64,000 bases of DNA from contig NC_092326.1 in assembly GCF_036785885.1 (NCBI RefSeq), positions 7,874,001-7,938,000 on the forward strand, in the 5' to 3' direction. Under the pieces are notes generated by a model. That model worked only from the letters and a program-made list of their open reading frames with translations, ran no database searches and was not told where the DNA came from. Position numbers and translations under genes: made by a program. This DNA comes from Coffea arabica (Eukaryota > Streptophyta > Magnoliopsida > Gentianales > Rubiaceae). This document shows, piece after piece, positions 1-64,000 of the stretch; positions within the stretch are counted from its first letter, which is position 1, and each line of letters begins with the position of its first letter.

Positions 1-680
1 CCTCGCCCCAAGCCGCACTTGGTCAAGCAAGAAAGTTTTACTATCACTCGGATAACCCTCACAGAGCTACACTCATGAAGTATTCACTCACAAATGAAAA
101 GCTTACAATGAACCTCACACCACTAAGACTACAAATCTTCTTTGAAGAGTATTTTCTCACTAAAATCTCTCTAGATCTTTTGTATCTTCAGTGTGCCAAA
201 ATTGTTTGAAATATCTGACCAACCACTATTTATATAGAGCCAAGAAAGTGCCTCATAAATGCTTCCAACGGATAGAAAGTAGCTGAACAGTCAACTATCC
301 GTTGGCAGTGTCGAACGTCCGATAGCCCTGTTTTATGCGTCCGACAGCAGGCAGAGAGTTTAAGAGATTTTCTTCAATTCTTTCGGACGTCCGGTAGGCT
401 GGTTTTCTGTGTCCGAAGGTATGATGTAAAACTGGGAATTTTTCTTCAATTCCTTAGGACGTCCGGTAGGCTGGTTTTCTGCGTCCGAAGATACTCAATG
501 GTTGTCGGACGTCCGATGCAGTCTTTTTGAGCGTCCGACAGCTTTCAGCAACCTTTGTCTTCTTTCAATAGCACTTGTTCATGAAATCACATAACTTCAT
601 AACTGAAAATATTTCTTGGAGAGATATTAGTATCATCCATTTGTTTTGTAAACATCAAAAGATAGGGATCAAGATCAACA
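1..680. repeat. Repeat flank of Helitron copy A, left part
   Basis: This stretch has no recognisable gene. It recurs without indels at 55827-56506 and is missing beside copy B. It holds the four-unit GGACGTCCG array listed separately. The sequence looks like part of an LTR or another dispersed repeat, but I see neither a TG/CA end nor a primer binding site inside the window, so the element type is left open. A small open frame at 575-871 has no recognisable domain and is not called as a gene. Confidence 0.6.
310..540. repeat. Four imperfect units built on GGACGTCCG
   Basis: Four units start near 311, 383, 455 and 505. Each opens with a near-palindromic GGACGTCCG (GAACGTCCG in the first). About 20 bases later each closes with a GYGTCCGA or GCGTCCGA box. 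The second and third units also share GTAGGCTGGTTTTCT between the two boxes. The palindromes contain a GACGTC core, which is a bZIP-type binding core in plants. A regulatory role is only inference. Confidence 0.6.
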
Positions 681-1702
681 CACTATTATCAATTTACCCC
701 TCAACGTTATCTTTTAGTCACTTTACCGCCAGAAGTAATTCAATTCAATATGTTAAGAAATTTTGGACAAAAATACTCTTTTATTTTATAGCATTACTAC
801 ATTGTTATTATCACTTTATTCGTTTAGATTATAGTGACACAATCACTTTAGTTTCTAACATTATTTTCTAGGCATTTTACCTCATCGTTAATCTAACTAG
901 TATGGTCAAAAAATTTTAAATATATTTATCCTTTTTATATATAATTAAAAATAAAAATTTGGAATGGTTATTCTTCCTTTTTTTTTACTTTAAGAGATCA
1001 AAAAACATAAAAATAAAAGAGTTTTGTCAAATTTCTTTTTTTCACTTTTATTAATACTAGGAAAAGGAAAAGAGATAGGAAAGAAGGAGACAAAAAATTA
1101 GATTTTGTAAAAAAAGAAAAAAAAAGAAAAGTCTAACATTATCGTATTACTTAAAGGTTGTCGAGATTAGGATTGGAATTTGGTGGTAAACAAAAAAGTG
1201 AAATAATTTTAAAATAATAAAAGTATGTAATTCTTTTTTATTTGTAATTTTTAAAAAAAGAATTGAGCTCTCCCCCTCCCTCTCTCCATCTTTCTATTTT
1301 TTTTCAATATTAATAAGATTGTCAAGAAGAAAGAAATTAATACTTTGACTTTTTTTTTTAATACTAAAAAGGAGAAGAGTCACTTTAAATTTTTTATTAT
1401 TTTTATTATGCAAAGAGGAGGGTGTTTTCTTCTAAAGTTTTTTAATTTACTAAGTTGGTTTAATGGTAGAATAAATTATCTAAAAAAATAACTCTAGGGG
1501 GTAAATTGATAATGAGACTATATTTTATGGGGGTAAAGTGATAATAATTTTAAGGGTTAAACATGTCTTTTTACTTTAATTAACAAACTCCGTTAAGTTT
1601 GACCGTTAGTCTTGGAGGTAAAGTGACTAAAAAATAGCGTTAAGGGGAAAATTAATAGGAGCACCAAATGTTAAGGGGGTAAAGTGATAATAATCCACAC
1701 AT
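681..1702. mobile_element. Foldback (inverted-repeat) non-coding element next to the Helitron 3' end
   Basis: The left arm (about 681-735) reads as an imperfect reverse complement of the right arm (about 1600-1702). Both contain the words TTTAGTCACTTTACC and ATTATCA.TTTACCCC. The middle is AT-rich and non-coding. Long degenerate inverted repeats suggest a MULE-like or foldback MITE, but I could not define a convincing target-site duplication. Only the right portion (from base 1359) is shared with copy B; the whole is present beside copy C at about 56507-57528. Confidence 0.45.
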
Positions 1703-1732
1703 TTAATACTTAGGTTTCTTCATAGTATTACA

Positions 1733-1767
1733 CTAGAGGAACCAAGCTGTGCAAGGCACAGCCTTGG
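1733..1767 (-). other. Helitron 3' terminus: hairpin plus CTAG, copy A
   Basis: On the plus strand, CTAG (1733-1736) is followed by five bases. Then comes a stem of CCAAG+CTGTGC pairing with GCACAG+CTTGG around an AAG loop, with one bulged C (1742-1767). Read on the minus strand this is hairpin, 5 nt, CTAG, then T, the canonical Helitron 3' end that acts as the transposition terminator. The same structure is present in copies B and C. Confidence 0.9.
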
Positions 1768-2097
1768 CCCTCCTAAAAATACTGATCATTGGAAAAGCAT
1801 ATATAACAATTCTAGTTGCAAAATAGGTACATAATATCATAATTACCATTCATAGATTGCTGTCAATAATTTCAGTAGCAGTTACACACCTTTCAATACA
1901 ATTAAGTCTCAAGTAGAGATACATAATGCATGCTAATAGTTACATAATATCATATATTAGAATTCATTAACTTCTAGTCATAGCGAGAATGTTAATGGAT
2001 TCTAATATGATGGCAAATGATAGCATGCTAAAAGTTCAGTAGCATCCATGATGAACAAAAGAATGAACAAAAGAGGACATGAGGCTGTGTGACTGCT

Positions 2098-5017
2098 TCA
2101 TTTTGCAGATTCACGTGGTTTCTTGAGAGGGCTCATATGAGCAGATTTTGAAGATGCAAGCTTGTTGTCTTCAGGACCATTTTTTCCAGCAATTGAGGGA
2201 ACAGCTTCAATGGTTGTCTTCTCAGCAGAACGTACATTAGTTCTGGGAATTGGAGTTTTAAAAGTTAAGCTTCTTTTTACAGTAATGTTTGAAGAGGCTA
2301 GCTTATCTGCATTATCAGACTTGCGCCCAATTGAATCTAGGATCATTTTTATTGTTGGGCTGAAGATTTGCCTTCAGTGGCAAGTTGGTCAGTGACAGTG
2401 GAGCGAGCAGTTAAATCAACCTGTTCAATGGTGCTGGTCGGCTTCTCAGTTATGGTTGGAGCAGTTGGAACAGGCTCTTCCACAGGATTAGAGACAACTG
2501 TGCGCATGATTGCCGGGTTGATTTCAGCCAATTCTTTAGCAGTGTATATTTTGACGATGCTATACTTATCATCTTTCTGCCTTTGATAATTCGAGTCAAA
2601 ATGGTGGACAAAGCATAGGACTTCACGGTTATCAATTGCAGATGCAATTTCAGAAAATACCTCAACACCCTATATTTTGCAAATAAACAAAAAAACAAGC
2701 TCAATACCCTGTATTTTCAGAAATTTTATAGACTACCAGAAAATGTAAACATGATGCAATTTCAGAAGAAAGCTTAATAGTAACATAGATTGAAGGCGAC
2801 GTGAGCTGGGAAGTTCCGACGACATGAGCTGGGAACTTTCCTTTAACATTCCAGCCCAAATTTCTAACTTTTTACAAGTTTTCAGCCAAACATCTTATAA
2901 CACTTGAGATAAACATATTGCATGCATTTGCTAACATTATTTTCCAAAGAAACATTGATAACAAGCTGCAACTTCAGCTTTCTCTGTCGGTTCCTGCTAT
3001 TTTTTTTTCTTTCCAATAGCTAATCAGTTATTAAACAGAATTTTCCTCAACTAAAACTCATTTTTCCTAGCTAAAATTCAACATGCAACTTAAGAATTCA
3101 GTTATACCAGATAATTAAAAGATTGTTGCAATCTTAATGCTGGCTAAAAGAAACTTTTAGCTAGTTCCAGTTAGGAATTTTGTTTCTTGACTACGATTGA
3201 GTCTTGTCCTTGGAAAGAATAGCAAAATAACTAGAGGGACATTACCAGATTTGCAGGCCAATCAATGCAACCATAGACAAAAGAAAATAGAGATATTGCA
3301 TGTTAATAGTATGAGTTTTTCAGCATCTTACGTGTTCATCAGCTTCACTTAGTTGTACTGCTGTGAATGGAATGAGTTTTTCAGCATCTAGACCAAATAA
3401 TACTACATACATTGAACTTGTTCCGTCATCAATGATAATTCCAATACGGCATCTAGTATATGATAGCAGTGAATAATGGTTAATCAATGAAATAAAACAG
3501 AATTATTGTTAAGAGCACTGTTGTAAAATTGCATGCCTTGTTTACCTGGCTTCAACGGCACTTTCTTCTCTGCAAGATGGACATCTAATGATCCATTCCA
3601 AATTAGCATCTACAGCCTTTTGACAGTTACTACATGCAGCATACCAAAAAGATCGCTGCTCAGCTGCCAAAGAAGTATTTCCTTGTATCCAAGCAATCTT
3701 GACCTATAGTTTATATTGTATTAGATGCAAAGTTAAGTAATTCATTTTTCACTAATGTAAAAGGTAAGAAAATAGTATAAGTCAGTTTGGACGGAGGCAG
3801 CAATTTGGTTGAGTCTTTGTAACTGGCCTCCTCAATTAGTTGTGCAATTTCTTGCTGATTCTGATCATACCTGTGAACATAAATATGATATGTTATATTT
3901 TTCAGTCTTTATGTATAATTATAAAGCATGATATGCTTACCATTGCCTTAATACAGTGGCTTGAGGAGTTGGTGGATTCACCAGTAGACAACTTGCAAGC
4001 CTTGTTGTTAGACATAGATCTATGAAAATAGTATATAATTAGCTCATTAAAGTTGAAGTATGGTAGGCAAAGCAATAATAATTTCTTGAGCAATGGGAGC
4101 TGTAACTTACAGTTAAAAGTAGTTACTTTGACTCTCATAACTATGATGATGTTGTTGTTTGCGATAGTGTTTGCCAGCTGTGCTCCTTCATTTGCTTCAA
4201 ATTCGTTTCACAGAGTAAGGAGCATTGGCCTTTTCTAAAAAAAGCAATAAATATGATAAAAATTAAAGAATGTAATAAGTTTATTTAGTAAATTGAAAGT
4301 CTATTCTTTTGTTCCAATTGGCTTACACTTGATTAATAACAACCAAGTCTCTAGTCGTTGAATCAAGACTTTGTTCCCTTGAAGGAAAAGCATGCACGAC
4401 AATATCCTGGATATCTATTATTCAAAGGAATATTTCAATCTAAGGATAAGCTGAAGATAACATAAGGAATACATTGGGATTATCTAAGATAAAACATGAA
4501 CTTACTTTGCAAATTTTCTGTGTCAGCAAATCTGAATAAGTTTTCAAACGCTGTGAGCTCAAAGTGACACGGAATAACCGGTGGAACTTGCTCAACATAC
4601 TCCTCAACCAACATTCTGTTATGGATTACCCAAGAATATGGGTAGTCACTGACCTTATACCTTGGTTCTGCTTTGCGAAGAGCTGCACTGGAGATATAGT
4701 ATCTCCTGAATGGCATCAACATGCCAGCAAAAAAACGGATATCATTGCCATAGATGACTGCTGAAACCTTTGTTTCCTGTTGCATCATAAAGAAGAAAAG
4801 TTGTAAATTTGTAAAATAGTCAAAGATATATGCAAAAATTGAAGAAATATCTTTATTTTTTTGTTACCTCAGAATCTGTAAGAAGGAAGCGGCAGTAGTT
4901 CACAGGCCTTGCTCCTCGACTCAACTGAACATGTCCTCTCGCAACAACCTGAGCCAGTACTGTCCATCCTTTTACTCCCTCAACGACCTCATTCACTGGA
5001 AGGTAACGTCTTGCCAT
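2098..5017 (-). pseudogene. Helitron RPA1-like single-strand DNA-binding protein, copy A (broken)
   Basis: Plant Helitrons often carry a replication protein A large-subunit homologue, thought to bind the displaced single strand. Nine exons can be traced: 5017-4868 (starts MARRYLPVNEV), 4776-4506, 4414-4329, 4234-4111, 4019-3941, 3870 to about 3775, 3703-3546, 3452-3332 and 2669 onward. GT/AG sites and phases agree except at the exon 6 donor, which I could not place. Exon 2 carries the GNDIRFFAGMLMPF OB-fold block and exon 7 a CxxC...CxxC zinc ribbon (YAACSNC, RCPSC). Lesions: a Trp codon of exon 4 reads TGA at 4208-4210, and the last exon stops at 2349 while its Ser/Pro/Lys-rich tail continues in another frame to 2098. 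Family assignment is firm; exact ends are inferred. Confidence 0.82.
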
Positions 5018-5120
5018 GCTTATTTATAAATGGTACAAACAGATGAATTTAATTCTAAATGTAGACTACAATTATGATAGGATTAATTAAAAATTGAAGA
5101 AACAGCAGAAGAATGTTCAT

Positions 5121-8100
5121 TTACTTGACAGCTAATTGAGAAGCTTCAAGAACTTCTCTATATACAATATTTCTTGTCTGATTTATTCTAGATTTATCAA
5201 AAAATGGAAGCTTAATGAGTAACTTGACTTGTGAAACTGTTCTTGAACGTGATAACCCCACATAAAGCTGGCCATGAGAAAACACATGTTCTCTTAAATA
5301 AATACCTACAAAATCTAATGTTTGTCCTTGAGCTTTGTTAATTGTCATTGCAAAGCAAAAACGGATTGAAAACTGAGTTCTCTTATATGGGACAGGGTAT
5401 TGCTCATCAGTGGGAGGTTCTAACGGAATTCTATGGATGAAAACATCTTTTCCAGCAAAATCACCTATAACTATTTGAGCATGAATAACATTTCGGCTCA
5501 AATTCCTGCATATTAATCTTGTCCCATTACAAAGGCCTTCAGTAGGATCTAAATTTCTAAGCAAGATTATTGGTGCATTAACCTTCAAGATTAGCCTATG
5601 TGGTGGAAGTCCACTTTGGGAAAGAGAATTCAAAAAGTCCTCATACTGTCCCTGATAATTTGGATTTAAGGTTTTATCAAAACTAAGATATTCTACTGCT
5701 TCACCTGGAAATTTGCTAATGAGAATGTCGTTCACCTCATCAACAAAATTATTTTTTGTGGACAGAATTGCTTGGTTGACTGGAATGTTAGCATCTGATG
5801 ATCCAGGTATGGTATTGGGGTACATTAAATTTATCAAATTATCTAGTGCAAAATCAGCCTCACTATTTTCAAGCAAAATTGAAGAGGGAATCTTTATGTA
5901 GCTATCATCTTGGATTTTTTCAGTTCCATTGCCAACTCTCAATAAATATCAGTAAATGAGGGTTCTAATCGAGCCCTCATATTCTCTGTTAACTGCAATT
6001 TTTCAAGAGAAGGCTATAGAGGAGAATTTATTATGCAAGCATTAATAGTCTCAGATTGATTTCCTTTACGAACAACTGGCAATGTTTGTCTAAAGTCGCC
6101 ACCAAAGACAACAACTTTTCCACCAAATATTTCTGATGAGTTCATAAGATCTTGCAATAGATCATTTAATGCTTCAATTGCAGATCTTTATGACATAGGA
6201 GCCTCATCCCAGATAGTCAATTTGGATTCTCTAATCATTGCTGCCAGATTGCTTTGTTTGCTAACTCTACATGCTCTGCCTTCTAAAAGATCAATTGGGA
6301 TTTTAAATCGTGAATAGGCAGTCCTACCTCCTGGTAGTATAGAAGTAGCAATTCCCAAAGTGGCTGTTGCTAGTGCTAAATACCCTTTAGACCTTACATC
6401 AGCTAGCAATGCTCTATAGAGAAATGATTTTTCAGTGCCTCCAGGGCCATCTACAAAAAAGGCCCCACTTTTGTTCTCATATATGCGGTGAGATATGATC
6501 TCAAATGCATGCCTTTGTTTTTCATTAAGCAAAGAAATTGCATTCAGATCTTCTTCATGAACTGTTATGCTTCTTTCAGCTAACAATTCCCTTGTTTAAT
6601 TCTCAACATCAAAGGATGATAGATCATTAGGAACCAATCCAAATGAAGCTATGCTTTTTCCCATTGATGCAAGAAAACCACTTATTTGTTGCAGTACCTT
6701 TTCCCTGACCTCTCTAGGAGTCAAATCTGAACACCTTAGAAAATCCTCTGACATTACAGCCTCAAATTTTAACCATAATTGTCTGGGATTGTTAGGACAG
6801 GAATATACCAAAAAGGTTGTAAAAAGTCTTCTCAATTCATAAGGCATATGAAAGAGAGAAGCCTCTTCAAGACAATGTTCTTAGCTGTTATCATCTTGAA
6901 GTAGCCCTCTTAAAAGTGCTACTTCATGAAAGGTTCTAACCTGTACACTATTATAAGTCTTCAAGTCTTCGAAGGATTTCGGAGCACGGACTTTTGTTAA
7001 AAGAAGCCTAAGGTAGTACCTCTCTTCTTCAGTCGGATGGACTGCATTTATTCTTCCTATAGAGTCCCCTTGATCTCTCATTTTCCAACGTTTCTCATCA
7101 GGAAGTCAAACAAAATGGTCTGAAAATTCAAAATATGTATAGTTCAGAGTTTGAGCTTCTGAATCTGTTCTATTCATGTAGAAGAATTCAGTGAGCATTG
7201 TCTTTTTGTTTCTTGGATTGCTCACAACACTGGTCAAATTCTGATGCTTTTTGAAACTTATAGGCTGATAGTTTTCTAGGTGAAGCTGCAAATGAATTAC
7301 TACAGGTTTTATTTTGCCCATAGCAAAACAAAAAAGTCTCCATCTAGCCTCACGTGGTGAGACCCAGCGAGCTACCCGATATTGCTGGATTTCATCAATA
7401 TGGCTGTTTGGATTATCGGAATTAACATGAAAATTGATTTTATCATGTCCTTTGCAAATGTATTTATAGATGTACTTAACAGCCTAAATTGTTGAACAAA
7501 TTTCAACATTAATGTGACAATCAAATTTAGCTAGTAAATAGGCATTATAGGGAACAACCCATCTATTATCTAAGGAATGCTGTCTAACTTTGACTCTAAC
7601 ACCATTAGTACTTCGCCTATATATTGGATAAGAATTAATGGTCTGGGTTGTTTCCTCACAAAAATCCTTTGGATAGGAATGCCTACACTTGCCATTCTTT
7701 GTCATACACACACTTGATGGATTTAAAACACCGCATGGACCATGCATCATGTGTTTTTTTAACCATTCTATATAAGTGTGGGTATTTCACTTTGTCTGGA
7801 ATATTGGCGCTGATAATCTTATCATACTCTTCAGGTCTGAACATTTTATGTTTACATTTCAAAATTAAGAGGAAGTGTGCATGTGGCAAGCCTCTTTTTT
7901 GAAACTCTATAATTTATGTATAGGCTGCTACTTCACCAAAAATATTTTTCTTCAGGATTTTATTTTTTAATTCTTCAAGTTTAGCACGAAAGACTCTTAC
8001 AATCAAATCAGGCCGATTCTGTGCTTCTTCTTTTTCAATTAGGTGTTCTTTTATTTCTGACCAATTAAGATTGCAAGTCATGGTCAAGAAAATATCCGGT

Positions 8101-8654
8101 TTGCCAAATTTTTGGACCAAGGTCATTGCATCTATGTATTTTCTTCTCATATTTCTTGGCTCTCTAATAAAACTTGTCAATAAAAAAAATTCTCTGACAA
8201 ATATTTGCTACCTGAGTTTCACCAGCAGCCACAGAGTCTTGTATTCCTTGCAAAAACTCTCCTTATTTCCTTTTGTTGTGATCTAAAAAAATCTAGTCTT
8301 TAAGATTCAAGCTTAACATACATATCCACTATAAATTGCTGAATTAATCTAGCAAAATGAAGCAAAAAAGACTCATTATCATCCCTTATCTGGAACTTAT
8401 AAGCATAATACTCTCTCACATAAACAAAATTTGGATCATTATCAATCTTCGCCATTGCTGGTAGACAAATTGCAGAATAATTAGTTAATTTACTATACTG
8501 AACTGAACTACAAATAGATGAATAAGATTGGCTACACCTACCATCTTGTTCCATCTGTAATAGTTCTTCAACAGTAGCAGCAAGCATTGGGGAAATTGAA
8601 CTTTCAGAATTCTTATTTCGAGTCTTTTTCTTGTGGATTTTTTTTCCTTTTTTT
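5121..8654 (-). pseudogene. Helitron Rep/helicase, copy A (truncated and broken)
   Basis: The rolling-circle initiator of Helitrons: an HUH endonuclease joined to a Pif1-type helicase. Read from 8654 downward the order is a Helitron-like N region (REYYAYKFQIRD), FLTMTCN near 8080, the HUH motif GLPHAHFLL near 7880, YPKDF near 7650, and the two-tyrosine YIYKY near 7465. The helicase follows: Walker A region near 6440, WDEAP near 6200, GGDFRQTLPVV near 6085, and KAQGQTLDFVGIYL to YVGLSR near 5260-5330. Walker A reads GPGGTEKS, so the invariant Gly before Lys is lost. In-frame stops lie at 8300, 7914, 7484, 7106, 6881, 6596, 6188 and 6014. Frameshifts lie near 8240, 8187, in the T7 tract at 7754-7760, and near 5945. 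The natural C-terminus ends at 5121. The zinc-finger N-terminus is missing. Confidence 0.9.
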
Positions 8655-9588
8655 GCTTCCATGGACTAGTGAATGGCGTCAAACGAGTCGATGATAATTT
8701 GCCTTCTCCATTCACTCCTCCCCCACTTGCATTTATTGGTTCAAGATATCTCGCCATCGCCACTCTTAATCTATTCCTGTCATGAAATTCAAAATTGTCT
8801 GGTATAATAAAGTCAATTTCGTTAACAGGAATTGGAGAGTAAGAGTCAGGAGAATATTGATGAAGGAGTGGAGGAGATGTCACCGCATTTGGAGATTGTT
8901 CACTGGATTCTTTCACTTGAGCGAGTTGATCTTGGAGTCTCATTTCTTGCATTTCAGCTTCCTTTTCAACTGCATCTTTAAATCCGTTTTCTTGAAACTC
9001 TTGCAGTTCCATGTCATTTGGCCGGACAATTGCACTCTCATCTTCCTCAAGATTGATATTGGTTTGTGCGGGCAATTCTTCCATTTGAGGAGCCAATCGA
9101 TTTATTCTGGATGTCAATAGACATAGTTGATCTGCCAGGTCGCGAAGGCTCGCTTGTGTCTCCTGATGAAATCGATTTAGGCTCGCTTGTGTCTCCTGAT
9201 GAAATCGATTTGTATTAGCAATTAGTAATTCCATCATTTCTTCAAGAGACATACCTGACACGGAGGATGATTGCTGAGACTCTTGCTGTTGAAAATCCAT
9301 TGGCCTGGTTGCATAATCAAAATTGGAATTATCCCACCATTCTTGATCATACCCGTTTGAATAAGGGTCATACTGCGTTTGATATTGGGGTGGAAAATCT
9401 CCAAAAGTATCAAGTGGAGAACTTAGATTATCTTGAAATACGGGGCATGTGTCAGTTGAATAACCTGAGTCAAAATAAGTTCCACAATTTGCAACAGCCC
9501 ATTGATCATTAGAAAAAGCACAAGCTTCATAACCCTTTCTAAAAATAAAATCCAGTCTATCACCAAAATACGGAATGTTAGCAGTCAT
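8655..9588 (-). pseudogene. gag-like N-terminal fragment of the LTR element
   Basis: An open frame of about 311 native codons starts at ATG 9588 (MTANIPYFGDRLDF), just downstream of the primer binding site. Its position, together with a Gln/Ser-rich start and a coiled-coil-like acidic middle (SLEEMMELLIANTNRF, then Glu-rich), fits the start of a gag polyprotein. No zinc knuckle is seen because the C-terminal part is lost. The frame is open into Helitron DNA down to 8485, giving a chance chimera. A 33-bp perfect tandem duplication (9146-9178, 9179-9211) repeats 11 residues. The exact protein family is not recognised. Confidence 0.6.
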
Positions 9589-9676
9589 AAACTATATATA
9601 TATAATAAAAAAAATAAGAGGAAAATAATTTTAAAAAAAAATGAACTCAAAAAGAAACTAATTAATCAAGCACCAG

Positions 9677-9694
9677 TCCCCGGCAACGGCGCCA
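9677..9694 (-). other. Retrotransposon primer binding site
   Basis: The minus strand reads TGGCGCCGTTGCCGGGGA, five bases inside the LTR end. This sequence is the primer site used by Athila/Calypso-type plant elements and is usually described as matching the 3' end of tRNA-Asp. It fixes the LTR boundary at 9700 and the element's orientation. Confidence 0.8.
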
Positions 9695-9699
9695 AAAAT

Positions 9700-11114
9700 T
9701 GACAGGGTGTCGAAGCCTGTGCAATAATAAAACCTGCTCAAACTAAAGTTAATTTCTGTAGATAGCGGTAAGCAGGGTCGAATCCACAGGGACTGGGAGT
9801 AATTGTTTCTTTTTAAATTCACAGTGACAAAGGGGGATGTTTTTATCTCAGGGGTGACAATTTAAGCAATTCAACTAAAATCTAAGAAACTACTAAAAAT
9901 TAAATAACCAATTACTAAAATCAAATGAGTGATAATTAAGGATCTAACCAAGAAATAACTTCAGCAATGGTTCACCTAATTGATCATTGAAACAAAGGCA
10001 ATTCCAATTATTTATCAATAAATAGGTTATAACTACCAAACAAGCGATGGCAGTCAACCCCTCCTTACTGTGTCGGTGATCAAGGTACGCCCGTTAATCA
10101 CTGCTCTAATTGAGAAATAATCCTAGGTACGCCCATAGAATTTAATTCCCCAATTGTCTTACGTATTAGAGGAGCCCTATTCTAACCAAATAACACACTA
10201 CCAGGGTTATTTTAGATTAGCCCGCGTATTCCCCTGACATAAACCTAATCATGCCAATTGTCACTATTTTAGAGCAATTAAACAATTACGGATTTAATGC
10301 CCTAATTGACAATAGATTACCCAATCAACTAATTATCTGGATCCAAGACAATCAATTAATTAAATAACCATAAGCATAGCAATCAAGAAATGTGCGGATA
10401 CCAATAAATAAAAGGAAAAGATTAAATTAAAACGATCTCACAATTTTTAGATGAACCAGAGCCTTCGTTGCTCCTTGACTAGAATTGGAAAATTAGTTCA
10501 TAATTGATGAACTAAACCCACCAGAAATTGTAAAGAGAGCCGCAGCCATTGTCCCTTGAAATTGGGGAAATTCAATTCGGTTCCAATGTTTGAAAAGATA
10601 GCAAAGCTACAGCAATTGATTCTATGGTTTCTACTTGTCCAATCATACGAGAAGGAAAAGGAAAAGCTACTTGGAGCCCACAAGGAAAAGTCAAAAGACT
10701 AAGCTAAAGAGTTGTCTGCCATTGTTTGCTCTATTCCGATCTAATGTCCTCTTTTGAGAAGCTCTGCGCGGCGGCTCTCCTTCCGCAGAGGAAGAAGAAG
10801 ACCCCTTTTTTCTTGCGCAATTTTCCTATATAAAGTAGTGCTCCTTGCGGCGGCTCCTGTGCGGAAAAATGAAGACTTCGGCCCAATTTGCCCAACAAGG
10901 GCTCACGTTTTGTTGTTCCAAAAATGCCCCTAGGACAAACTCTATCATCTGAACTCTTTTCTTGCCAAATTAGCACCTGTTGTTATATTTTCGTTCTACT
11001 CCCTGAAATAAATGCAAAATATCAAAAGTGAGTAGAATCTAGCAATTAATCCACATTAGGTCAGGTAATAGGGAAAATTAATAATAAAATAAATGATAAA
11101 ATTACAACCTATCA
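9700..11114 (-). repeat. LTR (1415 bp)
   Basis: Bounded on the minus strand by TGATAG at 11114 and CTGTCA at 9700, the latter directly followed by the spacer and primer binding site. It is non-coding; small open frames at 10498-10683 and 10731-10976 carry no recognisable domain. It is a single LTR in this window, so no age estimate is possible. Confidence 0.75.
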
Positions 11115-11337
11115 GGAAGTTAAGCATTATTTAATTCTTTTCATGAAAAAGTCATGGATGCCGGCTATAGCACAGGGCCACCATGTTCTATATATTGGAT
11201 AATGGCTGGGCTTTAATTCAATTGCCATACAAAGCCATCTTTAGTCCATCACAACTTCACTACTTTGGGAGCTTTCTTCCCTAAGTAGATTTGCTTTCAA
11301 ACAAGAAAAACATCATTCAAGCATCTAGATAAGAAGC

Positions 11338-11643
11338 ATGAAAGGGAGGGAAATGAGCTCTTCCCCTACTTATGTAAGATTGTCCAGCAGCAATGATGCA
11401 GAGGCAACAAGCTCTCCTAGGAAAGGTTATGTTCCTGTACTTGTGGGAACTGACAATGAAGACATGGAGAGACTATGCATTCCTGTTAAGCTGATAAATC
11501 ATCCTTCTCTGGCCTCTTTACTTGATGATTCCGTCTTGGATTTAGGATATACGCAGCACGGGTTACTTAGAGTTTCATGTGGTGCTGAAGACTTCAAAGA
11601 AATTGTCAAGAACATATCAAGAAGGAAGTATGTTCTATTCTAG
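11338..11643 (+). CDS. SAUR-family auxin-responsive protein
   Basis: An intact single-exon protein of 101 residues, the usual size and structure for the SAUR family. The core runs from about residue 30: GYVPVLVG, then IPVKLINHPSLASLL, DLGYTQHGLLRVSC, and a C-terminal ISRRK. These are the diagnostic SAUR blocks (VPV.VG, LNHP.F..LL, E.GY...G.L..PC). The N-terminus is polar and Ser-rich. SAURs are small proteins that promote cell expansion, in many cases by inhibiting PP2C.D phosphatases at the plasma membrane; that role is family knowledge, not shown here. ATG 11338 is taken as the start; the next Met at residue 6 would also keep the domain. A TATATA word near 11190 may be the core promoter. 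No intron or lesion is seen. Confidence 0.88.
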   Translation: MKGREMSSSPTYVRLSSSNDAEATSSPRKGYVPVLVGTDNEDMERLCIPVKLINHPSLASLLDDSVLDLGYTQHGLLRVSCGAEDFKEIVKNISRRKYVLF

Positions 11644-14055
11644 AGTTCGTGTTTTCTGTAGACATTAATCAGCTAAATCATAATTAGCAGGCTGTATAAA
11701 TGATGTATAGTTTTGATGCTTGTGAAATAGACCCTCAACTTTTGAGGTCTTGGGTTCTAATCCCCTGCACCCTTCCTGCTTTTAAATCACACCCCTCTCC
11801 TGCTAGAAAAAAAAAATAGAAAAAGTGTTGATGCATAGTCTCAGAAAGCCTCATTATGTAATTGAACTAAATAAGTTCAAACACAATGCAAAGAATTTTG
11901 GCAAAGTTCAGCAGTGAAGATTTACTTAAAATTTTGTAGACTGTACAATATTTATGCATTTCTTCTTGGTCCCATTGTTGACTTGTCGTACCATTCCTCA
12001 AGGCCCCTTGTTTATTATTTTGTGGTTGCAGATTATCAAGGTCTGTTCAATTTGTTAAAGAATGAAACTATTTTGGTTGAATCTATCCTGTACCCTAAAG
12101 AACAGTAAGAGAAGATATTACATCGGCATTTATGTCTATATATGAATCAATCGCAGGTGCAATTTGCAAAAATACATTAGGGGCAACCTTAGTGCTTGTG
12201 AAACTTTCCAAAGAACAAAATTAATGTTTTGAAGGTGCATCTGAAAAAAAGTTTTAGTCTTTGTAAGATTCGTTGGTAAGTGTTTTTGGCCTAAGTGTGG
12301 GGAATGACCCCTCATACCTGAACCTCAAAGTCAGGCTATGGAAGACTTTTTTCTGCTCTAGTGCATTCACGTTTTTAATTGTGTAACAGAACAAGCAACA
12401 TACTCTTGCCTTTCAGTAAATTCTATATTAACAACATGTATTTTTTTTTGTTTTACAAAAAAAGGTCCAGAGCATTTAACAAATTTGTGATTTTGGATTG
12501 TTTAGTATTTCAATTCCATCAAATTACAAAACTCGTCATTTGATTTTGGAATAATAAATTCACTTTAGAAAAATAGAGTGGGACCAAAGGTACAGATTTC
12601 AGGTTGTTCAAGGAGAGGTTTTGAATTCGAACACTCTCATGTATACTATAAAAAAAATCACATAATAAGTAAAAGTTTCTATTCCCCGATAAAAGAGCAG
12701 ACAATGACATATTTGAATTTATAAATAAAGCAATCATTTTCTTTCAAAAAACATGCAGCGCCTTGTACAATTGCTCGTGCCCCTGCAATTCTGTGAGGGG
12801 AAGGAGAGAAAAGTTTTTGTTTTTATTACAAATGTCACCTCTGCTTTGTTGATCAAAGAAGTCATCTTTGCATTTTTCTTAGCTAATTAATAGTTTGTAC
12901 AGTTTGTTTTATTGAAAAATCCGCACAATCCACTCAACTAATGAATCAAAAACTATATCGCTTTTTAAGAGAATTAACTGACTAAAGTAGAAGGCTTGTA
13001 GTTTTGGATTTTTCAGTGATCCATTAATTTCTCAACAACTTAGTTGGCGCAAAACTGAAAATTTTTCAAAATTTTGTGGATACTAGTGCAATTTTCTGGG
13101 GGCTGCGGAAGGTCTGCCCTAACTCTATTCTATTTTATAAATATGGTTAGGGACCACGGAGGAAAAAACATTTTAATATCTGCAAGTGATCGAGAAAAAG
13201 TGGCTATGGTTGAAGCCACGCGATTTCGAGGCCTTGGATTTAAATTCGGTTTTTCTACTTTACTTGTTAAATCCCACTCCTTTCTTACTAGGAAAAATTA
13301 ATAAAAAAAAAAATGATTAAGGGAAAGAAACTATTATTGGAACAGAATCAGCACTTATTTTCTTCACATGGAAAGTCTACGAGAACAATAGGAAGAAACT
13401 TAAATCTTCTACCTACTCGTATTATTTTCTGTTTGGATATATCTATTCGTACTATTTTTGTCTTGCTACTCTTCCAAGCAAGAGTATAAAAAAAAAAAAA
13501 TTTTCCTAGCAAAGAGTTCATTTGCTAAAATATAATTCTTATCAATTGCCTAAACATTTATCGTCTCGTTGCATTTTTTTTTTTTTTTGACCAAGAAAAT
13601 GGAATCCAAGTTAGTCAAGAATAACGGATGCTGGAATCCGTACTTTATTAGTACGTATTAGGCTCAGAAAGAGTCAATTTTTTAACTGGATTGACTATGA
13701 TAAAGGACTTGGACCTGAATTAGTAGGATACAACCAGCAAGCGTGTTAATTCAGTACATCCCACATGAATTATGACTTTTTTAATGCATGATCTGTGTGA
13801 TTAACCCGATATACACACCAGGCCATTATTTGAATTTTTTTTATTGTGTTATTCGCTGAATACATTTATTAATCACATTTCCACACATACGTATTTATTT
13901 ACGGACAATGGTATAATGTTATTCTCAAAACATTATCTAAATAATCTTAAATCCGAATACATTCTAAATAGGTGGAATGGCATAAGATGTTATTAATTAT
14001 GTTGGATATTGGATATTGCTTTCTCATACTTTCACTCACGTGTGACTTTGTATTG
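11644..14055. other. Spacer without recognised genes
   Basis: AT-rich non-coding DNA downstream of the SAUR gene. Short open frames (11914-12108, 13074-13301, 12519-12737 on minus) show no recognisable domains or codon bias. There are several A or T homopolymers, for example near 13490 and 13570. The first 150 bases probably contain the SAUR 3' UTR. Confidence 0.6.
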
Positions 14056-15174
14056 ACAATGCAGACAGGGAGGACAAGATGCTAAGACAAGCTGGGAAAT
14101 AAGAAAGCACAGTGTGTGGAAGAAGCTGTGGCACATGAAGGTGAAGGCAAAGCTGAAACATTTTATGTGGAAATGCTTACCGAATTGCCTACCTACGTAC
14201 GAGATTATGTCAAAAAGGCCGGGGAAAGGAGAGGGAAGATGCGGTTGCTGTGGGGAAGGAGTGGAAACCATCGAACACTTGCTCTTTTTTTGTGAAAATG
14301 CAGCAGAAGTATGGAAAATGGCTCCAGTAAGGTGGGATGGGCTACAAGATGAACAACATAACCTATGGCTATGGTGGGAGAAAGCTACTCAATCACTCTC
14401 GATGGAACAAGGTCAGGATAGACTTAATCTCACCATCAACATCTTCTAGCAAATCTAGAAAGCCAGGAACAAAAGAATCTTTGATAGTGCTAAACAGGAA
14501 CCTCACAACACAGTACAGAAAGCCCAAGAAGAGTGGTTGGAATTCGAGCAACCAAGGGAGTCAGAACAGGAGAGCAACACAAGCCAGAACATGAGTGGAC
14601 AACAAGCAAGAAGAGAGCAACTAAGGGAAGACGTGGTATGTTTGTATACGGATGCTGCCATATCAGCAAAAAGGATCAGGACTGGACAAGGTATCATTGC
14701 AAGAAATTGGAAAGTAACGATAATGAGAGCCAAAGGAATTGTAAACCAGGGGAAAGGAACAGTGAGCAAAGAAGAAGCTCTCGCAGTAAGGAATGCTCTA
14801 CTGATGGCCAAAAAGCCTGGATGGACAAAAATTATAGTACATTCAGACTGCAAATCAATAGTTGAGCAAATTAACAGATGCAGTGAATATGATTACAGCA
14901 TTGCAACTATTCTAGAAGATGTACAGGATCTTAGAACAGGCTTTGACAGATGTTCTTTTGTGTTTATTCCTACAACAAAAAATGAAATTAGTCATGCACT
15001 AGCTCATTTTGCAGTTAAACTGGTGCATAATATTGAATGGGAACATGACTTCCCAATATGGCTGATTGAGTTAGGGAAGAAGGAAATGAGGGTAGTATCC
15101 CTTTTTGTAATTAATTCTTGTACTATCAAGTGTTAATATAAATGAAAGCTGTTGTCGTTTGTTGGGAAAAAAAA
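14056..15174 (+). mobile_element. 5'-truncated LINE (non-LTR retrotransposon)
   Basis: Only the 3' end of an L1-type element is present: the zinc-binding region after the reverse transcriptase and an RNase H-like domain. It ends in an A9 tract at about 15163-15171, interpreted as the poly(A) tail. The 5' boundary (about 14056) is where the frame loses similarity to the family and meets a stop. I found no clear target-site duplication. Confidence 0.75.
14059..15136 (+). pseudogene. LINE ORF2 C-terminal fragment: zf-RVT and RNase H-like domain
   Basis: One frame runs through. The first part (14086-14449) has the zf-RVT signature of plant LINEs: WKKLWHMKVKAKLKHFMWKC, then a CGCCGEGVETIEHLLFFC zinc motif. 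Two adjacent TAG stops at 14447-14449 and 14456-14458 sit where the family has Trp (W..W.ARN). The second part (14537-15136) is the RVT_3-type RNase H-like domain: YTDAA near 14650, EALAVRNAL near 14775, VHSDCKSIVEQIN near 14840 and a final HALAHFA near 14995. The reverse transcriptase and endonuclease are missing, so this is a dead copy. Confidence 0.85.
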
Positions 15175-15925
15175 AGACAAAAGTTAATTGGTGATAAACC
15201 ACAAAGAAAATGAAGGTAGCATATCCATCATCAATACACTCCAGACACAAGATTAACAGTAGGAGACATCTTGGTCAAATCAAGAGAAAGCTTCAGCCAG
15301 AAAGGATGAAAACTAAAAGGTCAAAAATTTCAACTATAGATGTGTGCATTTCTGCCTATTTGCTATTGATATCGAATCAGTAAGTGAATTGTATTGAAAA
15401 ATAAAAAAGTTAATTGTATTGAGTATTATGAGCATAAGTCATTCACCACCAAGATGAGTCCTATTTTTCCGAAGGGAAGAAATGATAAGTACCCTAACGA
15501 TTCATAGTCAGTCAAGCCATATTGGCTGCTAGAAATTGTACTTCCCTTTGTTTAATACAAATTACAAATTTCAGCTGTCCAAGTATTGATATCCCGAGTA
15601 GTGAGAAACCACTGGCAGAATAAAAGGAGAATGAGAAGGGCAAAACTAATAACGATTTATATTTAATGCTTAATTAAAAAAGGGAAAAAGTATATCTAAA
15701 AGAGCACCTTTATACTTTTCTGAAATGCTTGGAGGATAAAGTATAACATTTAAAAGGATATATGTGAAAATTTTGATTGTTTTAAGGAGATATAATTGGA
15801 TTTCTAAAAGAAAACTTTTTTTTTTTGTTAGAGGGATGTAAAAACTTTCCTAATAACTTTTCGAGGTAAGGAAGGGCACCCCTCAGGATCTCCCTCACGT
15901 TAATTTAATTTTGTAATCTTGAATT
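15175..15925. other. Spacer without recognised genes
   Basis: AT-rich DNA between the LINE tail and a MITE-like repeat. No open frame with a recognisable domain and no clear repeat boundary was found. Confidence 0.5.
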
Positions 15926-16493
15926 TGTACCACTTTCTCACTTTGTTTTTTACACTTCAATTTTAATCAATTTGTAATATAAATTCTTAATTTTAGACAC
16001 TTTATACGATAAACCTTCAACTTTGTCCCATTTAAGTCTGATCAATGACAATGTTTGCAATATAAATGAGATAAAAGAAAGTGAAAATTAATAACAATGT
16101 ATCATTTTTTTTATGAATGTGGTCCATTGGCTCATTTGACCGATTGCAGCATATTGTCATTGATTTATATGGTTTCATTTGCTAATATTATTAGTAAAAT
16201 TAACGAGATAAAAGATAGTACAAATTAATGACAATGTATCATTTTGTTATAATTGTATTACCTTGGTCCCATTTGACCATTGTTAGCAAATTAACATTGA
16301 TTATAGAGTATTCTATGCAATTAATTTTGCTGACGTACTCATTGATTGGATTTAAAGACGGTAAACTTGAAAGTTTATGTTGCTAATTATTTAGAATTGA
16401 GACTTTAAGGTGTAAAGTATCCAACATTGACGTTTAAAGTGTAAAGTGAAAAAAATGGTAAAAATTTTGGGGGTACAAAGTGGAGCTAGTCCT
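15926..16493. repeat. MITE-like inverted-repeat region
   Basis: The left side (TTCTCACTTTGTTTTTTACAC) and the right side (reverse complement TTTTTTTCACTTTACACTTT) are imperfect inverted repeats. The right end closes with GGTACAAAGTGGAGCTAGTC, matching in style the right end of the element at 43162-43605. It has no coding capacity. Its boundaries are approximate and no target-site duplication was identified. Confidence 0.4.
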
Positions 16494-16746
16494 TTGCAAG
16501 AAACATGAGAACAAAGACATAAAATAGATTTTGTGGGGAACTAAGCAAACCATAAGAATTCAAAAGTCAGTTCTACACATGTTTTACCATTCAAAATATC
16601 CAGCATGATCAATGGTTTTCTTGATGCATGATCTGCGTAATTTACCTCTTCAAAGAAAATAGAAGTGCACATTGCATCTGCCAAGTCAAAATGAAATTAT
16701 GGAAAATAAACCATTTTGATAATCCATTATTTGCAAAAAACTTTCG

Positions 16747-17120
16747 TAATACTAAAAAGGAGAAGAGTCACTTTAAATTTTTTATTATTTTTATTATGCA
16801 AAGAGGAGGGTGTTTTCTTCTAAAGTTTTTTAATTTACTAAGTTGGTTTAATGGTAGAATAAATTATCTAAAAAAATAACTCTAGGGGGTAAATTGATAA
16901 TGAGACTATATTTTATGGGGGTAAAGTGATAATAATTTTAAGGGTTAAACATGTCTTTTTACTTTAATTAACAAACTCCGTTAAGTTTGACCGTTAGTCT
17001 TGGAGGTAAAGTGACTAAAAAATAGCGTTAAGGGGAAAATTAATAGGAGCACCAAATGTTAAGGGGGTAAAGTGATAATAATCCACACATTTAATACTTA
17101 GGTTTCTTCATAGTATTACA
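16747..17120. repeat. Copy of the Helitron A/C flank outside the 3' terminus of copy B
   Basis: These 374 bases match 1359-1732 and 57185-57558. They lie beyond the Helitron's CTAG end, so the unit shared by copies B and A is longer than the transposon. The match begins at TAATACTAAAAAGG. To the left the sequence (AAAAACTTTCG) is unrelated to the flank of A and C. Confidence 0.85.
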
Positions 17121-17155
17121 CTAGAGGAACCAAGCTGTGCAAGGCACAGCCTTGG
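17121..17155 (-). other. Helitron 3' terminus: hairpin plus CTAG, copy B
   Basis: Same structure as at 1733-1767: CTAG, 5-nt spacer, 11-bp stem with one bulge and an AAG loop, with a host A at 17120 on the plus strand (T on the minus strand). Confidence 0.9.
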
Positions 17156-17485
17156 CCCTCCTAAAAATACTGATCATTGGAAAAGCATATATAACAATTC
17201 TAGTTGCAAAATAGGTACATAATATCATAATTACCATTCATAGATTGCTGTCAATAATTTCAGTAGCAGTTACACACCTTTCAATACAATTAAGTCTCAA
17301 GTAGAGATACATAATGCATGCTAATAGTTACATAATATCATATATTAGAATTCATTAACTTCTAGTCATAGCGAGAATGTTAATGGATTCTAATATGATG
17401 GCAAATGATAGCATGCTAAAAGTTCAGTAGCATCCATGATGAACAAAAGAATGAACAAAAGAGGACATGAGGCTGTGTGACTGCT

Positions 17486-20405
17486 TCATTTTGCAGATTC
17501 ACGTGGTTTCTTGAGAGGGCTCATATGAGCAGATTTTGAAGATGCAAGCTTGTTGTCTTCAGGACCATTTTTTCCAGCAATTGAGGGAACAGCTTCAATG
17601 GTTGTCTTCTCAGCAGAACGTACATTAGTTCTGGGAATTGGAGTTTTAAAAGTTAAGCTTCTTTTTACAGTAATGTTTGAAGAGGCTAGCTTATCTGCAT
17701 TATCAGACTTGCGCCCAATTGAATCTAGGATCATTTTTATTGTTGGGCTGAAGATTTGCCTTCAGTGGCAAGTTGGTCAGTGACAGTGGAGCGAGCAGTT
17801 AAATCAACCTGTTCAATGGTGCTGGTCGGCTTCTCAGTTATGGTTGGAGCAGTTGGAACAGGCTCTTCCACAGGATTAGAGACAACTGTGCGCATGATTG
17901 CCGGGTTGATTTCAGCCAATTCTTTAGCAGTGTATATTTTGACGATGCTATACTTATCATCTTTCTGCCTTTGATAATTCGAGTCAAAATGGTGGACAAA
18001 GCATAGGACTTCACGGTTATCAATTGCAGATGCAATTTCAGAAAATACCTCAACACCCTATATTTTGCAAATAAACAAAAAAACAAGCTCAATACCCTGT
18101 ATTTTCAGAAATTTTATAGACTACCAGAAAATGTAAACATGATGCAATTTCAGAAGAAAGCTTAATAGTAACATAGATTGAAGGCGACGTGAGCTGGGAA
18201 GTTCCGACGACATGAGCTGGGAACTTTCCTTTAACATTCCAGCCCAAATTTCTAACTTTTTACAAGTTTTCAGCCAAACATCTTATAACACTTGAGATAA
18301 ACATATTGCATGCATTTGCTAACATTATTTTCCAAAGAAACATTGATAACAAGCTGCAACTTCAGCTTTCTCTGTCGGTTCCTGCTATTTTTTTTTCTTT
18401 CCAATAGCTAATCAGTTATTAAACAGAATTTTCCTCAACTAAAACTCATTTTTCCTAGCTAAAATTCAACATGCAACTTAAGAATTCAGTTATACCAGAT
18501 AATTAAAAGATTGTTGCAATCTTAATGCTGGCTAAAAGAAACTTTTAGCTAGTTCCAGTTAGGAATTTTGTTTCTTGACTACGATTGAGTCTTGTCCTTG
18601 GAAAGAATAGCAAAATAACTAGAGGGACATTACCAGATTTGCAGGCCAATCAATGCAACCATAGACAAAAGAAAATAGAGATATTGCATGTTAATAGTAT
18701 GAGTTTTTCAGCATCTTACGTGTTCATCAGCTTCACTTAGTTGTACTGCTGTGAATGGAATGAGTTTTTCAGCATCTAGACCAAATAATACTACATACAT
18801 TGAACTTGTTCCGTCATCAATGATAATTCCAATACGGCATCTAGTATATGATAGCAGTGAATAATGGTTAATCAATGAAATAAAACAGAATTATTGTTAA
18901 GAGCACTGTTGTAAAATTGCATGCCTTGTTTACCTGGCTTCAACGGCACTTTCTTCTCTGCAAGATGGACATCTAATGATCCATTCCAAATTAGCATCTA
19001 CAGCCTTTTGACAGTTACTACATGCAGCATACCAAAAAGATCGCTGCTCAGCTGCCAAAGAAGTATTTCCTTGTATCCAAGCAATCTTGACCTATAGTTT
19101 ATATTGTATTAGATGCAAAGTTAAGTAATTCATTTTTCACTAATGTAAAAGGTAAGAAAATAGTATAAGTCAGTTTGGACGGAGGCAGCAATTTGGTTGA
19201 GTCTTTGTAACTGGCCTCCTCAATTAGTTGTGCAATTTCTTGCTGATTCTGATCATACCTGTGAACATAAATATGATATGTTATATTTTTCAGTCTTTAT
19301 GTATAATTATAAAGCATGATATGCTTACCATTGCCTTAATACAGTGGCTTGAGGAGTTGGTGGATTCACCAGTAGACAACTTGCAAGCCTTGTTGTTAGA
19401 CATAGATCTATGAAAATAGTATATAATTAGCTCATTAAAGTTGAAGTATGGTAGGCAAAGCAATAATAATTTCTTGAGCAATGGGAGCTGTAACTTACAG
19501 TTAAAAGTAGTTACTTTGACTCTCATAACTATGATGATGTTGTTGTTTGCGATAGTGTTTGCCAGCTGTGCTCCTTCATTTGCTTCAAATTCGTTTCACA
19601 GAGTAAGGAGCATTGGCCTTTTCTAAAAAAAGCAATAAATATGATAAAAATTAAAGAATGTAATAAGTTTATTTAGTAAATTGAAAGTCTATTCTTTTGT
19701 TCCAATTGGCTTACACTTGATTAATAACAACCAAGTCTCTAGTCGTTGAATCAAGACTTTGTTCCCTTGAAGGAAAAGCATGCACGACAATATCCTGGAT
19801 ATCTATTATTCAAAGGAATATTTCAATCTAAGGATAAGCTGAAGATAACATAAGGAATACATTGGGATTATCTAAGATAAAACATGAACTTACTTTGCAA
19901 ATTTTCTGTGTCAGCAAATCTGAATAAGTTTTCAAACGCTGTGAGCTCAAAGTGACACGGAATAACCGGTGGAACTTGCTCAACATACTCCTCAACCAAC
20001 ATTCTGTTATGGATTACCCAAGAATATGGGTAGTCACTGACCTTATACCTTGGTTCTGCTTTGCGAAGAGCTGCACTGGAGATATAGTATCTCCTGAATG
20101 GCATCAACATGCCAGCAAAAAAACGGATATCATTGCCATAGATGACTGCTGAAACCTTTGTTTCCTGTTGCATCATAAAGAAGAAAAGTTGTAAATTTGT
20201 AAAATAGTCAAAGATATATGCAAAAATTGAAGAAATATCTTTATTTTTTTGTTACCTCAGAATCTGTAAGAAGGAAGCGGCAGTAGTTCACAGGCCTTGC
20301 TCCTCGACTCAACTGAACATGTCCTCTCGCAACAACCTGAGCCAGTACTGTCCATCCTTTTACTCCCTCAACGACCTCATTCACTGGAAGGTAACGTCTT
20401 GCCAT
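17486..20405 (-). pseudogene. Helitron RPA1-like single-strand DNA-binding protein, copy B (broken)
   Basis: Same exon structure as copy A, shifted by 15388: exon 1 at 20405-20256, exon 2 at 20164-19894, exon 7 zinc ribbon at 19091-18934, and last exon from 18057. It has the same Trp-to-stop change in exon 4 (19596-19598) and the same frame break before the C-terminal tail (stop at 17737). Every open frame translates identically to those of copies A and C, including spurious ones, so these lesions predate the duplication. OB-fold and zinc-ribbon motifs identify it as an RPA70-type protein; its role in transposition is family inference. Confidence 0.82.
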
Positions 20406-23400
20406 GCTTATTTATAAATGGTACAAACAGATGAATTTAATTCTAAATGTAGACTACAATTATGATAGGATTAATTAAAAATTGAAGAAACAGCAGAAGA
20501 ATGTTCATTTACTTGACAGCTAATTGAGAAGCTTCAAGAACTTCTCTATATACAATATTTCTTGTCTGATTTATTCTAGATTTATCAAAAAATGGAAGCT
20601 TAATGAGTAACTTGACTTGTGAAACTGTTCTTGAACGTGATAACCCCACATAAAGCTGGCCATGAGAAAACACATGTTCTCTTAAATAAATACCTACAAA
20701 ATCTAATGTTTGTCCTTGAGCTTTGTTAATTGTCATTGCAAAGCAAAAACGGATTGAAAACTGAGTTCTCTTATATGGGACAGGGTATTGCTCATCAGTG
20801 GGAGGTTCTAACGGAATTCTATGGATGAAAACATCTTTTCCAGCAAAATCACCTATAACTATTTGAGCATGAATAACATTTCGGCTCAAATTCCTGCATA
20901 TTAATCTTGTCCCATTACAAAGGCCTTCAGTAGGATCTAAATTTCTAAGCAAGATTATTGGTGCATTAACCTTCAAGATTAGCCTATGTGGTGGAAGTCC
21001 ACTTTGGGAAAGAGAATTCAAAAAGTCCTCATACTGTCCCTGATAATTTGGATTTAAGGTTTTATCAAAACTAAGATATTCTACTGCTTCACCTGGAAAT
21101 TTGCTAATGAGAATGTCGTTCACCTCATCAACAAAATTATTTTTTGTGGACAGAATTGCTTGGTTGACTGGAATGTTAGCATCTGATGATCCAGGTATGG
21201 TATTGGGGTACATTAAATTTATCAAATTATCTAGTGCAAAATCAGCCTCACTATTTTCAAGCAAAATTGAAGAGGGAATCTTTATGTAGCTATCATCTTG
21301 GATTTTTTCAGTTCCATTGCCAACTCTCAATAAATATCAGTAAATGAGGGTTCTAATCGAGCCCTCATATTCTCTGTTAACTGCAATTTTTCAAGAGAAG
21401 GCTATAGAGGAGAATTTATTATGCAAGCATTAATAGTCTCAGATTGATTTCCTTTACGAACAACTGGCAATGTTTGTCTAAAGTCGCCACCAAAGACAAC
21501 AACTTTTCCACCAAATATTTCTGATGAGTTCATAAGATCTTGCAATAGATCATTTAATGCTTCAATTGCAGATCTTTATGACATAGGAGCCTCATCCCAG
21601 ATAGTCAATTTGGATTCTCTAATCATTGCTGCCAGATTGCTTTGTTTGCTAACTCTACATGCTCTGCCTTCTAAAAGATCAATTGGGATTTTAAATCGTG
21701 AATAGGCAGTCCTACCTCCTGGTAGTATAGAAGTAGCAATTCCCAAAGTGGCTGTTGCTAGTGCTAAATACCCTTTAGACCTTACATCAGCTAGCAATGC
21801 TCTATAGAGAAATGATTTTTCAGTGCCTCCAGGGCCATCTACAAAAAAGGCCCCACTTTTGTTCTCATATATGCGGTGAGATATGATCTCAAATGCATGC
21901 CTTTGTTTTTCATTAAGCAAAGAAATTGCATTCAGATCTTCTTCATGAACTGTTATGCTTCTTTCAGCTAACAATTCCCTTGTTTAATTCTCAACATCAA
22001 AGGATGATAGATCATTAGGAACCAATCCAAATGAAGCTATGCTTTTTCCCATTGATGCAAGAAAACCACTTATTTGTTGCAGTACCTTTTCCCTGACCTC
22101 TCTAGGAGTCAAATCTGAACACCTTAGAAAATCCTCTGACATTACAGCCTCAAATTTTAACCATAATTGTCTGGGATTGTTAGGACAGGAATATACCAAA
22201 AAGGTTGTAAAAAGTCTTCTCAATTCATAAGGCATATGAAAGAGAGAAGCCTCTTCAAGACAATGTTCTTAGCTGTTATCATCTTGAAGTAGCCCTCTTA
22301 AAAGTGCTACTTCATGAAAGGTTCTAACCTGTACACTATTATAAGTCTTCAAGTCTTCGAAGGATTTCGGAGCACGGACTTTTGTTAAAAGAAGCCTAAG
22401 GTAGTACCTCTCTTCTTCAGTCGGATGGACTGCATTTATTCTTCCTATAGAGTCCCCTTGATCTCTCATTTTCCAACGTTTCTCATCAGGAAGTCAAACA
22501 AAATGGTCTGAAAATTCAAAATATGTATAGTTCAGAGTTTGAGCTTCTGAATCTGTTCTATTCATGTAGAAGAATTCAGTGAGCATTGTCTTTTTGTTTC
22601 TTGGATTGCTCACAACACTGGTCAAATTCTGATGCTTTTTGAAACTTATAGGCTGATAGTTTTCTAGGTGAAGCTGCAAATGAATTACTACAGGTTTTAT
22701 TTTGCCCATAGCAAAACAAAAAAGTCTCCATCTAGCCTCACGTGGTGAGACCCAGCGAGCTACCCGATATTGCTGGATTTCATCAATATGGCTGTTTGGA
22801 TTATCGGAATTAACATGAAAATTGATTTTATCATGTCCTTTGCAAATGTATTTATAGATGTACTTAACAGCCTAAATTGTTGAACAAATTTCAACATTAA
22901 TGTGACAATCAAATTTAGCTAGTAAATAGGCATTATAGGGAACAACCCATCTATTATCTAAGGAATGCTGTCTAACTTTGACTCTAACACCATTAGTACT
23001 TCGCCTATATATTGGATAAGAATTAATGGTCTGGGTTGTTTCCTCACAAAAATCCTTTGGATAGGAATGCCTACACTTGCCATTCTTTGTCATACACACA
23101 CTTGATGGATTTAAAACACCGCATGGACCATGCATCATGTGTTTTTTTAACCATTCTATATAAGTGTGGGTATTTCACTTTGTCTGGAATATTGGCGCTG
23201 ATAATCTTATCATACTCTTCAGGTCTGAACATTTTATGTTTACATTTCAAAATTAAGAGGAAGTGTGCATGTGGCAAGCCTCTTTTTTGAAACTCTATAA
23301 TTTATGTATAGGCTGCTACTTCACCAAAAATATTTTTCTTCAGGATTTTATTTTTTAATTCTTCAAGTTTAGCACGAAAGACTCTTACAATCAAATCAGG

Positions 23401-25442
23401 CCGATTCTGTGCTTCTTCTTTTTCAATTAGGTGTTCTTTTATTTCTGACCAATTAAGATTGCAAGTCATGGTCAAGAAAATATCCGGTTTGCCAAATTTT
23501 TGGACCAAGGTCATTGCATCTATGTATTTTCTTCTCATATTTCTTGGCTCTCTAATAAAACTTGTCAATAAAAAAAATTCTCTGACAAATATTTGCTACC
23601 TGAGTTTCACCAGCAGCCACAGAGTCTTGTATTCCTTGCAAAAACTCTCCTTATTTCCTTTTGTTGTGATCTAAAAAAATCTAGTCTTTAAGATTCAAGC
23701 TTAACATACATATCCACTATAAATTGCTGAATTAATCTAGCAAAATGAAGCAAAAAAGACTCATTATCATCCCTTATCTGGAACTTATAAGCATAATACT
23801 CTCTCACATAAACAAAATTTGGATCATTATCAATCTTCGCCATTGCTGGTAGACAAATTGCAGAATAATTAGTTAATTTACTATACTGAACTGAACTACA
23901 AATAGATGAATAAGATTGGCTACACCTACCATCTTGTTCCATCTGTAATAGTTCTTCAACAGTAGCAGCAAGCATTGGGGAAATTGAACTTTCAGAATTC
24001 TTATTTCGAGTCTTTTTCTTGTGGATTTTTTTTCCTTTTTTTTGGATTCCCTGATGCCAATCGAGTTCACCAAAAGGAAAAAGAAGAGGGTACTGCAAGG
24101 GGTCATAACAGCCATAGTAATATTCTATACTGTGACAATGACCACCATGAGTATGGACTCGAATATTTCTCCTGCTTGTTTCCCCATTTTCTTCTCTTTC
24201 AATCCACAATGCAGTAACTTGGGAGACCGTAGGTTTGTTAAATACCCTTTGGTCTACACCAGGTAGCGTTCTCAAGACAATACAATAAGTATCAAGGTTA
24301 TGAACTTCTCTTAAACCACGAAAAAATCGAGCATATGGATTGTGTTAAAGGATATTCATAACCTTCTGGATAATACTTTCTGTTAGCCTTGGACATGCAT
24401 TTAAACGATTTGTCAGCTCATTTTCAGTATCATGAAAATACAACTGCAAATTTTTTGAGGCCTCTAGGTCACTAATGAAGTGATAAACTTGCCCCTGAAT
24501 CCTAAATATATAGACCCCTTTATTTCTCTTTGCTAGATTCTTGTCGCACTTAACTCCAAAAGAAGTGAAAGCAAAAATATTGTTAATTGTTCTTATACAT
24601 ATTCTAAATAATTTTGCCTCTTCTGAAGATGAAGTTAATAGCTCTTTTAAAGAAGCTGGAATTGGGTTGCTGGCTAACACTATGTCTCCATTAGAACAGC
24701 AAGAGTTGGGTGTTTCATGGGAAAATTTTTTTGCACCACAATGTGGGCAATCTGGTTGTTTTGGAAGAATGCTTGCCGCACCTGGAATGCAATCTAACAA
24801 GTCTCGCCCTTTTTTTGAACTCTTCCTATGATCAATAAAAGATCGATTTCAAATGGCTTAACTTGTTTAATAAACAATAATAAGATATAAAATACCCAAG
24901 TTATTTAACAATGTAAATGTTAAAAGACCTGTACGTTTTCTGTTAGTTTTCCGTTGATTTTGTTCAAGTATTCCTGTAAAGTAGAGTCCAATATCAACCA
25001 CTTGAATTAGATAAATTAAATAATTGGAAGAAAATGATTTTCAGTATTCAATTTAAAGCTAAAAATGTTTTGAAGATACATAAAATCAGTTACTTGATGG
25101 GAAGAACTATATTAATAAGCAGTGCTATATTAAGTACCTGAAAACGGGGACGCATTCGATTGTGATTGGTGAACAACTTGATTAGACTGATTTAAAATCT
25201 CAACACCCTCAGGATTATGCTGTTCAGTTGTACTTATGAGAGGTTGCAAACTTTTAGATCCTATATTCTGTGCTTGATCCAGCTGATTTTGCTTAGTTTT
25301 TTTTGCTGTCATCTTAAGCACTCTCTGTTTCCGTCGATTTCTATAGGTGGAAGATTCAGCTATTGAAAATTCCGACGGGATAGACATACATGATTGCAAA
25401 CTATTCAAGTTTGCATTTGGTAGCGAAAATGTGTTAGCAAAA

Positions 25443-25976
25443 TGTTAGGAAATTGGCTTAATTTCTTTTAGATAGAATTCTTATTTGGTGTGGGAAGTAA
25501 CTAGTTTCCTAATTGGATTTAGTTACTTGAAGTAGTAGTCAAGTAAATTCCTATTTAGCTAGATACTATTTTCTACTCTATATGAGTTTAGGAAATAGTA
25601 TTGGTTTCCAATTGTTATTTGTTTTTTTGGCAGTAATATTCTCTATAAATAGGTGGGTTGACATACTACACAAGAGACACACAAGGGACACAAGGGGCAT
25701 CATGTAGCCTTATACATGGGGTGTGAGAGAGGGTTCTTGGGAGATGAGAGATGGTATACAAGGGTTGGGTTTGGGTTTAAGTTGTATTCTTGTATAGGGT
25801 TTTCCTCTCATAATAAAGAATAGATTTTCTCTCCGTGGACGTAGACTCAATGGTGGAGTCGAACCACATTAAATATTGTGTGTCATCTATCTTTCATGCT
25901 TGTGACTTGTTTCTTCATTAAATTGTTGTGCACTTGATATCTCAATAGTTGTTTATTCCGCGCCTGGATCCTAACA
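25443..25976 (+). repeat. TRIM 5' LTR
   Basis: Starts TGTTAGGAAATTGGC and ends GGATCCTAACA, 534 bp. It contains a TATAAATAG promoter word near 25644 and an AATAAAG polyadenylation-like word near 25812. It is followed by the primer binding site. Confidence 0.92.
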
Positions 25977-26745
25977 AGTGGAATCAGAGCTTGGTTGTGA
26001 GACTGGGCTGCTCAAGATTCATAGTTGGATCCTAGTTAACTATTGAGATCAAGTGGATTGGTAGTTGTCACCAATTGAACAATTTAATGGGTGGTATTCT
26101 TGTTTCAATGGTTTGACAAAAAGCATTGATGGTGAAGGATAGGAAGTCGAAAAGCATGGAAATGCTTGACGGTGAATCTAGGCAGGTGATTCAAGGGTCA
26201 AGAAAAAGGTGGAGTCCAACGTTGATTTTGGACGTGAATCGGTAGAGACATTCTCACACCTCCAACGGTTGATTCTTTATCCCGATGAATTTTAGATTTT
26301 GGCTATGTTTTTTGGGTGGTGTGGCACGTGTCCCAAAAAAATAAGGAGATCTAATTTCTATGCGCCAGAAGACTCTGACAGGTACGAGTTTTTCGTTTTA
26401 GGTGGAGTCTTGGAAACCACATGTGGCGAGACAGTCCTGAGAATGGGAAGAAGTATGGTGACTTTACCACTTGATTGCCTCAATGATTAGGGTTAGAGCT
26501 CATAGAAGGGGATCCCAGATTGCAAGTGGTGGTAAGAAGAAATTCTGTAAAGGGAGATGGTGAATTGAGGCACCTTCTCACGAGTCAACTAGAGGTTGGA
26601 CTCGGGATAACTACACATGTTCATTTGTCGATTGAATCAATTTGGTATCAGGACTGTATTGATTCGGGTGTGTAGCTTGGTACCATATTATTTGGTAGTT
26701 GAAGGCAAATGGTTGCTAAAAGGAATTTTCGCCAAGGTGGAGATT

Positions 26746-27279
26746 TGTTAGGAAATTGGCTTAATTTCTTTTAGATAGAATTCTTATTTGGTGTGGGAAG
26801 TACCTAGTTTCCTAATTGGATTTAGTTACTTGAAGTAGTAGTCAAGTAAATTCCTATTTAACTAGATACTATTTTCTACTCTATATGAGTTTAAGAAATA
26901 GTATTGATTTTCAATTGTTATTTATTTTTTTGGTAGTAATGTTCTTTATAAATAGGTGGGTTAGCATACAACACAAGAGACACACAAGGGACACAAGGGG
27001 CATCATGTAGCCTTATACATGGGGTGTGAGAGAAGATTCTTGGGAGATGAGAGATGGTATACAAGGGTTGGGTTTGGGTTCAAGTTGTATTCTTGTATAG
27101 GGTTTTCCTCTCATAATAAATAATAGGTTTTCTCTCCGTGGACGTAGACTCAATGGTGGAGCCGAACCACGTTAAATATTGTGTGTCATCTATCTTTCAT
27201 GCTTGTGACTTGTTTATTCATTAAATTGTTGTGCACTTGATATCTCAATAGTTGTTTATTCCGCGCCTGGATCCTAACA
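26746..27279 (+). repeat. TRIM 3' LTR
   Basis: 534 bp with no length difference from the 5' LTR and about 20 substitutions by eye, mostly transitions. It is preceded by the polypurine tract and followed by the CAAAA target duplication. Confidence 0.92.
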
Positions 27280-27927
27280 CAAAATCCGGTATTAGAGGCT
27301 GAACAGATTTAGAGACATTTGGAAGAGGGCCTATAATCTGCGATCTCATACATTCTTGTTGACTTGAATGTTTTTTCTGAGATCTCTGAACTTTCAATGC
27401 ATGAGCTTTCTCTTTCCGATGATGTCTTAAAGTTACGCTTTGGCTATTTGCAAATTCAAATGACGCATCCATACCACTTTGCGTACTATTTGAATTTATA
27501 TCGAATAAAGACAACCTGGGAAGAGACTGAACAATAGAAAGCTCAGTCACAATCTTAGGAAGGTCTACAATCTGATTTTCTAAAGAGGCTACCTCAAAAA
27601 GTTGGTTTGTTTGAGATGCTTTGGCCTGTGATCTCACACTCATTTGTGTAGGATACTCTGTCAGGTTGGAAGTGTGCCTCCCTGTAAACTGGAATAGTGC
27701 AGGCGTACACACTTGCATATTACTCAAATTTACAGGTGGCGAGGAAGACGCAATAGCAGAAGGCAAAGCTCCTACACTATGACATTTTATTGCTCTATCT
27801 AATCGTTTCTTTTTCCATCTGAGAACTGCATCTTTTCTATAATTTTTTTCCTCATCATTTGACCCACCTCAAACTGAGAAATCACAGTAGGCACATTATC
27901 ACAATTTTCTTTGATCACAGAGTCCAT

Positions 27928-30180
27928 GACAAAAAAAGAAAATTACTATGCAAGGCTTTCTATATGGAACAGACATTCATTCTCATCATGTGAAGGCTTT
28001 TACTCTCATAATAGAAAGAAAACCATTAACTACATCGTGTATCTCACAATCATGTAAAAATGAAACAGATAACAATTAATATGCCTGAAGCTTAAAACTT
28101 TTAACATGAGACACACAACCTGTAATATAATCAACAGCCGATAAAATCCAAATCCCTTAAACAAAAAGAAGCAGCATAAAATTTAGTTTCTTAGACAAAC
28201 CTGAGAACTGAATATACCAACTTGTTGGAGCAAAAGATGCACACCAAATAGAATAGCCAGCTTCAGTTGAAGAGACAGGTCGACATTTTGTAAGCATAGG
28301 CAAAAAAAAAAAAGCAAATTCAGTATAAGAAAAGGAAGAATAAAGATTCACAATGAAAAAAAAAACTAAAGAATTACAGTAGCAGTGCTAGACGCCGTTT
28401 TCATAACTCCATAAAACTTATTGTTTAGTTATGAGCTAGAAGTATAAAAATATGCTTTCAAGTAAAGTAAGCACATTGTGAGAAGAAAATCAATCAAATT
28501 AATAAATGATGGTCTTATAACTCTCATTATTGATCCATTAACTATTACGTTAAGTTTTACTGCTAGCGAAAACACAGTCAAATGATCTGAGCCCAAAACA
28601 TTGTCTAGATAAGCTGTTTACTAATATTGTTATATAATGGTGAAAATCAGAAAAAAAAAAAAACTTGATCCTATAAGGTTATGAAGACATGTCTACCTGT
28701 GGTAGAGGTGATAGTTTGCAGATTTAGAGACTTTGAGATCATGGCATTTATGAATCATTAACATATTCTTAGTGACAATTTTAGTCTTTATTGTTGATAG
28801 GAAGTCAACGTGGCCATGGTCTCCTATATCCCTGTATATGGCTGAAGTTGCAGCTGTTTCCTAAGTTGCTATAATACATGGCTTCTACATGGATGTTTAG
28901 TTAATTAATAAGTAGACTGATAAATCTGTTTTTTAAGGAGAGGCCAAAGAAAAAGTGCAATGGAAAATAATTAAGTATACAGGTTCTTCATAGATCATAA
29001 TCTTAAGTGACTATAGTTTCTGCAGTAGTATTTTTGATTCATGATATATGTAGTTTTTGCACCATAACCTACCAAAATTTGATTTACAAAAAATTTCTTG
29101 AAAGGGAACGAAAATTTGTCAACAAATATTGAAAAAGCAACATCCTTTTTTTTTCAGAAAAAAACAAAGTATCAATTCCAATATCTTAAGTAAAGTCAAG
29201 AGGTTGATATCAATGGCAAGAAGTGAACTTTATCTAAACGAAACTGATCATCAAAATATCTAAGCTTCTAAATTGGCCGAAAATGAAAAATCAAAAAGCT
29301 AATTGAACGGCTAACCCAAACACAACTGCAAAAGGAACAACAAAGAATGCAAGCAATGCAAATTAAATAGGAAAAAGAAAAGAAGAATAAACCTGATTAA
29401 GTGAAGTATTATATTGAATTACAGATCGAATTACAGGAGCAAAAAAACCATTTGAAATATTACAAATGAAAAGGACCCTTACCAAAGCTAGAGGCAGAAA
29501 AAGCTCCGTTCCAAACGCAAGGTCTTCAGAGAAAGAAATACACCCTTTATATGGGCACTTTCTTTTCTTTTCCTTTTTAAAACCTAAAAACCTAAATTAC
29601 TACTCACTTAATGTCTATCACATCAAATCCCTGAAAATATGATTTAGAATTACGGCGTTCATGGGAAAATTGGATGGTTGCAAAACCAATTCTAGTACAA
29701 ATGAAAGAAATCAAACGGCTGGCCACTTTTGTGGGGAAAAATCCCTGAATTTTGGGGGAAAAAGAAAACACCTAATCTCTTAGGGATTTCAAGCCTTCCA
29801 TCCTTCCAAGTACAATAAGCATGTGAAGGAGCCATCTTTGCTATAGGAAGGGAAGAGTACTTGCTGGTACTTTCACCCGAAGAAGAAGAAAAGAAGAGAT
29901 GCTGGTTTCTTGTTTGTCTGAAATGTTTGAAATGAAATGGACTGGTTGTTTGAAGTGTTCGTCTGAAGTGTTTGAAATGAAATGGGTCCCATTGGTTCTA
30001 TTACAATGTAACGGGCAATGGAATGTCTTCTTGCTGGTTCTGTTGGTTTCTTGTATGCCTTTGTTCCATTGTCGCTCTCATTAAAAAAAATCCAGCCAAG
30101 TGTCAAATAAGTACCAAGCCACTTGTCAAAAAAAGAGCTGCTACAGTGATCACCACTCTCTTTTTATTATACTTGAAGGA
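27928..30180 (-). other. Helitron B 5' non-coding region
   Basis: About 2.2 kb between the Rep start and the proposed 5' terminus. It is AT-rich and contains the presumed 5' UTR intron and promoter. An imperfect 45-bp tandem repeat lies at 29916-29990 (GTCTGAARTGTTTGAAATGA at the head of both units). Open frames at 28157-28351 and 29873-30106 have no recognisable domain. Confidence 0.5.
29483..29553 (-). promoter_or_regulatory. Presumed promoter and non-coding first exon of Helitron B Rep
   Basis: On the minus strand a TATA element, CATATAAAG, lies at 29553-29545. The presumed first exon lies just downstream and ends at a good donor (TTTG|GTAAGG, exon end 29483). A candidate acceptor (CATAG) at 27947-27946 lies just before the Rep ATG at 27927, which would make a 1.5-kb 5' UTR intron. 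This comes from motif positions only; no transcript evidence is available. Confidence 0.4.
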
Positions 30181-31545
30181 AGTCAAATCATCAGACATTG
30201 TCGAGCATAACCGCCTGGCACTTGTGAAACTTAAGAGGCACCAAATCCCCAGTCGCATATTATGGTCGCTACGCAATCGCACAATTGCAGTCATTTAAAA
30301 CACCCCACGTGAGGTATGTATTTTGATTTCTCTTCTCTATCCTCTACCCAAGTCCAAAACAACTCCTTCCATCATCTATAGCTAATTTAGGAGTTGAGAA
30401 TAAAAAAGAAAAAAAAGAGAAATATTGAGTTATACGAAAAGGAAGAGAAGAAAATTTAATATTATTTAGGAGTTTATAAAAGATAGGAGATGATTTTAAA
30501 CACATAAGTCAATAAAATTTCATTAAATAGCTTTTCAAAAATAGAATGGACAATTTAAATTTTTTTTTGTAGGCTTTCCACAACTTTCCTCGTTTCTTGC
30601 CCATATTGGACGGAAGATTCTTTTTAATTATAGCTGATCTTTACCTACTTCCAAATCATTCGACCTTTTTTTTTTCTATGTCACTAAAACTCCCAAACGA
30701 TGGAAACACCTACGTTTCTCTTCCTTTGTTTTCTTTTCTATTCAAATCTCATTTCCCAAACTAGTTAACTCACCAGTAGCCACCGCCACCATCACCACCA
30801 GACATGCAGCCAGTTCCTATTTCCCAGAAAAGTGTTTAACATCCATTTGTATGGAAGCCCAGGAATATTTAAGGTTAATATTCAAACTTTTTCTGCACCC
30901 AAACTCCAATTTAATCAGTAAATTAAGCATTATACCTTGTGAGTGTCTTTTAACTTAGATTCTATGACTTTGTGACAAAATCGTATCAGAAATGGTGAAG
31001 GTCTAAAGTCAACCCCTTAACTAAAACTTTATGGACCTAGTTTTGATTTCTGATGATGTTACTTCCATGAGTGGAGGGCGGCTGCAGCAGAATTATTGGG
31101 TTATGGTTTTTAAAACTTAAGATTTGTGTGTGTTAGTTGCTGGTTGTTGGTGGGATTTGCGGAGGGACCTGCCATGGCAGTTGGATTGAGGTAGATGGGT
31201 GGATTGGTGAAGGCGAATTCAGAGGAAGGGAAGTATTTTTTTTTTTGTGAGAAAGGGAAGAAACGAAACGTAAGGCGCCGAGTTAGGTTGCCCCATGGTT
31301 CATTCCTTTATTCAGCAAAGAAGGAAGTTCACTGGCTTACCTGCTTTTTGCCTCTTTAAATGAGACATAAACTTTTTACCAGTAGGAAGGAAAAAGTGAA
31401 GGACTATCGATTAATTAAAACATAACAACATCATCTGCATTTACTAAAATAACGGGAAAAATATTATCTCCAATCTTGATTTTCCAACATTGGACAGAAA
31501 CCAACTCTCCCGCATTCCAGCCTCTAGTTGGGCAAGAGCATGCAG
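30181..31545. other. Spacer without recognised genes
   Basis: Flank of Helitron B. I see no coding domain, RNA gene or delimited repeat. There are several T-rich tracts and a short CACCGCCACCATCACCACC stretch near 30781. Confidence 0.5.
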
Positions 31546-31555
31546 AGATTTAAGC

Positions 31556-32594
31556 TATGTTTTCAGACTCGGACCGGGTATCGACTCGGTCAGGGTCAGG
31601 GGTCAATGGGTTCGACCGGGTTCGACCGGGGGTTAAATCAGATGACGTCATAAATAAAAATTATTTAAAAATTAAAATATTATATTTAAAATATCTAAGA
31701 TCATGTTAATATTAACAAAGGTATATTCATATATGTTTAATGTTTCAAATGTATTTAACAATAAAATACAAAGAAATTAGAATAATCAAGGAGCAATTTA
31801 TATTATTTAATGAATATTAACAAGTTTAGAATTAAAATTATGGACTTGATTAAAAAATAACACCAAACTTTAGGACAATATTTATAAAGTATGAAATATT
31901 TGAGGTATATTAATAGTTTTTAACAACTTAAGGATCAAAACATAATATTGAAAATGTTTTGATCCTATATCAGATGAAAGTGCTTTGAAGTTTGACCCTA
32001 CGCCACACCTCTCATTTCTTCCTCTACTCCTGACGGTGTCATTTCATCTTCCTGCAACTCCTTTCTTCATCTTCCACGCCATTCTGCAACTCCTTTCTTC
32101 TTCTTCATCTTTTTTTTTTATTTCATTTTCATTCTTATTTTATTAGTTATTTGTTCTCAAACCCATGAAATATCATGCTTTTATCTGATTTCTGCAAACT
32201 GTTCTCTTCTCCACGCTCTTTTTTGCATTTTTTGGTCTCTTTTTTTCTTTTGAATACAAGATCTAAGATTATATCTTATTTTAAAAAAGGGGTAAAACAT
32301 TGATTTTTCATGCTTGAATTGAACTCAAAGAGTGAAAATGGATTTGCGGAGGAGGGAGAACTCACAAGGATTTGGGGTTAAGAGGTCAGGAAGGGTAAAA
32401 AAGAATTTAAAAATGGAGAATAAGAAAAACCCGGTTCGTACGGGTTCTTCAGGTTTCCGGTCAAACCTGATCAAAACCGGGGTTTGACCGAGTCTTGACC
32501 AATCCGAGTTTTTAAGATAGCTCGGACCGGACACTTGGCCGGTTCCCGGTTCAACCGGTCGGACCGGCCGGTCCGGTCCGAGTTTGAAAACACA
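31556..32594. mobile_element. MULE-type MITE with 10-bp target duplication
   Basis: The direct repeat AGATTTAAGC flanks the element on both sides (31546-31555 and 32595-32604). The ends are inverted repeats with consensus TRTGTTTTCARACTCGG, continuing into GGACCGG-rich DNA. The 1039-bp interior is AT-rich and non-coding, with a GACCGG-rich zone near each end. A 9-10 bp duplication with such termini points to a Mutator-like non-autonomous element. The frame at 32325-32606 on minus is a by-product of the GACCGG repeats. Confidence 0.8.
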
Positions 32595-32739
32595 AGATTT
32601 AAGCATCCATTGCCAAGCAAAAATAGTTTAGATGTCATTTGGCATCAAAAGCAACAACAAAGGATAGAGATAATGAGGGAAACTCTTCATTTCAACAAGT
32701 ATCCTCACCTTGGTAGATTTCTACCAATATTTTCAACTA

Positions 32740-33097
32740 CTTTCTCCGTCCCACTTTAATAGTTCTGTTTTCCTTTTTCGTTTGTCCCAAATTGTAGTCC
32801 ACATTCCAATTGAAGAATGTAATTGTCTTTTAATTTTTCTAAAATATCCTTATTTAATGTAAGTTGTTATTATTATAGACTACTTTATTTAATATAAATT
32901 GTTAGCATTGAATATAACCTACCCCATTTAATGCATTTAGATTTTTCAAAATATATTAATATACGAAAAGCCAACTTTATTTAATGCAAGGGTATTTTAG
33001 GAAACTAGTAATCCAAATTTGTTTTTCTAACAAAGTTAACTACTTTTTCTTAAACTGTATGAAAAAAATACTAGGACTATCAAAATTGGAGAGGGAG
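32740..33097. mobile_element. Stowaway-like MITE (Tc1/mariner)
   Basis: The left end CTTTCTCCGTCCCACTTTAA and the right end, whose reverse complement begins CTCCCTCTCC, resemble the classic plant CTCCCTCCGTCCC termini. TA dinucleotides flank both sides (32738-32739, 33098-33099). The element is 358 bp, AT-rich and without coding capacity. Confidence 0.75.
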
Positions 33098-33099
33098 TA

Positions 33100-34272
33100 T
33101 ATCCTAATAAAGACTACACCAGACCGTGATTCTCGTACAAGCGCCTTATCCTAGCAAACCAAAGTGGTAACACTTGAGACTACTATTAGCGGCAACATGC
33201 CAGAAACTTCTGCTGCCCTGAATCCACTTTCAGCCATTGTGGTCCATCACTAATTTATCCTAATGGACATTATGCCCTGAATGAATCAAGACACAGGCAA
33301 CTCCCTATTCATTACTACTTCAATCGAGTTATGGCATTTCTACCCCACTCCAGCAATTATGACAGTCATACAGCCCTCTTAGTAGCAGCTTTTGGTGTCT
33401 CCTAGAAACGATCAAGGTTCTTACTACTGATTCTGTTTCATAACATCAACATGACAGGAATTTCACCAACTTCACTGCTAACTTGCAATCAGCTCTATCC
33501 GGCTCTGCTGAAAATGTATAGCAAATCTGCTCCTCCAACTTTTCTAGAGTTCTTGATAGCTTGCAGCCTCAACCATAAAAAATCAATCAATTTAACCTCT
33601 TCTCAAACAGGACAAAAATGGCATCATCCAGCTACTCTGGTGGCTCTCATTTACTTCATGATCTTCACTCAATAAGACCAGATTTGACACTGGACTTCAC
33701 AATGGAAACCGTTTCCTACATAAGGACAAAAAAGCTTTATAGCTTCTCATTTTGCTAAAGATCCCAGGCAACAAAACCAAGGATGTCACTCATTTGCAGA
33801 GAAAGTGGTCCCACTATTATTACATGCAAATGCATCATCTTAATCTCCAGAATCCGCAAATATGAAAACAGTGGCTAAAAGGTCTACTTCCTGCTCTTAC
33901 AACGAAGGCTTCATTTTTACAGTCCCCATTCTTCATTTTCCTCGTCGCTCTACCACTCTCAAAATGAGTTCAAAATAGAAAGACCAATTACTCTTAAAAG
34001 GTCAACTACTGATTAACTGATGAATGCATTTGTTTGCAACTCTGAATGGTTTCAACTAAAGATGTTCAAATACTTGAGAACAACTTGTTAGACAATAGGA
34101 CGTTTTATTTTTTAGATCACACCATCCATGGTTTCATCAAACAAAAGGATCTTTATCCAGTGAAAATAATCTTTTTAACTAACCTCTTTATTCAAAGAAT
34201 CGAAATTTTTAAATTTTCGCTACATATACATATTTGATTCCTTATAGGAAGGATTTTGGAAGGAGAGTCAAT
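33100..34272. other. Spacer without recognised genes
   Basis: Less AT-rich than its neighbours, but no open frame has a recognisable domain (33451-33675 and 34046-34237 are short and unmatched). It could hold a degraded exon or UTR that I cannot identify. Confidence 0.4.
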
Positions 34273-34280
34273 GGGAAGAG

Positions 34281-35103
34281 TAGAGGTGGCAAATCAACCC
34301 ACTTAACTAGATTTATCCATACCCGTTCATGAATAGATGGGTATGGGTATCTTAAATTTTTGTATATGGGTATAAATGGGTTACCCAATAATACCCATTT
34401 AATAAATGGGTATTATTGGGTAACCCATCAAACCCAATTAACCCATTTAAAATTCTCTTCCCCCCAAGTCTCTTCTTTTCCCCTACCTTTTTTTTGTCAA
34501 GTTTTTCATTTTGTCATGATGTTAACATTATTATTATTATTATTATTTGTTGGTTTTATCTTATTATTTTATTTTTTCTTAGTTTGTTTATTTGCTCATT
34601 TTTTAGCATTACCAATTTATGATAAATTTTAGTCTATTTTCTTATCTTTATAAAATGAAAATTTAAATTTATATATGAAAAAAATGTTAGGGGTTCAAAA
34701 TTTTTGGATTAAATTTTTATATTAATTTTTATAGTACTTAATTCAAATTTTTATATTCGTATTATTCAATTATTAAATAATAGGTAATTTTGTGATATAG
34801 AGTATAAATGAAAAAAATTGGTAATTAAGTTTATTGAACATTATAAGTAAATATTTAAAACTAATGATGGGTACAAAGAGTGGTATAAATTGATAACCTA
34901 GTTTACAAAAATGAATTTAAATAAGTTTGCAAAAAGTTAAAATAAATGAGTTATAAATGGGTAATTGGGTTACCCAATTCATTTTTTGACTTTTCCATTT
35001 ATACCCATCTAATTAAATGGGTATAAATGAGTTGATTCACGTATACCCATTACCCATTTTACCCAACCCAAACCCGTCTAAGTCACCCATTTTGACACCT
35101 CTA
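34281..35103. mobile_element. hAT-type MITE with 8-bp target duplication
   Basis: The duplication GGGAAGAG lies at 34273-34280 and 35104-35111. The terminal inverted repeat is TAGAGGTGKCAAA. Sub-terminal zones are packed with GGGTA/TACCC words (ACCCATTTA, ATGGGTAT) on both sides, which is typical of hAT non-autonomous elements. It is 823 bp; the open frames at 34360-34632 and 34416-34622 are low-complexity and not genes. Confidence 0.85.
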
Positions 35104-35111
35104 GGGAAGAG

Positions 35112-37639
35112 CGGCTAGAGGTGTCAACAGTTGGGGTTTTGCTAACAATGGACTGGCTCGGCTCCAAGTGGCAGCAGTAGTGGTAATTTTAAGAGCTCAC
35201 TAGACGATTGGAGTGTTTGTAGCAGTGACATGGTGAGAGGTGGAACCAGAAGATTGAAAAAAAAGTTTTAGAAATTTTATTTTGACCTATCAAATTACGA
35301 ATGAGCTCATAATTTGACCGAAAAGGCTAAAGTGTAATTAAATATTAAACTTTTAAGCAAAAACTATGTTGTGTTGACAAATCTATCCTCCATTTTCTTG
35401 ATTTGTTGGACTTGATGATAGAAACGAAGGGAATGATGAAAAATATGCACCTAACAAATCTGATGGATAAGTATAGTCTTTTAATAAAGGGCCAAAAAAA
35501 TATAAAAATAAAAATTTAATGGCCAATTGGGCAATTTGCTCATTGATAAACTATTGAATTATCCAACAAAAACAATACTATAGCTATAAGGGTATATTGA
35601 ATCAACTGAACACTAGACAAGTAGGACAACGAACCCTTATACTATAGGTACAAGGGCATAATATATGTATCACATCCAATATTAAATCAACTCAACACTA
35701 GACAAGTGGGACTTAGAACCCCAGGATGACTTCCATAATTTAAAGATGAGACGTTCCGTATCATTTAATCCATTAACTAAATGAATCCTTTTATTAGGGG
35801 ATGCGGGGCATGGCATTTTCATCCCCTTAAAACCTTTGTACGGGAGGACACGAGATTTGTCAACAATTCTAACGCCCAATGCACAATGGTGGAAGAATTA
35901 CTTTTGAGCATAAATTACACGCCCAAAATTATTAAATCTAATTACTAGTAAGTAGTAACTCACGTTGACAGTTATTTGTGGGAGACACATTAAATTTGCA
36001 TGGGCGGATCTTGGAATTTCGACTTGGGGAGCAGCTCCAAGATTTTTAAACTTTTTTCCATCAGAAAATAGATGACTAGGTCCATCAAAAATATGAATTG
36101 CTCCTCCCTCTCGCTCCCAAATGTTTCTTCAAGTTCCAAGCAAAGAATTCCAATGTCTATACACATCATGTTTTCCGCCTTCAAAGCTCAATTTTTGGAT
36201 TAGCTGCAGTGAACTTGTGTTAAACATTTGTTTTTTTCTTGTTAAACATTTTTTTTTTTTGCCTTTCTTATAAAAGAAAACAAAAGAAGTATACCAAGCT
36301 ATACAAGGTCGTTTTGTGGGTGATTGAGTAGATTTCTTCACTATTTAATTACGAGTAAATCTTACATGCACTGATAATGTATACACTATCACCATTAGAT
36401 GTATTACACATGTCCAAAATTTGAATTTCAAGTTCAAACTTACATTAGTTGTCATTCATCTAATATAATAGATTAATCCTTTAATTATACTATTGGATGG
36501 TTAAAGTACTAAATTTGCTTGTAACTAATAACTAGACATTTCCCACTTTGACTTTTGTTGGGATCATTACAAAAGACGGAATTCAATGACGGAGTTCAAA
36601 GTAGTATATAAAGGGAAAAATAATTTCATCGCTAAAAATTAATGCAAATCTTTTGCTCGACAAACTAATTCATATTTCTAACTAGAATTTCTCAAATTTT
36701 TCTGCATTTATTACCACACCTTATTTATTTATTACTTGGTAATATCTGGCTAAGAATTGGCTAGAATTTGCTTCCAGCGCTAAAAATTGTTACCGTGGTT
36801 AAATTTATTTATGTTAGGAGAAATATATTAGACTGTAAATTTGATTCATTCTTGTTCATCTGGAGATATAGGTAGTGCTACAGAGTAAAAAAACCACTCA
36901 ATGAGAGGTTGCGGTTACAATTGTACAAGTCTAACCACAATCGACCCTATATTTCCCAATTGATGTCAGAATTTTCTACACACAAAATATGATTTTGTTA
37001 TTAAACTACCCTATAGCCTCTTTTGCGCCAAAAAAAAAACCCAAATTAGAATTTATCCACCAAATTAAAATGATGTTAATCAAGCCCAAAAATTTTGGGT
37101 TTAGAAAACAACCCTATAGCCTTTTTTTTCTAAGTTTTTAAGGTTCAACAAATATTTTTCATTTTTTTGTTATTCTTTCCCACAAATTTAGGGTACAATC
37201 TTGTTTCATATGTCAAAAAGAAACTTAAATTTAAATAAAGGAAAGATTATCTTTTCTTTGTCCTTTTTTTTTGGGTTCAAATTTCAATAAACATTTGGGC
37301 GAGCTCAAGGTTTAACCAATCTGCAATTAACAATAATCCTTAAATGGAGCTACAACCCATGTATTAATTAGGTCCCACTAACTCAACCCACGGCTGAAAA
37401 AAGCCCGGCATCTAAGGTGACGTTTGGTTCGTGTTTGGAATCGAATTCGAATTAAATTTGGAATTGAATCAGTCATTCCAATACATCTGTTTGGTTCAAT
37501 ACTAGGAATGTATATCATTACTATAATTGATGTTTGGTTCGTTGGTTCTTTCAAAATGGAATATAAGAAATTTTTACTAATTAAATGTATTAGAATAAAT
37601 ATATTAGTAAATTTAGTATAACTAATTAATAATTTCTAT
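35112..37639. other. Spacer without recognised genes
   Basis: Directly after the hAT MITE, another TAGAGGTGTCAA at 35116 may be the end of a second, degraded copy. No coding domain was found; frames at 35682-35879, 35990-36184 and 36129-36341 on minus are unmatched. The word CCCTATAGCC occurs at about 37010 and again 101 bases later, suggesting a small local duplication. Confidence 0.45.
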
Positions 37640-38100
37640 TAGTAAACATGTATAATTGATAATATCAATTATATTACATATAGTAATATACATTATATAA
37701 TATATATAAATAATAATATTATTATTATAAGTTTGTAACTAATTAAATTAAATATTATATATATAATTAAATATAATTATACAACTATTATAATATAAAT
37801 ATATAATTATAATTATATAATAATTCTATGCACATATAATATACATTTATAAATAATATAACTACATTATTATATAATATTCATAAATTTATAATATATA
37901 TATTATATAAATATAATTATATTTAATTAAATAATTATAATATATATTCATATAATATATTATATATGTGTATATAATAATTATAATTATAATAATTATA
38001 AATATATTATATAATTATACTAACATTATAATAAAATATATAATTATAATATATATATTTGATATATGATTTTATATATGTGTAAAATTATATATTAATT
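37640..38100. repeat. AT-only low-complexity tract
   Basis: About 460 bases made almost entirely of A and T with irregular TATA/TAATTA words. Such tracts can act as nuclear-matrix attachment or fragile sites, but nothing here shows a function. Confidence 0.8.
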
Positions 38101-38305
38101 TTTTTAATGGGTGACGGGACGGGCCTCATTTCTAAACGGGAATTAGACTTGAGTTTTGTCCCAAACCCTCCAGGTTACTAGGAAATTGGAAAATTGGAAA
38201 ACTTCGAATTTTTAGAAATAATTTCAAATTTCCAATTTCTATAGTAGTAATCTAAATAATAATTATGGAGTTTATATCAATTCTCCGTTCCAAAACCCTC
38301 CGTTA

Positions 38306-38477
38306 TGAGTGTGTTTGGACAGCCAATTATTTGGCCAAATATATTTGCTGACATCACCATTACAATTTCCAATACACCTTTTTATCTTCCCAATTACCTT
38401 TTTATCTCACATACATCACATCACAAAAAATGGTACAGTAAAAATATTTCAAATAACTTACAATCCAAACACACTCA
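38306..38477. mobile_element. Tourist-like MITE (PIF/Harbinger)
   Basis: Perfect 14-bp terminal inverted repeat TGAGTGTGTTTGGA, flanked by TTA on both sides (38303-38305, 38478-38480). It is 172 bp and non-coding. The interior word CTCACATACATCACATCACA is shared with the element at 52411-52592, so the two belong to one family. Confidence 0.85.
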
Positions 38478-38480
38478 TTA

Positions 38481-39940
38481 TGTTTACCTCTTGTTAGGTT
38501 TTGCCAAATTACTATCTTGACCCTTAGATTTGACCATATTACCGAAAGACCTCCAAATACAAAAAATTCATAACGTTTACACCCTTGTCGTCAATCAATT
38601 AGCGTTGACCACTGACATTCAAACGAAATTAGTATAAAAGTTATGTTGAGGTCCTAAAATACCCTTCAAGCCTAAATTGTATTCCTTGTTCTACCAACAT
38701 CCAAAATTCTAGCCTTATCAAAATAGGCGACGGTTGGTCTTTGGCAAATGATTAGAGCCACCACTCTCGCAACCTCAGTCTTTAATTATTTAAATCCTCT
38801 TTCAAAGGAAAAAAAATCTTTGTACTCAATTTATTGTGTACAAGTTTTATTATCATGAAATCTACCAAAAACTAACCATGAAATTCATACAGATTAAACC
38901 CAATATTACCTCTTCCACCGCCAAATTCATGCCAAACTCCGGAAACTTATGTCCACATATAAATTCCATAGTTTTGATTGAAATAAATAAGATAAAGTTT
39001 TGAACAGATTATCAAGTACATATAGGTAAATCAAGCTAGAATTATTATTCAGGCGACGCCAAATGAATCAACAAGGACCCAACTCTCAGATTTGAAGCAA
39101 ACTTGGTTCAATTTTATATTGCATTGATTTATGCATATATGTGTGTTGAAGTGGTATTACACGGTTCTCCCTTTTTGTATAATAGATTCAACTCCAAGAG
39201 GATGATGCATGTTGAAATTGATTCAAATGATAGACATAAAATTTTCCTACATATTTTTCAATGCCAATGCTGGCATCCGTATTTGCCATGTGAGGCCATT
39301 GAGTAATGGTCCTGATCAAACTCTTTAAAATATCTCCTAATTTCAATGGCGAATGTATCTTTCTACTCAATATTCAAATCTTCTTTTCTTTTTATTTTTT
39401 TGACTAGTAGCACACAAATTTATTCCCTTGATTAGGTTAAGAAAACGTCGAAAAATTTTGCATGCTTATATACTTTAGGATACTTAACCAAATAGAATTT
39501 GAAAATTTTCAAACCCTTGATTATTGATGTTCTTTTGTTGTTGGCTTTTTTTTTTAATTCTTTTTTTCTTGGTTTGTGTAAACCCATTTTTTGTCCTCTT
39601 TCCCTTGTTTTGGTTCCGTATTTAAAGTTTGATCTTAATATATTTTTCTTTTTTCCTTATAATCTGGTTGTTAGTTTTTTCCACTGTTCTACGACCTTTG
39701 TTTGAATTTCTTGTTTCATTTTCACATAAGAATGGCTCTTTCTAGATTCTTTGATTGTATTGCAATTCTTTTAGCACTAGGGTACTTTGTGTCATTTTGA
39801 TTTGTTTGTTAACTAACATTTGGACGGTGCAACTGATAGGGGGACAAAAGTTACATGGTCAAACATCAGGATCAATTTGTAATTTGGCCTAACTTTGAGG
39901 GAGGTAAATGTAATTAACCCGATTTTTAACGGCGCGTAGG
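38481..39940. other. Spacer upstream of RPL18A
   Basis: No coding domain or delimited repeat was recognised. Open frames at 39103-39306 and 39499-39705 are short and AT-driven. The last few hundred bases probably include distal promoter sequence of RPL18A. Confidence 0.45.
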
Positions 39941-40077
39941 GTTTTCTGAGTAATCAGCCTCCGCATCTCCTATATAACCCTAACAAAACCCTTCTCTCTC
40001 TTTTTCAAACGCCTCTCGCCGTCACGCACCCCGGTACACACAATACACAGTGCACAGAGAGAGAGGAGAGCGCTGAA
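39941..40077 (+). promoter_or_regulatory. RPL18A: RPL18A core promoter and 5' UTR
   Basis: A TATA-like CCTATATAACCC near 39969 runs into a telo-box, AACCCTAA (about 39976), and then a pyrimidine-rich stretch (CTTCTCTCTCTTTTTC). A second AAACCCT-type word lies close by. Telo-boxes and pyrimidine-rich leaders are typical of plant ribosomal protein genes and go with growth-linked expression. The transcription start is not determined. Confidence 0.6.
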
Positions 40078-42314
<2,237 letters not shown>

Positions 42315-45300
42315 CATGTTTGGTCTTATTGGATATGAGTAAGCCTGTGACTGATTTCTGCAATTTTGTTGCTGTAGTTCTAAGTACTTTTATTTGCTGG
42401 ACTAGGTCGCTGCAATGAGTGAGAAAGATCTTTATATTGCTGTGGATGGTTAATTATTTTGGTTTCAAAGGATATCAAACGCTATCATTCCTTTTATGTG
42501 TCTTGCGAATGAGTGCTCTCATATCTAGCTTTTAGAATAGTTGGCCTCTATTTTATCTGGAGTCAGTCTCTGGGTAAGTGTTTGTTACTAGTAGCTGGTT
42601 GGTTCCGACAGAAAAGCATTTGTCTGGGGGTTTAAGCTCTCTAGACAGAGTGAGTCCAGTTGCTGATTTTGAAAATATGGTCTAAATAGATAATTTGACA
42701 CAATTGCGGGCTGAGCAACAAAGGATCTGTTTGAGTAGCCTGATGCTTATTATGAGCTTATATTTCAGAGATGGAAACTTTAAGCCGTGCGCATTCAAAA
42801 TTTGGATTTACGTACGAAAATAAATGGCCTTTGCAGCTTTCTCCAATTTAGCAAAATCTATGGATATCTATAATACACAAAATAGATCATCAGCTAGATT
42901 CATGTGTTGAATGCGAAATTGAACACCATTGCAACTTGGATTAAGGTTGATACGGTGATTCGTGCACACTAGATCACTACTAGCCTTTGCTGGAATATTC
43001 AGTATTTATCAGTTTTACTCTAGTTATTTTCCAACTGATCACTTTCCAATGCGATTATTATCAACTAATCCCTTTCCGCAGCGATTCTTCATCACAAAAA
43101 CGCCTCACGCGCTGAGGCTAGCAACTAGGATAATTAATCTGTGATTATTTTGCAGAAAGATTAACTGCACTTTACACCCTCCAATTTTGCAGTAATTTCC
43201 ACTTTGCGCATCTAATTCCTTATTTAGAAGTTTTGTGCCTTAATCCTGTCGAAATACTCCTAATCACCCTCAATGGCTTTTTTTACCTTAGGTTCCCCAA
43301 TGAGTTTTACTGTTAATGAAAGTGAAAAAAGATTATGCCTTCACTCTTTTTTTTTTCTTTTAGATTTTCAAAGATTAATGAGTTTTTTCAACACTGAATA
43401 GACAAGATATATTTGTATACTTTCATTAATTGCACATAATATTACTACTTGAATGTGAATTGGCAAATTTTGTATGTAAGGTGTTCTAGACATGTAATGT
43501 GACTGCAATTGGTAATTTTGAGTTGCAATGTGTTTAAAATAAAAGTTGATGGTACAAAATGAGATTTACTGGAAAATTTTGAGGTGCAAAGTGAAGTGAG
43601 TCCTTAATACAAGCATACAGTTACAAAACACCCATGAAACTAGAGTTGCATAGTTATGCTCAAATAGAGTACAGTAAATTAATTCGATTGACATTTATGA
43701 TATTCGCGTGCTTATCACTCGCACTGACATTTGACCATTTCGAAATTTTGGAATTGCATTTTGCTTCAATATGGGTAGTTCTTAAGTGATCGTTTTTAAA
43801 CAAAGAAAAAAAATAGAATAAAATAAAATAAGTGCATATTAGGTTATCTATTCTCCGCATTCATCGAGCGTTTTGGAAATGTTATGGTTACTTTGGTGCA
43901 AGATAAAATTATATGGCAAATTGACATTTTGGAAAAATCATACCAGTGTATTGACATTTTGGTAAAGTATTATATGTATTTAGACAAATCTTCCATTTTA
44001 ATTTTGATGGATCATTTTTTTTATTTAACCACATTCACTGGTCATGGTAAATTTGACTCTGTACTTCCAAGTGAAGAAGTGAAGCAGTAGATGGTACAAA
44101 TGTTTGCAAGCAAACTTTATTTGTCTTATAAGGGTTAAAAGTATTAAACCCTCTTAACCTTTACTCTCAGTTGCACTTCCTTTAACTCAATAAATAGGTC
44201 TATTGCCCTTCTGCTTTAATTTTTAGAGCAAAAAATGTCCCTTTCATATTAATTATTATTTAATTTCTTTTTTCATATTAATTATTATTTACTTGTCCCT
44301 CATTTATATATTTTTTAAAGTAAAAAACAAAAAAACTCTCTGTGATAAACCTAATACACACAAAAACCTCCCGTGGTTTCAAAACGTACAACATGACAAC
44401 TCATGTTTTGAATTAAATTGTAAAGATGACAAAATTCATTAAATTTAGCGGAAACGTTGTAATGATCCAGATACAAGTAATGTCCCAAAAAACATTATAA
44501 TGATAATTAAAGTCAAGTATGTGAACATGTGGCAAGTACCCTATTATAATAGGATTGGTAATGTACCCAGGGGCTAGATTTTAACTATTATAATGACCCT
44601 ACTAGAAGATTACTGACTTATAAAATGTAATTGAGTCACTCTTTTTTTTTTTTTTTTAATTTTTTTACCCTTACACTTTCTAAAGTTTTGATATTGACTC
44701 CTACAATTCATGTTTCATATTTTGACTCAAGTCCCTAGTAGTATAAAATGTCAAAAATTCACCCATGGGCATTTGACATGGACTGGATTCCTTTGGGTCA
44801 TATCATTTCAGCATAGAAGTACCTAAAATTGACTCTCTTTATGGCTGAGGAAGTATTCTGAAAGTATAAATAGATGAAAGGACAAAAATATGCTACCGTA
44901 GTCCTTTATAGGAGTCTTAAATACTTTAGCAGGACTCTTAAATACTTTGGTGGAAAGTGTTTTGAGGATGGTACTTTGTAGACTAGCAATTAAGTAGGTT
45001 TTGCTAGTTAACTTAATCCAGACCTGTATATCAGCTGAAAAAATGTAGGCTAACTTCAGCTTGTCAAGCTATTTCAGCTAGAAATATTTCCTCTCTTCAG
45101 TAGCATTGGTAAAAATTAGGGATGTAAACGACTTGATTTGAATTCCAACGTGCACTATTCAACTCAAACTAAACGCTTAAAGTTCAAGCCCACCAAACTC
45201 CTAAAATTTGAACTCATATACAAGCTTAATCATTTGTTTATCTAAGTCAAGTTCGAGTTCAAATTCGATTAAACTTAACTCAATTGAGTTGAAGTTTTTA

Positions 45301-45870
45301 GAATTAATATTTTATGTTTGTTAAACAAGATATATGATGAACATGTCGCACTAACAAATCAAATGCTTATATTTATACACATATAAGCAAAGAATGTACT
45401 AATGTTTTGCACATACACGTTCAGGTCATTTGTACACTGAGCTCCAATGGGCTATATAGGGTTGCTACCCCCAAGTAAGCTGCGAAAGTTGGTACAAAAT
45501 GACCATACCAGGAGATTTCTTTCTGTCTTTGCTATTTGTTCAAAACATCATCTGTGATCTAATTTATAAATGCAATCGAATGGTGTAAGAAATGAACAAG
45601 GAGAAAAATAACTTAGCATTAGGGTGGGGACATCACATTTTCTTTCATAACTATTTTGAGTTTTGCCTCCTTGGCAAATGTACCCACATCATCACCAAGC
45701 AAAGAGACATGCAAACAATTTCTGAGGCCCCCCGGTACATTGGCTTCCACTGCAATGCGAAAACTCCAGAGATGCATCTATCAAAGTAATATTAGATCAG
45801 GCAAAAATCCTTCGCCCCTAGGCAAATGTAAACAGCTTCCTTGCAAACTCAAACTGTGAGCTTTAAAAAG
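42315..45870. other. Spacer between RPL18A and the F-box gene
   Basis: The first few hundred bases presumably hold the RPL18A 3' UTR. Apart from the MITE-like element at 43162-43605 no delimited repeat was found. No open frame has a recognisable domain. A stretch near 45118-45300 (CAAGTTCGAGTTCAAATTCG and similar) resembles a degraded MITE. Confidence 0.5.
43162..43605. mobile_element. MITE-like element with about 50-bp inverted ends
   Basis: The left end (CTGCACTTTACACCCTCCAA) aligns for about 50 bases with the reverse complement of the right end (CTTCACTTTGCACCTCAAAA). The 440-bp interior is AT-rich and non-coding. The right end, GAGGTGCAAAGTGAAGTGAG, resembles the end of the repeat at 15926-16493. 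Short TTAA words flank it but no firm target duplication is seen. Confidence 0.55.
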
Positions 45871-47504
45871 TTAGCAGAAGTCAATTACACATGAAATTGA
45901 GCCTCTCGGAAGCGCTAGCAACTTTGCACGTATGACCCCCTGCTTCTCTAAGCTTTCTGTCATGTCAACCGAAAAAGATATAACCATCTTTTGCAGAACC
46001 ATTGCGTGCTTCAAGAAAAAACCTAGTATAGAGAGCTCATAAGGATATCCACACAGATCCCCAATATGGATATTCCTAAGATGTGTTGAGAAGCACTCAG
46101 GAACATGATCCCACTCCCAGTCTTCATCCTCAGGTACAAAGATTCCCTAATTAGATGCATGAAAAACCAGTCAATTTTTTTTTTTAAAAAAAAGAAAAGA
46201 AATATTGCTCTTTTGAAGCAAATGAAAAATTTATTGGGGATCCTAATTGTTCAAGTACCTGGGAAAATGCAAGAGACTGCAGACAATGTGCTCTACTGAT
46301 GAGCAATAATAACAAATCACAAGTTAAATCCATTGAAGATTCAGTAATTTCCAGTTTGGTTAAATTGTTGAAGTCAGGCCACGGAATAGGACATTCACGT
46401 TCATAACTGGTAATGACCTAAGAGGGAGAAACACAGAAAAATTTCAAGCATCAACTTAAAAATTTTAGGCACAATGCAAAGTAACAAATATAACTAAATG
46501 ATGTTTGAGAATGTATTTTACAACATGTCCTGGAAGGGGCTCGAATAAGCACAAGAAACGAGCGGGGAAATAATAAATACCTCAGCAGTATCAGGTGTAA
46601 TTGTTAGACATCTTGCATTCTTCAGCTTTGTGAGAAGGAGAAATGCACGGAAGGCAACGATTCTGTCATTGTCAAAGAGACGTGGCACCTCAGCAACATG
46701 GATATCTGCTACAGCTAATGATGGCTGGTCTGCGAGGATATATTCATTCTCAAGACCACCCTCGTATTTAAGGAATTGAATTTCTGATCCAATGATTGTG
46801 ATCACAAACTTGCTTATGGTAAAACGTTCAATCAACTCGTCATGTATGGTTAGATTCCTAACTTTGGGAGCATGGATGACATTATTATCAGTTGTCCATC
46901 GACATTTATCCAAAACTAAATGCTCAAGCATACAGCAATTTGAAAATAGCTGCTGATTTGAAGGCTTATCTGGAAAAGTTATGCACTCAAGATGTAAGGT
47001 CTCCAAACTGGAAAAACAGATATTAGATGGAAGATTGAGAACATTATAGCATAGCTTCAGTTTGAAAGAAATGAGAGATTCAAGAGAACATGCAGAACTA
47101 GGAAAGTTGAATGGGCCATCAAATTCCGAAAAACTAAGATTAAGCTCTCTAACATTGCACAGGAACAAATGAAGAAGCAATGGATCATGTAAGTCACGAC
47201 ATGAAATTGACAGTTTATCGATATATGTTTCTCGATGAATCACTCTGTTCAAAAGGTTCACAAACAGCATCCTGTCTCCTTGAGAATGTTCATCAAACAC
47301 ATAATGAGAAACAGAAAGCCACAGTCCTTTCCATCTTTTTGACAGGACACTTGTTCTCATGGCATCTTTTGTTGGAACTAGTGATAGAATGCAACCAAGA
47401 ACAGCATCAGGCAAGTTGCTAATCATATCACTACTATCAGCAATATGCAGTTGTTTGGGACTGGCGAAGCTTCTACTGCCGGCCAGCTTCAAATTTGGGT
47501 CCAT
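45871..47504 (-). CDS. F-box/FBD/LRR-type protein, three coding exons
   Basis: A probable substrate adaptor of SCF ubiquitin ligases. Exons 47504-46581, 46417-46259 and 46146-45871 join in phase 0 with GT/AG sites to give 452 residues, ordinary for plant FBD F-box proteins. The F-box lies near residues 27-65 (DMISNLPDAVLGCILSLVPT, then SVLSKRWKGLW). Leucine-rich blocks follow (VRELNLSFSEF, SLESLISFKLKLCYNV, CCMLEHLVLDKC). The FBD signature is in the last exon (VPECFSTHLRNIHI). The ATG at 47504 is preferred; the codon before it is GTG. A weak AG acceptor precedes it at about 47522. No lesion is seen. The substrate is unknown; this family is large and fast-evolving. Confidence 0.9.
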
Positions 47505-48016
47505 CACAACTAACTTCCTATCAAAAAACTGTTACCATTAAATTCTACATATTGTACGAGAACAGATACTATTCACCATCCAGGAGGAGGGGAATTCAAT
47601 GAGAAACAAATCTAATGCAAGAACATAAAAATATCCCATCATTCAATACTAACATTTCAACCCATCAATTACAGAATAATCAGAGTGAGATTACAAATAT
47701 AAGTTACTTCTTTAACAGACTACAAGTAATACCTGTTCTTTGAAGATTCAAAAATTTTATGATTCTCATTAGTATCAAGACACGTAGTTTAATACAAGTG
47801 TAATATCCTGTTACTATCTAATATGCTATTGTACTCCAAGAAGCTAAGCTAAGCTAGTCATCATACAGAAACCCTTCTCACTCTCCCTCCTCCCTCCTCT
47901 TAGCCCCTTCTACCTTTGGGTTAAACATAGCATTCAATTTTCCACATTCACTACTAAGACACAATGGAAGCAAAGGCAAGCCATTTACACAGATGCATCA
48001 GCCCCACATTAACCAT

Positions 48017-48050
48017 CCCCCCCCTCCTCCTCCTCCTCCTTTTTTTTTTG
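48017..48050. repeat. C-rich/(CTC)n/T-run simple repeat
   Basis: A run of C followed by about six CTC units and then a T run, inside the presumed 5' UTR intron of the F-box gene. Confidence 0.8.
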
Positions 48051-48318
48051 TATCCAAATAGGAAATCATAGACAATTAATTTCAAAAACCAAGAGAAAAA
48101 AACAAAATCATCATGAACGTCTATAGGATTAAAAACTCGCCGCCATGTTAAGACAATCTAGAGTAAAACTTACGCACAAATTAAAGGGGTTCAGAAATTT
48201 CTGTTTATCAGTCCATCCACCACTGAATCACAAGTACAACATTTCCACTGGACAGCCAGAACTAGTGAATCATAGAATTGTATAAATTCATGATTCAAAC
48301 ATCATAACAGATCCCACC

Positions 48319-48357
48319 CAAAAAAAAAAAAAAAACACACACACACACACACACACA
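48319..48357. repeat. A-run plus (AC)n microsatellite
   Basis: About sixteen A followed by about eleven AC units; likely length-variable. Confidence 0.85.
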
Positions 48358-48790
48358 ACAACGTTAAAAAAAAGGAAGAAAGAAAATCCCCAATTCACAT
48401 CTTAGGGCATAATTGCAAAATGCAACAAGATTCAGATCCTTAAGAGGGTCAAGAATAAAGAATACTCTAAATTAGCTCTAATTCACTTCCTGCTATATAT
48501 CAATAAAGAACATAAATTCCTACTGCCACAGTGAACTGCAACGTATCCCCTTATCCTGAATTACGAAAGCTTTTTGCAGAAACAAAGTAAAGAATTTCTT
48601 GGGCATGTAGGGAAATATACCTGGGGGAAAAGGGAATTAATAAAAACTCAGACGGGGTCGATCAGTCCCTGCACTTGGGTTGCTGGAGTTGAGGGCGGTG
48701 GCGAAAGAAGAAGGGGCGCAATAGGAACTAGGAAGTGTTGAGGGTAAAGGTGAAACGGACAAAAAGGGTTATAAGTGGAGAGAGGCTGTA

Positions 48791-49150
48791 AATAGGGAGG
48801 GGAAATTCTTCTTACACATATATTTGGCTTGTCATTTCTTTGAAGTTTGGTCTGGAGTTTCCCTCAAAACTCTTGCGTGAATGCGGACTTGTGGTCTGTC
48901 CGAAAGTTATATGAAAGGTTATTTTTTTGAGTTTGGTATGGATCCCGATCATGAATCATGTACTATTTAGATATTCTTACATGTAAGAAGATACTTTGAC
49001 GATTGTGGTATGGACTTAGATTCTTATTTGGTTTAATTATATAAAAAAAATATTCATATTTGGTTTAAGTCCAAAGCAAAGAAATTTGAAAAAAAAAATT
49101 GGTCAAAAGCATCATTTGTGGATCATGTCGTTGATCATATAGTGTGTCCA
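48791..49150. other. Spacer without recognised genes
   Basis: AT-rich sequence upstream of the F-box gene. It shows a local repetition of TTATTTGGTTTAA-like words near 49020 and 49060. No gene was seen. Confidence 0.4.
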
Positions 49151-50132
49151 ATAGCCATCCGAGTTAAGGTAATTTCCTACTGATGCGATTGTCAAGAGCA
49201 CGATTTGAACAGAGTAGCAGAGGGCTGAACGAACTGAAAATGAGCGAATTGGTGCTAGTAAGGTGGTCCCGAATTGACCTACAAAGGAATGAACAACGGA
49301 CTAGCTCCCCGTTGTTACTCCGATGGTCAAGTCAGTGATATCTACGAGTAGAGTAATAGTATAGTTACTGTAGATAGTGTACCTTGTTTTGTCCTATTGT
49401 GCTATATTTATAGGACTCTGGGTAGTAATTTCCTTATAGGATTTATGAGCCCTATTAGGCTACTAGTAGTGGACTCCTTTTTGGACTCCGTCTGTTGGTT
49501 TCGAAAGGCTCGGGAGTTCCGGCTCACTAGGCCCACCCAATTAGGGGGCAGTGGTCTTGTCCGAACTGGTCTTCATAAGAGCCCGAGCTAACTTGCGCAA
49601 ACTGACATGTCACCTGTCCGAACTGACAAGTGGCCTTGGATACTAGCCCTCTTGGAGTCTAGAGTCATTAAAAAGTCGCATGAGTCTAGACCAAATTTCG
49701 AGAGGCGCGTCAGTTCAGTGTGGGGCCCACAGTTTTGTAATCGCCACGTCTGTTGGGATAACCGTCACATTTGTTTACGTAACCGTCACTCCAATCATCA
49801 CGTCGTTCCATAATGACAGTTACTAGTTCAACCGTTACGTCGTGTAGTGGTTGCTGGTATTAAATTCGAAATTTAATTCAGGACACTTCATCTTCCCGCT
49901 CTGGTGGTCCCCTATAAATGGGCCCCACCAGACATCATTCTCATACTTTCCTCTTCATTTTGTTCAATCTCCAAATCCTTTAGTCAGTTCGTACGTTTCT
50001 ACTTCTCTCAAGAGTCTGTTCGTGCGTCCTGTCCTTAGGTGTCAAGAGTCAGTTCGTACTCCTTTCTGGGCAGCACCTAGCGCCCGAGCTACCTTTCCAT
50101 CTTTCATTAGTAAGTCTCCTCTCCCTTCTTTT
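49151..50132 (+). other. Upstream region of the gypsy-type transposon gene
   Basis: Less AT-rich than its surroundings. It contains a TATATTTATAGG word near 49404 and TATAAATGG near 49912, plus several repetitions of the words GAACTGAC and CAGTTCG. Together with the coding remnant it is probably part of one transposable element. I could not define its termini or a second LTR. Confidence 0.35.
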
Positions 50133-51320
50133 ATGTCTTCTTCCGAACGATCTGACATCACTAGTTCAGCTCTTAAGCGTAGGATAGCCCGACCTGTCCC
50201 AGTAGAAATAATATTCTCATCTTCTCCTTCTAGTTCTTCTTCCCCTAGCTCGTCAGGGTCTGAGTACGTCCCCTCTCCTGCTCATCCTCCTGTTCAAATG
50301 GTGAATCCGCCCAAACAGCCTGCCTAGCCTGTAGCGGGGCCTGCCACCCACGCAGTTCCAGTTTAGGCTGTGGCAGAGACTTCCAAGGGGACCAATATCG
50401 ACTTCGGTGAAGTCGATGTGATCTCTCCTATTCTAGAGCAGGAGGGTGTGGACGAACTGGTGGGGAAATACGACATTCCCGTCTAGTTCGAAGTTAAGGC
50501 TGCCCGATCTGGGGAGTACGCTTGCCGACCTTCCCTTGGGTTTGTGGCCATATACAAGAATCAGCTCATAGCTGGTTTTCGCCTTTCTATTCCCAACTTC
50601 CTTTTTGAAATCCTACCTTTCTGGGGCATCCGAATAACCCAACTCATTCCCAATGCAGTTCGTTCTATCCTTGGCTTCTTCATATTATGCCGAGTTCTCG
50701 AAATCCCTTACTCCGATTTATTTAGGTCATTTTTCCATATGAAAATCAGTGGCCATGTTCCGGGTTGGTTCTACTTCGCTTGTAGGAGTGGAGCGAAGTA
50801 TCCCACCCGCAAGCTGTTTGCTGGTGTTTCTTCCTCAATTCGAGCATGGAAAGCCCAATTCTTCTATGTGAAAAACATTGGGTTTCTCCCACTGACCTGG
50901 AGGGAGGAGACCCAGGTCACTGACCCTGTTCCTTCTCCTCTGTATGAAACCGAACTGGACTGCCTGCTCAGTTCGGACATAAGGCTGAACATGAAGGAGT
51001 TTAATAACGCCCAACTCTGGGCTGCTAGCCTAATCCGAGCAGACGTGTCTGCTCCTACCCTCGACCTCAGATCTCTCTCCCCGGATGACCTGGCCACCCA
51101 TAAATACTTATGTCTAAATATTTTTTTTTGTGACCTGAAGGGTTCTGTTAGCTCTAGCACTGATCATTTCCCTGCTTTTCTTGTAGTGAAGAGATTCTCG
51201 CAACTGTTATCCCTGGGTGGAGTTGGCAGTTCGAGCACGCCTACCCCTGCGTCTTCCACCGTGCTAGCCAGTTCAGCTCCTCCTCTCCTACCCTACCCTA
51301 CCCGGATTCTGAGCAAGTTA
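50133..51320 (+). pseudogene. Putative gypsy-type transposon protein (Transposase_28-like), broken
   Basis: One frame runs from ATG 50133 (MSSSERSDI) through a Ser/Pro-rich N-terminus, then the conserved region starting near 50520. Recognised blocks: IAGFRLSIPNFLFEIL, RITQLIPNAVRSILGF, HMKISGHVPGWFYFACR and KAQFFYVKNIGFLPLTW. They match the plant family known as 'putative gypsy type transposon' (Transposase_28), whose biochemical role is not established. Three TAG stops at 50325, 50364 and 50484 interrupt the same frame with no frameshift. The frame remains open to 51554, but after about 51320 the composition changes to unrelated AT-rich sequence, so the original C-terminus is lost. Confidence 0.75.
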
Positions 51321-52410
51321 GAGGGCGGAGACAAAAGCGCCAAGATTAATAATCAGATTCCACGTATCAAAAAACCCCCAAAACTCAGCAGCCAAATTAA
51401 TTCATTAGCATCAATCAAATCAAATGTAACCCTAATCCGGCAAAAACAAACTAAAACAAAAGCAACCACAAAAATTCATTCAAATCCAACTTCAAGAATC
51501 TACACCAGTAATTCTAGACAATTTTTCAAAGGAAAAGGGAGGAAAAAAAACTAATAAGAGACCATCATACCTCTGGAAATACTTGAGGAGTCTTCACCCT
51601 TGTTAGAGATGCTGTTGCAGGAACGGGGATGAGATGTCGCTGCCAGAGTGGGTATGAGCCGTTAACATTGGCTGCTTTTAAAGGAAAAGAGAGAGAGAGA
51701 GAGAGAGAGATGATAATTGTAGCTGATTTTTAAAAGGAGAATAACCTAATTGGAAGAGTTGCTTACCTCTGAAAGCGGGTCTTTGCCGCAGCTGGAGATG
51801 CCGCCGGCGAAGAAGGGAGTGGTTTGCCGATGAGACGTTGCTGGAGATGGTCTATTATCACTGACGAAGAAGGGATTGGTCTTTTATCGATGGTTCACTG
51901 CTGGAGGCTTACGAAAGGAAAATAAAAGTTATTTTCCTCCGCACGGCGTAACTTATTTTCTGTTAGAAATTATTTTTTCGAATTAATTATCAGCCAAATA
52001 ATGGAAAATATTTTCCCAAAAACATTTTTCACCCAAACAAATGGGCCTTAGGGCTAAGGCCCATTTGATTCACGGGATGACACACAGGATTCAATTAATC
52101 ATCTGGTGTCATCCCATATTTGGTTATATTTTATATATGGGATGATACATTCAAACTATCCGAATTAATTTTCTATTTATGGGATAAAATACTCCTATGG
52201 GCAAGGTGATATTAGTCATTCTGGAATGACTAACAAATAGGATGATAAAATTTTTTACTAATTTATCTTTATAAACAGTACAAATTTATACTCTCATAAT
52301 TATATAACCCTACTCCCATATTATAAAATATAACATGAATGGACTAATTTGCCTCTACTAATTAATTTCAAAGTTATTTGACTAATATGCCTCTACTACC
52401 AACATAACAA
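51321..52410. other. Spacer with simple repeat and hairpin
   Basis: No coding domain was seen. It contains a GA microsatellite and the 12-bp-arm palindrome at 52039-52066. Sequence just left of the palindrome (CATTTTTCACCCAAACAAAT) and just right of it (GGCCCATTTGATTCACGGG) look like ends of two MITE-type repeats meeting head to head. Confidence 0.45.
51688..51710. repeat. (GA)n microsatellite
   Basis: About eleven GA units. Confidence 0.9.
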
Positions 52411-52592
52411 TGGGAGTGTTTGGATACAAAACTTATCCCAAATAATATTTTGCTTGCATCATAAACATATTTTTCAACGCACTTTTTTATATTTTCAATC
52501 ACCTTTTTATCTCACATACATCACATCACAAAAAGTGTTACAGTAATTATTCCAAATAATATTTCAAATAATACACTATCCAAACAAACCCA
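52411..52592. mobile_element. MITE of the same family as 38306-38477
   Basis: The terminal inverted repeats TGGGAGTGTTTGGATA and TGGGTTTGTTTGGATA match at 14 of 16 positions. The interior shares CTCACATACATCACATCACA with the Tourist-like element at 38306. The target duplication is not clear here, suggesting an older insertion. Confidence 0.65.
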
Positions 52593-55500
52593 AATATTTG
52601 AACTAATTTGCTCTTGTGAATGATACAAATTCATACTGACTATTATAAAACCATACTCTCACATAATAATATGATAATAAATGGATTAATTAGCTCCTAC
52701 TAATTATATTAAAAATTTTTTGACTAATTTGCTCATACTAACATCACAATAAAAGGTCTATATTGCCCTTAAACTAAATTACCCTTACTAAGCTTATTTT
52801 CTCAACTAAATTCTATATGGATACACAATCCTATCAATTGGCCTTTGTGAATGAGAATTTCAATAAGTTCAAACTTGACCCAAAGAAAAATCTTCTATAT
52901 TGGTTTGAACTCGACTCATTTAAAGCTCTTAAATAGGTTTTGTCTTAATCGATTTAACCCTAATTTAGCCAAAACTTGACCTGTCATTTAATTGGAAGGT
53001 AGCAGGGAAAGGGAGAGTGAAGAAGAAGGGGTGAGGTGAGGGGAGGAGGAGAGAGGGGAAAGGAGGGGGAGAGAGAGAGAGAGAAAAAAAAGCAAAAAAA
53101 AAAAAAAAGGAAAAGGAAAGATAGAAAAAGAAAATTTTTTAAGTTTTTCTACAAGTTCTACACTAAGGGCTTGTTTGACAAAGGAGTTTTTTTGCTAAGT
53201 TTTTCTCCTATAAGTTTTTTTAACAACTTTAATTACAATAATCTATATCTATATAAATTTGAGAAGCGTTTTTTAGTAATAAACTTCCACACACCTTCCC
53301 TTTCTCAATTCCATTTTTCTACCATTTTATATTTAATTTGTTTTGTAAAATACATCATGTCCACCTTTTCATCAAATAAGAATACCACTCCAACTAATAC
53401 TCCTCCCCTCACACAACTTCTCACTCTAATTAATACTCATCCAATCAACAATTCCATTTCAATTAAAACTCCTCCAACCCAATAATAAGAGATAACAACA
53501 TAATTTCACAAAAAACTGCAATTTACCATCTCTTTGAACTTCTTTCTAGAGTGAATGAGTAACAGGCACTGAATTGTGGAGATATGAAGAGGGAATGAGT
53601 CAAATGTGAGACTACCATTTGGGTTTGTATTCCATTTCTTGAGCTCTGATTTAAATAAATAATTAAGATAATAACCTTACAAAGAAAATAAGGAATAGGA
53701 AATGCAATTTTGCCTAACCTAAGAAATAGGATAAAACACATAATACTATAAAAATCTATATCTATAGGTATTATGGGGATGGTTTTATGGATGATTAAAT
53801 CAGAATACTTATAACTCCTCATTATTTTTTATAGAATTTTAAATTTTTTAATTGTTATATATTTTTTCATGTCTTTTGAATTTAAATGTAAGAAGTGGCT
53901 TACTTATATAGGAATTTGATTTGAAATCTATTAATGTGAGGGTAAATAAAGAGGAAATTCACCAACCTTACTAAAAGTAAAAAAGTAAATAACAATATTT
54001 TACTCTTCAACTCAGTAATCCTAAGTAAAAGGGCAAATTATATGGAAAAAAAATAATATTCATTGGTCATGGATTTAAAATATCAATAATAGTACCATTT
54101 GTGAATCCTAAATTATGAAATTACTAAATAGAAAACAAAGTACTACTAGCCTAAAAAACAAATTATGAATTTATAGGGTTTGAGAGAATGGTGAAGGGAA
54201 ACGAATAGAAAATTGGGTGGCAAAAATAGAAAGTTAGAGGTTAGCTATAAACGAGAGAAAGAGAATATCAAGAAGTTAAAGAGTGGTGGGAAAAGTCAAA
54301 AAATAAAGATAAATTATTACAAGATCGGACGAAGAGAGAGGAGAAGAAAGCATGAGATTGTAAGGATATGACAGGAAAGATGACACCGTGGTAAGAGGTT
54401 TGAAAATCATAGAAGGCAGCGGATAGTTAATTAGCAGGTAAGAGAGGATAGAAAGAGTGATAGTTTTTAAAAATTTTGAAAATTTTGAAACACATCTTAC
54501 AAAGATTATTTTAAATATATATTAAAATTTATGAAGAGCATTATTCTATAAGTACTCAACAATTTAGGATTACAAAATGAGAGAAATTTTTTTTAAAATT
54601 GAGGAAAATGAATTAGTTATACTTTATATTTTTAATGTTAAAAATTTTGATATATGGGTATAAAATGATATATTGATAAATAAGTTTACAATTGCTTTAT
54701 CATATAAATCGTTATAAATTAAATTATTTTACTAAAATTGTTACCATATATTGACAAATAATAGGTTAACAAATTTTGATTTCAACTTATTTAAGATATT
54801 AAAATTAAGAAAGTCCATTTTGTACTTATGAAATAATTTTTTTTTAACATGTTAAGCATGCACTTCTTTAAATTTTTTTTGTTTATATACTTTATTTTAT
54901 ACTATAATATATAAGTATTGTTTTGAATTGAAATATAAATTCGTGCATAGCATGGGTCAGAATGCTAGTCTTAAAAAATTTCTCAAAATGTTTAAAATAT
55001 ACAATTCAAAATACCTAAAAACACACACAAAAAATTACCTTCTTCCTTTCTTCTTCTGAGGGGAGAGGGAGAGAGAGGAATATGAGGAAAAGAGAAAGAG
55101 AGGAGAGCAAGGAAGGAGAGAGAGAAAAAAAAAAGATGTTGTTGCAACGGCGGCCGTTTAGGAGGAAGGGAGCGAGAAGAAGATTGTAGTGGGATGGGGG
55201 AGAATAAAAGGAAAGAAAAGAAAGGGGGAAAAAAAGAAAGGAAAAAAAGGGAGAAAAATGAAGTTTTTTTTGTTAAAGAAAAATTTTTACATACCTCAAA
55301 ATGTTTTTTTGACAAATTTTATAATAAATTACAATAAAATTTTAGATAAACAAAAAAAAAATTGGTGAAGGAGTTTTAGAAACTAAAAACACCATTTGTC
55401 ATGCCGGGCCATAGTTAACACTGAAAAAGAATTGCACAAACCGCATCAAATCTTCAGTCCTCTTTGTCCCCTATACGAAAAAGCTGCCACTTGCCCATAA

Positions 55501-55826
55501 TTAATACACTTCTCTACAAAGCCAGTTAACATATTTAGTGTTATTATCGCTTTACTCTCTTAAACTATATTACTATGTAAGGCCCGAAAACAACCCTTTT
55601 CTAGGCGACCACACAATGGAGCAGTTGATAAGAAAGCACAAGTGCTTGTGAGTAGAAGAGATAAACAATTTAAAGATCATAAACGTAAGAATAAGTAAAT
55701 AAAAAGGAAAGAATTGCAAACCAATTAACTACCCAACTCCTCTTGAGCTTGTAGATTGATTCAAACAAGTTACTTCAAGTTGATGAATTACAATCACTCT
55801 TGTGTACAAAGGAAGGATCACTTCCT
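52593..55826. other. Spacer with low-complexity tracts
   Basis: AT-rich DNA with a purine-only tract at about 53036-53140 (GA repeats and A runs) and an A/G-rich tract at about 55050-55290. Open frames at 53036-53485, 53523-53822 and 54992-55315 are composition-driven and unmatched. The last 250 bases may belong to the repeat that continues into the duplicated unit at 55827. Confidence 0.5.
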
Positions 55827-57558
55827 CCTCGCCCCAAGCCGCACTTGGTCAAGCAAGAAAGTTTTACTATCACTCGGATAACCCTCACAGAGCTACACTC
55901 ATGAAGTATTCACTCACAAATGAAAAGCTTACAATGAACCTCACACCACTAAGACTACAAATCTTCTTTGAAGAGTATTTTCTCACTAAAATCTCTCTAG
56001 ATCTTTTGTATCTTCAGTGTGCCAAAATTGTTTGAAATATCTGACCAACCACTATTTATATAGAGCCAAGAAAGTGCCTCATAAATGCTTCCAACGGATA
56101 GAAAGTAGCTGAACAGTCAACTATCCGTTGGCAGTGTCGAACGTCCGATAGCCCTGTTTTATGCGTCCGACAGCAGGCAGAGAGTTTAAGAGATTTTCTT
56201 CAATTCTTTCGGACGTCCGGTAGGCTGGTTTTCTGTGTCCGAAGGTATGATGTAAAACTGGGAATTTTTCTTCAATTCCTTAGGACGTCCGGTAGGCTGG
56301 TTTTCTGCGTCCGAAGATACTCAATGGTTGTCGGACGTCCGATGCAGTCTTTTTGAGCGTCCGACAGCTTTCAGCAACCTTTGTCTTCTTTCAATAGCAC
56401 TTGTTCATGAAATCACATAACTTCATAACTGAAAATATTTCTTGGAGAGATATTAGTATCATCCATTTGTTTTGTAAACATCAAAAGATAGGGATCAAGA
56501 TCAACACACTATTATCAATTTACCCCTCAACGTTATCTTTTAGTCACTTTACCGCCAGAAGTAATTCAATTCAATATGTTAAGAAATTTTGGACAAAAAT
56601 ACTCTTTTATTTTATAGCATTACTACATTGTTATTATCACTTTATTCGTTTAGATTATAGTGACACAATCACTTTAGTTTCTAACATTATTTTCTAGGCA
56701 TTTTACCTCATCGTTAATCTAACTAGTATGGTCAAAAAATTTTAAATATATTTATCCTTTTTATATATAATTAAAAATAAAAATTTGGAATGGTTATTCT
56801 TCCTTTTTTTTTACTTTAAGAGATCAAAAAACATAAAAATAAAAGAGTTTTGTCAAATTTCTTTTTTTCACTTTTATTAATACTAGGAAAAGGAAAAGAG
56901 ATAGGAAAGAAGGAGACAAAAAATTAGATTTTGTAAAAAAAGAAAAAAAAAGAAAAGTCTAACATTATCGTATTACTTAAAGGTTGTCGAGATTAGGATT
57001 GGAATTTGGTGGTAAACAAAAAAGTGAAATAATTTTAAAATAATAAAAGTATGTAATTCTTTTTTATTTGTAATTTTTAAAAAAAGAATTGAGCTCTCCC
57101 CCTCCCTCTCTCCATCTTTCTATTTTTTTTCAATATTAATAAGATTGTCAAGAAGAAAGAAATTAATACTTTGACTTTTTTTTTTAATACTAAAAAGGAG
57201 AAGAGTCACTTTAAATTTTTTATTATTTTTATTATGCAAAGAGGAGGGTGTTTTCTTCTAAAGTTTTTTAATTTACTAAGTTGGTTTAATGGTAGAATAA
57301 ATTATCTAAAAAAATAACTCTAGGGGGTAAATTGATAATGAGACTATATTTTATGGGGGTAAAGTGATAATAATTTTAAGGGTTAAACATGTCTTTTTAC
57401 TTTAATTAACAAACTCCGTTAAGTTTGACCGTTAGTCTTGGAGGTAAAGTGACTAAAAAATAGCGTTAAGGGGAAAATTAATAGGAGCACCAAATGTTAA
57501 GGGGGTAAAGTGATAATAATCCACACATTTAATACTTAGGTTTCTTCATAGTATTACA
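55827..57558. repeat. Repeat flank of Helitron copy C, matching window start
   Basis: Matches 1-1732 without indels (offset 55826), including the GGACGTCCG array (56136-56366) and the foldback element (about 56507-57528). The left limit of the shared unit cannot be set, because copy A is cut by the window start. Confidence 0.9.
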
Positions 57559-57923
57559 CTAGAGGAACCAAGCTGTGCAAGGCACAGCCTTGGCCCTCCT
57601 AAAAATACTGATCATTGGAAAAGCATATATAACAATTCTAGTTGCAAAATAGGTACATAATATCATAATTACCATTCATAGATTGCTGTCAATAATTTCA
57701 GTAGCAGTTACACACCTTTCAATACAATTAAGTCTCAAGTAGAGATACATAATGCATGCTAATAGTTACATAATATCATATATTAGAATTCATTAACTTC
57801 TAGTCATAGCGAGAATGTTAATGGATTCTAATATGATGGCAAATGATAGCATGCTAAAAGTTCAGTAGCATCCATGATGAACAAAAGAATGAACAAAAGA
57901 GGACATGAGGCTGTGTGACTGCT

Positions 57924-60843
57924 TCATTTTGCAGATTCACGTGGTTTCTTGAGAGGGCTCATATGAGCAGATTTTGAAGATGCAAGCTTGTTGTCTTCAG
58001 GACCATTTTTTCCAGCAATTGAGGGAACAGCTTCAATGGTTGTCTTCTCAGCAGAACGTACATTAGTTCTGGGAATTGGAGTTTTAAAAGTTAAGCTTCT
58101 TTTTACAGTAATGTTTGAAGAGGCTAGCTTATCTGCATTATCAGACTTGCGCCCAATTGAATCTAGGATCATTTTTATTGTTGGGCTGAAGATTTGCCTT
58201 CAGTGGCAAGTTGGTCAGTGACAGTGGAGCGAGCAGTTAAATCAACCTGTTCAATGGTGCTGGTCGGCTTCTCAGTTATGGTTGGAGCAGTTGGAACAGG
58301 CTCTTCCACAGGATTAGAGACAACTGTGCGCATGATTGCCGGGTTGATTTCAGCCAATTCTTTAGCAGTGTATATTTTGACGATGCTATACTTATCATCT
58401 TTCTGCCTTTGATAATTCGAGTCAAAATGGTGGACAAAGCATAGGACTTCACGGTTATCAATTGCAGATGCAATTTCAGAAAATACCTCAACACCCTATA
58501 TTTTGCAAATAAACAAAAAAACAAGCTCAATACCCTGTATTTTCAGAAATTTTATAGACTACCAGAAAATGTAAACATGATGCAATTTCAGAAGAAAGCT
58601 TAATAGTAACATAGATTGAAGGCGACGTGAGCTGGGAAGTTCCGACGACATGAGCTGGGAACTTTCCTTTAACATTCCAGCCCAAATTTCTAACTTTTTA
58701 CAAGTTTTCAGCCAAACATCTTATAACACTTGAGATAAACATATTGCATGCATTTGCTAACATTATTTTCCAAAGAAACATTGATAACAAGCTGCAACTT
58801 CAGCTTTCTCTGTCGGTTCCTGCTATTTTTTTTTCTTTCCAATAGCTAATCAGTTATTAAACAGAATTTTCCTCAACTAAAACTCATTTTTCCTAGCTAA
58901 AATTCAACATGCAACTTAAGAATTCAGTTATACCAGATAATTAAAAGATTGTTGCAATCTTAATGCTGGCTAAAAGAAACTTTTAGCTAGTTCCAGTTAG
59001 GAATTTTGTTTCTTGACTACGATTGAGTCTTGTCCTTGGAAAGAATAGCAAAATAACTAGAGGGACATTACCAGATTTGCAGGCCAATCAATGCAACCAT
59101 AGACAAAAGAAAATAGAGATATTGCATGTTAATAGTATGAGTTTTTCAGCATCTTACGTGTTCATCAGCTTCACTTAGTTGTACTGCTGTGAATGGAATG
59201 AGTTTTTCAGCATCTAGACCAAATAATACTACATACATTGAACTTGTTCCGTCATCAATGATAATTCCAATACGGCATCTAGTATATGATAGCAGTGAAT
59301 AATGGTTAATCAATGAAATAAAACAGAATTATTGTTAAGAGCACTGTTGTAAAATTGCATGCCTTGTTTACCTGGCTTCAACGGCACTTTCTTCTCTGCA
59401 AGATGGACATCTAATGATCCATTCCAAATTAGCATCTACAGCCTTTTGACAGTTACTACATGCAGCATACCAAAAAGATCGCTGCTCAGCTGCCAAAGAA
59501 GTATTTCCTTGTATCCAAGCAATCTTGACCTATAGTTTATATTGTATTAGATGCAAAGTTAAGTAATTCATTTTTCACTAATGTAAAAGGTAAGAAAATA
59601 GTATAAGTCAGTTTGGACGGAGGCAGCAATTTGGTTGAGTCTTTGTAACTGGCCTCCTCAATTAGTTGTGCAATTTCTTGCTGATTCTGATCATACCTGT
59701 GAACATAAATATGATATGTTATATTTTTCAGTCTTTATGTATAATTATAAAGCATGATATGCTTACCATTGCCTTAATACAGTGGCTTGAGGAGTTGGTG
59801 GATTCACCAGTAGACAACTTGCAAGCCTTGTTGTTAGACATAGATCTATGAAAATAGTATATAATTAGCTCATTAAAGTTGAAGTATGGTAGGCAAAGCA
59901 ATAATAATTTCTTGAGCAATGGGAGCTGTAACTTACAGTTAAAAGTAGTTACTTTGACTCTCATAACTATGATGATGTTGTTGTTTGCGATAGTGTTTGC
60001 CAGCTGTGCTCCTTCATTTGCTTCAAATTCGTTTCACAGAGTAAGGAGCATTGGCCTTTTCTAAAAAAAGCAATAAATATGATAAAAATTAAAGAATGTA
60101 ATAAGTTTATTTAGTAAATTGAAAGTCTATTCTTTTGTTCCAATTGGCTTACACTTGATTAATAACAACCAAGTCTCTAGTCGTTGAATCAAGACTTTGT
60201 TCCCTTGAAGGAAAAGCATGCACGACAATATCCTGGATATCTATTATTCAAAGGAATATTTCAATCTAAGGATAAGCTGAAGATAACATAAGGAATACAT
60301 TGGGATTATCTAAGATAAAACATGAACTTACTTTGCAAATTTTCTGTGTCAGCAAATCTGAATAAGTTTTCAAACGCTGTGAGCTCAAAGTGACACGGAA
60401 TAACCGGTGGAACTTGCTCAACATACTCCTCAACCAACATTCTGTTATGGATTACCCAAGAATATGGGTAGTCACTGACCTTATACCTTGGTTCTGCTTT
60501 GCGAAGAGCTGCACTGGAGATATAGTATCTCCTGAATGGCATCAACATGCCAGCAAAAAAACGGATATCATTGCCATAGATGACTGCTGAAACCTTTGTT
60601 TCCTGTTGCATCATAAAGAAGAAAAGTTGTAAATTTGTAAAATAGTCAAAGATATATGCAAAAATTGAAGAAATATCTTTATTTTTTTGTTACCTCAGAA
60701 TCTGTAAGAAGGAAGCGGCAGTAGTTCACAGGCCTTGCTCCTCGACTCAACTGAACATGTCCTCTCGCAACAACCTGAGCCAGTACTGTCCATCCTTTTA
60801 CTCCCTCAACGACCTCATTCACTGGAAGGTAACGTCTTGCCAT
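57924..60843 (-). pseudogene. Helitron RPA1-like single-strand DNA-binding protein, copy C (broken)
   Basis: Same nine-exon layout as copies A and B: exon 1 at 60843-60694, exon 2 at 60602-60332, zinc-ribbon exon at 59529-59372, and last exon from 58495. It carries the same exon 4 stop (60034-60036) and the same frame break before the C-terminal tail (stop at 58175). No copy-specific change was found in translations. Confidence 0.82.
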
Positions 60844-60946
60844 GCTTATTTATAAATGGTACAAACAGATGAATTTAATTCTAAATGTAGACTACAATTA
60901 TGATAGGATTAATTAAAAATTGAAGAAACAGCAGAAGAATGTTCAT

Positions 60947-63900
60947 TTACTTGACAGCTAATTGAGAAGCTTCAAGAACTTCTCTATATACAATATTTCT
61001 TGTCTGATTTATTCTAGATTTATCAAAAAATGGAAGCTTAATGAGTAACTTGACTTGTGAAACTGTTCTTGAACGTGATAACCCCACATAAAGCTGGCCA
61101 TGAGAAAACACATGTTCTCTTAAATAAATACCTACAAAATCTAATGTTTGTCCTTGAGCTTTGTTAATTGTCATTGCAAAGCAAAAACGGATTGAAAACT
61201 GAGTTCTCTTATATGGGACAGGGTATTGCTCATCAGTGGGAGGTTCTAACGGAATTCTATGGATGAAAACATCTTTTCCAGCAAAATCACCTATAACTAT
61301 TTGAGCATGAATAACATTTCGGCTCAAATTCCTGCATATTAATCTTGTCCCATTACAAAGGCCTTCAGTAGGATCTAAATTTCTAAGCAAGATTATTGGT
61401 GCATTAACCTTCAAGATTAGCCTATGTGGTGGAAGTCCACTTTGGGAAAGAGAATTCAAAAAGTCCTCATACTGTCCCTGATAATTTGGATTTAAGGTTT
61501 TATCAAAACTAAGATATTCTACTGCTTCACCTGGAAATTTGCTAATGAGAATGTCGTTCACCTCATCAACAAAATTATTTTTTGTGGACAGAATTGCTTG
61601 GTTGACTGGAATGTTAGCATCTGATGATCCAGGTATGGTATTGGGGTACATTAAATTTATCAAATTATCTAGTGCAAAATCAGCCTCACTATTTTCAAGC
61701 AAAATTGAAGAGGGAATCTTTATGTAGCTATCATCTTGGATTTTTTCAGTTCCATTGCCAACTCTCAATAAATATCAGTAAATGAGGGTTCTAATCGAGC
61801 CCTCATATTCTCTGTTAACTGCAATTTTTCAAGAGAAGGCTATAGAGGAGAATTTATTATGCAAGCATTAATAGTCTCAGATTGATTTCCTTTACGAACA
61901 ACTGGCAATGTTTGTCTAAAGTCGCCACCAAAGACAACAACTTTTCCACCAAATATTTCTGATGAGTTCATAAGATCTTGCAATAGATCATTTAATGCTT
62001 CAATTGCAGATCTTTATGACATAGGAGCCTCATCCCAGATAGTCAATTTGGATTCTCTAATCATTGCTGCCAGATTGCTTTGTTTGCTAACTCTACATGC
62101 TCTGCCTTCTAAAAGATCAATTGGGATTTTAAATCGTGAATAGGCAGTCCTACCTCCTGGTAGTATAGAAGTAGCAATTCCCAAAGTGGCTGTTGCTAGT
62201 GCTAAATACCCTTTAGACCTTACATCAGCTAGCAATGCTCTATAGAGAAATGATTTTTCAGTGCCTCCAGGGCCATCTACAAAAAAGGCCCCACTTTTGT
62301 TCTCATATATGCGGTGAGATATGATCTCAAATGCATGCCTTTGTTTTTCATTAAGCAAAGAAATTGCATTCAGATCTTCTTCATGAACTGTTATGCTTCT
62401 TTCAGCTAACAATTCCCTTGTTTAATTCTCAACATCAAAGGATGATAGATCATTAGGAACCAATCCAAATGAAGCTATGCTTTTTCCCATTGATGCAAGA
62501 AAACCACTTATTTGTTGCAGTACCTTTTCCCTGACCTCTCTAGGAGTCAAATCTGAACACCTTAGAAAATCCTCTGACATTACAGCCTCAAATTTTAACC
62601 ATAATTGTCTGGGATTGTTAGGACAGGAATATACCAAAAAGGTTGTAAAAAGTCTTCTCAATTCATAAGGCATATGAAAGAGAGAAGCCTCTTCAAGACA
62701 ATGTTCTTAGCTGTTATCATCTTGAAGTAGCCCTCTTAAAAGTGCTACTTCATGAAAGGTTCTAACCTGTACACTATTATAAGTCTTCAAGTCTTCGAAG
62801 GATTTCGGAGCACGGACTTTTGTTAAAAGAAGCCTAAGGTAGTACCTCTCTTCTTCAGTCGGATGGACTGCATTTATTCTTCCTATAGAGTCCCCTTGAT
62901 CTCTCATTTTCCAACGTTTCTCATCAGGAAGTCAAACAAAATGGTCTGAAAATTCAAAATATGTATAGTTCAGAGTTTGAGCTTCTGAATCTGTTCTATT
63001 CATGTAGAAGAATTCAGTGAGCATTGTCTTTTTGTTTCTTGGATTGCTCACAACACTGGTCAAATTCTGATGCTTTTTGAAACTTATAGGCTGATAGTTT
63101 TCTAGGTGAAGCTGCAAATGAATTACTACAGGTTTTATTTTGCCCATAGCAAAACAAAAAAGTCTCCATCTAGCCTCACGTGGTGAGACCCAGCGAGCTA
63201 CCCGATATTGCTGGATTTCATCAATATGGCTGTTTGGATTATCGGAATTAACATGAAAATTGATTTTATCATGTCCTTTGCAAATGTATTTATAGATGTA
63301 CTTAACAGCCTAAATTGTTGAACAAATTTCAACATTAATGTGACAATCAAATTTAGCTAGTAAATAGGCATTATAGGGAACAACCCATCTATTATCTAAG
63401 GAATGCTGTCTAACTTTGACTCTAACACCATTAGTACTTCGCCTATATATTGGATAAGAATTAATGGTCTGGGTTGTTTCCTCACAAAAATCCTTTGGAT
63501 AGGAATGCCTACACTTGCCATTCTTTGTCATACACACACTTGATGGATTTAAAACACCGCATGGACCATGCATCATGTGTTTTTTTAACCATTCTATATA
63601 AGTGTGGGTATTTCACTTTGTCTGGAATATTGGCGCTGATAATCTTATCATACTCTTCAGGTCTGAACATTTTATGTTTACATTTCAAAATTAAGAGGAA
63701 GTGTGCATGTGGCAAGCCTCTTTTTTGAAACTCTATAATTTATGTATAGGCTGCTACTTCACCAAAAATATTTTTCTTCAGGATTTTATTTTTTAATTCT
63801 TCAAGTTTAGCACGAAAGACTCTTACAATCAAATCAGGCCGATTCTGTGCTTCTTCTTTTTCAATTAGGTGTTCTTTTATTTCTGACCAATTAAGATTGC

Positions 63901-64000
63901 AAGTCATGGTCAAGAAAATATCCGGTTTGCCAAATTTTTGGACCAAGGTCATTGCATCTATGTATTTTCTTCTCATATTTCTTGGCTCTCTAATAAAACT
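60947..64000 (-). pseudogene. Helitron Rep/helicase, copy C (broken, partial in window)
   Basis: Read from 64000 down, it includes the MTCNLNW block, GLPHAHFLL, YPKDF, the two-tyrosine YIYKY, altered Walker A (GTEKS), WDEAP, GGDFRQTLPVV and the C-terminal helicase motifs. It ends at 60947. Stops and frameshifts sit at the same places as in copies A and B (offset 55826 from A). The N-terminal half lies outside the window. Confidence 0.9.

Follow-up and report, generated by a model that had tools for sequence, protein, structure and literature searches.

Exactly repeated segments at a C17 locus of the Coffea arabica assembly: a very young complex duplication or a false one

In plant genomes, double-strand breaks can be patched with kilobase filler DNA. 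Tandem segmental duplications have adjacent direct copies and one new internal joint. Clustered duplicated segments are also found in plant chromoanasynthesis, as described after haploid induction in Arabidopsis (PMC4461816) and in irradiated poplar (PMC8423247). According to the accessible text of these two shattering studies, joints with microhomology or inserted bases occur beside blunt ones, and inverted joints make up 17%, 36% and 47%. Both rest on dosage and validated junctions, whereas the locus described here is known from assembly text alone. False duplications occur in long-read assemblies (preprint PMC12991106, accessible part), and one form, overlapping contig ends left unmerged, is trimmed by PurgeHaplotigs clip (PMC13231562, accessible part). 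The C17 locus of Coffea arabica is of a kind already known, either a young complex duplication or a false duplication.

The window, the whole 64,000-nucleotide stretch that we analyzed (C17:7874001-7938000), was compared with itself and with a genome of 1,197,963,845 bases in 131 contigs. The 100 kb on each side were also read, giving 264 kb altogether, and positions are counted from the first base of the window. The initial annotation had claimed that the two ends of the window are identical. Base comparison confirmed this, as 1-8174 equaled 55827-64000 at 8,174/8,174 positions with no indel, at an offset of 55,826. These are all the positions comparable at that offset within the window, and no match boundary is visible there. 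Beyond the window, the match extended to -4539..8654 and 51287..64480, a length of 13,194 bp with 0 mismatches. We infer that exact matches of many kilobases are beyond chance. A circular record or wrapped window was discarded as an explanation, because the window occupies 7.87-7.94 Mb within a contig of 44.25 Mb. A viral and a plasmid source were likewise rejected: a 34-base pattern occurred in 0 viral contigs, and window 1-25000 had no plasmid match, in searches from which the window's own genome records may be left out.

As written, the C17 locus reads pre-a-R-y1-R-y2-a-R-y2-z, then 500 N, then part of y2-z. Between and including -4539 and 93786, the text agrees base for base with the chain a R y1 R y2 a R y2 z. 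The first copy of segment a spans -4539 to 1358 (5,898 bp, with 1..1358 inside the window) and is identical to the second at 51287..57184. Segment R, part of a broken Helitron on the minus strand, occurs three times: copy A at 1359..8654 (7,296 bp) is identical at 7296/7296 positions to copy B at 16747..24042, as the self-comparison of the window revealed, and to copy C, which begins at 57185 and passes the window end at 64000 to reach 64480. Between copies A and B lies y1 (8655..16746, 8,092 bp, plus strand). Segment y2 (24043..51286, 27,244 bp) recurs identically at 64481-91724 and is there followed by z (91725..93786, 2,062 bp). The stretch R-y2 is therefore written twice, 16747-51286 being equal to 57185-91724 over an exact 34,540 bp. 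Together, a, R and y2 form a 40,438-bp unit in two head-to-tail copies. The first copy is broken at 8654 by the 8,092 bp of y1, and beyond this insert the text resumes from a point 7,296 bp before the break. The offset of 55,826 is thus the sum of 40,438 (a, R and y2) and 15,388 (y1 with 8,092 and another R with 7,296). The flank outside the Helitron, given as 1.7 kb in the initial annotation, needed revision, since copies A and C share, without B, 1,358 bp within the window and 4,540 bp to its left.

The joints between these segments were of two sorts. The a/R joint (1358..1359) is native and lies within a repeat of ~1 kb (about 681-1696), where it is crossed by at least 15 genome copies at 89-92% identity among the matches listed (best 40 of 7,298 candidates). 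The y2/z joint is also native: C18:6563837-6566828 runs through it at 94%, so that the right outer edge of the duplication is as in an unduplicated relative. The three new joints are R/y1 (8654..8655), y1/R (16746..16747) and y2/a (51286..51287), the last being where the 40,438-bp tandem copy is joined on. All three had 0 bp of microhomology and no filler, and all were in direct orientation. At R/y1, both the flank of y1 on C9 and the sequence that natively continues R differ already at the first base, and y1/R interrupts the ~1-kb repeat at the position corresponding to 1359.

The y1 segment was identical to C9:5820716-5828807 (plus strand) at 100% over 8,092 bp, the only other full-length match among those listed (best 40 of 6,790 candidates). 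On both sides, the C9 flanks of y1 differ from R at the first base. The first 2.46 kb of y1 is a dispersed repeat, many relatives of which lie on other chromosomes. The part from 2461 to 5406 had its other listed relatives only close by on C9, at 97% and 93%, and the part from 1043 to 2460 had a 99% relative 4 kb away on C9. Because of these nearby relatives, C9 was the likely source of y1. The segment is written both on C17 and on C9 (8092/8092), a copy from elsewhere without loss at the donor. It holds a SAUR-type reading frame (11329-11640, Pfam PF02519) and an RNase H-like (RVT_3) frame (14459-15133, Pfam PF13456).

Segment R and the start of y2 make up a broken Helitron with a Helitron_like_N remnant and PIF1-like helicase pieces on the minus strand (Pfam PF14214, PF05970 and PF21530). 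Besides the remainder of this Helitron, y2 contains a gypsy-type frame, a small LTR element and two genes, RPL18A and an F-box gene. The ribosomal protein L18A exon lies at 41973..42311 on the plus strand (PF01775, E 4.7e-21), and the exon of the F-box/LRR gene at 46518..47531 on the minus strand (PF00646 and PF24758); both are in the duplicated unit. ARAGORN detected no tRNA in the window, and none of the Rfam families scored up to its gathering threshold there. The LTR element (25443-27279, 1.8 kb) is flanked by the target duplication CAAAA, and its LTRs are 96.3% alike, so this Helitron copy is an old one.

Window 42000-50000 matched three C17 places at 100%, two before the gap and one after it, and a single place on C18, where the match is split into three pieces (95-98%), among the matches listed (best 40 of 1,706 candidates). 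A single C18 copy is the pattern expected of the homeologous chromosome in a tetraploid. No near-identical a-R-y2 copy elsewhere was among the matches listed for 1-3000, 42000-50000 and 3 kb around y2/z, and all matches listed in the five genome searches fell on C1-C22.

The locus resembles each of the described systems in part. Like a young tandem segmental duplication, it has a 40,438-bp head-to-tail unit in identical copies with one new joint (y2/a) and a native y2/z, but its first copy also carries an interchromosomal insert and a nested 7.3-kb duplication, that is, y1-R. A kilobase segment from another locus inserted at C17 recalls filler-DNA gap patching; unlike such a patch, it is accompanied by a direct repeat of 7.3 kb and lies next to a 40-kb tandem copy. 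The clustered duplicated segments and blunt joints are shared with plant chromoanasynthesis, in which blunt joints are among the types in the accessible text (PMC4461816, PMC8423247), whereas C17 has three joints only, 0 inverted and with 0 microhomology, and one piece from another chromosome. The presence of 21.5 kb at either edge of a 500-N gap is what unmerged contig ends would give; alone, however, this leaves the C9 piece and the three joints without N (8654, 16746 and 51286) unexplained.

This gap is the single N run in the 264 kb (93787-94286), 2.1 kb past the second y2. 3d-DNA writes gaps of 500 N. Past it, 94287-113721 equals 31852-51286, the later part of y2, and the next contig then continues into z. 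The 21.5 kb of like sequence at the two gap edges comprises 20,960 identical bp, a 37-bp indel and 537 identical bp up to the contig end. In the BLAST row, the last identical stretch before the gap measures 538 bp, one base being shared. The 37 bp are absent on the pre-gap side, 537 bp from the contig end; judged by match lengths, the other 39/40 matches keep them, C18 included, among those listed (best 40 of 103 candidates). The 21.5 kb is probably an unmerged contig overlap. It lies 30 kb past the window and bears out in part the assembly overlap suspected in the initial annotation.

The source appears to be the HiFi assembly of the di-haploid Coffea arabica line ET-39. According to the accessible text of its report, this assembly has 1,198 Mb, 22 pseudochromosomes, 132 scaffolds and 238 contigs, and was made from DNA cut to 20 kb with hifiasm 0.16.1, ALLHiC and 3d-DNA, with manual adjustments last (PMC11018527). 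Haplotype copies are not expected, since the line is apparently di-haploid. The 34.5-kb identical stretches are longer than the 20-kb fragments and so cannot have been spanned by reads. Reads of 20 kb cannot separate the R-y2 copies (34,540 bp), and the written order and copy number are therefore the assembler's guess either way. Among the papers listed for the ET-39 assembly and duplication, judged by the listing and by the accessible text of PMC11018527, none was seen to describe the C17 locus.

Two readings can be largely put aside on the structure. A 55,826-bp tandem duplication, proposed in the initial annotation, would explain the constant offset within the window. Past 64480, however, we read the B-like TGGATTCCC, which is the sequence after 24042 and not that after 8654, an outcome named in advance as refuting the tandem model. 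With y2 rather than y1 following 64480, this reading is refuted within this assembly and has practically no weight left. Repeated transposition, whether of the Helitron or a larger composite element, might be suggested by the Helitron sequence of R. The shared termini with diverging flanks that transposition leaves were not seen, as R starts inside the ~1-kb repeat and ends, at R/y2, within an open Helitron reading frame. The identical segments begin and end in unrelated elements and include genes, which also speaks against the amplification of a larger composite element. Since the Helitron copy is old, its identical copies cannot be independent transpositions. This upholds the earlier argument that independent jumps of two dead Helitrons are insufficient, and we consider transposition in any form to be highly improbable. 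The initial annotation was also right to place the choice between a very recent duplication and a fault of assembly.

The assembly problem in its pure form is a serious rival, only somewhat short of an even chance. Here, a single-copy pre-a-R-y2-z would have been written end to end as overlapping pieces: a first that stops at 8654, 8.1 kb of stray C9 sequence, 16747-51286 (34,540 bp, R-y2), a-R-y2-z (42,500 bp) and the post-gap contig. This would account for the 0 mismatches between written copies, for the 0 microhomology at all joints, as with arbitrary piece ends, and for the lack of inversions among them. The 21.5 kb doubled around the gap implied that at least one piece was apparently left unmerged. 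The pre-gap contig also ends without the 37 bp kept by nearly all other listed matches, and the published method closed with manual adjustments (PMC11018527, accessible text). However, the artefact needs two back-jumps within the same locus and a foreign piece, all joined without homology or N, which from general knowledge is abnormal for an overlap assembler. A single-copy locus would moreover give plentiful native pre-a-R-y2 reads. The 37-bp difference also bears on a real array larger than written, in which z before and after the gap would come from different copies and y2-z would be present at least three times. In a homozygous line, such a difference between z ends could mark two loci. 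It lies, however, 537 bp from the contig end, where one aberrant read can set the text, and the preceding 20,960 bp are identical; the larger array seems very unlikely. The weights given to a real rearrangement, an artefact and a larger array are a matter of judgement and not of computation.

A very young rearrangement of the C17 locus, imperfectly assembled, is the reading we slightly prefer to a pure assembly artefact, at about an even chance. The segment structure is exact to the base, a/R and y2/z are native, and y1 comes from a foreign chromosome. Overlap assemblers do not normally produce joints without homology, so that joints in real molecules are favored. The process might have started from a single pre-a-R-y2-z locus and remained local. 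Repair or replication would have departed from C17 at 8654 to copy 8.1 kb of C9 and then returned to C17 at a point 7.3 kb upstream. From there it would have proceeded to 51286, switched back to a point 40.4 kb upstream and continued through y2 into z. An equivalent route would be a 40-kb tandem duplication, followed by a templated insertion and a 7.3-kb duplication in the first copy. The assembler would then have broken at the locus because the repeats are longer than the reads, and a contig break is expected here for that reason. On the other side stand the 0 differences over 40,438, 7,296 and 8,092 bp (55,826 duplicated bases), although the 40,438-bp unit holds 19 homopolymer runs of 10 or more bases. 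The lack of microhomology, filler and inversion at the three joints, the identical stretches longer than the sequenced fragments and the nearby 500-N gap also speak against a rearrangement. With a rate of 7e-9 per site per year taken as an assumption, the age would be less than about 3,800 years, which is an upper bound only and takes both written copies as independent readings. The assembler may, at a guess, have unrolled a single collapsed repeat, in which case the R-y2 identity is by construction.

A more specific form of the rearrangement is doubtful. One replication-based template-switching event may have chained C17, 8.1 kb of C9 and C17 again, leaving extra, near mutation-free copies of RPL18A and the F-box gene, possibly at the origin of the ancestral haploid of the di-haploid line. 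The 0 bp of microhomology at 3/3 joints weakens this claim without excluding it, because blunt joints occur in such events too (accessible text of PMC4461816 and PMC8423247).

The question of duplication is narrowed to three named joints and read depth. An artefact would mean that the reference contains a spurious 40-kb copy with two genes, 8 kb of foreign insert and 21 kb of overlap, and copy-number and gene-family work at this locus would be misled. If the rearrangement is real, it would be a base-resolved complex duplication of practically zero age in a crop reference line, with its likely donor locus known.

The window opens with two repeats. Positions 1-680 are a recently amplified repeat, with numerous copies at 97-98% spread over several chromosomes among the matches listed. 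The adjoining repeat (681-1696) is about 1 kb long, has similar inverted ends and resembles a DNA transposon; at least 15 copies at 89-92% identity were found among the best 40 of 7,298 candidates in the genome search. Further inside, the Helitron hosts a small nested LTR element at 25443-27279 (LTRs of 534 bp, 96.3% alike; TSD CAAAA).

Right of the window, a 500-N gap (C17:7967787-7968286; window coordinates 93787-94286) has the same 21.5 kb written to its left and to its right. Among the best 40 of 103 candidates, match lengths put the absence of 37 bp solely in the pre-gap copy.

Relatives of y1, the segment at 8655-16746, were seen among the best 40 of 6,790 candidates. Those of y1 parts clustered at C9:5815248-5851669 (93-99%), surrounding its likely donor locus. 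Several matches to its first 1.9 kb lay in C13:13980677-14040222, and the spacing of about 6.25 kb between many of these suggests a tandem array.
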